This document shows, in pieces, positions 1 through 64,000 of a stretch of DNA of 64,000 nucleotides. The notes below the pieces were generated by a model, which ran no database searches, was not told the origin of the DNA, and saw only the letters and a program-made list of their open reading frames with translations. The position numbers and the translations under genes are program-made. How positions within the stretch are numbered: the stretch's first letter is position 1; the number at the start of each line of letters is the position of its first letter. This DNA is from Pisolithus tinctorius. Lineage: Eukaryota; Basidiomycota; Agaricomycetes; Boletales; Pisolithaceae. The stretch lies in the NCBI GenBank assembly GCA_024663395.1, contig JANFAH010000001.1:1860001-1924000 (forward strand), given 5' to 3'.

Positions 1-807
1 GCAGCCATCCATCCCCGTGTCAACACTATTGCCTATCCAGTACTCCCCAGCATCACCCACCAAGTCTCCAACCCAAATTAGTCTTACAGGAGGGACGCCA
101 CATGACGAAGACCCAGCGGCAGCCGTCAGCAACAAGGAGAACTCACCATCTCGTCCTTCTTATGACGAGCGGACAACAACTGTATGCAATCCATTGTAAG
201 TTTTTCATCTTAGTTTTTGCAATACTAACTATGTTGTACTATCATCCAGAAGCGCCCTTGCTGCAGCTGCCTTAAAAGCCAAAATCACAGCCCCCCAGCT
301 TCCTCCCCCTCCCCCTCCCCCTCCCCTCCAGTCCATCACCAAGGCTGACCCAACCTCTGCCAAGGGTACCACAGATACACCAGGAACAGACATGCCAGGG
401 CCATCTTCAAAACGCAAGTCGGGCTCCTCAAAGGGACTGACAAAAGTTCTGTGTCCATCCAGCACTAAAAATGGCCGGTACGTGATCTGTTTCAAGTCAT
501 CTGACATGCTGAACACCATTCGCAGTAACCTGTGTATGCTTAGATGGTTGGACCGTGTGAGGCCAGGTGGTAACAAGGACGAATACTGTGAGTACTATGA
601 CAGGACCCTAACCAAGCAGCAGTGCAAGGTAAGTCAATAGCTTGTGTGCATGGCCCTGAACTTAGATACATACAGGACTACGATAAGGAGGTGAAGGAAC
701 TCATGAGTACACCAAATGCAGTTACACTTATGCTGATGCTACATCTTGTCTAGGCTGAGAAGAACTTATGGGTTAAGGCAGTGATTGAGAAGGGCGTGCT
801 ACACTAG
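1..807 (+). CDS. 3' part of a spliced hypothetical protein gene
   Basis: The reading frame is open from base 2, so the gene begins before the window. Four exons join in frame: 1-195, 250-628, 676-720 and 754-807, with GT-AG introns of 54, 47 and 33 bp; the stop is TAG at 805-807. The product has a Ser/Pro-rich, low-complexity first half with a run of prolines, a basic patch (SSKRKSGSSKGLTK), then a compact part containing GRYVICFKSSDML and a Cys/Tyr-rich CEYYDRTLTKQQCK, ending KNLWVKAVIEKGVLH. I do not recognise the family. The consistent phase across three introns makes a real gene likely. The 33-bp last intron is very short and is the weakest part of the model. Confidence 0.6.
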
Positions 808-1326
808 ACTCCAATTGGTCCTCCGAACACAAGTTTTTTGCAGTCGTTTTCTCTCACTGCATCCACTTCGGCACATCCTCATATCACTCACTTCGCATGC
901 ATCAAAGTTGCTTTCGTTACCGCACCATACCAGCATCGTTAGGTTTCCTGCATCTTCGCACTCGTTCCCACCTTTTTTCCTGTCACATGGGTCCTACTGG
1001 CAAGGGTAATATGGTAATTCATAATGGCCTAGCTGCAATGTACTGTGTGCAGTAGCTGGTAGAAGTAACACTATGTCATATGCTATAACATATGGTCAGA
1101 TTTGAGACTGCGAGAATAGGATATGAAAAATATGGGCCAATGTGAGCTGAAGTGAATTGTGAACTGAAAATCATATGTAATGGTACTGGATGGTATCTCC
1201 CAATATACACGTCAACTTAAAAAAATGTGCTCATTTATTAGTTGGTGTGACCTCGCACAGAAATTCATACTAGACGGCACCAGGTCCCGCCCCACTGGAC
1301 AAGGTTCGTCCAGTCTTGCTAGCGGG
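808..1326. other. intergenic stretch before KDZ-1
   Basis: I see no supported gene here. The last ~60 bases before the target duplication hold a short imperfect palindrome (CTGGAC...GTCCAG, near 1298-1316). Confidence 0.5.
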
Positions 1327-1334
1327 TTGCGAGT
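1327..1334. repeat. left target-site duplication of KDZ-1 (TTGCGAGT)
   Basis: Identical to 11962-11969 in direct orientation and directly outside the terminal inverted repeat. Confidence 0.88.
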
Positions 1335-1943
1335 CACCTGTGATTCCCACCCTGCCAATCTTATTAGAGGTGATAATAATGCGTGTGACACCCTCTTAAT
1401 AGAGGGAAAATACTATACTTTCTGCCTCCTTCAATATCTCTTCAATAATAATTGTACTTAGTGTGTAGTACTCCAGTAGCCCAGAGGAAATAGTACTCTA
1501 TTTATGCCATCTGACGTCGGTGGCAATGGCCACCCCCCCCCCCCCCCCACGCCCCCTCGTGCTCATTGCCAATGTCGGCTGACATCGGTGGCAGTTGCCA
1601 CCCTCCCGTGCTCGCTGTTGCCCATGACGAGCTCGTATTTTGTGTATATCTCCCCCAATTGTGTACCAATTTGCCTCGGACTTTCTTTACCTTACTTGGG
1701 AACACGTGACCGTTCTATTTGTTACTGGCTACCGCCAAACAGCGATGTCAGAAAGTGCTACCCTGCACGTGATGTATTTGTAATGTTGTTGTTGTATTTA
1801 TAGTTTTATGATGTCAGCGGTTGTCAGTGACAGCTGCTGCCCCTCACGCCCCCTCGCACTCGTTGTTACCAACGACGAGCTCATGTTTTGCACATATCTC
1901 CCTCAACTGTGCACCTATTAGTGTCGCATTTTCTTTACCTTAC
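1335..1943 (+). repeat. left terminal inverted repeat of KDZ-1
   Basis: About 609 bp, inverted match to 11359-11961. It holds two diverged ~150-bp direct copies (around 1545-1700 and 1830-1955), each with a CGAGCTC core, a TATATCTCCC/CATATCTCCC box and TTCTTTACCTTAC. Several left/right differences are CpG-type (CA or TG opposite CG). Short open frames in this stretch are chance readings of the repeat, not genes. Confidence 0.85.
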
Positions 1944-2030
1944 CTGGGAGCACATGACAGTACTCATACTTAATATCCCCTGCAGAGGTTGATGATTTTA
2001 CGCTCGAAATTTATCTATGGAAAAACTAAG

Positions 2031-5000
2031 TCAAGTAGTACTTTCGTAAATAGTAGCATCAAGGACCTCCAGCACCATACACAAAGTCTCCTCCTTCTCC
2101 TCCTCCTCCTCTTCCTCCTCCTCCAGATTCTCCTGAGTGTCTATATCGTCAGAATCCATCAACTGAGAGCAAACAGTGTTGATTAACGAGGGTGGTATGA
2201 TGACATGTGGCTTAGAGGCACTTTCACCAGGGCCTGTTCGCATGCTCTCACCGAAAGAGAGAGAGCCCTTGTAGCCGGGCAGCTTGGTGATGTCGTGCAG
2301 GCGCTTGAGGTGTTGGGAGGTGAAGCAACTGTGTATCAAGCGGTAACGAGCTATCTGATGAGCTAATGGGGGGTGGAGAGCTCGCACCTGCTGCTTGCTC
2401 TCATCCAGGAAGCGCTCCTTGTCTCTCAAGTACATCAATAGCCTACGGGCTTCGACCTCTAGGCGTTCGATCTCCTCTCGAGCACGCAACAACTTGAAGT
2501 AATGGTCCATTGCGCTATGTCCAGCCGGTGTTGCCCATGGTTGCTGTGACACGTCTTGCCGGGCATCTCGAAGGAGGTCGAATTCAGCGATAAAGGCATA
2601 TTCAACTACCTCGTCCCACTTGAGAATGCGATGGGGGGGATCCATGGCACATGCAGCAGTATTATATTGTTCGAGTGCTATGCAAATTGCACTGGAGCGC
2701 ACTTGCAGCACCTTCGCAATGTGCTTCCGCATCTTGTATCCTGTAGCTGTGGTGAGCACCAATGACCAATGTGAAATGATATGGACCAATCACTCACCGG
2801 TACCCGCATGGTTCATTTTCGAGAGCTCGAATATCCGTGTGACGACAAGGGCTTCTAAATGGTCCAGCGCACGCTGGAAAGTCCTCTTTGTGACAAGACA
2901 TGCAGCATCGTGCCATTCGGGTCGCTCGGGCGTCCAATGGCTGTCAATGTTGAGCTTACTCTCGAGATCCTGGACAATACGAAGATCCTTGTTGTACATT
3001 TCTATGGCATGCCGGCGAGCTGTCTCCACCTTCCGAGTCTTGCGCATGTACGTAGCATAGTCCTTCGGGTCGGAAGGTGTTGTGACATCCCATAGCGCAG
3101 ATTTCAAGTCTAGATCCTTCCTAAGGGGAATTAACTTTAGCAACCAGCGGTGTTATGAGAACTTACTTGCTCGCTTCAAGGTTCACCAACGCCCGCCAGT
3201 ACTCCATCTGTAAGGTCTCATTTAGAGGTTCCATCTCAAGCCCTTCTAAATAGTTTTGCTCCTCCTGAAGCCACGTAGTGAACTCGGTGTCAGCAGTGAC
3301 CCCAAGTTCACGTTTGAGTGACGGCAACATGAATTCACAGTCCTGTATGATCGATCGTGCTTGCTTATAGTTGCTATATATGAAGTTTGCTATACACATG
3401 ACTGTTAGAGGACAGTATGGGGGAACATGAAATGCATACTCACATATACTCGCATATACTTCATACGCATCATTATGGGAGAAATACGCGTTGATTGCTT
3501 GCTGACGATGGAAAGCACTCGCATAGCGTAATGAGGACGCGAGCGCGTTAGACTTGGAGAATGTCCTCTCACATGTTTCGAGGTCTTCGAGGCCCAGTCC
3601 TTCGGTATAGACCGTCAGGTGAGAAAGTTGACACAATCGCCGGTGAGCATGACCATGAAACGCTGGGACCAGGCAGGTATGTCGATTCTGCTCGATGTCC
3701 TTGCCAATAATGCTCTTTGCAAGGGTGGTGGAGAACTGACACCTGATGTCGTATCCACCTCCGAGATTGGCCCCGAATACCTTCATCAGCCTCGACACAA
3801 CAGCAATTGGATATTTGGTGCTGTGATTTGAATTTATCATTAATTCTGCTGTAACGAGAGATACACTCACAGTTCTCCACTCTGTACCATGTCAGCAATG
3901 AGCAATGACATCCCATGCCGGCAAACAGCCAGGAATATCCCAGTCTCGTCATAGACTCCCCATGTCTGTTTCGTCTTCTGCTCGTCCATGTTCTTCCAAT
4001 GACCGGCGCATGGATTCTCATCTCCTGTCTGACCAACTTTGCATGAAGATGACTACGAGAGAATTCAAACTCGAACTTACCTCGACGTCCTTGCTTGTAC
4101 TTTGAATGGGAGCACTTTGGGCAAAAGAATCAACAAATTCACAAGAGAGGTAGCATGTTGTTGGTACCTTTTGAGTTGTAGGCAGCTCGTGTGAGTCTTC
4201 ATCTTCCACAATGCGACGGAGTATACGCTTCAAGGAATCGTTACCGTCCATAGCATATAGGATCTTGAACTTGAGACAGGGCTCGTCTTTCAACTCGTAG
4301 GTGCATGCAGGACATGCATGCTGCAAGCGCCAGTCGTTAGATGTCCTAGACAATGCTTCCATAACGAGGGCTTCCACTCCGTTTAAGATGTTGAGGTAGA
4401 GATCGAGCGCGATGGAGAACTGACGGGATAAGTAGCGCCGGAATGCGACCTGTTGTGTATCAGTAGACTGCCAGATCCAAGACGAACTACTTACACCTTG
4501 TAAATCACAGATGGTCTTGACAAAGGCCTGAATGGAGAAATGCGGACTACGGAGGCGAGCGACACAGTATAGTTCGAGAGCATTGATCATGATAGCCACA
4601 TAAGGTCTGATTGGGGAGCACGGCATGAATCCTTGCCTCACGAGTGTGGAGGCGATGTAAGAGTCGTCTGCACTGATTACAAGATTCACTTTCTCAGCAC
4701 CTAAATGGTTGCTGTCAGTAACACCCTTCGCACAGAACTATAATGGCCCACGAAACACGTCTACCACATGCACTCTCCAAGTTCCGGCGCTCGATCCATT
4801 GCCCAGGTCCTCAGCCTCCGCCCTCTCTGCAAAATGGCCCCTAGCTGGCGTTGAGGCTTGAGCATGGTTCCATTCCAGGTAAGAGCGAGTGAGTGCAGGC
4901 ATTTGCAAATCGAATGCCTGACTGCGTCGAATAATTCGATCTCGGCGCATGCGATGATCAACGCGCTTTGTGCGCTTTTCTGACCTGCAGGGTACATACT

Positions 5001-5506
5001 CAGTTAGAATGATTTTCGAGTAAGTTCATGTTCTTACCCTGCTTCAAAATCCGAATACATATCTCTTATCAAGTCGCTCAGCTCCCCGCCTGCATTGCTA
5101 ATCTCCAGAATGTGAGTACCGTCCAACACACCATCAAGAATGGCCTCCTCACAATCCTCCCAGCTATCCGAGTTATCAATATATATCTCTGTCCTTTAGC
5201 TTGACCGTTATACCTATGCAACGCTTGCATGTTGGCCAGTGCCTCCGGCGTCACCTCTTCATCAGGGTAAGTTCCTTGTACTCTTCTGGGTGGGAATCAC
5301 AGGTGATACTCACTGCCAATTCTCTCTGCCTGGTCATTTTGGGCTTCTGCTGCCTTCGCTGCAAGTGTCTTCTGGTTGTAAACTGTATGCATAAGCTGAG
5401 TGCGTGCGACTCCTTGCAACCCCGCTGAGTGGACTTCTCGCACTAGACCGAGGGAAAGGCGAGTTCTATTTCTTGGCTGCTTCGTCCGTAATTTCCCTGG
5501 GCTCAT
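2031..5506 (-). CDS. KDZ (Kyakuja-Dileera-Zisupton) transposase, CxC1-like
   Basis: Ten or so exons join in frame from ATG (5504-5506) to the stop at 2031, with no nonsense codon. Landmarks in order: basic start MSPGKLRTKQ with GLQGVARTQLMH; the helical region RVDHRMRRDRIIRRSQAFD and ...VVDVFRAEKV, as in the CxC1 cysteine-cluster module; QGFMPCSPIRPYVAI and SIQAFVKTICDLQGV; CPACTYELKDE; YAMDGNDSLKR; DENPCAGHWKNMDEQ and GIFLAVCRHGMSLLIADM; IAVVSRLMKVFG and GGGYDIRCQF; VPAFHGHAHRRLCQ; GLEDLETCERTFSKSN; SAFHRQQAINAYF; a coiled C-terminal half; and an acidic tail (9 Glu). These are typical of basidiomycete KDZ transposases, which are predicted RNase H-fold DDE enzymes. It should move KDZ-1 by acting on its TIRs. 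The family call is firm; the CxC1 subtype is less certain. Confidence 0.88.
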
Positions 5507-5640
5507 TGTTTGCTCACGACGTGTTTCCTGCTCCTACATAAGCTTGACATTTACCACGTGATCATATCATATACCTGACAGCTTATTAACCTCCTTGTTC
5601 CAATACCTCCGGCGCGCTGTTCCATCAGCTTGATAACTTG

Positions 5641-6492
5641 ATGAGCGAAGAGTCCCGCTCACACTCTGGCCTATCCCGTTGCTATTCCTCTAGCGTGCTT
5701 CATGAGTTGCTAGAGTCAATGCGGCTCTCAGGTAATTAATATTTTTCTATCTGCCATGGTGATTGCTACTAACTACGTATTGCCTACAGATATCAACTGC
5801 GACATGGTCACTTGGACTCGGATGACGACAGAAGAGTCTATAACATTTTCACACATTCCCCAGACACCACGTACACCACAGATCCAGATGCCGTCACACA
5901 TACTACAGGCATCGCCCAGGTCAAGGATGCCTGTGTCGACGGTTTCCTCCCGCTTGGTGACTAGCCCATCATCCACTCCTAAATCTCGTCGCTCGCCCAA
6001 GTCAACTCCCCCCACCCAACAGCCGGCACTGGCCCCGAGTAGTCCCCCACCTACAGCTCCATGCCCTGCGCCAGTTTTTCCTCTCCACTTTCCTGGGCCC
6101 CATCCGTCGACATTTCTGCCTCCTGACACCACGGACGGTATTGATGGCTACTATGTCATCACAGTAGGGCAGGAAGTTGGCTTTTTTTTTCAATGGTCAG
6201 TTCCGCTTTCAGATAATATTTATCTATACAGCTAACAATCAGAAGGCTGGCGGTTCAGGCATGTGTCACCGGTGTGCCTGACAATAGTCATAAGAGGTTC
6301 AAGATGTTTGCTGCAGCACTGCAAGCTTATACTACCAACTACAACGAAGGATTGGTGTATGTGACTCCAGTTCCTAATGGCCCATTTTGGCCCAAGTCTT
6401 TAGATGATATCCTCGGTCATATGGAGCCTTCTTCCATGGCCAGTAGTTCTGATGAGCTGTGGTCCCAAGTAGCTAAAGCTGAATTACTGTAG
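5641..6492 (+). CDS. RNase H1 N-terminal / Cauli_VI-like domain protein
   Basis: Three exons: 5641-5731, ~5789-6194 and ~6243-6492. The start ATG at 5641 gives MSEESRSHSGLSRCYSSS. The middle is Pro/Ser-rich (many SPxS and TPxS motifs) and probably disordered. The C-terminal third reads GYYVITVGQEVGFFFQW, then across the intron RLAVQACVTGVPDNSHKRFK and MFAAALQAY. This matches the short Cauli_VI fold found at the N-terminus of RNase H1 and in caulimovirus P6, which binds RNA/DNA hybrids or double-stranded RNA: Tyr-Tyr-Val, G-x-x-x-G, the W-...-V-x-G loop and the final K-x-F are visible. No RNase H catalytic domain follows. It is transcribed divergently from the transposase (starts 135 bp apart), so the two may share a promoter region. 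Role in the element unknown. Confidence 0.75.
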
Positions 6493-7091
6493 ATAAATCG
6501 TGTCAATGCAATTATGTGATACACCTCCATCCAGCGAGAGGACCCCTTCATAGCTTACAACCTGGTCTTGAGTTGAAATGGAAGTGGCCAGTAATTCGTC
6601 GTCAGTGGTTACTTGTATACATTGTGCAAGTTGCTAGGTGGTATATCCTTTGAGTATTGCTAAAGACTCCTACTCGTGATATGTACTAGCATATGTAGGT
6701 ATTCTGTTATAGATGTAGTGTGTACACGCTCCAGATGAAGGTATGTACATAGATTGGCAGTCGCAAGACTCACAAAATATGGTGTTCACTATGGTGTTCG
6801 CTATGACACGCTGGCTCTCCATCGCATTCTCGAGACACTAATGTTAAGCCAGGTGCACGCCGGGCACTTATCAAGTTAGAATATACATGTAGTACCGAGA
6901 TCTCAGGGTTATCTGCGCTCGATAGAGGCATATGGATCGCAAGGCTTACAAAACATGGCGTTCGCTATAGTGTTCGCTATGGAAATGTTCGGATTTCCAT
7001 TTTGTTCTCGAGGCACCACATATTATAACTGCTTCTACATACTGGCATGCGATGGCAGGATTGTGGGCACAGAAATATATCATATTTGAAT
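6493..7091. other. gene-free stretch with a degenerate direct repeat
   Basis: No gene seen. A ~45-bp motif occurs twice, around 6764-6805 and 6938-6983 (CGCAAG-[AG]-CTCACAAAAyATGG core followed by GTTCGCTATG). TTCGCTATG itself recurs as a short internal duplication. Confidence 0.45.
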
Positions 7092-7946
7092 CTACATATC
7101 AGCATGTAGTAGCGACATCTCAAAGAACTTCACTTCCGAAGCTACATTAACACACATGTCATAGAAACTTCCTAACGAGGTGGAAGGCACTTCCATCTGC
7201 GCACCATGAGAAATCCTACGAAGGCGGGATAAAATCTCCTTTCCTTCCTCGATATGGACCCTCATTCCTGCCCAGAAGCGACTGAGCGCTGCAGGATCAG
7301 ACTTCAAGTGTACAGATTCCTTCAAGATCTCCAACTCGTCTGGCCATCGGTCTTCTGGCTGCCAGTCCACACGCCATAGCTCTATAGCATGCCTGATGGG
7401 AGCGAGAGTTTCCGCCGACGGAGCAGCAGTACGCTTGATGGGAGCGAGAGTTTCTGCCGACACAGCAGTCTTCTGAGAGCACTTTGATGATTCTCGCTGC
7501 CTATAACATCAGATCAGTGGCACCTCATTCAAAGTTGTGAGGAACGCCTACTGGAGTCTTGTCCTACAAACCACGCAGTACGTTTTATTGGGTCAAAAAT
7601 TGTTGGTACTCGCCCTGTACTTACCTTGCAACTCGGAGGCGTGCCTTTTCATTCTGTGCCTTGCGGACCCTGTGTAATAGCATCAGAGAGCCAACTGCAT
7701 GGATGGGTGATTATACGTACCCAGGCTTTGAGAACCAACGTTGAGTAGCGAGCTGCTGACGATCACTACGGTCTGACTGTGAGCATTTAGCCTTGGATGG
7801 TTTCTTCTTCACTGTAAATATTTAGCCATGCTTCGAAAGGGCAAGTCAGTTTGTATAAAAGACTTACTCGAAGCATGCAGTGATTGACAGACTTTGGATA
7901 AGCCAACTACGCTACTTAGTTCCTGACTTAGCTCAGGTATAAACAT
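7092..7946 (-). CDS. KDZ-1 cargo protein, unrecognised, basic then acidic
   Basis: Six exons join without breaking the frame, from ATG at 7944-7946 (MFIPELSQELSSVVGLSKV) to the stop at 7092; one internal exon is only ~12 nt. The product is about 240 residues: a short N-terminal helix, a basic Ser/Lys/Arg stretch (MKKKPSKAKCSQSDRSDRQQ), QRWFSKPG, a predicted coil KAQNEKARLRVAR, two adjacent copies of SAETLAPI(K/R), then a helical C-terminal part (IELWRVDWQPEDRWPDELE, LSRFWAGMRVHIEEGKEIL, FYDMCVNVASEVKFFE). I do not recognise it. The clean splicing, despite tiny exons, argues that it is expressed. It faces the Cauli_VI gene tail to tail, inside KDZ-1. Confidence 0.6.
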
Positions 7947-8971
7947 ATGTAAATACCTCGTGGTAATGGAGGGCACGGGCACCTGCACTCAACCCCTATT
8001 TTCTAAATGAAATATCATAAGCTTCTCGAAAACACTACATGTACACAGTGGGAATTAAGCGTTTGGACCAGCCACGCTCTATACGTCTGTATGCTGAACG
8101 TGCGATACACATTTATCAGTTTTATGGGTACAGTCAAATACCCGTCTTCCTCTCGTTTCCACCCACCTGCTAACGATATGCTGCAAGCGTTGGAATTGGC
8201 TCCACGAAATTCTTCGTTGTCTCAATCATGGTGCGTCGCAACTGTCGTTGTGACTGAGCATAGTCGACATGTGTATTTGAATGCTTACTATTGCCCATAG
8301 GTATTCAGCAAATTTCGCGCTAATTTCTCTGAGCTGATGCTCATGCTACAACTCGACGCATTCCTGCTGGGTAGAGGCACTCTTGCTTGGTATCCCGGTA
8401 GGTCTAACTGTCGCTGATCTATCCCGAGCATAGTTGTGGCGTGTACCACGTAGCTGGTGCAAGACCACCACACCACTCAAAGGTCGTATAAAGTATGGAT
8501 ATTGGATGTTCTTGGTAAGTAACTCGTTGACGGTACGACAGTGATGAACCATACGTTGCAGTTCCAGGTACCCTATACTGTGCATCATCCACCAGTAGAA
8601 CCCTATCTCACCACCGCGCGCACGTGATGCGATATGGTGTGGCATGATCGCGTGTTGCAGTGTTGCGTGCCTCCGTTCCACAAAATTATCTGAAGGTACT
8701 ATCTGTTGTCTGGTTTTGGTGTGGCAACATGGCTTACAACTGAGACTCTAGGTGCCCTGAACGTATGGTGTTGTCGGCTGCGTCCATGTGATTCAAATGC
8801 AAGGCGTGCGCGACGTCAATCAATAAATATTGTGTTGTGCCGATGTCACGGTGATATTGGACTTTCGAGTGGCACGAATGATCAACACATATCCTGCCAG
8901 CGTGAAAATATTCTGGTGTGTCAGTGTCTTCCTCTCAGACCTCTCCCCTCCGCTCTCATAGTACTGTTAGT
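7947..8971. other. gene-poor stretch inside KDZ-1
   Basis: Probable upstream regions of the two flanking divergent genes (7946 minus start, 8972 plus start). Short open frames on both strands (for example 8346-8681 minus, 8007-8300 plus) show no family signature and no convincing splice structure, so I do not call a gene. Confidence 0.4.
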
Positions 8972-11099
8972 ATGAACCACGCTGGCGATGATTCTCAACC
9001 GTCTGATATGGCTCCATCTAATCCTATTTCATTTCTTGATATGCTCAACAGCGAAGATAACCCCCTCACCGGCCTTAGTTATGGTAATATATATTTTGCT
9101 TCCGTTGAATTTTTCGCTCAACTGCATGAGCCCAGCAGGTGCATCCGCTCGTAACGAGACAACTGCATTAATCCCTGCGAATAATTTGTCAGTCACATAC
9201 TTCCATCCATATCATAGACGGTGTCCCTGACCTTACCTCAGCATGTCTTCAACATATAGACTGTTGTTCGGCCTGCCCGCCGCCAACGTTCCACCAGTCA
9301 ATTACACTTGGCCAACCTCCAGTCTACCCAGTGGCCTGGACGCTACCTCGGTTTGGCCAGTCTCTTCACTCAACGAGCTGCAGACTGCTGAGGCAAGTTC
9401 ATGCGCAAGCAATGTACCCGCCGGTCACTACCTCGGCTTGGCCGGCCTCTTCACTCAACGGGCTACAGAACGCGGAGGTAAGGTCGAGCTCAATCGACAT
9501 GTCAACCGCTGGTCAATTCAGTGGCCTGGGTACTGCCTCGACTTGGACTTCCTCCTCCCCCAACAGACTACAGAGCGACGAGCGCACAATCAACCCTGTC
9601 ACAAGCTTTGTCGAGAATGTGAAATCCTCAGCAAATAGTTCCTCCTGGCATGCTCGGAATCCTGGGGTTCCTGTCCAACCTATCAAAGCACGGGCGCCAC
9701 GCCTCCTTTCGACTGCCGAGAAATCCTCTCGCTCGTTAACGAAGGAGGACAAGGCCAAGCGAGCGAAGGAACTCCATGACGCACTCGAGAGTTTCCTCCA
9801 CTCTCAGAATGCGAAGCTTGAAGCCATTGCCGCAGCCAACAACTTTACTTTTGACCACGTCAAGGGCCTCATCAACACGAAGACCAACTATCACCACAGC
9901 CACCGTGCCATGCTACAGAATGCCCTGGTCCACGCCAAATCACTCGAAGTCAATACAGGTAAGTATACTTGACTGTACCATTATACGAGTGCTAACAAGC
10001 AAGTCCAGATCGCCCTGTTGGAGAGAAGCTACCCATGGCGCGACTTCAAGAGTTGGTCAAGGTCGATTTAGAGGCGCATCCGCTCTCACAAAGTGAAGAA
10101 GAACTACTCATCGAGAAACTTCAAGAATATTGCGAGCTCAAGACGCGTGGCACCTGCATGAACAACACTGTGACAGCACACGATGTCAATTACACGGTAG
10201 ATAGGATCACCAAGGAGGTATGTCGCACTTTACTTATGAACTTCTTCGTGGTAAGGATGATCCACAGCTCGAAAACCTTCGTGACCAAACTGGCATATAT
10301 GCCACATTATTTGTCACGCGTGGCCATGTCAATGACACCATCCAGTCCACATGGACCACGACCAACAACTCAGCAGACTTCTGGCAGGACGTCATCCAAC
10401 AGCCAGTCGCTGACATCACGTGCAAGTATGAGCAGTGGGCATGTACTCAGGGTCAAAGTAAGTTCATTCAGCATTAGGTGACAGCTGCTCAACCATAGGC
10501 CCAGATATTGTGGAGCGCGATAACCTTGCGAGCGTCAGGAAACAAGTAACCAAGACGATTTTGGATGGTCTCAGTGGGTGCCTCAGAGCAGCATTTTCCA
10601 TAAAACTGCACTAAACATCGCCACAGGACAAGCCACAAACAAGAGGAACATCGTAATGAATTATCTCAATTACGAGCGCAGTATAATCCTGGCATATGGT
10701 GTCAAGCTGGTTGGCTGGCCTACCGACGTCAAGTTTGTTAATCCATCGAGTATCGGCGTTATATCCGAGGTGATCAGACTACGAGACGCACTCCGCTCCG
10801 GTGCATGCTTTTGGAAAAAGCTTTCGAAGCGCGAGCGACAGGAATTTTCAGCGCAGTGGGAGAGCCGAGTCACCACAGGTGAGGCAGTGCTTAAACCACG
10901 CAAGAAAAGAGCGGATGCGGGTGTATCGTGCAAGCACAAGGCACCCAGTGGTGCAGAGCTGTCCGCAGACAAGGAGAACAGGTCGGAGGGCCCACCCAGA
11001 AAGAGGTCGCGTGGATCACACAAGAGAACACTCCCAAAAAGCGTTGAATTCATTCAAGACACGGATGATGATGATAACGAGGAAGACCTGGACGATTAG
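8972..11099 (+). CDS. KDZ-1 cargo protein with LVGWP motif, basidiomycete-type unknown
   Basis: The start is ATG 8972 (MNHAGDDSQPSDMAPSNP). After a region with three diverged ~105-nt in-protein repeats (core WPxSSLNxLQxAE, 9300-9560), clear exons follow: a Lys-rich helical part (SLTKEDKAKRAKELHDALES), HVKGLINTKTNYHHSHRAML, then after introns at ~9960, ~10219, ~10459 and ~10573 come GEKLPMARLQELVKVD, LRDQTGIYATLFVTRGHVND, ADFWQDVIQQPVADITCKYE, YGVKLVGWPTDVKFVNPSSI, RLRDALRSGACFWKKLSKRE, and a tail with a nuclear-localisation-like PPRKRSRGSHKR and an acidic end. I have the impression this is a repeated, unnamed basidiomycete family; I cannot give a function. Exon borders between 9084 and 9420 are uncertain because the first repeat unit lies in another frame from the later ones. 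Confidence 0.65.
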
Positions 11100-11358
11100 C
11101 TTGCGTACTCTTGCTAATGCATAATGTGTCGAGAGTTGTTATACATACAAGAAATCTGTTAACAGTAATGTATAATGTGTTGTGGACACTGGACAACAGT
11201 GAGCTCACTGTAGGCAACAGCGAGCATGGGTGGAGCATCTGCTGTCAGTGCGTCGCCATTGACTGCCGACGTCAGACATAAATAGATACATTATGATAAT
11301 TATAAATACTAGCAAGTGATGGTAATGGTACTATTCATTGCCACCGGGCCACCTGCAT
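11100..11358. other. 3' flank of the last KDZ-1 gene
   Basis: No gene seen; the stretch separates the 11099 stop from the right terminal inverted repeat. Confidence 0.4.
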
Positions 11359-11961
11359 GTAAGGTAAAGAAAATGCGACGCTAATAGGTGCACAGTTGAG
11401 GGAGATATGTGCAAAACACGAGCTCGTCGTTGGTAACAACGAGTGCGAGGGGGCACGAGGGGTGGCAGCTGTCACCGACAACCGCTGACGTCATAAAACT
11501 ATAAATACAACAACAACATTACAAATACATCACGTGCAGGGTAGCGCTTTCCGACATCGCTGTTTGGTGGTAGCCGGTAACAAATAGAATGGTCACGTGT
11601 TCCCGAGTAAGGTAAAGAAAGTCCGAGGCAAATTGGTACACAATTGGGGGAGATATACACAAAATACGAGCTCGTCGTGGGCAACAGCGAGTGTGGGAGG
11701 GCGGCAACTGCCACCGACGTCAGCCGACGTTGGCAACGAGCGCGAGGGGGCGTGGGGGAGGGGTGGCCATTGCCACCGACGTCAGATGGCATAAATAGAG
11801 TACTATTTCCTCTGGGCTACTGGAGTACTACACACTAAGTACAATTATTATTGAAGAGATATTGAAGGAGGCAGAAAGTATAGTATTTTCCCTCTATTAA
11901 GAGGGTGTCACATGCATTATTATCACCTCTAATAAGATTGGCAGGGTGGGAATCACAGGTG
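11359..11961 (-). repeat. right terminal inverted repeat of KDZ-1
   Basis: About 603 bp, the inverted counterpart of 1335-1943. On its inner side the match stops at the shared TTCTTTACCTTAC motif, a little earlier than the end of the duplicated subterminal unit on the left. Confidence 0.85.
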
Positions 11962-11969
11962 TTGCGAGT
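11962..11969. repeat. right target-site duplication of KDZ-1 (TTGCGAGT)
   Basis: Identical to 1327-1334. The flanking G and C also match, so a 9-10 bp duplication cannot be excluded. Confidence 0.88.
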
Positions 11970-12103
11970 CTGTGTGACATGGTATTACTTGCCTTCTTAG
12001 GCTATAATTTGTCAGACTACATCACATCCCATCATACTAGCTGATGTCTAGTTTTCACTGGGAGTGACTGGCCACTAGGACTCGGACAACCGCGACGACG
12101 ACG

Positions 12104-13394
12104 ACCTACGACCCCGACAAATGGATCGCACAGCTGATGGACTGCCAACATCTGCCCAAACAAGACATGAAAACCCTCTGCGACACCGTCCGTGCCATCC
12201 TCCTCGACGAATCCAACATCCAGCCTGTATCGTGACCAGTCACCACCTGCGGCGACATTCACGGTCAGTTCTCGGACCTCCTCGAACTGCTCAGGAAAGG
12301 CGGCAGCGTGCCAGAGACAAGTTATATCTTCATGGCACGTAGGTGTCCTTGGGCATCGCAGCTTCGGCAGCTCATATCACACTTCATAGGGAGATTTCGT
12401 CGACCGGGGCCACTACAGTCTCGAAACCGTGTCATTACTCCTAGCACTCAAAGCAAGGCAAGCTGTTCTGATCATTACTTGGCCCCTATTTTTCATGGTC
12501 ATCCAGATATCCTGACACGGTCACATTGTTGCGGGGAAATCACGACAGTCGACAAATCACCCAAGTCTATGGGTTCTATGGTCGGTTCTTGCATGCACTC
12601 TTCACCCCAATGCTAAATTATCTTCCCAGACGAATGCCAACAAAAGTATGGAAGCGCCACAGTATGGAAAGCTTGCTGTAACGTGTTCGACTATTTGAAC
12701 CTCGCTGTGGTACGTCACTACGCATCCCTGATGAATATCACTTATAACCCGTCTCAGATCATCGACAGAGAAATGTTATGCGTACACTGCAGACTTTCTC
12801 CAGACATACGTACCCTCGACCAAATTCGTGTCCTTTCAAGAGCCCAGGAGATTCCTCATGAAGGCGCATTCTGCGGTACACTTTCAGCGTACCTCGAGTT
12901 AGAATTGTTTGATGACGTTCTCCGCAGACCTCATGTGGTCAGATCCTGACGACATCGATAATTGGGCTGTAAGTCCCCGTGGTGCAGGTTGGCTATTCGG
13001 GGGAAACGTCACCCGAGAGGTACGTCGTTCATGCCATTCAGGTACATCGCATATACTCAGCCCACCATCTTCGCAGTTCAACCACATCAACTCACTCAGT
13101 CTTATCGCCCGCACCCACCAACTCGTTCAAGAAGGCTACAAATACATGTTCGACAACGCCCTAGTCACTGTATGGTCCGCACCTAATTACTGCTATTGAT
13201 GTGGGAACATGGCGTCGGTATTAACGCTGAGAGAAGGTGGGGAGCATGAATTCAAGGCATTCGGTCCGGCACCCGAGAATGAGAAGGATAAGGGGATGGG
13301 AAGGCGGAATGTGAGTGTTTTCTATTAACTTCAGCTGGGGTACTGAAGTACTGACACTCTGCTACGACAGCCCGGAATGCAATATTTTGTATAG
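12104..13394 (+). pseudogene. PP6/Sit4-type Ser/Thr phosphatase catalytic subunit, broken (copy A)
   Basis: The whole PP2A-family fold can be followed through normal introns: DKWIAQLMDCQHLPKQDMK, the metal site [118 protein letters not shown], and after the last intron the end PGMQYFV. The [18 protein letters not shown] and FGPAPEN positions point to the PP6/ppe1 branch. It is disabled: TGA at 12233-12235 before the first metal motif, TGA at 13197-13199 where Arg of YCYRCGN belongs, CVHCRL in place of the invariant CVHGGL, and no usable start. The second TGA corresponds to CGA in copy B (46271-46273). The active gene is presumably elsewhere in the genome. Confidence 0.82.
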
Positions 13395-14888
13395 TTGTGC
13401 TGTATCTTGTTTATTGCTCTCAGATATACCAGTCCCTTTGCTCTCGACAGGACTGAAGAGTTGTGAATGGAAGACACAAAACGCGTGGCGTTCTCTGTGA
13501 CTGCAACATGCGCTCGGAGTAGATAAGTAGACTAATTCAATTCTACCGAATCAGAAGGTCAAGATTTCCATTTCCATCAGGCTTATTCCTTTGCTAGCAG
13601 ATTCAGACATGGCGTCTCCATCGCCCCATCATCATATCCTTGAATATGAATATGATTGGGTAAGTAACAACAGGTGCACGAAGAACAATAAGACAGGAGG
13701 AAGGTGGGCCTTGTGCTACTGTCATATCCCCCATCTCCACTATCTTCTCGCTCGAATGGAGGGCTGTCACGATGACGGCCTCGGAAATGTTCGCGAGTAA
13801 TGGCCTGCGCCGTAGTCGGAGCTATCAGTTCCCTACCCAGCGCCAACTGCTACTTTTTCAGGCACTACAAAGCGTACCTCAAGTCCCACAAGCTCGGTAA
13901 GTTCGCCTAATCAACCTCACGTCGACCCAAAAAAGTTGCGTCTGCGGAGGAAGGAAATGGGACTGGCACCCTATCAATGGACTAAACAATGAGAGTAGGA
14001 ATGGGAAAAGCCATGACGACCCAGTGGCACGAGGAGTAATCCGTTGGCGATCACAAGCGGTTGACCCTATCATGGAGGTTATTGTCCAGAGAATCCACTT
14101 AATTGCATATGGGGCATGTCATCGATCATGCTCACGTTGCCTTGCAGCGGACAAAGACTGTGCGAAATCCAATGATCGCCAGCGATTGGGATAGCCTGCT
14201 GGTATCTTGCTGGCGACAGTAAGCCCAAAGGGCACAGTTCGCATCAACGGAGAAACGCTAGAGAACCGAAGCAGAGCGTTGGTATATGGCATATCATAGA
14301 CATGATATATCATCCAGAGAGAGATAATGATAAACTTACGCGACTCATGTAGGCCCAATGTTCGACAACGGAACAGCATCAATGGAATTGCTGACACCCC
14401 TACAGTCAACTTCGGTATCCCGAGACGTGTCGAGAGATTCTGTACCACGACAGTGGATTGTGAATGTGTACGTCCCGGTGAGCATAACCATGTGACTGTC
14501 ACTGTCCGACTCACGCGAGTACTAGTGCAGGATGGTATCGACTAAATCGAGCATTGTACCTCGCGTCCCTCTACCAGTAACTTCCTGAGAAGGGCCAGCG
14601 CATTTGCCAGGAGTACATGAGGTTTGTTGGCATGACGAGAAGAGTTGGCGCTCGGGTGTCGTCCATCAATCGTGACACAGAGGGGGACGGGGGAGTAGGT
14701 GCACAGTACGGCTGATGATGGTTGAGGAGGAAGATGGGCGGGTAGAATGGTCATCATCTAAGTTTCAGTGTGAATCCGAGCTGCTGGTTGTGGTGTGTAC
14801 AGTCTACAAGACGTTGGTAGGGTCCTCCCTCCGAGACGACTGGGTTGCTGCATGTGCAAGGACAACTGGCAGGCCGATAGCAAACCCA
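13395..14888. other. copy A spacer with unassigned, duplicated coding-like segments
   Basis: This stretch is paralogous to 46.5-47.9 kb in the same order. It includes a segment near 14119-14514 that corresponds to 47125-47440 (shared PFGLxVASK and CRTLGLHE/FRTLGLYE readings on the minus strand) and a block at ~14583-14830 present three times in the window (also ~43490-43830 and ~47510-47870; GGGCCAGCGCrTyTGCCAGG core). Open frames are short and broken; I recognise no family. Confidence 0.5.
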
Positions 14889-16283
14889 GCTCAACCAACC
14901 CCCGACACATCACGTGACTCACGTGACATGCCGGCGGCTTCCCTACATGGCAATGTGAGCGACTCCAGCGAGGAAGTGGATGAAAAAAAAACTACTATGT
15001 GCAGCTGTTGCAGTGCAAGGTGCGAGGACTCAGATTTTCATTTCGTCTTTTGTTTTCTAATCTATTGTCTCGCTCTTTAGATATATTTCCCTTTTGTTCT
15101 AGTCTTTCCCAGGCGCTTTTAGATCTAGTTATAGTATGTGTTTCTTCCTCCCTCTCGGGTCACACACTGTGTCTCGCTCGTTTTCACACTGTGTCTCTCT
15201 CTTTTTGGCATGTTGATACTCCTTGACAATAGCTCCCTTTTAATACCCGTTTCACCTAAATGTGCCCAGTGATTCAAGAGATATTCCATGTTTTGTAAGA
15301 AGGGCCACCCTTGAGGCCATGTTATCATATCTCGTGCATCTCTGCGCCGGGTCTCTTGCATGTGCCGTCAAACATTCCCCCCACTGACCCCTCTCTGGGT
15401 ACATCTCGTTCGTCCAATCCCGCGCAGCGGTTATCGAGATATGCCCATTTCTGTGTTCAGAAGGGCTATGAGGTGTTTTGGCGCATAATTCGTGATTGGG
15501 TGGTCTGATCATTATAATCTCATTTTTTCTGTGTGCGTCTAGGTGTTCCCTAAGCCCTCTGGAGTTTCACGCTGGTTGCCCAAGTCATTGATGCTCGGGG
15601 GACTCCCCTCTACCCCCAAGTGTACCTTGTGAAATTGCAAGTGTCGTATCTCGTCTGTTTTGTCACCAGCCCTCTCGCTTTTGGTGGGGTGCGGTACTAC
15701 CCTTTGAGGGCTTTTGAATGGTATATTGGACGTTGTGGTTGCTGCAGTAGGTCTGGAGATATGCTCTGTTTTGTAGTCAGAGGCACCTTCGGACAATTTT
15801 GCGAATATCTTAAGGCTGGGTGCATGCATTCGCTCAGTTCTTTTTGCCCCGTGCTCCTCAAGTTCCCCTTCATTATCTCCTCTAGTTTCACACTGTTTCG
15901 AGCACCCGTCGTTGTCTGGCACTCCCCCCTTCTCCCCATTTGGTGCCTAATAATATGCATTCATTACATCTCACCCGTTTCATTGGAGGATCTCATTTTT
16001 TTGGAGTCTTGTATTACTCTTCTGGGGCATCCGAACAGTATATAATACATTGTGCTTGCTGCTGCAGATCCAGAGCTATTCCCTATGTTGCAATTGGTGA
16101 TACCTATGGATTATTTTGCGAATATCTCGAGACTGAGTTTGCGCATTCACACCATTCCTTTTCCGCCCTGTTCGCCATGTTCCCCTCTGCTATGTCCCCC
16201 GGCTTCTTGTCATTCCGAGTGCGCGTACTAACCAAAATAATGCCGCCGGCAATGTCACGTGACATGTCGGGGGTTGGTTGAGC
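14889..16283. mobile_element. 1.4-kb non-autonomous inverted-repeat element
   Basis: Left end GCTCAACCAACCCCCGACA (14889-14907), followed by a CACGTGAC-containing stretch up to GCCGGCGGC (~14937); the right end (16240-16283) is its inverted copy. Copies B and B' of the surrounding segment lack the insert. The inside is pyrimidine-rich, has no credible ORF, and carries two diverged ~300-bp direct copies (about 15690-15900 and 16000-16210, each with TTTTGCGAATATCT). I could not find a clear target duplication, so the superfamily stays open. Confidence 0.6.
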
Positions 16284-16912
16284 AAGGGGACTTCTGATTC
16301 CGACGGTTCTTTCGGATGACCAATAGTGGCAGGGCTCCCCGTCGTCCCCCTTACCCTCGAAGGCTATAGTCGTAAGCTGTGCCTGAGTAGGATAGGATTC
16401 AAAACGAAATAAACCAAGCAGCTATCATCAGCTCGTCAACTTCATCAAGTCCAACTGACCCCTCTCTGGCCTCAACTCTCACGTGTACCGTATCCCAAAG
16501 CTTTATACGTGGACATCCACCTTCGCCAGGTCCCTCGGGTAACGGAGGTGTTATCAAGCTTAATTCATGCTATGTCGTTCAGAATTTGCGAACACGTACC
16601 ATGCAACAACTGACTCCCCATCTCCCCCACATTTGGCAGCACCTGACACCCCTAAAGGATGATTGGGTAAGTAGCGGAACAAACAACATCCTCCAAAGAG
16701 TTCTGGACAATGGATTGTAGGGATTGTTGTAGAATACGTATCAGATGAATATATTGTGTCAGTACGTTGGCTGAGCATGCGTATTGGAGGGGTATGATGA
16801 GGACGATGAGCAAAGACTACGAAAACAGCACGAAGATATGAACACGAAAAAATGACCACTAAAGGAAGAAAGATAGACCAGCTTTAATGACCGGGAACCT
16901 CCCACACATGCG

Positions 16913-18595
16913 TCAAAGGATTTCTAACACCTCCGCCCGAATGTTCGTGGGGATGTTGGTTCCAAGTCCTGAAATGACAATCTCTTCCTCTGTGGCAACC
17001 CTCCTGTACTCTCCCTTTGGCTGCTGTGCGAGCAGCAACGCGCTGAACGGCTGTCCGAGGCGAGCAATCACTTGCAGTGCTTGGGTATAGCCATCAACTT
17101 GAGGGGGGAGAGTGTGTAACGAAGACGGCGGCGAAACTCCATCCAATTCAGCGTCATGATCTGAATCGCAGTTAGAGTCAGCATCGGATTCCGGATCATC
17201 TCCCCAGGCAACCACACTATCGGGACCTCGGATATGATCAATCCACAGATGTACGAAGACGAATTTCTGTGCCTCATGCAGTGGGAGATCGTTGGCGGTT
17301 GAGAACTCCACTTTTCCAAGTCCTGATACCCTGGCACGATACAGCTTCTCATTGCCACTGCGTAGCTCCAGTCTTCTGAGGGGGAAGACGATGCATGGAA
17401 GATGTAGATGTCTGGTACCAAAACACGCAGGCAGAAGAAACTTGATTTGATTATAAATGCTTAGGACAACTTCCTGGGGTAACTTGCTACGTAATTTTGT
17501 GATGCATGTTTCTATTTCTTCTCCTTTGAGTGACGGAGGGATGTAAGGAATTTGGCTGTAGATGGAAATGGAAGCCGGGAGACAGCTGTTGTACGACAAC
17601 AATGTCCCTGACCATGCAAGTATGGTGACCTCGCCAGTGCGAGCTACAATCTCCTCCAGGAGATGTCCAAGAGCGTCGGCTCCTTCGCCGTAGTGGGGTG
17701 TGATATCAGACTTGAATATGCTGATCAGAGAGTATGCGATGTCTTCCTCCTTTGTCGCATTGTGTGTAGAAGCAAGACAAAGTTTTTTGTGAACCCCAAG
17801 AGTGTCTGGAGAGAAGGAGACGATGGTTCCAGGCAAAATCTTAATAGCGTCTGCTAGTTCTTGCATGATCACTGGAGATTGCTTGTGGTTCTTGCCCTCA
17901 TTGCCAAGGTATGGTTTCCACTCAGAGTCATAGAAGGAGATGATGTTCAGTGAGAGAAGCTCTTGTAAAGTCCAAGCTTGGGTCATCCATTTACTATGCA
18001 TAAGGTCCCCAGGTTTGGATGGATGTGCTACACTGGCAAGCAACACAAGTGTGGCTGCCAAATTTGCATACCATCTGTACATCAAAGTAAGGGATTTGTT
18101 AAGGATGGAACTGTTGAGCTTGTCGATACAACATGTATTGGACCATGCCCAATGGTAACCAAGCCTGCACATTTCCTGGCAGAAATTGCACAACTTGTTG
18201 TTCAGGGGTGTATCAGGAAGGTCCCACACAGATTTGACTAGCTTGACATCCTGGAACAATGGCTCCACCCCCTGCCATGCATGTGAGAACATGACATATC
18301 CAAAAAACCTTTCGACCACAGGTTGGATCAACGTCTTGTCCACTTTTTTCGTCACAGATGAAACCAGTTCCTTGAACATCAGATCAGCCTTGAAAATATG
18401 CATCTGCTCAGTCCCATCACAAAGGTAACCAGTAGCGACATCAATGATGACAAGAGGAGAACAGATCTTGCTGACGATGGGATCAATGGCTGCAATTGTC
18501 TCAGATGGTGAAATGTAGTTCTTACAGAGTTCTGTGAAACTGTTATTTGTGGATATTGGCTTCATACAGGAGATACGTACAGATGGTTTCCACAT
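16913..18595 (-). pseudogene. HET-domain gene, 5' end removed by KDZ-2 (copy A)
   Basis: The open frame encodes the HET domain and C-terminal part of the same protein as 48459-50100 (copy B): FGYVMFSHAWQGVEPLFQ, LGYHWAWSNTCCIDK, SLTLMYRWYANLAATLVLLA, WMTQAWTLQELLSLNIISFY, ending AEVLEIL. HET domains are found in fungal incompatibility and cell-death proteins. The similarity to copy B stops at ~18597, exactly where the KDZ-2 terminal repeat begins; the TPR and WD40 exons seen upstream in copy B are missing. The ATG at 18593-18595 arises at the junction and is not the native start. No stop interrupts the remaining frame. Compared with copy B, many CpG sites read TG or CA. Confidence 0.8.
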
Positions 18596-18597
18596 GA

Positions 18598-18676
18598 TTC
18601 AGTCACTTGTAGTCCTAAAAGTGGGTCATCCGACATGTACATTTCATCCTGAAACTGGGACTAACTGACATCGGCC
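18598..18676 (+). repeat. left terminal inverted repeat of KDZ-2
   Basis: 79 bp, about 69 identical positions to the inverted 41583-41661. Contains AAAGTGGGTCATCC and TGGGACTAAC, both conserved at the other end. Confidence 0.85.
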
Positions 18677-18729
18677 GGTGGTCCCTAGGGTTGGGTAGGC
18701 TGGACTGTGAAGGTGGGGTCGGCCTATGT

Positions 18730-19891
18730 CACAGGATGATGGATCAACTTCCCTGGAAGTGGGGTCGGCTGACATGACTATAGGATGGATTGATGACCTG
18801 GAAGTGAGGTCGGCTGATGCAGCTATGGGATGAATTAGTGTCCTGGAAGTGGGGTCGGCTGACACAGCTATGGGATGAATTAGTGTCCTAGAAGTGGGGT
18901 TGGCTGACACAGCTATGAGATAGATTAGTGTCCTAGAAGTGGGGTCAGCTGATGCAGCTATGGGATAGGTTAGTGTCCTGGAAGTGGGGTCGGCCGACAC
19001 AGCTATGGGATGAATTAGTGCCCTAGAAGTGGGGTCGGCCGACACAGCTATGAGATAGATTAGTGTCCTAGAAGTGAGGCCAGCCGACACAGCTATGAGA
19101 TAGATTAGTGTCCTAGAAGTGGGGTTGGCCGATGCAGCTATGGGATAGGTTAGTGTCCTGGAAGTGGGGTCGGCTGACACAGCTATGGGATGAATTAGTG
19201 CCCTAAAAGTGGGGTCAGCCGATGCAGCTATGAGATAGATTAGTGTCCTAGAAGTGGGGTCGGCCGATGCAGCTATGAGATAGATTAGTGTCCTAGAAGT
19301 GGGGTTGGCCGATGCAGCTATGGGATAGGTTAGTGTCCTGGAAGTGGGGTCGGCCGACACAGCTATGGGATGAATTAGTGCCCTAGAAGTGGGGTCGGCC
19401 GATGCAGCTATGAGATAGATTAGTGTCCTAGAAGTGGGGTCGGCCGACACAGCTATGAGATAGATTAGTGTCCTAGAAGTGGGGTCAGCTGACACAGCTA
19501 TGAGATAGATTAGTGTCCTAGAAGTGGGGTCGGCCGACACAGCTATGGGATAGGTTAGTGTCCTGGAAGTGGGGTCGGCCGATGCAGCTATGGGATAGGT
19601 TAGTGTCCTGGAAGTGGGGTCGGCTGACACAGCTATGGGATGAATTAGTGTCCTAGAAGTGGGGTCAGCTGATGCAGCTATGGGATGAATTAGTGTCCTA
19701 GAAGTGGGGTCGGCCGATGCAGCTATGAGATAGATTAGTGTCCTAGAAGTGGGGTCAGCTGACACAGCTATGGGATAGGTTAGTGTCCTGGAAGTGGGGT
19801 CGGCCAATGCAGCTATGGGATGAATTAGTGCCCTGGAAGTGGGGTCAGCTGACACAGCTATGGGATGAATTAGTGCCCTAGAAGTGGGGTC
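18730..19891. repeat. 45-bp minisatellite, left subterminal array (part 1)
   Basis: About 26 tandem copies of a 45-bp unit (GTCGGCCGACACAGCTATGG... ending CCTGGAAGTGGG). Because 45 is divisible by 3, the minus strand reads as a long open frame of a 15-residue repeat (DPTSRTLIYLIAASA type); I regard this as a by-product. Variation is mostly CG versus TG or CA (GTCGGCCGAC against GTCAGCTGAC). Confidence 0.88.
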
Positions 19892-20285
19892 TGTGACGAG
19901 ACCTAAACAACAGGGTTTGTTGTAGGCTCGCACCAAGAACCAACAGAAAGAGGAAGAGAGAAAGAGGGGAAAACGACTTAGAAGCAGGCAAGTTTAGGAC
20001 TCGGAGACCCAAATGAACTAGCTTAGAGCTAGTTGGGTGATTGAGCAATGGTACTTATACTACAGTACATGAGGTAACGGTGAGGTGTACATGAGGTCCA
20101 TGACATCATAGTGATGTCACAATGATATCACAGTGGAGCGGAACGTACTAGAAGGAGGAAGCAAGGTAAAGGTGAGGCGAGGTCCAGACCGGGGTCCGGG
20201 CTGAGTTCAAGAGATAAGATAAGACGAAAAGATTAGATAAGACGAAAAGAAAAGAAAAGAAAGGAAAAGAGTACGTATCGTAACA
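19892..20285. mobile_element. solo LTR inserted in the 45-bp array
   Basis: 394 bp beginning TGTGACGAGACC and ending TATCGTAACA, so the ends are TG...CA with an 8-bp imperfect inverted terminus. It is flanked by the 5-bp direct repeat GGGTC (19887-19891 and 20286-20290), which is part of the array unit it interrupts. It contains a purine-rich GATAAGACGAAAAG tandem near the right end. No coding sequence. This is the expected scar of LTR-LTR recombination of a gypsy-type or copia-type element. Confidence 0.85.
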
Positions 20286-20960
20286 GGGTCAGCCGACACA
20301 GCTATGAGATAGATTAGTGTCCTAGAAGTGGGGTCGGCCGATGCAGCTATGGGATAGGTTAGTGTCCTGGAAGTGGGGTCGGCCGACACAGCTATGGGAT
20401 GAATTAGTGTCCTAGAAGTGGGGTCGGCTGATGCAGCTATGGGATGAATTAGTGTCCTAGAAGTGGGGTCGGCCGATGCAGCTATGAGATAGATTAGTGT
20501 CCTAGAAGTGGGGTCAGCTGACACAGCTATGAGATAGATTAGTGTCCTAGAAGTGGGGTTGGCCGATGCAGCTATGGGATAGGTTAGTGTCCTGGAAGTG
20601 GGGTCAGCTGACACAGCTATGGGATAGATTAGTGTCCTAGAAGTGGGGTCAGCCAACCCAGCTATGTGATGAATTAGTGACCTAGAAGTGGGGTCAGCCA
20701 ACACAGCTATGGGATAGATTAGTGACCTGGAAGTGGGGTTGGCCAACACAGCTATAGGATGAATTAGTGACCTGGAAGTGGTGTCAGCTGACACAGCTAT
20801 GGGATAGGTTAGTGACCTGGAAGTGGGGTTGGCCAAACCAGCTATGGGATAGATTAGTGACCTGGAAGTGGGGCCAGCTGACATGGCTGGGGGAAGGGAT
20901 GATGTCCTGGCAGTGGGGTCAGCTGATGTGGCTGGGGGGAATGAACCATGACCTGGAGTT
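20286..20960. repeat. 45-bp minisatellite, left subterminal array (part 2)
   Basis: About 15 further copies of the same 45-bp unit continuing after the solo LTR. Copies become more diverged toward the inside (GTTGGCCAACACAGC, CTATGTGATG variants). Confidence 0.85.
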
Positions 20961-21324
20961 GTGGTTGGGCAGACACTTTGCAAGAAAGACCAATATCTTG
21001 CTAGTGGGTTAGTGGGGCTGGCCAATCTTATTACTCAGTACACTACTTCCTTGGTAGTTAGCTGGCTGAACCCACATGGTTGTGGAAAAATCCTATATCC
21101 TATCCTTATCCTGTGGTATTGAAGTTAACTCTACCAATCTGGCCATTGTATTGGAATTAACATTGGGCAAATTTACTCAGTTGTGTATCAGTACTTAAGG
21201 AGGAATTGTCCTGCAGGAAATTACTTTTTTTTCTGAACATTCAATGTCATATGAAATTTGAAAACACAAAGCAGCTATTTTTGATTGTAGTACATGCATA
21301 TCATATGTATCAAGGTAGGGTATT

Positions 21325-22912
21325 TTACAAAGATTCCAACAGCCAGGATGATGTTTGCCCCTTTCCCTGTGTCAGTTTGGTAGCCCCTTTGGACATGCAG
21401 ATAGTATAGGTTTGGGGAGGCTGAGATGTGCCTTGTGTGTCCTTCCCACAGCCAGGATTCTTGCACTCATAGGAATAAGTCTGCCCTGAACAACCAGCTT
21501 CCCACTTCTGAATGCTATAACACTGAGGGCACTGGGCAGGCAATTGTTGTCCCCAAGGCCTGATGAACTTGTCAGTCCAGACAAATTTCTCCACCACTAC
21601 CTTCTCCTGCCACAACATCAGGATGATGTTGGAGTGCCTACCCAACATACCACAGTCATTCAGGGCATACCTGACTGCACTTTGGACATGGAAGCCTTGA
21701 ACAAGGGTGGAGTCAAGGACACTCATGAGGAAGGGAATGGTGGTGACTAGTTGAAGTCTCTCAGCATCAAAAAGCAACATGGACCTTGGCTTGAAACTGA
21801 TATGGTGTCAGCCATAACCACCAACATTGAAAGAAAACCTACTGTTGCACAGCTGCCTTCAGTCCTTGGAAGCTCTGCTCCTTCCTTACAGTAGAACCAC
21901 ATACAAAGAAGATGAGGTCTCCACCCTTGACAATGTTGGAGAGGGGTAACAGAAGGCCTTGCAGAAACTGCAACTGGTCAGATGGGAGTGACAGTCAAAC
22001 AATGGTGACTTACCTCAAAGACCTCTGTGGCTATTGGAACCTTATTCTCCATTCCAGAGAACAGATCCCCCCTGTCTTCATCAGTATGGGTAGTAAGGAA
22101 AATGACTACCTTAGCAAAGGTAGTCAGACTTGAAGCTAGCTTTGATGCTGCAGTGTCATAGGCAGCTCTGGACTCCTCAGTGGCAAAGTTGAAGGGCAGT
22201 TGTGAGAAGTGGTAGGTGTCTTGTCTGAAATATCCCTGCAACATGGTGTGAAGGATATGCACAGGGGCATGGCCAAGCTCTAGAGACTCAAGGTGGAGGT
22301 GGATAATGGCAGTAGAGTTACCAGCCACTTCAGAGGTGGTGGCATGCTCAAACCCCCCAATGACCACAAGAGGGTGTTTCAGGACTGGCTTGCCTGACAA
22401 GTAGAAGCCCTGTACTTGGAGTTAGAAGTGATTGGGGTGGCAATATGCACTTACAAAATAGGGCTGAGGACTTTCAAATCTTGTCATTTTCCAATGACAG
22501 GCAACACACCTGAAGTTCATCCAGAGTTTGAGTCAATGGAATTAATTCATAAAAGGGAGGTTAACACACCTGAAGGTCACAGGAAGCTGGGTGACCTCTG
22601 CAAGGCAATCCTCAGGTACTACAACACACTTGTTACACACTACCCTTCTGCATCCTGCCTGATCACAAGGCCACAATGTCCCTCCATCCCTGCACATCAC
22701 ACAGAACTGCATAGAATGTTAGAAAGATGGATGGAATATAAAAAGAGACTTGCCAAGTTCCTCATCCTTCTCTTCTTGGCAACAGGGGCCTTCCTAGCAT
22801 GGGCCTTGCTTGACTTGGCAGCATGTTTTTCCCTAGCTTTCAGACCAGCAAGAGATACCCTGGGAGCTCTACCCCCAGTGGTCTTCTTAGCTGTCTGCTT
22901 GGTCTTCACCAT
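21325..22912 (-). CDS. histone H3-tail-like N-terminus fused to a PHD-like finger protein
   Basis: The ATG at 22910-22912 starts MVKTKQTAKKTTGGRAPR, which matches the histone H3 tail in order and spacing (H3: R-T-K-Q-T-A-R-K-S-T-G-G-K-A-P-R), with Lys at the K4, K9 and R8 positions; a Lys/Ala-rich stretch follows. After an intron (~22749-22707) comes a Cys cluster FCVMCRDGGTLWPCDQ, GCRRVVCNKC, VVPEDC, like a PHD finger, then CVACHWK. Further exons in frame: PYF-GFYLSGKPVLKHPLVV, LHLESLELGHAPVHILHTML, TLTTFAKVVIFLTTHTDEDR, FLQGLLLPLSNIVKGGDLIF, then FIRPWGQQLPAQCPQC and CKNPGCGK, a likely zinc ribbon. The roughly 420-residue product has no nonsense codon although the surrounding DNA has lost most CpGs. 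I recall H3-like starts in other unnamed mushroom proteins, but no function. The last exon end is uncertain. Confidence 0.75.
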
Positions 22913-23270
22913 CTGAGTCTATTATGCCAACATTAGTGAGTGGCAGCAACATATGACACAGAAGGGAACAGTAGCATACCTTATTATCTTTACAAGACAC
23001 AGAAGGTGTAGGGGACAAGCAGTAAGATAACAATAAATGCATTTAGTTTAGTACATATATCATGCAGCAGGGATAGATATCTACATATTTATGGAAAAGA
23101 GAAGCCAATGTATGCAACTACACAACACTGGGCACTGGATAAGCAGACCACAGAGGGTGATATGTAAGTATCATCTGGACACCATGAAGTAGAAGTCCAA
23201 CAACATACCTTATTGGATGAGACACAGCAAGGGAGATGCAGTGTGGCAGGAGGGAGATATGAATTGATAG
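22913..23270. other. upstream region of the H3-tail-like gene
   Basis: No gene seen. It contains scattered ACCTTATT.../GAGACACAGCAAGG motifs that resemble degenerate units of the neighbouring minisatellite. Confidence 0.4.
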
Positions 23271-23274
23271 CCTA

Positions 23275-24900
23275 CTAGTGTGTTTTGTGAGTGGTACAGG
23301 GACACCAGGAACTGGGACAACATACCTTTTGTAGGATGAGACACAGCAAGGGGGTGTTCTGTGAGTGGTAGAGGGATGCCACGACCTGGGACGACATACC
23401 TTTTTTTTTTTGATAAGGCATGGCGAGGGGGTGTTCTGTGAGTTGTAGAGGGACGCCGCGAAGCTGGGACAACACACCTTTTTTTTTAGATGAGCACAGC
23501 GAGGGGGTGTTCTGTGGGTGTTTTGTGAGTTGTAGAGGGACGCTGCATGAGCTGGGACGACGTACCTTTTTTTTGGATGAGGCACGGTGAGGGGGTGTTC
23601 TGTGAGTTGTAGAGGGATGCCGTGAAGCTGGGATGACATACCTTTTTTTTTGGATGAGCATGGCGAGGGGGTGTTCTGTGAGTGGTAGAGGGACGCCACG
23701 AAGCTGGGACGACATACCTTTTTTTTTGGATGAGCATGGCGAGGGGGTGTTCTGTGAGTGGTAGAGGGACGCTGCGAAGCTGGGACAACACACCTTTTTT
23801 TTTGGATGAGCATGGCGAGGGGGTGTTCTGTGGGTGTTTTGTGAGTTGTAGAGGGATGCTGTGCGAGCTGGGATGATGTACCTTTTTTTTGGATGAGGCA
23901 CGGCGAGGGGGTGTTCTGTGAGTTGTAGAGGGATGCCGCGAAGCTGGGATGACATACCTTTTTTTTTGGATGAGCACAGTGAGGGGGTGTTCTGTGAGTG
24001 GTAGAGGGACACTGCAAAGCTGGGATGACATACCTTTTTTTTTGGATGAGCATGGCGAGGGGGTGTTCTGTGAGTGGTAGAGGGATGCCACGAAGCTGGG
24101 ACAACACACCTTTTTTTTTGGATGAGCATGGCGAGGGGGTGGTCTGTGGGTGTTTTGTGAGTTGTAGAGGGACGCTGCGTGAGCTGGGACAATGTACCTT
24201 TTTTTTGGATGAGGCACGGCAAGGGGGTGTTCTGTGAGTTGTAGAGGGATGCTGCGAAGCTGGGATGACATACCTTTTTTTTTTGGATGAGCATGGTGAG
24301 GGGGTGTTCTGTGAGTGGTAGAGGGATGCCGTGAAGCTGGGACGACATACCTTTTTTTTTGGATGAGGCACAGTGAGGAGGTGTTCTGTGAGTGGTAGAG
24401 GGACGCTGTGACCTGGGACGACTTACCTTTTTTTTGGATAAGGCATGGCGAGGGGGTGTTCTGTGAGTTGTAGAGGGACACCGCGAAGCTGGGACGACAT
24501 ACCTTTTTTTTTGGATGAGCATGGCGAGGGGGTGTTCTGTGAGTGGTAGAGGGACACCGTGACCTGGGACGACTTACCTTTTGTTTTTTTGATAAGGCAC
24601 AGCGAGGGGGTGTTCTGTGAGTTGTAGAGGGACGCCACGAAGTTGGGATGACATACCTTTTTTTTGGATAAGCACGGCAAGGGGGTGTTTTGTGAGTGGT
24701 AGAGGGACGCTGGGAAGTAGGATGACATACCTGTTTTGTGGATGAGACAAGGCGAGAGGGTGTTCTGTGAGTGGTAGAGAGATGCCACGCACTGGGATGA
24801 CATACCTGTTTTTTGGATGAGACCCAGCGAGAGGGGGGGGGTGTTTTGTGAGTTGTAGAGGGATGCTGCAAGCTACTTACCTTCTTTTTGAATGAACGGG
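23275..24900. repeat. ~78-bp minisatellite with poly-T, about 21 units
   Basis: Tandem units of about 74-95 bp, each with ACATACC, a run of 7-10 T, GGATGAG, GGCGAGGGGGTGTTCTGTGAGT and GTAGAGGGACGC. A longer unit type with CTGTGGGTGTTTTGTGAG recurs near 23515, 23828 and 24145, giving a higher-order period of ~315 bp. All three minus-strand frames stay open for 400-500 codons, which follows from the repeat having no stop in any frame; I do not treat these as genes. The array is CpG-rich, unlike the CpG-poor element around it. Confidence 0.88.
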
Positions 24901-26220
24901 CTTTGTGAGTAGTATGGGACACTGAACAATGCGCAATAGACTGAGAAGAATGGCAGCATCCTGGTGTGTGATGTGAGTGTTGAAGCCATGAGAGGTTCGA
25001 CAACATACCTTTTTTGTTTTTTTTTTTGAAGGGAGATGCGGCACGACGTACCTATTTTGTGTTTAGAGAGGGAGAGGTGCAAGAGATCCAGAGGACGACG
25101 ACATACCAAAAATTTCGCTGAGACGCAGTGGGGCCAGAGAGTGGGATAATGCAACGATGGTCGGTGAGGGAGACACTGTGTGGCAAGAGGAGAGGAGCAA
25201 AAGACTGTGTCAATCCGGATACTCAGATGCACAGATCTCGATTTTGGACAGGTCATGTAGTGAGACCTATGATAATCTTGGACACAACCTTAATTGTGAC
25301 ATGAACAACGTCATGGCTGTCATGATTATCACACGTGTCTACCTGTACTTCAGATGCGTCTCTGGAACATTATGTAGGACTATATATGGAGTGGTCAGTC
25401 GCCGCTAGGCCGATTTCCAGTTTCAATAAGTGACTACATGTATTAAATGATCCAGTAGTGCTACTACAATACATTTTCTGTGAAATCCCAAGGGTAAGCC
25501 ACCACTACCGCTCAGCCAACGGCACGAGGGAGTGCTTGCTCGGCTCGACAATGCAATTACGAGAATGTCAAGCAAACATTTAGTATTTAGTATATAGAAG
25601 CCAAATCCGGTGACAGTGGAGTCACGTGACATCGCTATTCGTGATGTATAGTATGACATGCGGTACTGACTCAGAGGAAGTTGCTGGCACTCACGGCAAC
25701 TGAACACGTGCCAAGGCCGAGAACGTGACATTGATGGCGACCTCGCTAGTTGGACTGTGGCCAAACAACAGTACATAATGTGACTCCACTATTCGTGATG
25801 TATAGTACGACATGTGGTACTGACTCAGAGGAAGTTGCTGGCACTCACGGCAACTGAACATGTGCCGAGGCCGAGAACGTGACATTGATGGTGACCTCGC
25901 TAGTTGGACTGTGGCCAAACAACAGTACATAAGACTCAAGTATATAAATCCCCCCCAGTCAGTGGCATGTTTTTTCCCTTACTGCGTTTCCCTGCGATGT
26001 GACGCTTCCCCTCCGTCGTCCTCCCTCTCCCTCCATCTCCATCTCCCTCTCCCCCTCTCTCTCTCCCGTTTTGTGTGCTACATCATCTTTGTTTTTATCT
26101 CAGCCTGTCGTCTTGGCTGTCATAAGGTAAGTGGCACCTCTGATCCCAGAATTTTCACATTACTTGATTACTGTTACTTTGCAGCATCCTTGGCACCTCA
26201 CTATTGACTGTAGTCTGCGG
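24901..26220. other. CpG-richer block with a 154-bp tandem duplication
   Basis: No coding region recognised. A segment beginning TATTCGTGATGTATAGTA occurs at ~25636 and again at ~25790, a tandem copy of about 150 bp (both contain GACTCAGAGGAAGTTGCTGG). After it come TATATAAATCCCCCCC (~25939), a long CT-rich stretch and a GTAAG...CAG intron-like segment (~26127-26184), which together resemble a pol II promoter and leader with nothing coding behind it. The block may be a nested insertion into KDZ-2. Confidence 0.45.
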
Positions 26221-27437
26221 CTACAGGATGTAGGGAGGGGCTGCCCTTGACCTTAGATTGTGCTTGGCCAGCGCAATTTTTGGTTGTTGGGTAATATGTT
26301 GGGTCTGGGGGAATAGTCTGTGCCTACATTGTAGGCCAGCTCATGGGATCTGGGGGCTAGTCTGTACCTACATTGTAGGTCAGCTTATGACATTTTATTT
26401 GGTCTGTACCCACCTGTGTGGGTCAGCCTATGATGTTTTTTTTGTGTGGTATGTGTTGGTATATATTGGTAGTAGCTAGTTGGTCAGGCTTTGGTGTAGT
26501 GAGTATTCAACTTCTGTATAATCTATGTTGTACTGACATAAACTTTCTAGAGCTGTTTGTCTTTGACTCCTGGTGAATAAATAGTGCACCTCAGGTATGT
26601 GAACTTTGCAAAGTTGTGTTGATGCTAATGTGTTTTTAGGATCTTCGTTATCAGCTTTTGTGCGCTTTTTTGGGAACTTGGTTGAATTGAGGATGGTTTT
26701 TATTGGCCCAACTGTACTTCTGGAGGAGGGCCCCCTCTGGAATGCAGGCAAGCCTTGGTTTCTTATGAAACCATTATACCTTTGTAGTTGAAATTGTAAC
26801 TGTAGTTGAATTTATGTATGACCTTGTAAATGTCACTGCTTTGATTGGATTTGAATGCTGTGTGGGAATCTATGCTTCTTTTTTTGAATGAAGCATGTGC
26901 TAACCCTAACCCTAGCATAAGACTTGGTGTATTTCTTCATGCAAGTCTCCTTCTAACCCTAACCTTAGCAAATGACTTGGTGTATTGTTTCATGTCAGTC
27001 TGCCTGGCTGGTGGATGGTGCTAGATTAGCACTGGTGTTCCATGGCTGATCTTCTTAAGCAAGGTTTCCCTTTGATGCTCAAGAGCTTGCCAATGGCATT
27101 ACTAGCAACCCAACATCTTCCCTTCAAATGCTGACTGGATGTGTTCCTAGCTGTTGGATGTTGCTAGATTGCTAGATTAGTATTGGTGTTCCATGGTTTC
27201 CCATGATGCTCAAGAGATTGCTGGACTGGATTGACTTGGAGTTCAACTGCTGCTGAGTTTGATTGCACCATTCCAGGCCCCTGCTTACATGACTAGATGT
27301 TTCAAGAAACATGGTGTATCTAGTAGACTAAGTTGGGTTTCTGGATTCTGGATCTTCCCCCAAGTCAAGCAAGGTCCCTTGTGGAGAATAACTTCCAACT
27401 TATGTACTGAGTGATTTTTAACTATTTTTCTCGCGGT
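26221..27437. repeat. CpG-poor spacer with short repeats and telomere-like motifs
   Basis: No gene recognised. A ~45-bp TAGTCTGTrCCTACATTGTAGG motif is repeated around 26300-26420. Two copies of a ~55-bp unit (26890-26995) each carry CTAACCCTAACC followed by a GACTTGGTGTATT tail; CCCTAA is the usual fungal telomere unit. A further diverged pair (TGCTAGATTAG...TGGTGTTCCATGG) lies at ~27017-27210. Confidence 0.55.
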
Positions 27438-27449
27438 TGAAAAATTTTC
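27438..27449 (+). promoter_or_regulatory. shared upstream motif TGAAAAATTTTC (TET/JBP gene)
   Basis: 43 bp before the start codon of the TET/JBP gene. The same 12 bases occur at 34322-34333 and 38140-38151, before the other two plus-strand KDZ-2 genes. Confidence 0.55.
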
Positions 27450-27480
27450 CTTTGACTTTTCCAACACCCCCCACATCATC

Positions 27481-28826
27481 ATGGATGATTCCCTGCATAC
27501 AATGGTGGTTGGAATGCTGAAGGCTGCCTTTGGAACAGTCCCTATGATCTCTTCCAGCTCTATTTTCTCAAATCACCAGCTCAGGAAGCCAAGGTAAGGC
27601 ATAAGCAGTGATGCTACACTTGCTATGTATTTAGTTGGATAATAGACTTCGATCCTTGGCTGAGTTAACCCAAGTCAGGGCAACATTGCAAGGGGAATCT
27701 GGTCTAACTTCAGATGCTATTACATCTTTGGAAGTTAGGCTGGCATCTGCAGTCATTACACATGCCATCCTCAATCCCTGTAGGTGATTTCCACAACAAT
27801 TGCAAGTGATCCAAGTCTGACCCTTAATAGATGTGTTGCATTGGGATGCAGACAGGTTTTCTGAACCATTGGTGCATGCCAAGGACAGGACCATCCATTT
27901 TGAAAACCCAAAAATTGGGTATATCAATGCTCCTGCCACAGTTCTGGATGTGCATGGCAGGGTGATAGTATGGTATCTGCCTGGTATTGTCCCAGATGCA
28001 TGGATAGTGAGTGTTTTCATTCTCTGACAACCCTTCACTACAGCTTTTATATCATAGGAACTTCTCAATTCCCTTCTCCTTTCCATAAAAGACAATCTTC
28101 AGACTGAGCCCAAGAACAAGCCAAAAGACAAAAGCAAGCTTAACAAATGATATGGCCATAAGCATCAGCCTGTTGACCAAGTCATGTATGGACATGGCAG
28201 GATTTCCATGTCTCCTGCCACATTCCAACAGGCTCATGAGGTTTGTCCAGGTGCTGTGATTTCCATGGTAGGGGCTGACAAATTTAAAGAGGTTGGTTGA
28301 TACACTCTATCAAAGCACATCCCTCAAACAGAAAGCCAATAGGGAATGGCTGCTCAAGATTTCTTATGTGGAACACTTCTGGAGCAATATAGCAAAGGTC
28401 TCATTGCCAGATATGGCCAGGGCTGGTGATCAAGCAATGTTGGCCAAGGCTGGCAGGGTGGAGAATGAGATATCCCTGGATTGGCCATCAGTCTATACCA
28501 ACATTGATATTATTGTCAATCAGGAAACTCCCTCTCACCGAGATGTCACATCCACCCCAACCCTTCTGGATTCATTAGTGAGCCTGGGTTCTCACAATGC
28601 TAAATTCCTTATTCCAGATCTGGGGGCCGAACTGGCTTATTCCCCAGGCACCATGATTTTCCTATCAGGAAAAATCCTTCAACATTCTGTGCCAAAGTGG
28701 GAGAAGGGAGAAAGAATTGCATTGGTGCATTATATGAAGGACAAAGTACATGACCGACTCAAGGTCACAAGACCAGCATGGACTACCCAAAAGGACATTC
28801 TTGGGTTGGCTGTCAGATACACTTAA
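27481..28826 (+). pseudogene. TET/JBP-family 2-oxoglutarate/Fe(II) dioxygenase, one nonsense codon
   Basis: ATG 27481 starts MDDSLHTMVVGMLK; after a first intron the domain begins VHAKDRTIHFENPKIGYINA, APATVLDVHGRVIVWYLPG, then MYGHGRISMSPATFQQAHE, and in the last exon (28265-28826) VDTLYQSTSLKQKANREW, WPSVYTNIDIIVNQETPSHR-D, AKFLIPDLGAELAYSPGTM and LQHSVPKWEKGERIALVHY. The HxD iron ligands (HRD), the distal His (LQHSV) and the Arg for 2-oxoglutarate (GERIALVHY) are all present. Members oxidise 5-methylcytosine or thymine in DNA; expanded fungal copies are known to travel with KDZ transposons. TGA at 28148-28150 interrupts an otherwise in-frame linker (CGA to TGA would explain it), so this copy may be inactive or rescued by splicing I cannot see. 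Confidence 0.8.
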
Positions 28827-28909
28827 AACACATTTTAGTGGCAATTTTTGGGTACAAATATTTTAAATACATTTGATAACCTTGTTCTGGACTTGTGTGG
28901 TGTTGTTTT

Positions 28910-29271
28910 TCACAGATTAATCTATACGAAGTATACTCAGTTGTGCGCGAGTAGCGACAACATCTGAGGTGACAAATCTACTGTGCGAGACTAAGTACTG
29001 TAGGTATTACAATACTGAAACCTGTGGATGTTGAATCTGCAATTTGCATGACAAGGGCAGTCTGTTCGAGACGCGCTACATTCTTTGTAAGTAATGAGAA
29101 ACACACACATAGGTGCGAGACACAATGAATACAATAGGCGCAAGGGCGCGAAAGTTAATTGCGTGGTTAATAGTAATGTAAAGTGTGAAAAACCCAAAAA
29201 CGGAAAGTAATTCTCATGTCTCGGAGCGGATGCGTTCGGAAAGGACTATGTACGACTTGCCAAATCTAACA
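28910..29271 (-). repeat. 3' LTR of the nested copia (362 bp)
   Basis: Direct copy of 33844-34311 minus a ~106-bp internal segment. In the 291-bp block that aligns without gaps I count about 15 differences, all at CG/TG/CA dinucleotides. Confidence 0.92.
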
Positions 29272-29283
29272 CTCCCCCTCAAG
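29272..29283 (-). promoter_or_regulatory. copia polypurine tract
   Basis: In element orientation CTTGAGGGGGAG sits directly before the 3' LTR start TGTTAG; it also overlaps the last codons of the polyprotein. Confidence 0.75.
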
Positions 29284-32200
29284 TTGGACATAGACCGAGC
29301 TCGACGGTGAAGTGTTTCACTTTGGGTGACGGCAAGGCTTTTGTCAAGGTATCGGCAATCATATCGGCGGTTGGGCAATAGATCAAACGGATCTTGCCAT
29401 TTTCGATGACCCAGTGGATAAAATGAAAACGTATGTCGATATGTTTGGTGCGCATGTGGTACTGATGGTCTTTCGTGAGTGCGATAGCAGATTGATTATC
29501 GGAGAACAACGTGGTTGGCTCGACGAGTGGCCCAAATAGCTCTCCGATGAGCGACCGAAGCCATAAGGCTTCCTTGGCTGCATGGGTAGCTGCCACGTAC
29601 TCGCTCTCTGTCATTGACAGTGAGATGATTTCCTGTCGTTTAGAAGACCACGACACGGTGCCACTGTCTATCAAGAAGGCGTACCCTGAGACCGCTCTGC
29701 GGTCTTCCGCCATGCTACCATCTGCATCTGCGTATCCCACGAGCGCGTTGGGTGCCCCTCCATACATCAACTTCAAACTCTTGGTTCCAAGAAGGTAACG
29801 ATATATTCTTCTAACTGCTTCCCAGTGGGGAATCCCAGGGTTTCCGGAGAAACGAGAGACGGTGGTCACGGCATATGAGATGTTGGGACGGGTGCCAAGG
29901 GAAGCGTACATCAGCGAGCCAATGGCTTCACGATACGGTACGTGTTTCATCGCAGCGAATTCAGCACCGGTGGAGGGTGACTGACCCAAATGGAGTTTCG
30001 TACTAGGTTCCATGGGGTTTGACACAGGCTTCAACTCGTCGAAACCGAAACGATGGACGATCGATTCGATGTAGGGTCGCTGGCACAGTGAGATAGTGCG
30101 TTCATCTCGGTTTCTGGTGACCTCTATCCCGAGCAACCAATGGAGCTCGCCAAGGTCAGTTATTTCGACATACTTTCTGATGTCCCTTTTGAACTCGTCG
30201 ACTTTGCTTAGAAGTGTAGTGGCGATGGTACAGTCGTCGATGTGTACGACAATGATCATGAGTTCGCCAGTGGAGTGACGTCGGAAGTATACGGCTTGAT
30301 CAACGGAGCATTGGATAAATTTTAGCTCGTCTACTAATATCTCCACTAGCCTTTGGTACCAGTGGCGACCACTTTGCTTTAGGCCGTACAGGGTTTTGCG
30401 AAGGCGACAGACTTTGCGCGGGTGATCGGCAGATTCGAATCTGGGGGGCTGGTGCATATAGATGACCTCGTCATCAGTGAGCGTTCCATTTAGATAGGCT
30501 CCTTTTATATCGATCTGATGAAGTTCCAGATCGGAGCGAGCGGCCATCGCGAGTACAATGCGGATGGATGCGAGGGTCACCACAGGTGCAAAAGTGTCAA
30601 AGTAATTGATCCCTTCGACCTGCGAGAAACCTTGGGCTACGAGCCTGGCCTTGTACTGCACAACGTTTCTGGCGGTGTCTTTCTTAGCGCGGAAAACCCA
30701 CTTCGAACCTACGACATTGGCACCAGGAGGTAAGTCAACAAGTTCCCAGGTGCCAGCATCATTCAGCGTGTTTAACTCCTCTTTGATCCCTTCTTCCCAT
30801 CATGGCCAGTCAGGGCGACGGCAAGCTTCAGCTAGTGAACTGGGCTCGAGGGCTTCGGTCTTGGCGGTGATCTCGTCCATGGCCATAGCGAGGTTGATGC
30901 GACATAGGTCGTCATCCGAGTCTTCAATGATAGATGTGAGTAGGGCTACAGCCTCTTCCTCCCCCTCAGGCCTGACAGGGTTGGGACGTTCTTCAACAAC
31001 GGTGGGTAGCTGAATTCCCTTTGGTATCTCTGGTGTGCCGCGACGGTTGGTGCTTCCTTTGCCAGCGAGGATCTCCGCGAGACGCTGGCTAGGCTTTCGG
31101 ATTCACTTCGCGACAGGTGGTTCGACTGGAGGCGATGGAGGCACGGATTGAGCTGGGGTGACTAGTGGAGGTGATGGGGCTACGACGGTCTCTGTGACAG
31201 GAGCTGTAGTCGTTAGCATCACGTTCAGTAAGTGGTTGCCTTCTTCCTCCCCCTCGCGAGGTAACGGCTCAGCTGAGGAGGGGTTCCAGTAGACGTTCCT
31301 CTCCATGGTTACAGACTTCTTCTCAGGCCAGTACACGTGACAGCCGTTGGGGCTATTATCATCAATTCCAACCCATCAGCCTTTGGTGATGCATCCTCCG
31401 AGCTTACTACCACCCTCAACCCATACCCAGATGCTCGAGCCCCATGTGCGGGCTCGACTTAGGTCTGGTCTCTTTCCAGTCGCGGCTTCGAGAGGGGTTC
31501 CTCCATTGAGCGCTTTCGTGGGGGTCCTATTTTTCAGCCAAACAGCGTGACGCACGGCTTCACCCCATAGAGCGCGAGGCAAACCGCTCTTGTGTAGCAT
31601 CGCACGGACTTTTTCAAGCAGAGTGCGATTGAGACACTCAGCGACTCCATTGTGCTGCAGGGTGTCATGCACAGTGAGCTTCTGCTTCGTACCAGCTGAT
31701 TTTAGATACATCACAAATTCCTTTCCTAGGTACTCGCCACCTCAATCGGAATGGAGGACTTTTACACAAGTGTCGTGTTGGGTGCGACATGCGGCCTCGA
31801 ACTCCTTGTAGGCCATGAAGGCCTCACTCTTCTGGCGAAGAAGGTGGATATAAGTGAGTCGCATTTTGTCATCAGTGAAGGTGATGTAGTAACGTCGTCC
31901 ACCGAGTGTTTCTACAGGTGCAGGTCCCCAGATGTTGCTAGGTACTTCTTCAGCAAACTCGCAAGCTCGTTCTCCGATGTGTTCCTTTGCGACAGGCTTC
32001 CTGGTTGCCTTTGCGTATACACAGGTTTCACAGAAGGTCGGCTCGTCTTTCGACAAGTCGAACTTCAAACCTGATACAAGTCCCTTCTCAGCTAGGCGAC
32101 AAGCGATGGACGGAGATATGTGTCCCATCCTACGGTGAAGTTCCATCACAGTTATTGTTTCAGCTGCTATGTTTGCACTGTCGCGATCGTCGTTGTGGAT

Positions 32201-33748
32201 GACGTGATAGAGCCCAGCTTTAGACTTAGGGATGCGACCAACGACATCATCGGCAGGGTTCCTGATGGTACAGGTGCCATCAGCGAAGGTGATGGAGTAG
32301 CCTAGCTGGTCAAGGTGGCTGATGGACACGAGGGTGTATCCAACCTCGGGTGAGTATAGCACTTTGGTGAGTCGCAGTTTGGTTACATCGTACCCGTTCA
32401 GCACCTCTATGACTAACTCCCCCATAGCTGTAGCGTCGAAGAGTTGTTTGTTGGCAGCCGAGAATGACTTGGGTGGTATCGCCACCAATGTCTTGAACTT
32501 CTCCTTGTAGGGGGAGATGTGTCGAGTGGATCCAGAATCGTAGAGTTCAATGACAGGTGCACTGATGGGGCTGTCATTCACGAGGTTCGCGAACTCTGGG
32601 GAGATGATAGTGGGCTCGACATGATTTGAAGTGTTGCTGTGGGGTGAGTGCTCGTCATCCACATCCCCCATCTCGCTGAACCAGTTGTCATCAGTAGCAA
32701 CGAAGCAGCGTCGATCGTTGTCATCATCGTCCGATGACACGCTTAACAGTTCAGGGAGTGGGACTTCATCATCAAGTTCCTCCAGGGTGTGCACTGAAAA
32801 GGCGCCCTCTTCATCAGAATCAAATGTTACAGCGTGTGCGGATCCCTTTGTAACGGCAGGTGGAGTTTCCTTCTTTTTATCAGGGTCGGGACATTGAGCT
32901 TTGTAGTGGTCCCTCGAGCCACAGTTCCAGCAGGGTCCTCATGAGTGAGCGTACCCTCTCGAACTTCCCCCTCATCCACCATTCCTACCATTTCCTCACC
33001 CCTGACTGGAGTGGTTCCCAGGGGTCAAAGCCAAGGCCTCATCACCATCGCGAGCCTTCTGTTTCACTCGTGAGTTACGAGTCTCTTTACGTCCTCGCTG
33101 TTCTGACTCTTCAATAATCAGGGAGATGAGGATATTGGGATCAATGGTTTGTGTTGGGCTGTACAGGCGGGTGGTCGCTAGCTGTCCAGATGTGAAGCTA
33201 GCGAGGTACTTAGGCAGCGACTGGATGATGGTCGAACGGTAATCCTTTTCTTCGATCTGTACACCAACGGCAGCTAACTCGTCTCTCTTCGTACGCAGAT
33301 CATCCAAGAACTGGTGGATGTCACCGTCGACAGGGCACTGCAAGTTCAAAAACTTGGTGCGAAGGTCGGTCTGTGCGTAAGTACCCTTTTCCGTGTACTC
33401 GCAAACAATCTCATTCCACATAGCCACGACACTATTAAGGCTATGCACTCGGAGGGCAGTGGAATCAGGGATCCGTTGGGTAAGTAAATGTTTCGCCATA
33501 TTTTCGCTTTTCTGCCACTTAGCAAGTTCATCAGTGTCTGGAGGGACTACAGTTACGAATCCATCTTGATCGGTGGAGGTCATGCTGACAGGGGAAAGGG
33601 AGGTGCCATCGAAGTGGGACCACAGTTCCTTAGCTTTGACGGCAGTCTGGAAGCAAAGGGAAAAGATCGCCCAGTTCGCGCCTTTGATGTCAAGCTTCGG
33701 AACGTTGCCCAGGAGGGTGTCAGTGGTGACAGGGATAGCAGTAGTCAT
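29279..33748 (-). pseudogene. copia Gag-Pol polyprotein with seven TGA stops
   Basis: Start MTTAIPVTTDTLLGNVPKLD (33748). In order: Gag (LWSHFDG, RTKFLNLQCPVDGDIHQFL); CCHC knuckle CWNCGSRDHYKAQC; protease YDSGSTRHISP; integrase zinc region and catalytic core (MELHRRMGHISPS, SNIWGPAPVETLGGRRYY, HNGVAECLNRTLLEKVRAM); reverse transcriptase (WVFRAKKDT, QYKARLVAQGFSQVEG, DIKGAYLNG, MIIVVHIDDCTI); and RNase H (ADADGSMAEDRRAVSGYAF, SMTESEYVA, HIDIRFHFIHWVIENGKI). About 1,490 codons in a single frame are broken only at 32996, 32972, 32939, 31742, 31376, 31103 and 30800 (low coordinate of each stop). All are TGA, several at family-conserved Arg positions (SDRGGEY, KGRWVG). No TAA, TAG or frameshift was found. 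Confidence 0.92.
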
Positions 33749-33830
33749 TTTGAGGGGTAATTGAGAACTGGTTTGGCAGCAAGAATATCGAAACAAAAAG
33801 GTGAGACATTCGTGGGCTTATTTAGAGCGC

Positions 33831-33843
33831 GGGGCTCATAACC
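33831..33843 (-). promoter_or_regulatory. copia primer-binding site, initiator tRNA-Met half
   Basis: The plus strand reads GGGGCTCATAACC, which is the anticodon-arm sequence of initiator tRNA-Met (CAT anticodon). Priming by an internally cleaved tRNA-iMet is established for Drosophila copia. It touches the LTR with no gap. Confidence 0.75.
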
Positions 33844-34311
33844 TCACAGATTAATCTATACGAAGTATACTCAGTCGCACGTGAGTAGCGACAATGTCTA
33901 AATATTCACCTATACGAAGTATACTAGGCACGAGGGTAAGTAAAGTAAAGAAGAGGGTTAAGTGTGCGTGCTCACCTCAGTCACGCACGAGTAGCGACAA
34001 CGTCTGAGGTGACAAATCTACTGTGCGAGACTAAGTACTGTAGGTATTACAATACTGAAACCTGCGGATGTTGAATCCGCAATTTGCATGACAAGGGTGG
34101 TCTGTTCGAGACGTGCTACATTCTTTGTAAGTAATGAGAAACGTGCACATAGGTGCGAGACACAATGAATACAATAGGCGCAAGGGCGTGAAAGTTAATT
34201 GCGCGGTTAATAGTAATGTAAAGTGTGAAAAACCCAAAAACGGAAAGTAATTCTCACGTCTCGGAGCGGACACGTTCAGAAAGGACTACGTACGACTTGC
34301 CAAATCTAACA
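33844..34311 (-). repeat. 5' LTR of the nested copia (468 bp)
   Basis: Longer than its partner because the segment CTATACGAAGTATACT...GAGTAGCGACAA is present twice (33855-33895 and 33910-33990). Confidence 0.92.
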
Positions 34312-34321
34312 GTTTTGGGGA

Positions 34322-34333
34322 TGAAAAATTTTC
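34322..34333 (+). promoter_or_regulatory. shared upstream motif TGAAAAATTTTC (KDZ gene)
   Basis: 56 bp before the start codon of the CxC2-type KDZ gene, and ten bases after the right edge of the nested copia. It is followed by GCTTTTGACTCTTCC; the TET/JBP gene has CCTTTGACTTTTCC after its copy. Confidence 0.55.
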
Positions 34334-34377
34334 AATACAGCTGAAAACCTTGCTTTTGACTCTTCCTGTGCTCAATC

Positions 34378-37300
34378 ATGCGTCGTCATAGAACCAAAGT
34401 CCTTGGCAAAAGCTCTGCAGGAGGTTTGTATAAATTTGAAGTCACTAAAACCCGGAGAGGAAAGGACACCTACAAGGAGGTGGATGCTAGACACCTCTAC
34501 CTCCCATCTCAGAGTCAACCTTCAACTCCAAGGACCCCCAGGACAATAGGCTCCCAAAATGTTGTCCCAGACTCCTTTGACATGCCTACCTTGGACTGGA
34601 ATGATGAGGAAGATACCCCAAATACTAGGAGGGTTACCAAGGTGGGAAGTTTTGCCTGATACTGCATTGGCTAAATTATCCCCTAGAGTCAAAATGATTT
34701 CATCAGAGAATGGCTGCCTTGGAGAGCAGAATATCTCAAAGTCATTCTTGAGGGAGAGCAGCTGGCTAAGGGGGGGATATGTGAGCAGTGCTGTCAGGCA
34801 GAAGGAAGTATCAGATGCATGTCCTGCATTGGTGTGCATGCCTGGTGTGGTCCTTGTGCTGTGAAAGTGCATCAAAATCTTCCATTCCACAAGGTACAAA
34901 GATGGAATGCTACTCATTACCAGGCTACCTCTTTGATGGCACTTGGGTTCCTTTGGCACATTGGCCATGGGGGTTGTCCTTGCCCTCAAAACAGACAGAA
35001 TCAGGATCCAAACTCAGAGGAGTTGGGCTATACTTCTGGGGAAGGGCCTCCCAATTACAGGTCAATGGCAGTCATATCCTGTAGCCTCCATGTTAACCTC
35101 TGGTAGCAGGAGATCCTTCAGATCAAAAATGACCATAGTGCACACAGAAGGAATTTTCACTCATGAGATTTCTTGGTGCAATTGCCCTGAGTCAGATCCA
35201 ATGGACTGGCACCTTGATTTACTCAGGGAAAGACTCTTTCGAGCCAGTATAACAAAGCCCAAGACTGCTTTCACCTTTGATGTTCTTAATCACTTTCTCA
35301 TTGATGCCCTGGAATGCAAGACTTCAGCTATGAGTTTCTATCAGAAGCTGAAGAGGTTCACCAACAATGCATTTCCTGACTGTATACCAGTTGAGTGCCA
35401 TGCACTATTTGCTCTTAGGGGGTTCTATTAATGCATTCATTTCCAATTAGGACAGGTACCGAGAGCTGATGAGGGTTTCCAGACTGTGGAGGGATTTGAA
35501 ACATAGGAAATGGTTTGGCTTTGGTCATGATAAAGAACAAGATCCTAGACAAGGAGAACTTGCACTCTTTTGTCCTGCCTGCCCACAACCAGGTATTAAT
35601 TTACCTCCAGATTGGAAAACCTGATATGACAGGTATGGAGTGATAATCTGTAGGGTTTTGATTTCTAACTCCCCTCCCCCCTTAGTGATACCATAATGAG
35701 GCAATATGTCATGGATGGCAACTTCACTGCTCAGCATATGAAAATGAACAAGCCTGAGTTGGATGTGTCATTATCAGATGGAACTGGTTACATGGTTGCT
35801 GAAAAGCCCTACCAGGCCCATCTTGAGCAGTCTTTGGATAACAAGGAGGTGAGTTGTCCCAAGGTCATGGAGTTTAAATGACCCACTGTACTGGTAGAGA
35901 TCCACCTGCAGCAATCACAGGGCAATCAATGCTGCTAATATTAACAAGTCCAATCTCCGGTCCACTGGGATTGGTGCCACAGCCTGTGCTCGCCATGGTT
36001 GCTTTGTTCCCCATTCTGTGGTGGACTTTCAGAAAGGGGAAAAGTGAGTGGACCTGATGGATGTACTGGAAGCCTTTGGAACTCATTTTGTGCTAGGTAC
36101 ATGAACACAGATTACTCCATCTGCAGTGCTCTTGATTATCATTCAGAAAGCATCACAAAGGCCCTTGTCATTTATGATGTTGGGTGCCAGTGGAGTATTA
36201 ACTTCCAGAGTCAGGTAAAATCCAGCTGCTCTCTCCATCTCCCTCCCTCCCTGGAAATCATTCCTGCTGTGGGGAAGTTTCATCTTGCTGCCCACAAACT
36301 CTCTTGCTTTCCAAGATATAGCCTCAACTTTATCAAGGGTGCTGGTCATCTGGATGGTGAAATTTTGGAGACATTGTGGGCTCCATTCAATAAGATCTCT
36401 CCCACTGCAAGGTCTATGACTCAGGCCCACAGACAAGAAGTGTATGATGACCATATGAGAGATTCTAACTGGAAAAAAATTGTCAACATGGGTGAGAGAC
36501 CTTTTCTTCAAAGAGAAGTTAATTTACCCTGTACATCTCAGTTCCTGCACTGTTGAAAAAATACAAGACCTCACACAAGTGCCTAGAAGAAATGAATCAG
36601 GCATATGAGCAGTTGACAGCTGTTCTAGACCCTGGCCAACTTGCCCAATGGGAGTCGGATGTTCTTGAGGCAGAAGCAAATCGAGGTGATTCCCTAGACA
36701 TTTATTTGTTGAAAGGGGAAAAAGGTCAGTATGTTCCTAAGAAACCCTGGGCATGTCTGATGGCCTGTAGCCCCTACCATGGGTGAAGTGCAGTTAAAGC
36801 TCATGAAAAATCCACCTGTGTCCCCAGGGAGCCATGGTTCTGTGGCTTGGCTTGTGGAAGGAATTAGCATAGAGGATGCACAGTATGGTCTGTGGTTTCC
36901 AGAAGCAATAGGTTGCTAACCAGACCTGCAGGGACCAGCTAAGATCTGAGCTTAGACAGAGCCACATGTCTACCAGACAAGAAATCAAAGTCTCAGAGAA
37001 AAGAAAAAGACTTTCTGCCAGGATTGACAAATTCCATGGCACCAGCCAGGCATTTCTCAAAGGTTTGGAGGTGGACGATGTCTTCATACCCCAGGATGAT
37101 CCAGCATTCCTTGGGCAAGGTGAAGAAATTGATGACAATGGAGAGTACTGGGAAGATGATGAGGATTGGGAGGCTACAGAAGAAGGAGAGGAGCTACCTG
37201 CTGAGCTCATGAGTATATGGATGCCCTCATCCATTGGAGCAACCAAACTGATGGAGCTTGGCCTTCATGACCTCCTCAAAGAAGAAATGGAACTCAGGAT

Positions 37301-37978
37301 TGGGCAAGCTAATGATTGTCTAGACCAGCTCCAAACCAACCTTGGACACAAGGCAATGTTATACAGACAGAACTTCTGCAGTGCACAATCAACTAGGGAA
37401 GGTACAAGAACCAAGCAGGACATCCAAAAAGTGGTGGCTCGGATAAACAAGCAGGTCAGAAGTTATCAGAGGGCAAGGCAGGCCATTCTCCAGTTGGAAC
37501 CCAATCAAGAGATTGGACAAAAATATCAGGCTATTCAGCCCCAGGACCTGGCAGTGAGTAAGGATGTTACAGAGGAGAACCAGTTTGGGCAGGGAACCAG
37601 CAAAATGGCATGGTTTTGGATGATGGATGGTGAACAGGGTCAACTGAATGCTGAGAAGGGGGGTTTAATGGAGGAGTGTAAGTGTTAATACTACTCAAAA
37701 AAATCTCACCAATAAATTGTGGGGCAGTTTACAGGATCAACTGGCTCAAAGCAAGGGCAAGAAGGGACAGGTGGAAAGAAGAATTGTCATTGGTGAGGCA
37801 TGAGATGGTTTGGGCCATCTTATGGTTTGAGTTCCAGAAGGACATATGGGAGAAAAGGGCTCTACAATTGTTGGAACCAGGGAAAAAGGCTTATGCTCAT
37901 AAGCAGATAGTGTTGTGGACTGACTTTTCCAAAAAGGCCCAATTGATGTTCCAAGGTAAACAAATGGATTGTATTTAG
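34378..37978 (+). pseudogene. KDZ transposase, CxC2 type, one nonsense codon
   Basis: ATG 34378 (MRRHRTKVLGKSSAGGLYKF). Exons join in phase through about nine introns: a Cys/His module ICEQCCQAEGSIRCMSCIG, HAWCGPCAVKVHQNLPFH; MTIVHTEGIFTHEISWCNC (the CxC2 signature) and RLFRASITKPKTAFTFDVLN; LWRDLKHRKWFGFGHDKEQ; ALFCPACPQPGINLP; MRQYVMDGNFTAQHMKM; ATACARHGCFVPHSVVDFQ; KYMNTDYSICSALDYHSES, VIYDVGCQW; HLAAHKLSCFPRYSLNFIKG, GAGHLDGEILETLWAPFNKI; a coiled C-terminal region; YRINWLKARARRDRWKEEL; end at 37978. These match KDZ transposases with predicted acidic catalytic residues in MDGN, YDVGCQW and DGEILETLW. The TGA at 35622-35624, right after GINLPPDWKT, is the only break. If read through or spliced differently, the protein could still be made. 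Confidence 0.86.
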
Positions 37979-38139
37979 AACATGGGTATATGTGTATAGT
38001 TTTCCAATTACCCTTGCTTTGCACTTGGTATCTGAATCAAAGTGAATAGCAAATACATCAAAACAATCATACCATAATGGTACCTTTCCTAAAGAGTGAT
38101 GGCCGAAAACTTCAACCTCCTGCCTAAATTGGGAAAGGC

Positions 38140-38151
38140 TGAAAAATTTTC
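38140..38151 (+). promoter_or_regulatory. shared upstream motif TGAAAAATTTTC (third KDZ-2 gene)
   Basis: 71 bp before ATG 38211, followed by ACCTTGCTTCC. Confidence 0.5.
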
Positions 38152-38210
38152 ACCTTGCTTCCAACCTCCATCATCTGTGCTGCTAATTATCCCCCTGATT
38201 TTATTCTCTC

Positions 38211-40589
38211 ATGGCTGATTGGTCTGAAGTCTACTCTGATCTGCTGTCCTCCTATGTGGAGCAGTACACAGATGCCCGAGGGAATCCTGACCTCAGGGCC
38301 CAGATCCTGGCTGATGTGAAATCCCAGATCCTTCAGCAAGCATCTTCAGGATCTGTGGAATTGCCCCAGAACTTGAGAGTGGTAGGGTATCTTTTTCATC
38401 AAGTTTCACATATCTCAAGTGTATTTAGGCCATCAGAAGGGTGTTTTTGCCAGAACTAGACCCTGAAGACCAGGATGATGAGGAACACATCATTGAGAGC
38501 ATCCTGGCTGCAACAGACAAGAGGAAGGAGCAGCCTGGGACTGGTGAGGATGAGGATGGCAGAGAGGAGAGGACCAGACCTACCAAGGCTGGAAATTACA
38601 GAAAACCCTTCACTGATTTTACTGCCTCCCAGCAGCTCTTCAAAGAGGACATGGATGCCTATGATAGGGAGAGGAGGGACACCAAGGACCCCAAGACCAT
38701 AGGTCAGAGGACCAAAATCATCCAACAGTGGTGGGAGTCTCTTGCAGATGACAAGAAGGCTGAAGCAGGGAGGGCTGCTTCCAAGTGGAATAAGTTGGGA
38801 GCTCCAAAAGAAACTCATGAATTGTCAGTGCTGGTCTACTTCAAATGTCTTATACTAATCATGCAATAATTCAGGTACAGGAGAAAAAATTTTCCCAACA
38901 TGGCCAGAGACTTTATTGAAACAGTCAGGAGGACCATGGGGTCAAATATAGTGATGTTTCTGGCTCATGAGACTACTGATTCTCAGATCAAGATGGCAGT
39001 GTAGGTTCCCCTTTACCTTGTCTATCCAATGCTAATGAAGAAACCTAGCTTTGAAACACAACCCCCTGATGGGAAGAAGGCCTTCTCAGAGTCTTCAGAG
39101 CCCACCAAGGATTGGGTTCTAAAGGGAGAGCAAATGTTAACCAATTATCTTTTGACTGAAGCTGGTAAGTGATAAACATTGGTGATCAATGTAATATGTG
39201 TACCTAGGTTGATTCCATACTCAGCTGAGGAAGATTTGAATGATGAGAATCCAAAGGTGGAGATAGCCTTGGATGATGAAGGAAACCCAGAGGTACCAGC
39301 TTGGACTGGTCAGAAACTCAAGGTCCAGTAGAGTTTGGCAAGAATGGTCTTCCAGGCTGCCTATGGTATGTTCTTGATTGTCAAGTGCATCTACAGTTGT
39401 TGATGGAAGTTGGAAACATAGCAAAGTTTACAGGGAAGCCCAAGGCCAAGGTTCCCTGGGGCCTGCTTATCAAGTCCCATTTGGAGTATCTGAGTTCCGA
39501 TTCCATCCCAGAAGGATTTGTGATGAAAGATCCTTCAAAATGGACCAAGGCCGACATGTGGATGCTTTGGAATCATTGGAATTCCCAAGAGGAGGAGGAT
39601 AAGGTGATTGTTTCATTCATCAAGTGCAAAAAGGAGGACAAGCCATTGGGAAGGCCCTGGAACAGGAAAACCCCATCTAAAAAGAGAGAGTGGATGAGCC
39701 CTGGGGAGGACAGTGAAGCTGGGGTGGAGGCCAAGCCCTCAGATTTAGGGGAAGAAATTGGTGGGGCTGGTATGACCCCTATAGCAACTTCATCAGGGGC
39801 CCAGGATATCCTTGACTCTGGGAGGGCCCCATCTGAAGATACCCCTCATGAATCCAGCCCTGCTTGTCATGCCAATGGGGACAGGGTGAAATATTTAAAG
39901 TCCCTTTGCATCATGCCCAGGTACCAGGAACTTGTTGAGCTTGTAGATGGCTTGCCAGAGACAGTAAGTGATAAACTCTCTTCAAATACCAGGTTAACAA
40001 ACATTTTGTACAGGAACCTGATGCTGGACCAGTCAACCTGCCTGTCTGGGCATCTTGGGCCTGGAGTGCCCAGTATTTGCCCCAGGAGATGCATGGCAAT
40101 GGGGATTCCTTCTGGAAGGCACTGTATCACTTGCAAAGTGAAAAGTTTGCATCCACCCAGAAAGGTCTTACCATTGTACTGGGATTCAGTTTGTTGTGGA
40201 GGGAGTGCAAAAGAGCACAGGACATAGAATCAGATGACCCTGAAGCTGCTAATCTGGGCTTTTTGCTAGGCTCAGGTCTTGATATCCACAAGGGGGAAGA
40301 TGTTATGGGTGCAGTGGGGCTGGTAGTTGCAAGACTGCAGCAGAATTCTGGTGGCTCAAGCAGAGGGATTGGTGCACAGGAAACAACTGGGGTCAGTGCA
40401 GGGGATTCCTGTCCCACCCAGGGGGGTGGCATGAAGGAATCCCAGAATACAAGAAAGGATGTGAGGAAAAGAAAAAGGGGAGGCAGTGGGGATGTTGATC
40501 AGAAGATGGCAAAGGAGGGTGAAGAGGCAAGCAAGAAATCAACTAGAGCTCGTCAACCAACCAAGAGAGCTCTGGGTCTTGGTCTATAA
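38211..40589 (+). CDS. KDZ-2 accessory protein with HMG-like segment and basic tail
   Basis: ATG 38211 (MADWSEVYSDLLSSYVEQYT) opens a multi-exon gene ending at 40589. An acidic stretch (LPELDPEDQDDEEHIIESIL) precedes a ~70-residue segment FTDFTASQQLFKEDMDAYDR...IIQQWWESLADDKKAEAGRA, whose spacing of aromatic and Trp residues weakly recalls an HMG box. Later exons give NMARDFIETVRRTMGSNIVM, KAKVPWGLLIKSHLEYLSSD, DPSKWTKADMWMLWNHW, MPRYQELVELVDGLPET, LPVWASWAWSAQYLPQEMHG, and a Lys/Arg-rich C-terminus (RKDVRKRKRGGSGDVDQK, STRARQPTKRALG) that looks like a nuclear or DNA-binding tail. It lies 232 bp after the KDZ gene on the same strand and shares the upstream motif. I do not recognise a named family. 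Exon borders around 39,000-39,400 are uncertain, but I saw no unavoidable stop. Confidence 0.62.
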
Positions 40590-40879
40590 ATAAACTGTAG
40601 ATGGTGTGAATCAAAAGGATCCCTATATATGGCTACCCATGCTCATTGCAAGTTTCAAACCCTGTGAGATCACTGACATCACCTGGAGGTGAAGAATGGC
40701 CATGGATTCAGGGGGTAAGGCCACCCCCCAGTGAGGTTGGCCAACACTGGTCTCAGGGGGTATGTCCATCTGGAAGTGTCATCAGAGTCAATACTTCTGG
40801 TAACATCTAAATTGACAAGCAATTGATTATGCCAAGGGAATTTTCAGGGTTTGGCCAACCCTACTTCCAGGTGGTGAGG
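40590..40879. other. spacer between the last KDZ-2 gene and the right array
   Basis: No gene. Contains two degenerate repeat-like blocks (CCCCCAGTGAGGTTGGCCAACACTGG near 40727) that look like isolated array units. Confidence 0.45.
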
Positions 40880-41545
40880 TCTGTGTCCATCCCCCAGTGA
40901 AATCGGCCGACACCACTTCCAGGGTGTGAGTCCATCCCCCAGTGAGGTTGGCCGACACCACTTCCAGGGTGTGGGTCCATCCCCCAGTGAGGTCAGCCAA
41001 CACCACTTCCAGGGTGTGGGTCCATCACCCAGTGAGGTCAGCCGACACCACTTCCAGGGTGTGGGTCCATCGCCCAGTGAGGTCGGCCAACACCACTTCC
41101 AGGGTGTGGGTCCATCGCCCAGTGAGGTCGGCTGACACCACTTCCAGGGTGTGGATCCATCGCCCAGTGAGGTCGGCCAACACCACTTCCAGGGTGTGGA
41201 TCCATCACCCAGTGAGGTCGGCCAACACCACTTCCAGGGTGTGGGTCCATCACCCAGTGAGGTCAGCCAACACCACTTCCAGGGTGTGGGTCCATCGCCC
41301 AGTGAGGTCGGCCGACACCACTTCCAGGGTGTGGGTCCATTGCCCAGTGAGGTCGGCCAACACCACTTCCAGGGTGTGGATCCATCCCCCAGTGAGGTCA
41401 GCCAACACCACTTCCAGGGTGTGGGTCCATCACCCAGTGAGGTCGGCCGACACCACTTCCAGGGTGTGGATCCATCCCCCAGTGAGGTCAGCCGACACCA
41501 CTTCCAGGGTGTGAGTCCATCCCCCAGTGAGGTCAGCCGACCTCC
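40880..41545. repeat. 45-bp minisatellite, right subterminal array
   Basis: About 15 copies of a 45-bp unit containing CACCACTTCCAGGGTGTGG, GTCCATC and CCCAGTGAGGTCGGCC. Both strands read as repeat ORFs because 45 is a multiple of 3. The unit has the same length as the left array (18.7-21.0 kb) and, in opposite orientation, shares CCACTTCCAGG and GTCGGCCGAC while the middle differs. Confidence 0.88.
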
Positions 41546-41582
41546 CTCCAACATGTTGGCCTATCCACCATCAGGGTCTATA

Positions 41583-41661
41583 GGCCGATGTCGGTTAGTC
41601 CCACTTTCAGGACCAAATGTGCATGTTGGATGACCCACTTTCTGGATTACATGTGACTGAA
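41583..41661 (-). repeat. right terminal inverted repeat of KDZ-2
   Basis: Inverted partner of 18598-18676. Copia coding sequence starts at the very next base. Confidence 0.85.
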
Positions 41662-42580
41662 GGGTCTGAAGAAAGATGAGTTCATGAAGAAATGGGAATC
41701 TCGTGACCTAGGAGATGTCAAAGAATACCTTGGTCTTCAGATCCACAGAAACCGCACTAAGCGCAAGATCTACCTGGATCAGATCCCTTATGTTAAAAAG
41801 GTGATCAAAAGATTCCAAATGGAGAATGCACACAATGTTCACACTCCACTTCCATCTGGCTACCAACCAAAGAAAGCTGAATCCAGTTATCAAGCTTCTT
41901 CATCGCTTCGTTCCCAATACCAATCCATTATTGGTTCTCTTCTCTATATGGCTCTGGGAACTCGCCCAGATATTGCCTTTGCTGTAATTCGCATGTCTCA
42001 ATACATGGCGAACCCTACAGAGGACCATAAAAATAAAGCGCTACATATTGTCAAATATGTTGCTTCTACCCCGAAGCTAGCACTTTACTATCCTGGAACA
42101 GAAGCTTGGATATCAGGCTTTGCTGATTCCGATTGGGCTGCCAATGTGGATACTCGTCATTCTACTACTGGATATGCCATGTTTCTTGGCATCTCCCTTA
42201 TTTCTTGGAGATCGAGAAAGCAAAAGACAATTGCTCTCTCTTCAACCGAAGCTGAATATATGGCTTTATGCGATTCTGCCCACCAAATCAAATGGCTTCA
42301 TATGCTTTTCAAGGAATTGGACCTCCACACAGAGAAAACTATTCTCTACTGTGACAACATGGGTGCTCACTTTATTGCTGAGAATCCAGTCTCAGATGGT
42401 CGTTCCAAGCATATCGATGTTCAGTGGCACTTCGTTCGCGAATGTGTACAGGACAATCTCTTTGCCATTGAATATATCCAAATGGACCGACAAAAGGCCG
42501 ATGGATTAACTAAATCTCTCACATGGCAGAAATTCGAAACGAATTGCTTGTCACTCAGTCTTGTTACCTTACCATTCTAG
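41662..42580 (+). pseudogene. 3' half of a second Ty1/copia Pol (RT end and RNase H)
   Basis: Coding begins abruptly at the KDZ-2 edge: GLKKDEFMKKWESRDLGDVK, then the RT C-terminus KEYLGLQIHRNRTKRKIYLD, IGSLLYMALGTRPDIAFAVI, and RNase H GFADSDWAANVDTRHSTTGY, LSSTEAEYMAL, YCDNMGAHFIAENPVSDGRS, HIDVQWHFVRECVQDN, KADGLTKSL, ending LVTLPF. The frame is intact. Gag, protease, integrase and most of RT, plus the 5' LTR, are absent. It differs clearly from the nested copia at 29-34 kb, so it is another family. Confidence 0.88.
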
Positions 42581-42592
42581 AGCGAGGGGGAG

Positions 42593-42945
42593 TGTTGGAA
42601 ATACTGGTTATCAGTGTTTCTCATTACCAGTTCTAGATTCTTGCTTATACAATAAGTATTACTACTATGATGTCATGCTTGCTAAGTACTCCACTTAGCT
42701 CCACTTGTTCTATGATGTTCCATCATATTCTATACTATACATGGTATATAGTTCCTTCTATCTATGGTACTTACTATACAGAGCAACATGGTCTGTGCGC
42801 TCTCATATGTGTATATAAACTCGGGACTTTCTACTCAAGTCCCTCAGTGAATTCACATTCCTCTTTACTCAATGTTCTTCGCTACTAAGCTCAGAACTAC
42901 TCCTCAAAACCAACTGCTTACTTCAACCACTCTATCCAATAAACA
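42593..42945 (+). repeat. 3' LTR of the truncated copia
   Basis: Follows a polypurine tract AGCGAGGGGGAG (42581-42592). Starts TGTTGGAAATAC; I place the end at AATAAACA (42945), giving TGTT...AACA ends. Contains TATATAAACTCGGGAC, a plausible core promoter. The right edge is tentative because the partner LTR is missing. Confidence 0.6.
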
Positions 42946-45069
42946 GGCAAGTGCTCAGTCTAGCTTTCGCCCCTTCCCCAGTTCCTCTGCCAATAGTGTG
43001 TGCATATACAGCCGGCGTATTCTACATCGTGGCCTGACAGAGATGAGCAGGCGCTGTCACACACACCCTGAGTTGCATTTCGTAGGGGCCTTTAGTAAGG
43101 GCGACGAACTTCGCGTTGCGCGAGTGTATTAGCCACGCGCAAACCGTCTATACCTCCTCGTTTGTCTCTGTGCTTGTGCCAGTGTTGAAAACGACGATAT
43201 GGCAAGCAATCCGCCAGACGTTCATCCCACGTCTTTCTGAGGATACTAGACAAGTAATGGATATCCATTTCCACTTCCAACACACAGATACGGTGTAATT
43301 CAACACGTAAGCGATCATCTCTTTTTATTCTCCGTCACTTGCTTCTCACCCCACTCAAAGGTCACCTTCGACGGACGATCCAGTAACTCAATCAAGTTGC
43401 AAATGCGGAATATCAGCAGAGTACGTGACTATGTGATGAGGTCTCGACTCTGTCAAGGATTCCTCTGCCCATCCCTCCGCCTGTGGAGCTTGTCCTGCTC
43501 GGAAGGGCCAGTGCGTTTGCCAGGAGTACATAAGGTTCACTGGCACTCGACGTCGTCCATCAATCGCGACGTAGGGAGACGAGAAGGTAACGTGGATAGT
43601 ACGTTGATGATGACGGTTGAAGCGGAAGGTGGACGAGCAAAGTGGACGACTAGCGTGCTGAAATTACATGAGTAGTTGCGAGCCTGACATCTGATTTCAG
43701 GGGTACCTTCTGGGCCAGCCACCTTTGGCTGCGCTGGCCGAACGGAGGAGGTTTGGTACGTGATCATCTAAGTTTCAATGTATGTCCGAACTGCCGATCA
43801 TTATATGCGTAAATCCTGTTAACTTTGGTAGGTTTCTCCCTTCGAGACGACTGGCGTGCTGCGTTTATAAGGACAACTTACGACATCTATGCAACAAGAA
43901 ACCACTGGTAGGGCTGTCCGTCGTCACCCTTGCTCTCGAAGGCTAGTTGTAAGCTGCCCCCGAGTCGGGAAAGGTAGGATAGGATTAAAAACGAAGTAAA
44001 ACGAAGTATCCACATCTATACCTCGTTGGCTCGTCAACCCCACAAATCACAACCCCCCATCCTCTTCGCCGATGCTAGCCCAGACCTTATATGCTCCTTT
44101 CTTCAACGTCCAAGAGGCTTTGTAGGCGGATGCCCACCTTGACCGGGGACCTTTGTTTATGGAAGTATCATCAGTCTTGATTCGTGTATTGTTCAGAATC
44201 CTTGCAGCCACCAAATCCACATCTCCCCCACATTTGGTGGCATCCGACACCCATAAAGAAACACGAACATGATTGGAAAAGTAATAGAACAAAGCGCATG
44301 CCCTAAAAGAGGCGTGATAGTCGCAACTCCTGATCAACGATGTCAGCTTCCTGCACTCCGTGAGTTACAAAGATGGGGACGCTAACCGTAACCCTTACGA
44401 CCTCAGTGATCCATACGCTTCGCATTCACCCGTTGCCGGAGGAACCATCTCCACACGAACCAAGAAGAGAGACCGGGGCGTCTAATCGGCGTCGCTCACC
44501 CCACGGGATATCCTAGAGCAATATCGAAATCGGGCCCGTTGATTAGAAACTGTGGTGGTGGATAGCAAGACCCATTAGCTCCAGTTATTCCTCGACTGTT
44601 ATCTGGCCGAATTGCAACTTACCCCTCTTGTGACTGTCTCCACGTCTAAGGTAATGTATCCTTCGGAATCCCAGGTAAATATGATCGTCGTCTTAGAGGA
44701 TCCTGTACGAGCGAAGAACGTAAGCGAATCCAAATCTTCCATATGTGATGCCGGGGTGAGAAAGGAGGAACTTGATGGCGTACTAGGTGTGCGGGGTGGT
44801 AACCAAATCGTGCGCATGGTACACGACCTGAGCAGCAGTATTGATGTGATCATGTGATTAGCATGTGATCAGATACGCAAGGCTTGCGTATGTATCTGTG
44901 TGGTGCATGCGTGCAGCTGGGGGGAGGAGGTACCTATTGCATGTGCAGGGAGTGCCCCAACACGGGAGCGAGGTGAGTAGCGGGAGCATGAGGACATCCT
45001 CGCTTCAGGCGCCCAGATTATCCTATGCGTGTCTCCGTATATGGTCGGCACGTTCCTCAAGCATCAGTG
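42946..45069. other. partial third copy (B') of the duplicated segment, plus unassigned DNA
   Basis: 43490-43830 repeats the block at 14583-14830 and 47510-47870; 43890-44010 repeats 16320-16420 and 47935-48030 (CCCTTGCTCTCGAAGGCTAG core). A minus-strand coding-like stretch (44047-44210: TRIKTDDTSINKGPRSRWAS, WTLKKGAYKVWASIGEEDGG) and another at 44640-44790 (SKTTIIFTWDSEGYITLDVE) look like gene remnants that I cannot assign. Confidence 0.5.
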
Positions 45070-45960
45070 CATACAAGTCACATCGTATTCTTCGACATCA
45101 GGATACCGATGGGGATTTGGCAATACACCCCCAAGCGATAGTCCCTGAGCTCCACACTGAGATCCGGTGTTTTCGTCTGCACGAGGTCATGTATAGGGCA
45201 AGGGTTGGTGGAAACGTGTCGCAGGAACACCTGGTGACATATTGATAATACCTACAACCATCCAATCCCTGAAAATTATCCACCGTACGTATGCACCAAA
45301 TGCTCTCTGGCCCACCTTCGGTCCCGCCAAATCTTTGGGCTCCACCGTATCCTCACACTTGCCGGTACCCTCAGCCCTTCATTTCCTCTCGCCAGGGTCC
45401 GAATCTGCGCAGAAAAACAAGGCCTCAGGCAATGATAACACAGCCGGGCCTCACCTCTGTCTCACGTCCATCAGTAGCCGCGTCAACGTGTGTACCACTT
45501 CAGCGATATCGTCAGCGGCAAAAATCCCATTCATCGAATCGTGCGGCGCCTCAATTGTCAGTGCCTAGCCTTGTAGGAATGCATGAGAAGCCCTGAAACT
45601 GAAGCGCTGAAAAAATCCTCGCTTTGACTCAATGCCGCACTTGAGCCTGCTAGTTGCGTCAATGTCATTGGCGGGATGAGCTTGGCGCTGCACAAATCCG
45701 ATGTCGATGTGGTCGACTGGCATTCCAGGCTCGTCTAGGTTCCATTCCAAACCAGCTTTCATCCTCAGAGCGATAGCCAACGATATCTTCCCTGCACTCA
45801 ATGTTACAGACGGATCATTAGGTGGGCACTGAGTAATCTAATATTCAGTGGAAGTTCTAACTCGTTGCAAGCATGGAGGAGCATCCACCACGACAACTCA
45901 GGTGCGTCTCTGTCGTCTAGTATCTCATTATGTTCCGGACACCCCAACCAAGGCCCCACT
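45070..45960. repeat. duplicated block D1
   Basis: About 0.8 kb similar to 52690-53520 (shared ATCCGGTGTTTTCGTCTGCA, GGAAACGTGTCGCAGGAACA and TCTTTGGGCTCCACCGTATC). A minus-strand reading in both copies (LSAGKISLA..., EPGMPVDHID) suggests an exon of an unrecognised gene; it is broken in D1. Confidence 0.65.
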
Positions 45961-46003
45961 CAATGACAACACACCCGGGCCTCACCTCTGCCTCACATCC
46001 ATC

Positions 46004-46470
46004 AGTATGTGGTCAGCTCCTGATGACATCGATAATTGGGCTGTAGGTCTCCGTGGAGCAGACTGGCTATTCGTCAGAAACACAACCCGAGAGGTACATC
46101 GTTCATGCCATTCAGGTCAATCGCACGTATTCAGCGTACCATCTTCATAGTTCAACCACATCAACTCACTAAGTCTTATCGCCTGCGGCCACTAACTCGT
46201 TCAAGAAGGCTACAACTACATGTTCGACATCGCCTTAGTTACCGTATGGTCCGCACCCAGTTACTGCTACCGATATAGCAGCTTGGCATCTGTGTTAGCG
46301 CTGGGGGAAAGTGGGGAGCATGGAATTCAAGGGGTTTGGTTTGGTTCCCGAGAATGAGGGGGACATGAGGACGGGCAAGCGGAATGTGAGTATTTTCCGT
46401 TACACTTCGGTTGGGGCACTGAAGTACTGACGCTTTTCTACGACAGCCGGGAATAAAATATTTTGTATAT
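46004..46470 (+). pseudogene. PP6-type phosphatase fragment (copy B)
   Basis: Only the last third of the phosphatase remains: [29 protein letters not shown] region with frame changes, [28 protein letters not shown]. Upstream sequence switches at 46004 to block D1. At the codon where copy A has TGA (13197-13199), this copy has CGA (46271-46273). Confidence 0.75.
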
Positions 46471-48458
46471 TTATGCTGTACCATGTTTATTGTTGTCAGA
46501 TATACCAGTCTATTTGCTCTCGACGGGACTGAAGAGTTGTGAATGGAAGCCCTAGCACACTCAGAGGTGCTATCTCCATCACCCCATCATCGTATCCTCG
46601 AGCATGAATAGGATTGCGCAAGTAATGATAAGCGCGCGAAGAACAATGAAACCACAGATGGTGGACGTTGTGCTTCTGCCATGTCCTTTAACTCCACTGT
46701 CTTCGAGCTCGAATGAAATGCTCTCTCGACGACGGCCTCCGGGGCAATGTTTGTGAGTAGTGGCCTGCGCCATAGTTATAGATATCAGTTCCCTATCCAG
46801 TGCCACCAGCTACAGAGCGTCCACAAAACGCACTTCTACTCCCACCAGCTCGACGAGTTCGCCTAACCAACCTCTCTTTGACCCGAAAAAATTGCGTATG
46901 CGGAGGATGGATTCTGGAAATGGACTAAACGATGAGAGCAAGAATGGAAACACCCACGACGACGCACGAGGAGTAAGTCGACGGTGATTACAGGTGGTCG
47001 ACCGTATCGTGGAGGTTGTCGTCTAGAGGACCCACTTAATTGCGTATGGGCGAGTCATCGATCACGGTCACGCTGCCTTGCAGGGGGCAGACACTGCGAA
47101 ATCCAATGACGGCCAGAAACTGGGCTAGCCTGTTGGTGTCTTGCTGGCGACAATAAGCCCAAAGGGCACAGTTCGCACCAATGATGAAACGCTAGAGAAT
47201 TGAAGCAGAGTATTGGTATATGGTGTATCATACAGGTGAGATGTCGTCCAGGGAGAGATTACAGTCAATTCATGCGCCTCATATAGGCCCAGCGTTCGGA
47301 AACGGAATCCTGTCCATGGAACTGCTGAACACCCTACAGTCGACTTCAGTATCTCGAGACGCATCGAAATTCTGTACCGCAACAGTGGATTGCAAATGCG
47401 TACGACCGGGCGAGCATATCCATGTGACTATCTGACTCACGGAGGTACCTGTGCAAAATGGTATCGTCTAAGTCAACGACTACTCCTCTCGTCCCTCCAT
47501 CAATAATTTCTTCGGAAGGGCCAGCGCGTCTGCCAGGAGTACATGAGGTTCGTGGACACGACGAGAAGAGTCGGGGCTCGGCGTCATCCATCAATCGTGA
47601 CGCGGAGAGGGACGGGGAAGTAGGTGCGCAGCACGGTTGATGACGGTTGAGGAGGAAGATTTGCGGGGAGAGTGGACGACTAGCGTGCTGAATGTAAAAG
47701 GGCAGCTGGGAGCCTGGCATCTGATTTCGGGGGCGACTTGTCGGGTCAGCCACCTTTGGGCTGCCAGCTGGCCGAAGGGACGGGACTTGGTACGTGATCA
47801 TCCAAGTTTCAATGCATATCTGCACTGCAGGTTGTGATATATATAGTCTACAAGACGTTGGTAGGGTCCTCGACCCACGAACTGGGAGGCCGACATCCGA
47901 TTCCGAAGGCTGTTAGATGTACGTACAACAAACAACCATTGGTAGTGATCCCCATTGGCACCCTTGTCCTCGAAGACTAGTTGTAACCTGCTCTCGAATA
48001 GAAGGCAGCAAAGGATTCACGATAAAATATAAAGGGACATCCACATTTATACCTCGGCGGTTCGTCAACTTCAACGTCTGTCCTCTCCACAGATTCTAGC
48101 CTCCTTCAATACGTACCCATCCAACCATCGAATCCCCACTCCCTAACACTCGGTGGGGTGTGATATTCATAAAGAAACACAAATACTGTCGGGTGAGGAA
48201 CAGAAGAAAGCACATCCGCCAAAGAGTTCTCGACAATGAATTGTTGGGATTGTTGTGGAAGACGCATATCTCGAGTCAGTATATTGGCCAATGGATAGCT
48301 TTGGTTGGCCCGGATAGGACTGTACGTATATACAACAGATTAGAGGACGTCGGGAGGAGTATGACAAAGACGAGCAAAGGCTACGAAAGCAGCACAGACG
48401 ATACGAACGCAAAAAAAATTACCGGTAAAGAAAGGGAAACCACATTTACACATAGACG
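46471..48458. other. copy B spacer, unassigned
   Basis: Colinear with 13.4-16.9 kb of copy A but without the 1.4-kb inverted-repeat element. A minus-strand stretch near 47330-47500 reads RGVVVDLDDTILHRY; I see no wider support for a HAD-type enzyme. Confidence 0.45.
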
Positions 48459-51400
48459 TCAAAGGATCTCCAGCACTTTCGCTCGAATGTTCTTGGAGGT
48501 AATGTTGGTTCCGAGTCCCGAGACGACAATCTCCCTCTCGGCAGCCACCCTCTTGTACGTTCCGTTCGACTGCTGTACGAGAAGCAACGCATTGAACGGC
48601 TGTCCAAGACGAGCAATCATCTCCAGTGCCCGGGTATAATTGTCAACCTGAGTCGTGGCGGCAGCGGGTGACGACGCAACTTCATCCGGGTCAGAGTCAG
48701 TATCGGACTCCGAGTCACCACCCCAGGTAACCCCACCATTCGGACCCCGGATATAATCGATCCACGGATGCGCGAAGACGAAATTCTGTATCCCGTTCAG
48801 CGAGAGCTGGTCTGCAGTCGTGAATTCCACTTGGCCAAGCCCCGATACCCGGGCACGATATGACTTTTCATCGCCTCCGCATGGCTTTTCAAGACTTCTC
48901 ACAGGGAAGATGATGCACGAAAGGTGCAGACGTCGGGCTGCAAAACGGGCGGGGGATAGACGGTTGATGTTATTATATATAGTGCGCGCTTCCTCTCTGG
49001 GCAACTTGACACGTAGCTTCGTGACGCGACTTTCCATTTCTGTGCCTTCGAGTGACGGAGGGTTGTAAGGAATTTGGCTGTAAACGGAAATCGAAGCCGG
49101 GAGACAACTATTGTATGACGACGGCTTTCCTGACCATGCAAGCACAGTGACCTCGCCGGTGCGAGTTACGATCTCCTCTAGGAGATGTCCGAGAGCGTCG
49201 GTTCCTTCGCCGTAGTGAGGCCTGATATCAGACTTGAATATGCCGATCAAAGAGTATGCGACATCTTCATCGAACTTCGCATTGCGCGTCGAAGCGAGAC
49301 GAAGTTTCTCGCGCACCCCAAGATCATCTGGAGAGAATGTGACGATAGTTCCGGGGGAAATCTTGATAGCATCTGCCAGCTCTTGCATGATCTCCGGAGA
49401 TTTCTTGTGGTTCACGCCAGTATTGCCGATATACGGTTTCCACTCGGAGTCATAGAAAAAGATGACTTCCGGTGAGAGAAGTTCTTGCAACGTCCAAGCT
49501 CGCGTCATCCATAAACTGCGTGCAAGGTCCCCGGGCTTGGATGGATGCGTGACACCAGCAAGGAATACAAGTGTGGCCGCCGAATTCGCATACCATTTGT
49601 ACATGGACGTAAGGGATTGGTTGAGGACGGAGCTCGTGGACTTGTCAATACAACACGTATCAGACCATGCCCAATTGTAACCAAGCCTGCGCGTTTCCTG
49701 GCAGAAAGCACGCAACTTGTTATTCAGGGGCGTGTCGGGAAGGTCCCACACGGATCTGACTAGGTTGACATCCTGAAATGACGGCTCGTTCCCCTGCCAT
49801 GCATGCGAGAACATGGCGTATCCGAAAAACCTCTCAACCACAGGTCGGATCAGCGTCTTGTCCACTTTTTTCGTCATGGATGAGACAAGTTCTTTGAACC
49901 TCGGATCGGCCTTGAAAATACGCATCCGCTCAGTCTCGTCGCAAAGGTGACCGGTAGCAACGTCAATGACGACAAGAGGACAACAGATCTCGCTGACGAC
50001 GGAACCGATTGCCGCAATCGTGTCGGATGGTGAAATGTAGGTCTTACGGAGTTCTGTGAAACCGTTATTCGTGAGTGTTATTTTCACATAGGAGGTACAT
50101 ACGGATGATTGCGGGGTCATGGGACTGTTCCATTCTGTGTAGCATGCACTTGAAAGCTTCAATCGCCTCGTCGTACTGCTTCGCCCCATGAAGCGCCACG
50201 TGCTTGGCCTCGTAGCCCCAGGGGCTGGAAGGATCCGCTTCCACTGCCTATGCAGCAATTGTAGGGGAACCCACTCATACAAGGAAGATACCATGCATAC
50301 CTCGTTCGCATCCTGTAGTGCATCCTCCCACAACTCTTTTGCAGCTCGAGCGCTGCTCCGTTTGATGAGCAAACTCGTGGGACTTTGAGGACTGAGGGAT
50401 AGCGCAGCAGAGTACTGTGCTATTGCTTCATCATGCTTTGAGGATCCGAAAGCATTGTCGCCAACGTGCTCAAGCGTCGCAGCACATTTTTTGGTGAAGT
50501 CTGATGACAGACATGAACGTGCACATCAACTAGCAGTTACAAGACATACCTGCGATCCAACCCGCGATTTCATTTCCTTCCTTGTCTGATGTTCGAATGA
50601 TATTGAGGAGGATTTCCGTGGCTTCGGCTGTACGTCCTTCAGCATAGAGCGTCTCACAAAGACGTTGCTGAGCAACGGTATCAAGTCCATTGAAACTCCA
50701 TCCAAATATCTTCATGAAAGGCTGCGTTAATAGGCAGTGCTAGTAGCAGCAGAAGACCTACGAGCGAGATCGTCACTAACGGAGGACAATGTTCGTCCTT
50801 GGGGGCTAGGCTCTTCGCACGTTCGATTAATGGTATCGCACGTCCATAACTTCCCTTTTTTAGGTACATAGCTCCAAGCACCTGTACGGTGAATCAGCAG
50901 CGATACTTATACGTCCGTGTCACGCAATGTACGTACCTGGGTGTAGAGGTAGGTAGCCTCGTCATCATTGTCACCGTTGGCTGTCGTAGAAAGGTACTCT
51001 GCTCGTGCTATGCCCTCTTCTTTATTTCCGGATTCGAACACAAGGATCGACTGAGCAGAACGTAGATCAACTGTGAGAACGATCTAAACCACTTGCGCAC
51101 CTTCAACAGCAAGAGAAATCTGATGTCTTGCGGCTCACAATCATGAAACGCACGATCAAATGTGCATAGCGCATCCTCTCGATCGCCCTTGGCAAGTAGG
51201 GCAACCGCCATCGCGATATGGCCAATAGGTGATCGCTGAACCCGGAGGGACTTGAGGTGTATGTGAGGAAACACACATGGAGTTGTACGGAAGTGGACTC
51301 ACCTCTTTGACGTCCTCCATGGCGGCTGCCAAATGTTTCAGTCGTGTTCGTATAAGTGCACGGTTTGCTAGCCTGTAGTGGTTGGGGATCGAATCGCTCG

Positions 51401-52565
51401 AAATTTCTGCCGATAGCAACACTTCGGTTTTCGTTGGGTCGTCCTGCATCCACAAACCGAAGACCTCGTCGCTCACCACTACGAGTGGAAACTGAGAAGC
51501 ACCGAGCTGGCGACAAATTAAAGCGTTATGCTGGGCAGGAGAATAGCATGATGATTGTTAGCGAAGCAAGCTTCATGAGTGAATGTACACTTACGCTATG
51601 GCTGAAATACTCAAGTGAAAGGATATCTCTGAGATCGTAAATTGTGACATTGTTGCCATTTCCACATGCGAGATACCGCCCACTTGGTGAGAGAGCGACA
51701 CACTTGACAGCTTTGGTATGTGTGATAAGGCTGCTGATCTGCGTATGGGACATACGATCCCATAGCGAAACCGATGAACCTGCAGAACATGCGATGAATC
51801 TGCCCCTGCATGCTATAGATGGTTGGGTTTGGTATTCATGGATCGACCATTCCGACGACGAGGACTTGGAAAGGTCGTAACAGATGATTTTGCCTACGTT
51901 CGCGACGAACAATTGCTGGCCATCAGGGGACCAGGTTAACGGAGTACCGGACCAATAGCTGACGCGACTGCTTTGACCTGAATCGAACAAGATATTGCCA
52001 TCGTTGGTGCTGTAGACACAGAAACCTCGTATCTCCGAGGCGGTAGCAAAGCGAGTGCCATCCGGAGAGAACTTGACATCACTAACATTAGGGTGTGGTA
52101 GGGGAGGGAGTAGTCGGTCACCAGAAGGGATGCTGAACATCTGGACGTTGTTGTAGTCCGCAGTGGCAAGTCTACTACCGTCGCTCGAGATATCGACCCC
52201 CATTACAGTGTTGCCGTGTTCTGTGAACTCGCGCACTTTTTCATGAGTGGCCGCATTCCAGAGGATCGCGTTGCCTCCGGCTCCAGACACGATCCACCGG
52301 CCATCCTGGGAAACGACCGCAGAATAGACACTGTTATCCGCTTTCATGGTTGGACCCTGTTGCTGTCCGTCTTCAATCTTCCATCGACGGATTTTGCCAT
52401 TCCAACATCCTCCTACGACCTGACTTTCGCCCGCAAAGGCGACTGCATATACATTATCCTGAGCTTCGATTTCGATCCGTTTCGCATCTTAAACGCCACA
52501 GCGAACTGTTAGTGGGCCCGCCTCAGCCTGTCCGACTGCTGGTACGCACGCCACGTCATCGCTAA
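48459..52565 (-). CDS. WD40 - TPR - HET domain protein
   Basis: Reading on the minus strand from ~52565: WD40 repeats (VYAVAFAGESQVVGGCWNGK, IRRWKIEDG, SQDGRWIVSGAGGNAILWNA, DISSDGSRLATADYNNVQMF, FSPDGTRFATAS, WSPDGQQLFVANVGKIICYD, LSPSGRYLACGNGNNVTIYD) in 52.57-51.6 kb; then TPR-like exons (NHYRLANRALIRTRLKHLAA, IAMAVALLAKGDREDALCTF, MLGAMYLKKGSYGRAIPLIE, RLCETLYAEGRTAEATEILL, FTKKCAATLEHVGDNAFGSS, AIAQYSAALSLSPQ, GAKQYDEAIEAFKCMLHR); then the HET domain (YAMFSHAWQGNEPSFQ, WAWSDTCCIDKSTSSVLNQS, WMTRAWTLQELLSPEVIFFY) and C-terminus to AKVLEIL at 48459. Introns join in phase where I checked. HET proteins trigger fungal incompatibility death; WD40/TPR repeats could sense a ligand. Whether all exons make one protein or two adjacent ones is inferred. 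The first exon and start are unclear. It is the intact counterpart of 16913-18595. Confidence 0.75.
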
Positions 52566-52689
52566 CAAGCCCGCCAATACAGTCTGTCCTGGAGTTTAGA
52601 GGGAAGAAGAACTATGCGTCGCAGACTTGCCCGCGGCACTTAATATATGGTCTACACATTCCTCAAGCTATATCAAAATGGATCAGTTC

Positions 52690-53520
52690 ACGCCGCCAGT
52701 CACGCATCGTGTTTTTCAAGATCAGGATATCGATGGAGATCTGACAGTGTGCCCGAGAAATGACCCCTCAGCTCCACAAGATCCGGTGTTTTCGTCTGCA
52801 CGAGGTCACGTATAAGGCAAGGGTTAGTGGAAACGTGTCGCAGGAACACTTGGTGACGTATTGGCAATATTTACAATCATCCAATCCCAGAAAATTGTCC
52901 AATGCATGCACTAAATGCCCTCTGCCCCGCCCTTGGTCCCGCCAAATCTTTGGGCTCCACCGTATCCTCACACTCGCCGATACCCTCAGCCTTTCTCTTT
53001 CTCTCGCCAGGGTCCGAATCTGTCCACTAACATCAAGGCCCCACTAAATGACAACAAATCCGGGCCTCACCTCCGCCTCACGTCCATCAGTAGCCTCGTC
53101 AACGTGTGCACCACTCCAACGAGATGGGAGAGATAAGATGTAATACGACAGCGATATCGTCACCTGCAAACATCCCATCCATCGAATCGTGGTAGCCTCG
53201 TAACTCACTTTGATTCAATGTTGCACTTGAGGCTGCTCGTTGCGTCGCTGTTATAGGCGGGACGAGCTCGGTGCCACACGGATCCATGTCGATGTGGTCG
53301 ACTGGCATTCCGGGCTCGTCTGAGTTCCAATCGAAACCAGCTTTCATCCTCAGAGCGATATCTTCCCTGCGCTCAATGTTACAGACGGATCATTAGGTAG
53401 TCTGATATTCAGTGGAAGTTCTAACTCGCTGCAAGCATGGAGGAGTATCCAAGACGACAACTCAAGTACGTCTCTGTTGTCTAGTGTCTCATCATGCACT
53501 AGACACCCTTTGCAGACGCC
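52690..53520. repeat. duplicated block D2
   Basis: Counterpart of 45070-45960. Here the minus-strand reading MKAGFDWNSDEPGMPVDHID, preceded by ELELPLNIRLPNDPSVTLSA (53340-53430), is less damaged. Family not recognised. Confidence 0.6.
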
Positions 53521-53969
53521 GCATTGCTCTCCGGGCCTGGTGGGTCCACCCTGTGCACGTACGTCATATCTATGGGCCACTTTCTCCCCAAACATCGCCC
53601 CCACAAACCTGCTTACGCTCGAATACACGAACTACAGCAGACGGCGATCGCAGCAAGGTGGGCTTCGGTCCAGGGAAGCAGGACATTCTTTATGCTCACC
53701 GATAGCGACACAGTCAGCCGCCTAGACAGCCAACCTGGCGAGGCTGTGTAGATATGAACTCTCTAGATAATGAGTTTTCCAATTTCCTTTTGCACAGCAG
53801 CGCGTTAACACCAGGATATGTCCTTCGTAGTGTACTCCTTCCCAGTATGACCAGTTACGCCCGAGTCATGCAAGGTAAGACACGATCACGGCACCGCATT
53901 CCGGCATACCTTACCTCGCATTGTTCCAGTCGTCCAGGGACTATCCATATTGGGATCTGGGTGTAACAG

Positions 53970-54600
53970 GTTAGTATGGGACAGGCAACCTATTGGAAAT
54001 CATGGGAGAGGGGTCACTCACCACTCGGTCCCCAGGTGACGATCGCCCATTGTTGGAATAAGTGGCCTGTCTGGCGGTATGGGGAACACGCATAGCGGTC
54101 AGTTTACCATGGTATACATGTCGATTATTGGCGTTTAGCGTAGAGAAGAGGGGTTTCATGCTCGGTGTCGATATGGCATTGAAGCAGAGAACGGATATTG
54201 AATATCTGTGCGTTGTAGGTATCTGCAGAGACAATTGTAGTACGTCGCTCGGGACATTGACCCCCTTTACAGAGTAGTAGTGTTCTGTGAACTCACGGAC
54301 CGTGTCATGAGTAGCTGCGCTCCAGACGACCGCATTCTTTCCGCCGCGGCGGTCTCTGGTCTCCGTTCTGGGAAATGGCAACAGAACTGGCACAGCCACC
54401 CGCTTGCATGGTTTGCCCCGTCGCTGCCCGTCTTCGATCTGACTTTCGTCCGTAGTAATGGTGACTGCCCATACCCCACTCTGAGATACGATTTCGATTC
54501 GTTTCGCATCTCAGCCACCACGTAGAAATGCCGGCAGGGCTGCCCAAGCCTCTGACTGCTGGTTGGCAAGCCCGCTAACGCACCTTATCCTGGAGTTTAG
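53970..54600 (-). pseudogene. WD40 exon remnant, diverged copy of 52.1-52.56 kb
   Basis: AWFAPSLPVF-side and TRDRRGGKNAVVWSAATHDT, VREFTEHYYSVKGVNVPSDV readings correspond to GGNAILWNAATHEKVREFTE and GNTVMGVDISSDG of the large gene, with frame changes and stops. A local duplication that decayed. Confidence 0.65.
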
Positions 54601-55020
54601 GGGGAAAGAACGATAGCTTCTAGTGGCACTCGATATATCATTTGGCAGTGCAGGTCTTATAACGACCGGGCCTAAGCTTTGGAACTGGTTATGGCAAACA
54701 GTCTCCCCAGATAATTCTCAAGCATTGCGGTATTTTTGACTTCATCATGATTCTGATTGGAGGAAAAGGACTGTAACTAATTCCTACAGTATGGGTTGAT
54801 CAAAGTCATCAGCAGTGTTGATGGTTCCCACATGCGCGGCACCACACGATCCAATCGAGAAGCCGGCGGAACCAGCAGTGGTTCTTGCTATGAAGAACAG
54901 GTTCGGAAATAAAAATATATGGTGTTCTGAGCCTCCCACCCCATTTCCCTTCTCTTGAAATGTCGTCTTCTGGACCAACAATCCTACAAACCGAAGGTAG
55001 CGCCCTTGGGAACAATATAG
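54601..55020. other. intergenic stretch
   Basis: No supported gene. An ATG at 54959 could start the next gene's first exon, but I could not find a phase-correct intron. Confidence 0.35.
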
Positions 55021-55050
55021 GATGCCGCTGACGAATCGAAAGTTACCGGT

Positions 55051-56273
55051 ATGGTCTTGCTCATCGCAGCGGCGATGGTCACTTCATTCCGTTTGTTCGT
55101 GCGGATGCGACAAAGGCGTCTATGGCTGGACGACGCATGGGCGGCGCTTGCTTTGGCATTCGATATGGTTTTTTTGGTGGTGCTCTGGTTGTATCTGCAT
55201 GACTACGGTGATGGCGTCATCTTTTCTACTAGAACGAGTCTCGCTAACTCTGCGCAATATAGCTCAATTTCCCCAAGATACAATGGTAGCGTTGTATTAT
55301 ATGTGCATTCTTTTCATAAGCTGCATCCCAGCATACTCAAACATGCTTTATAGAAACTTACAGTTCTTCTTGGCAATCCTTTGGTGCGACACCAATCTCG
55401 TCTTTCTGGTCACGAGCCATCTCAACACGGTTTCAGGTCGTCCAGGATCTCAATTTTATTCACCGTCGTGCGAATGACTTTACCTGGATCGTTAAGGAGA
55501 TTGCTAGTATACACCTCCATCGCATTCTTGGTGACTGCTATTGTCCTTGGCGCGCAAATCTTTTGGACTTGTGAAGCAGAACCTGGTTGGAAATCACAAC
55601 CACGTCCTCAGTGCGATCTAGGTAGGAATGTTGCCATTGCGCAGATAATAAGTGAGTCTACTATATGCGACATGAATGGGGTGGACCAGCTGACTTTCTC
55701 TATCCAGCCGATGTGTTCGGTGATGCGATCCTAATACTAGCACCGTTCCATCTGATTTACAAAGTCAGACTCACTAAGGCCCAAAAGCTTCGACTTCTGT
55801 CTATTTTTTCGGCCTCTGGTATTACCACTATTGTCAGCCTAACCCACGCATATTATCTGCTTTCCAATGGCGGGTTGAAAGAAGTCATGGCTGCCATAGT
55901 TCAGGTATGGATCAGAGCCACTCCAATACATTGTAGATTTAGTCTTTCGTTTCGCCAGTTGTCAGTTAGCTTGACTGTGGCAAACTTGAGCGTAGTTGTC
56001 GCTTTCTTCTTCCGTATCAGCACTGAAGACACTCCAACCCCTGCTCTGCTTGAATTCAAGTCCATAATCACCTTCGGCTCCCGGCCAATTCGGAAAAGAC
56101 CACGGCTCGATCCTCTCTCAACGCCAACGATGATGGTTGGGATTGAGCCCACAACAATAATACTAGAAGATTTCAGCACGTCTCCTGTGCGAGCTACCGA
56201 AAGAGACGATAATGATGCCGAAGCTGTATCCATTCAAACGCTTTACAAGCCAGCTCCGTTCTATGACGCTTGA
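55051..56273 (+). CDS. fungal multi-pass membrane protein (rhodopsin-like / PTH11-type region)
   Basis: MVLLIAAAMVTSFRLFVRMR with QRRLWLDDAWAALALAFDMV, then after introns TMVALYYMCILFISCIPAYS, SSRISILFTVVRM, RLLVYTSIAFLVTAIVLGAQ-IFWTCE, GWKSQPRPQCDLGRNVAIAQ, DVFGDAILILAPFHLIYKVR, LTKAQKLRLLSIFSASGITT-IVSLTHAYYLL, and VSLTVANLSVVVAFFFRIST. About seven hydrophobic spans, a W-x-D-D-A after the first loop, and the conserved CE..PGWK...C and D.(I)LI..P motifs fit the fungal integral membrane proteins with the rhodopsin-like domain seen in PTH11-type receptors. A cytosolic tail follows to 56273 (PAPFYDA). The frame is open back to 55021 after a TATAG that could be an acceptor, so an upstream first exon is likely and the start given is provisional. 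Ligand unknown. Confidence 0.72.
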
Positions 56274-58575
56274 TGTATTTGATATACAGTCATCTGTATT
56301 TTCGCTGTGGTACTTGTCATTCTCTTTTCCATTACTGTTTTGAACGATATTCCTTGTCCTAAGTGAAAAACCTGGATGATTTCAATACGTCTCCCAAGCA
56401 AGTGGCTGGGAGAGACGGCAGTGATGCCGAAACTGTATCTCTTGAAACGCTTGCTAACCCATGTTCTTTCTATGACGCTTGATGAGTTTGATATACTGCC
56501 ATCTGTATTTTCAACATGGTACTCGTCATTCTTTCCAGTACGTTTGAACATTATTCCCACCCCAAGTAATCACGTCCTTCAGCTTAGGTGACTTCAGCAT
56601 CATTTCCCTCACCAGACCCCTCTAGTTGCAGGATATCAACATTCAGTTCGTCCTGCACTGGTACGGCTTTCTGTTGTCCCTTACGCTCGAGGGATAGTTG
56701 TACGCCATTGATTCTTGTGCCGCCACCTTTCATCCCGAAGGTCTATCAGGAGTTAGGGAGGGTGGACGATGGCCAAAACCCGCGGTCGTTACGATACAGG
56801 CAGATATGGCTGGAAGTGCTGATAGCGGGCAATCTCGAATAGGATGTAGCGGAGGCGGAAATCCGGCGTATGTTTATATCAGAGGAGCGGAGCAGGTACC
56901 TCGAAGTAGATCTTTATCATCGTGATAAAGGAGCGAGGGAGCGGCTGAGAGGCACGACTACGTGGAGGAAGAAGACTTTAGTGAGGGAGTCATCAGCACG
57001 TAGTGGAGAGATCAGGAGGTACGGTTTCCCTTGCCGCCATTTATAGTACAACCTGTTAGTGGGAAATGACTGGAACCGGTGAACGCCACATGGTACCAGA
57101 GGCGAGCGGCTCAAATTGGTTCCGTTATGCTCGTCAACCGCTAATAGCATCACCTCTGCACTGATCCGGATCGACCACCACGACATCAGATGTAAAACGG
57201 GGAAGCATATATTTGTCTTATGCACACCGCGATTTGGGACTCGTCGAGCGTTTCATATGGTCTTCCGAGCCTTCCAGAATGCTCCAACCTCTCAGTGGAC
57301 CATTCTCGAGGGAAGCTAAATCTATCAGGTTCAAATGCTATGGAACGTCAGTCCCATCAAACTATCTGCTACAATCGGACTATTCCCGTGCCACGACTGT
57401 GATTCTGCAACTGTCGTCGACCACATTCGCCATTTCACCGTAACCTTTGCTAATAGACCCTCCTTGCGGCCTTATGATGCAACTACTTCCAATCACCTAC
57501 CAATCCTGAGTTTAAGAAAGCCCCATGAACCAAAATCCAATAAGTCCACCATGGGAAGTGGGCCGCATGACGGCTCCTGGCCATCTGGTGCATTAGTCAC
57601 GTGAATCCAAGCCTGAACAAACTCGAATGGGTGAGTGACCAGGCATTCCAGCTGTGGAGTTGAATTTATCAGTGTCCTCAACCCTACTTGCTATTCAGAA
57701 ATAGGTCACTGTTTGGAACCTCTACGCTGCGTGCCCCGGAGGACATTGGACACGTGGCGGAAAGATACATGCCTTATCGGGTTCTCTGTTGGGTACGTCC
57801 ATCGCTTGGAGGTTGCCTGCCTCCCGTATGCACTCCTCCCCAAGCAGAAGCTTTGAGAGTTTGTCGTCTTGACCACATTTGACAGGATGATCCATCTGAT
57901 GCTCTGTCTATATCGGCGATGGGGATGGGTTGATCCGTATTCTTGACATTGCACTTGTGTATTAACGCTATCAACACTCAGGCTCACAGATGTGAAACTT
58001 GCCGGATGAGATAGCTTATAGGTATTGTTATCGCCAGAAGCCTTACTCTCCAAGGGCATTTTCTAACATATCCATATCGTTCCATCGCAGCGCATACTCA
58101 TGGCTTCCTGACAGAGCACATGTAGCCGTACATGGCGGAGGGACCCTAAAGGCCATCTTGGGCTGTTCTCGCATATACTTGGGGAGCCTATTATAATCAC
58201 GGCGGCGTGAACTAAACTGAAGTTCCGACCGAACCATTTCTGGGACAACGACCCGGCTAATTCCGCACTCGCGGCCTGTATCTGCGAGATACGGTCGTTA
58301 GATTGTCGTGTGCAATGATGGCATGCCCCTCGCCAATCAGTGCACGTCCTCCCATGCCGATGCGTTCGTCCGCTATCTCTTGTCACATGCTCAGAATAAA
58401 CTGGTGTGCACTCATGTGCTATCCCTCTGGGCCTCTGATATGTAATTCCCGACCCTAGCGAGCCCGACACAAGCTAACCATATGCTCTTCTGTATGAGTT
58501 TTCACATAAAAGGACTCGTTATTGCAACCAGCCTTCTCCGTTGCGTTTGGATTATCCGGACACATTCCAGCAGCC
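56274..58575. other. stretch without a firm gene
   Basis: 56276-56480 contains a degraded copy of the preceding gene's 3' end (CTTGATG(T/A)(A/G)TTTGATATAC and CATCTGTATTTTC occur twice, ~200 bp apart). On the minus strand 56584-56740 reads GTRINGVQLSLERKGQQKAV and ends DAEVT, possibly a last exon of an unrecognised gene. 57.2-58.5 kb shows only short open frames. Confidence 0.4.
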
Positions 58576-60231
58576 ATGTTCGTCATCGCACCATTGCTTA
58601 CCGCTGTCCTCGCGCTGTCCGTCTCGGCCAGTTCGGTTGAGATTCCCTCGCCGTCGATTACGCTACCCTTCGCGAGGAGCCTCAACACACAGGGTGGTAC
58701 CGTCAACCTCCTGCAGCATGATCAAGCTCGTGCAGCCGCTCTCCGTGATCGGGGCAATGCCATTGCGGCAGGAAGGCTTTACCGCCGCCAGGGCAGCATA
58801 CCCGTCACTAACGAAGCGTTCTCTTACATTGCAGCGGTCGGCATTGGTAGTCCCGCCACTACTTGTATGTGCATAAAATTCCCCGTACTCTGTTGTCTGA
58901 TCTGATGCCACGGGTAGACAAGCTAATCGTTGACACTGGTGCTCAAAATAGCTCCTCTATCTATTACAGGCACTGACGATTTTTCAGGATCTTCAAATAC
59001 CTGGGTTGGATCCGGAACTCCCTACAAAGTAACGAGCACCAGCGTGAACACTGGCGAACCCGTGGTAAGTAGTTGCTGCTCACTGCAATGGAACCATAAC
59101 GATTGATTGTTGCAGTCCGTCACCTACGGCTCTGGATCCTTCTCTGGTAAGCTCACTGCACTGCACCTATTTGACAATGTGATGGAGACCGGTGTAGGGA
59201 CGGAATATACCGACACTGTTACTCTTGGGTCTCTTACCATAACCAAACAGTCGATAGGTGTTGCTTCGAAGTCAAGCGGTTTCTCGGGCGTAGATGGTAT
59301 CCTCGGGTAGGAACATCTCTATGTTCTGGTGTCTAGAATGCTAATATTTCATAGGATCGGTCCGGAAGATTTGACCGAGGGAACTTTGACTAATGAACCA
59401 ACCACCGAAATCCCTACCGTCACCCAGAACCTATACACGGAGGGCAAGATTCCCGCCGAAATTGTTAGCGTTTCCTTCGAGCCTACCACCAGCACGTCAT
59501 CTATGAACGGGGAGTTGACATTCGGTGGTGTTGACTCCAGCAAATACAGCGGTACCTTGAATTACACGTGAGTACGAAACTACCGTTGACACAAGTAGCG
59601 CTGACACTGTGTTCGTCATCAGTCCTCTCACTACCACGAGTCCTGCTTCGTACTACTGGGGTATTAACGAGAGCATTGCCTATGGTTCGACGACCATCTT
59701 GCCGACGACTGCTGGTATTGTTGACACCGGTACTACTTTGATCCTCATCGCCACGAGTAAGTTGAGTTCCTATTAGCTTTGAGGGGTCACAGGTTGATGT
59801 ATGCGTAACAAGACGCCTTCAACGAGTACAAGTCTTTGACTGGTGCTGTAAGCGATCCCACCACCGGCTTGTTGCGAATCACCACTTCGCAATACAACGC
59901 GCTTCAGAACCTCTACTTCAACATCAACGGTGTAAGTTTCATTACACGCCCTGTACACTGATCCCCTCCCTCCTTATTAATGTTTGCTACGCAGGTCACC
60001 TACACTTTGACTCCCAACGGCCAGATCTGGCCCCGTTCCCTCAACGCGTACATCGGCGGCAGCCCCTCTTATGTGTACCTTATCGTCAACGACATTGGAT
60101 CAAAGTCTGGCTCTGGTCTAGATTTCATTAACGGCCAGACGTTCCTCGAGCGGTTCTACAGTGTCTTCGACACCACCAACTCTCGCGTCGGCTTCGCCAC
60201 GACACCCTATACTGATGCTACCACAAACTAA
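58576..60231 (+). CDS. secreted aspartic protease (A1, polyporopepsin-like)
   Basis: ATG 58576 starts a signal peptide (MFVIAPLLTAVLALSVSASS), then a propeptide (SLNTQGGTVNLLQHDQARAA...LYRRQ) and mature start SIPVTNEAFSYIAAVGIGSP. The first catalytic motif LIVDTGSSNTWVG is assembled across an intron (58945-58987); SVTYGSGSFSG carries the flap Tyr; DGILGIG follows. The second catalytic motif is AGIVDTGTTLILIAT. The C-terminal part has TLTPNGQIWPRSLNAYIGGS, LDFINGQTFLERFYSVFDTT, RVGFAT and ends TDATTN. Six or so short introns. Length (about 400 residues) fits the family. An upstream in-frame TTG is ignored because the ATG is directly followed by the signal peptide. Likely extracellular protein digestion at acid pH. 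No damage seen. Confidence 0.92.
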
Positions 60232-61627
60232 TCATCTAATGACTCAGGTGATATAGCTTCCTGTGGTCTTTTGTAAATATGTCGATGTACAGTGGTGACT
60301 AGGCCCTTATAAATATTTGGGTTAGTTTGTAACCTTTCCATAGTGTAGCTTGTCGCCGATATTGGCTGCAGACGTTGCAGACTAAGATGGTTCACTCGGA
60401 AACACAGAGAACTGAGCATGACACCTACAGCGGTTCTATTTGGTCGCCTGTGGAAGCGTGGCGTAGATCCCCACATAACGGCGGCCGAGATCAAGCTTAC
60501 CCATCCTCCCGCTCTATGCTGCAAAGGAACCCGTCCGAACTCGACCGATAAATATTGTCGTTTTTAACGCACTTTCTTTCTTGGAGGATCATCGCGTGAT
60601 TCTACCAATGGCTAGTCTCATGAATTCCAGCAGCAGCCAGCACCCTTGTCGTTGACCAAATCGGTTCCAAGAACAGCTTCATACCGGTTTTTGAGGGGCG
60701 CTTTCTCCTGCGAAGGGCATATTGTCAGGCTTCGTCATGTGACGATGTCCATTCTCGCTGCTGTGAGGACTACCATCGCAAATGGTTTGTCAGTAGCCAC
60801 CATATGAAGTAGAGAACGGGTGTTTTAGGGGATCTGCTCATCGGCATACAATAGTTTACATACCGCCAACTGGCAGGCCTGCTTCAAGTGCTGAAAAATG
60901 GGCCTCACCTGGTTACACTTTAGAAGTGATATTGATACAAAAAGCGACGGGTCTGCTGTGGTCCTGGTCAAACGACGAACTGTACCTTACCAACCTTGCC
61001 ACCTTGAACCTAGAGCACAAGTCAATTCCCACTTTTCTCTGCTATTTGGGTTACTGGGTAACTTACATATATCGCCTTTCTCAGAAGTGACGCGGCACAT
61101 AAAACTAGGGGGATGCGTCTCTTCCATGAAGAGCAACGCCTCTTGTCTGTCTTTCTCTTTCGTACGATGGCAACGAGTACGACAGTGGACTTTGCCAGGT
61201 GTACATTGGAATCACGTACATCATGGCGAAGCCAACCGTCAGTACCTGGGACTCCTTGCACACAACACCACTGTCATGTACAAATTCAGTACAACCCCTA
61301 CTCACGAGCAGTGTTGACGAATCCAAGTTATATAATGCGGCTTCCTACCTGACCATTCGAATACCAATTGGTAGGCCGCGGCCGTGTTGGTCATGTACAT
61401 CGAGCACGCATATAAACGGGAAATGTGCTCTCTGAAAACTGTTTAGCCCCGGACATTTCTGGTTCTCCAGTTCACAGAGTAGTGCTTACCAGGCGAGTGA
61501 GTGCACATCCAAGGTACACGCCGCAATTTATGTAGTGATATGTGGTTGACGTCGGTTTCATTGTTATGCAAGTCCCGGAAGCTAAGGAAGTTTAAGGAAA
61601 AGCTACTCACGAAGTGGCATAAAATTA
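60232..61627. other. intergenic stretch
   Basis: I see no supported gene. Short open frames (for example 60898-61317) lack motifs and overlap on both strands. Confidence 0.4.
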
Positions 61628-61730
61628 TGCCTCAAGCAAGGCTCGAACTTGCGACCTCAGGATTGCCTGGAAAACTCCAGTCATACTCAACATATGAGAC
61701 CTGCGCTCTAGCCAACTGAGCCATTGAGGC
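61628..61730 (-). tRNA. tRNA-Met(CAT), elongator type, with intron
   Basis: Read on the minus strand: acceptor GCCTCAA (61730-61724) pairs with TTGAGGC (61635-61629), discriminator A at 61628. The D arm is GGCTCAGTTGGCTAGAGC and the T arm GCAAG-TTCGAGC-CTTGC. The anticodon arm CAGGT-CTCATA / A-TCCTG is split by a ~29-nt intron directly 3' of position 37, the canonical place; anticodon CAT. The T-T mismatch closing the loop is usual in eukaryotic elongator tRNA-Met. Confidence 0.9.
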
Positions 61731-61907
61731 GATGTTGTACTGGCGACCAAGGACCTACAGAAGTCAGAGAACGAAGCCCTTGAAGGGCACCATAAATACA
61801 AGTACATGCGAGTTCCAAGAACAAGGTTCAGTCGCCAGTAAGCTACTAGCGGCTATCGGACGGGAAGGTTCGATGGTCCACGCTGACAGCTGCCGATCGC
61901 TCACCAT

Positions 61908-64000
61908 TCATCCCTCGTATCGCCTCACGCGCAGTGGTAATCTGGCACCCTGTTCACCAGCCACCTTCGGGCGCACCGACAAAGCCCTTCCCATCTCAAT
62001 CTTCGTATTTGGGCCATCCCTCATTTCAAATACATAGTTCTTCATCAACACTGATAAAACCACCTGTCATCGGACGATTATAAAGCCCCATTTTATCGTC
62101 ACATGAACACCAAACAGCAAACTGTCATACCTTGAACATCGTCAAAGCGATCCCTTTACCGATGCACATCCGTGGTCCATCACCGAAAGAAAGCAAGTGC
62201 CGATGTCCTTGAATTTCCTGCGCTTTCTTCGTGATGCCGTCTTTGTCGATCCATCTTTCGGGCCTGAATTCCTTCGCGTCTATACCCCATATGGCAGCGG
62301 AACGGTTGACGGAAGGTGTCGATATAGCGACGAGAGTGCCAGCTGCAACGCGTATACTGTCGAGGACTTCGCCCGCTTTGGTGTGTACCGGTTCTGAAAG
62401 AGGGATCACGTCGTCCTTCTCTGCCTATGCAGGTGAGTGAGACCAAAAACCAATGAACAACTGAAGTGGCACGTACAATGCGTTCGAAATCCGGTATAGA
62501 TGGATGGAGCCGCAAAGTTTCGTGTGCTACGGCATCCAAGTAGGGAAGGGTTTTGTTGAGTTGTTCGTAAGTTGGATCGGCACGACAAGCTAATAGCTCT
62601 TCTCGCAACGTCGTTTGAACATCTGGATTCCGAGCAAGTTCCACCAATGCCCAGACCAGGTTGACTATACAGGGAAACGATTAGGTTTACGGTCCTAACC
62701 GTGCAGTAACGTTTAAACGCACTTGCGCTGCTTTCGTAGGCAGCAATGAGTAATGCTTTCATCTTGAGCAGAAAGATTTTCATTCCGAGCACTGAAGTTC
62801 AGCGGATACTAAATTACCTGAGCCAGAGCCTCTTCCCGAGTTGCGTAGAAAGCAGAGTCTGTTCCCTCAGCCTGGACTGCGAACCTGCCTATGTTAGTTT
62901 AGGAGTTCCGACAAAACTGACTGCATACCCAAGACTTCAATTATCGACTTTTCCCTTCCAGCCAACGCACCCGCCTCCTTCTCTTTCTTCGTTTTATCCA
63001 GCATAGCATTGCAAACGTCTACCATCGCGTAGTGGAGTTCTCTCACCAATCTCATCCTAGGTGAGGGAATATATACCAGCGCAGGAAAGACCTGCAAAAG
63101 GAGAAACACCCCAGAGCTCATATCATTACGCTTGGATGAGTCTTGAAACGCTTCGAACACTTGTGTCACTGGAGCCTTTTTCCCGTCGAGAGCGCCAAAG
63201 TCATGAGAAAAACCTGCCAAACCGACGGAATCAAGCCTAACAGACGTTGTACAGACCACGATTAAGCGATCGCATTTTTCACTAAGGAAGCTGCTTAACG
63301 TACGAAAGATGATTCATCCTGCGCGTTCTTTTCCGTCAGTTTTTCTCATTATGGGCATCAACATACTTAACACACCACTGGGCAACTTCTATAATAGCAC
63401 TATCTTCATCGTTCGCGTCAATGATTTCATCCCATCCGGCTTTCACCTAATGCGATCATAAATGAAGGGGCAAGATTTTAAAAAATCTGCAGACCTTATA
63501 AACACAATTGTAAAAGACGGGCGTCAACTTCCCGATGGATGCATAAGTGAAGGCCGGAGACATAGACCTGCGCTGCCTAATTTATGGTTAGTAAGAGAAA
63601 ATAATCTACGTTACGTTCCAGGGATGCGACTCTGGTCACACACCTCCGATGATTTTCGCCCATAGCCCAGAGTATTCCTTTCCCGACCTAGATACCATAC
63701 CATCACCAAACGGTCAAAAATGCCTGAAGACCACCTACGCTACGTTCAAGAGTGACTTTATCCAACGCCGTGTGGCCATAAGTCGACGTATCCCCCGCAA
63801 AAAAGTGCGCAATGGCTTTAGGATCGCATAGAATTATCTTCTTCTTCCCTAGCGCGAGAGGGACCTCAAATGCGACGCCATACTCTTGGGCCCATGCTTC
63901 GTATACCTGTCCTGAATCAGGTGAGTCAAGGACATCCTTCCCAGCCCCAAAGATGAAACTCGACGCGGGCGGTCCTCTGAGTTGGGTCGTCTTGAACCTC
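61908..64000 (-). CDS. cytochrome P450, 5' end outside the window
   Basis: Minus-strand gene entering from the right edge. From the N-terminal side: RGPPASSFIFGAGKDVLDSP, YEAWAQEYGVAFEVPLALGK-KKIILCDPKAIAHFF, then SVGLAGFSHDFGALDG, ALVYIPSPRMRLVRELHYAM, the I-helix LIAAYESSA (A-A-Y-E-S in place of A/G-G-x-D/E-T), LARNPDVQTTLREELLACRA, K-helix HETLRLHPS (ExxR), FRPERW, the haem loop FGDGPRMCIGKGIAL with the axial Cys, and after an intron KNYVFEMRDGPNTKIEMGRA to the stop at 61908-61910. About nine introns. The membrane anchor should lie beyond position 64000. Typical of the many orphan basidiomycete P450s; substrate unknown. Confidence 0.92.

Follow-up and report, generated by a model that had tools for sequence, protein, structure and literature searches.

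A Kyakuja-like KDZ transposon of Pisolithus tinctorius carries a TET/JBP gene and a gene for a histone H3-tail mimic as standing cargo

The 64,000-nucleotide stretch of the Pisolithus tinctorius genome analyzed here (contig JANFAH010000001.1, positions 1,860,001 to 1,924,000; hereafter the window) contains a recently mobile, Kyakuja-like transposon of the KDZ group. Its standing gene set consists of a transposase, a TET/JBP oxygenase, an accessory gene and a gene whose product opens with a histone H3-like tail. We favor, with a probability of about 0.55, a reading in which the TET and H3-tail proteins would together oppose silencing, the one on DNA and the other on chromatin. The original prediction for this locus, made from the sequence, fared well as an observation, which could be enlarged; of its interpretation, the status of the genes as cargo stood, and the description of this particular copy as a methylation target needs shifting towards its lineage. 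The features of the element are as follows.

18591..41668, unstranded: whole KDZ transposon, TET+ Kyakuja-like, nested Copia included (end alignment of 19 copies)
18591..18676, plus strand: left end, 7-bp CACATGA and 79-bp inverted repeat (69/79 identical with the right arm)
18752..20873, unstranded: left subterminal array of 45-bp repeats, 47 copies
21325..22912, minus strand: H3-tail gene, 447 aa, six exons (manual spliced model)
22754-22912, 22570-22706, 22455-22509, 22014-22409, 21843-21967 and 21325-21796, minus strand: exons of the H3-tail gene, first intron GC-AG
22850..22912, minus strand: H3-tail mimic, Met and residues matching H3 1-20 (PDB and family-profile matches)
23280..24874, unstranded: 76-bp minisatellite separating the H3-tail and TET genes
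27635..28823, plus strand: TET/JBP gene (Tet_JBP E 3e-9; splice sites approximate)
27635-27784, 27821-28024 and 28151-28297, plus strand: TET/JBP stretches, followed by the catalytic exon 28272-28823 (conserved relative to the C42 copy)
28910..34311, minus strand: nested Copia LTR retrotransposon with 5-bp GTTTT duplication (compared with the C1:5021214 copy, which lacks the insert)
34687..37685, plus strand: KDZ transposase gene (profile matches; splice sites approximate)
34687-35103 (ORF), 34937-35428 (CxC2 exon), 35945-36553 (KDZ core exon) and 36912-37685 (ORF), plus strand: parts of the KDZ gene
38199..40586, plus strand: accessory gene(s), ORFs 38199-38456, 38429-38866, 39280-40224 and 39975-40586
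40878..41541, unstranded: right subterminal array of 45-bp repeats, 15 copies
41583..41668, minus strand: right end, 79-bp inverted repeat and GGGTCTG (arm comparison)

The inverted ends originally placed at 18598-18676 and 41583-41661 do match each other, at 69 of 79 positions. The true boundary of the element lies 7 bp further out on each side (5'-CACATGA...GGGTCTG-3'), and these 5'-CA..TG-3' termini are found in all 19 aligned copies. Exact 7-bp target site duplications accompany 15 of the 19 copies examined. Four of these 15 (on C75, C22, C8 and C12) occupy one common insertion site, leaving 12 distinct duplication sites, among which no common sequence is seen by eye. The four copies lacking a duplication are the window copy, one on C17 and two inverted copies on C46. 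The C46 pair has swapped flanks, with CATATTG at one side of each (read by eye), as recombination between the two copies would give. Copy counts are to be taken with caution because Pisolithus assemblies can contain allelic scaffolds (PMC10066745, in part). The nested Copia, overlooked in the original prediction, measures 5.4 kb (LTRs 94%), so that the element proper occupies ~17.7 kb here. The window copy is flanked by a HET-domain ORF and a Copia-type reverse transcriptase ORF (RVT_2 slightly under the cut-off).

That the genes travel together is evident from the remainder of the genome (92.5 Mb in 221 contigs), in searches that scored the best candidates only (e.g. 40 of 200, 97 of 194). 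The left end occurs in at least 40 copies, the best 40 of 200 candidates having been scored, and the H3-tail exon gives 54 matches. Grouping by strand and distance used all 40 left ends, 52 of the 54 H3-tail matches (two second pieces excluded), 41 of 150 TET rows at no less than 59% identity (four second pieces excluded), 39 of 150 KDZ rows at no less than 58% (five excluded) and the best 40 of 403 right-end rows; neighbors up to 32 kb apart were joined, so loci carrying insertions count as complete. Among the resulting 65 clusters, 29 loci contain the left end, H3-tail gene, TET/JBP exon, KDZ exon and right end in a single order, and the right end alone is missing from 3 more. In this layout the H3-tail exon accompanies 37 of the 40 scored left ends and the TET exon 33; other copies of the ends thus do include both genes, as cargo inside the same ends. 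Features standing alone comprise 9 H3-tail matches, 8 right ends and 3 left ends, one of the last having an otherwise complete set 42 kb away on its contig. The ten copies fetched measure 15.7-17.5 kb, and the four gene blocks are 99.0-100% identical across 11 copies, from which recent mobility as one unit follows. An identical 73-residue H3-tail ORF recurs in 20 places and an identical TET exon in 18. The H3-tail gene is oriented opposite to TET and KDZ, and a diverged sister set at C42, where the family ends are not matched, has it head-to-head with TET and KDZ as well. The spliced model of a diverged copy at C2:1202288 equals the 447-aa window model in length. The 29 loci in constant order, together with spliced models of equal length, rule out a decayed neighboring gene or an annotation artefact.

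The enzymatic genes are as originally read. The KDZ (CxC2) transposase matches PF18758 at E 4e-28 and CxC2 at E 6e-23, and 25 whole-exon matches to the KDZ core are open. The TET/JBP dioxygenase matches Pfam Tet_JBP at E 3e-9 and keeps the H-x-D motif, the distal His and the Arg relative to CcTet (7vpn, E 2e-12). The roles of part of these residues in TET/JBP catalysis are general background. The C42 sister copy also conserves three stretches upstream of the catalytic exon. Of 32 full-length TET exon matches within the family, 23 are free of stops and 9 have one to three. Catalytic residue roles are as given by Kojima (2025; PMC12730594, in part), and the Ser and Asp named there, at CcTet positions 331 and 337, are present in both TET+ Kyakuja and the window family in an alignment read by eye. 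CcTet of Coprinopsis cinerea (7vpn, 7w5p, 8jkk) has the same catalytic motif set; unlike the window TET, it is not presented in the passages cited here as the cargo of a repeated element. The predicted accessory protein corresponds to ORFs at 38.2-40.6 kb, for which no Pfam or PDB family was recognized; an early impression of an HMG box found no confirmation in the same searches and was dropped. The accessory block is 99.4-100% identical across 11 copies (its openness was read from the window copy only), and its sequences are contained in P. orientalis models P0078 and P0080.

TET+ Kyakuja DNA transposons are known from Agaricomycetes (Kojima 2025; PMC12730594, in part); that TET/JBP genes ride on KDZ elements was known, as the original prediction stated. 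Both these transposons and the window family carry a KDZ transposase and a TET/JBP gene inside complete ends, make a 7-bp target duplication and terminate in CA..TG. By termini and duplication length, the window family resembles TET+ Kyakuja most. The Laccaria families Kyakuja-1_LB and Kyakuja-2_LB, in contrast, are stated in the excerpted text to be without TIRs, whereas the window family has a 79-bp imperfect inverted repeat beginning 7 bp in and, unlike the two Laccaria families, 45-bp arrays. Because of the TIRs we use the label "Kyakuja-like" and do not count the family as a TET+ Kyakuja member. Other transposon genes aimed at silencing, namely those of SET methyltransferase-carrying Harbinger/MuDR elements and the anti-silencing proteins of plant Vandal elements, are like the proposed function of the window family in being directed at silencing; the passages on them in PMC12730594 mention no H3-tail mimicry. 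In the main text of that paper "histone" occurs four times, never for an H3-like transposon protein, and its supplementary sequences may hold an unremarked H3-tail ORF. Among the best-ranked literature matches, none reported a transposon with an H3-tail gene, in line with the novelty originally suggested.

The genes of the element are strongly depleted in CpG, as had been noted: the observed/expected ratio is 0.00 in the H3-tail block, 0.03 in the accessory block, 0.07 in KDZ and 0.27 in the TET block. By comparison, the window gives 0.76 and 0.95 outside the element, and the nested Copia 0.90. No CpG occurs in the 448 codons of the H3-tail coding sequence, which encodes 21 of 21 arginines by AGR, whereas 37 of 51 arginines in two Copia exons are CGN; the KDZ, TET and accessory exons read give ratios of 0.00-0.10. 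Fetched whole copies have ratios of 0.25-0.31, and in the window copy 141 of 207 CpG lie within the arrays and minisatellite. The CpG-poor state is common to copies 99-100% identical, so most of the loss must have taken place in the ancestral line that they share, with the proteins staying conserved; "methylation target" thus fits the lineage better than this copy itself. Some loss nevertheless goes on, given that of 113 sites with two states among the copies, 42 are CpG-context C/T or G/A differences of unpolarized direction (2/19, 11/37, 20/31 and 9/26 in the four blocks). CpG methylation of transposon-rich regions is found in most Basidiomycota (PMC13297926, in part). Long exposure to CpG methylation combined with selection for the proteins would be the simplest reading of this composition, the other being a direct advantage of CpG absence.

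The H3-like opening of the cargo protein, MVKTKQTAKKTTGGRAPR, is identical to H3 1-17 at 12 of 17 positions. Among 3,140 shuffled homologues the best score was 8/17, reached four times and never exceeded. All of the 60 PDB matches to the tail listed, of 133, are H3 tails (best E 0.0024), and a family profile matches at E 9e-8. Homologues number 171 (85 from a first search, 72 from a profile search and 14 from a Mycena query), two of the searches having scored only candidates with the most words in common. Their hosts include Pisolithus, Suillus, Rhizopogon, Leucogyrophana and Mycena, and genomic context comes from the P. tinctorius genome alone. A recognizable tail (H3 1-17 at 8/17 or better) is present in 133 of them; the remaining 38 include fragments and models starting elsewhere. 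Chance and low complexity are ruled out by the shuffles, 132 of the 133 counted tails scoring at least 9/17, and also by MARTKQTARKSNGGSAPK in a relative from Mycena whose overall identity is ~25%.

Within the 133 tails, the best-kept residues are G12 (132), K9 (130), K4 (129), T6 (120), A15 (119), P16 (113) and R17 (111), and a Met immediately precedes the tail in 119, as in H3; some Mycena members have the K9-R17 stretch only. K14 is kept in 33 and R8 in 44, with K at the latter position in 82; the window family additionally replaces A1 by V and R2 by K. In an alignment of 54 proteins, tail windows rank second and sixth among 368, and information content is 3.03 bits for the tail, 2.47 for the finger, 2.39 for the C-terminal fold and 1.43 for the tail-finger linker. 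Two families at 51.9% identity differ over the tail's 21 codons by 7 silent and 6 replaced, as against 22 of 29 replaced in the linker (dS saturated). This conservation and codon pattern point to selection on the tail itself, and the H3 sequence is kept in position, as in a histone mimic. The R8K substitution, with A1V and R2K in the window family, speaks against a perfect H3 substitute, and, with R8 mostly K and K14 mostly lost over the family, the tail is not a faithful mimic for all H3 enzymes.

The PHD-like finger that had been predicted behind the tail is backed by PDB profile matches of 1e-8 to 3e-6 and is nearest to the fingers of CHD4, SP140, PHF21A, ATRX and AIRE, a class that binds unmodified H3K4; the Pfam PHD score on the H3-tail proteins is below the Pfam cut-off. 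In 13 rows, seven of its eight zinc ligands are invariant Cys and the eighth is conserved at 90% or above. An H3 tail and an ADD/PHD-type finger are also joined in PDB 3a1b (DNMT3A with Histone H3.1 in one chain), which we take to be an engineered fusion and which the family profile matches over chain 1-125 of 159. This laboratory construct is without the caspase-like part of the H3-tail protein.

That part, overlooked in the original prediction, is a predicted caspase/CHAT-like fold C-terminal to the PHD finger. A first structure model (pLDDT 64.5) gave no Foldseek match below 1e-3, a glycosidase ranking first; a second gave three (8tl0 and CED-3 twice), followed by mixed unrelated folds. Tail residues 1-12 have pLDDT below 50, so that docking of the tail on the finger is not predicted. 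All of 8 diverse rows have the same His and Cys in the fold, and both residues are conserved at 90% or more in 40 and 54 rows. They lie 47 apart, directly after predicted strands 211-217 and 260-264 (sequence positions on the predicted model), and their conservation favors an enzyme. Pfam scans of 12 proteins and the PDB profile search yielded no CHAT or caspase sequence match, and profile A5 in the latter gave two unrelated matches only (E 1.5-1.6). With a CHAT-like fold and no CHAT sequence profile, the name caspase/CHAT-like is preferable to CHAT. SAVED-CHAT (8tl0) and caspases differ from the H3-tail protein in having no sequence similarity to it, its own fold following an H3 tail and PHD finger. 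The C-terminal end of the protein is zinc-ribbon-like. Pfam CHAT matches three other loci of the genome.

In the favored reading, TET would oxidize methylated bases on the element, and the H3-tail protein would present the H3 N-terminus (residues 1-20) and act by mimicry on machinery that depends on the H3 tail. The tail could be an internal ligand of the protein's own PHD finger, displaced by nucleosomal H3, or it could compete for host readers and writers. A bolder version, which we regard as doubtful, is a chromatin-gated protease: its own tail, seated on the PHD finger, would keep the caspase-like domain inactive until displaced by nucleosomal H3 whose K4 is bare, and the enzyme would then cut the H3 tail or silencing factors where TET clears methylation. 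If true, the transposon would possess an anti-silencing machine working on DNA and histones at once. To our knowledge, no machine of this kind has been described.

Somewhat less doubtful is a decoy acting in trans, in which H3-like tails hold host K4/K9 readers and writers off the element and the caspase-like part is dead or structural. The pre-eminence of K4, K9 and G12 among the tail residues, and the Met directly before 119 of 133 tails, would suit such a decoy, but a dead domain would not be expected to keep its His and Cys in 8 of 8 diverse rows and at 90% or more in 40 and 54. Some K9 methyltransferases, moreover, need H3 R8, and the change to K should weaken their engagement. It is unlikely that the protein is mainly a tether, its PHD finger linking the transposition complex or target choice to bare-H3K4 chromatin and the tail only regulating the finger. 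The nearness of the finger to the CHD4/SP140/PHF21A/ATRX/AIRE reader class agrees with this role; the caspase-like fold, however, would be left unexplained, and the 12 duplication sites have no common sequence by eye.

Outside the family, two solo H3-tail loci were read (C27:27706 and C48:90228; C1:591050 and C2:1031117 were left out), and tblastn with the family TET, KDZ and accessory exons found no match in the 9.5 kb upstream of either, which argues against their being further elements. The stretch upstream of C27:27706 is CpG-poor and has a reverse transcriptase-like ORF (by eye). An allelic pair of H3-tail relatives (C21:752518 and C48:90228) is embedded in sequence of host-like CpG (0.77 and 0.70) with host-type genes around it (by eye), which places the gene outside the element as well. 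This pair could be cited for capture of a host caspase-like gene, kept since its loss harms the cell and not for transposition, yet such an origin is highly improbable, as the pair is without the C-terminal part (by eye) and may be an escaped copy, and the diverged C42 set, with no family ends matched, has the gene head-to-head with TET and KDZ as in the family. Only 3 of 128 TET matches from other families have one of the 16 H3-tail places outside the family within 25 kb; the 128 were compiled by hand from search rows, and some may represent a single gene in two pieces. The H3-tail gene is therefore no general partner of TET and, as far as found, belongs to one clade of TET-carrying elements.

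To the known transposon TET genes, this family adds a protein in which a conserved H3-tail mimic, a finger of the H3-reader type and a predicted caspase-like fold are fused, a new protein family for studies of histone mimicry. With many near-identical copies whose genes are almost free of CpG, the element offers a natural, testable system in which DNA methylation and H3-based silencing may be opposed together.

The left end of the element directly abuts a candidate heterokaryon incompatibility gene:

Window 16913-18598: HET-domain ORF (Pfam E 3.6e-5)

Elsewhere in the P. tinctorius assembly (G000), two element copies on contig C46 (71510-88309 and 105125-121272) are mutually inverted with their 7-bp flanks swapped, the pattern left by inversion through recombination between the two. 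Beyond this near-identical family, the genome holds ~128 more TET/JBP matches, spread over several other families, with ORFs of ~183, 201, 224 and 239 aa; among the matches listed, they far outnumber those of the family studied.

Within the element, a 76-bp minisatellite (window 23280-24874) separates the divergent H3-tail and TET/JBP genes; by eye, P. orientalis gene models P0001 and P0080 take this repeat as coding sequence. Annotated P. orientalis proteins P0078 and P0080 each join accessory-gene and H3-tail-gene sequence, and these fusions represent either rearranged copies or wrong gene models. Of histone H3, the Mycena homologues P0163, P0165 and P0166 retain only the K9-R17 stretch (AQKSTGGKAPR), preceded by an unrelated start.

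The H3-tail/PHD/caspase-like gene also occurs outside the element. An allelic pair at C21:752518 and C48:90228 (L036, L056-L059), 97-98% identical across 6.6 kb, lies in host-like surroundings with a CpG o/e of 0.77, and its C-terminal part is absent, as judged by eye. This gene is a chromosomal copy, either escaped or ancestral. Another H3-tail gene, on C27, is CpG-free. The 9.5 kb upstream of it (C27:28401-37900, L055) yielded no KDZ or TET matches and contains, by eye, an RT-like ORF; this stretch is possibly another vehicle for the H3-tail gene.
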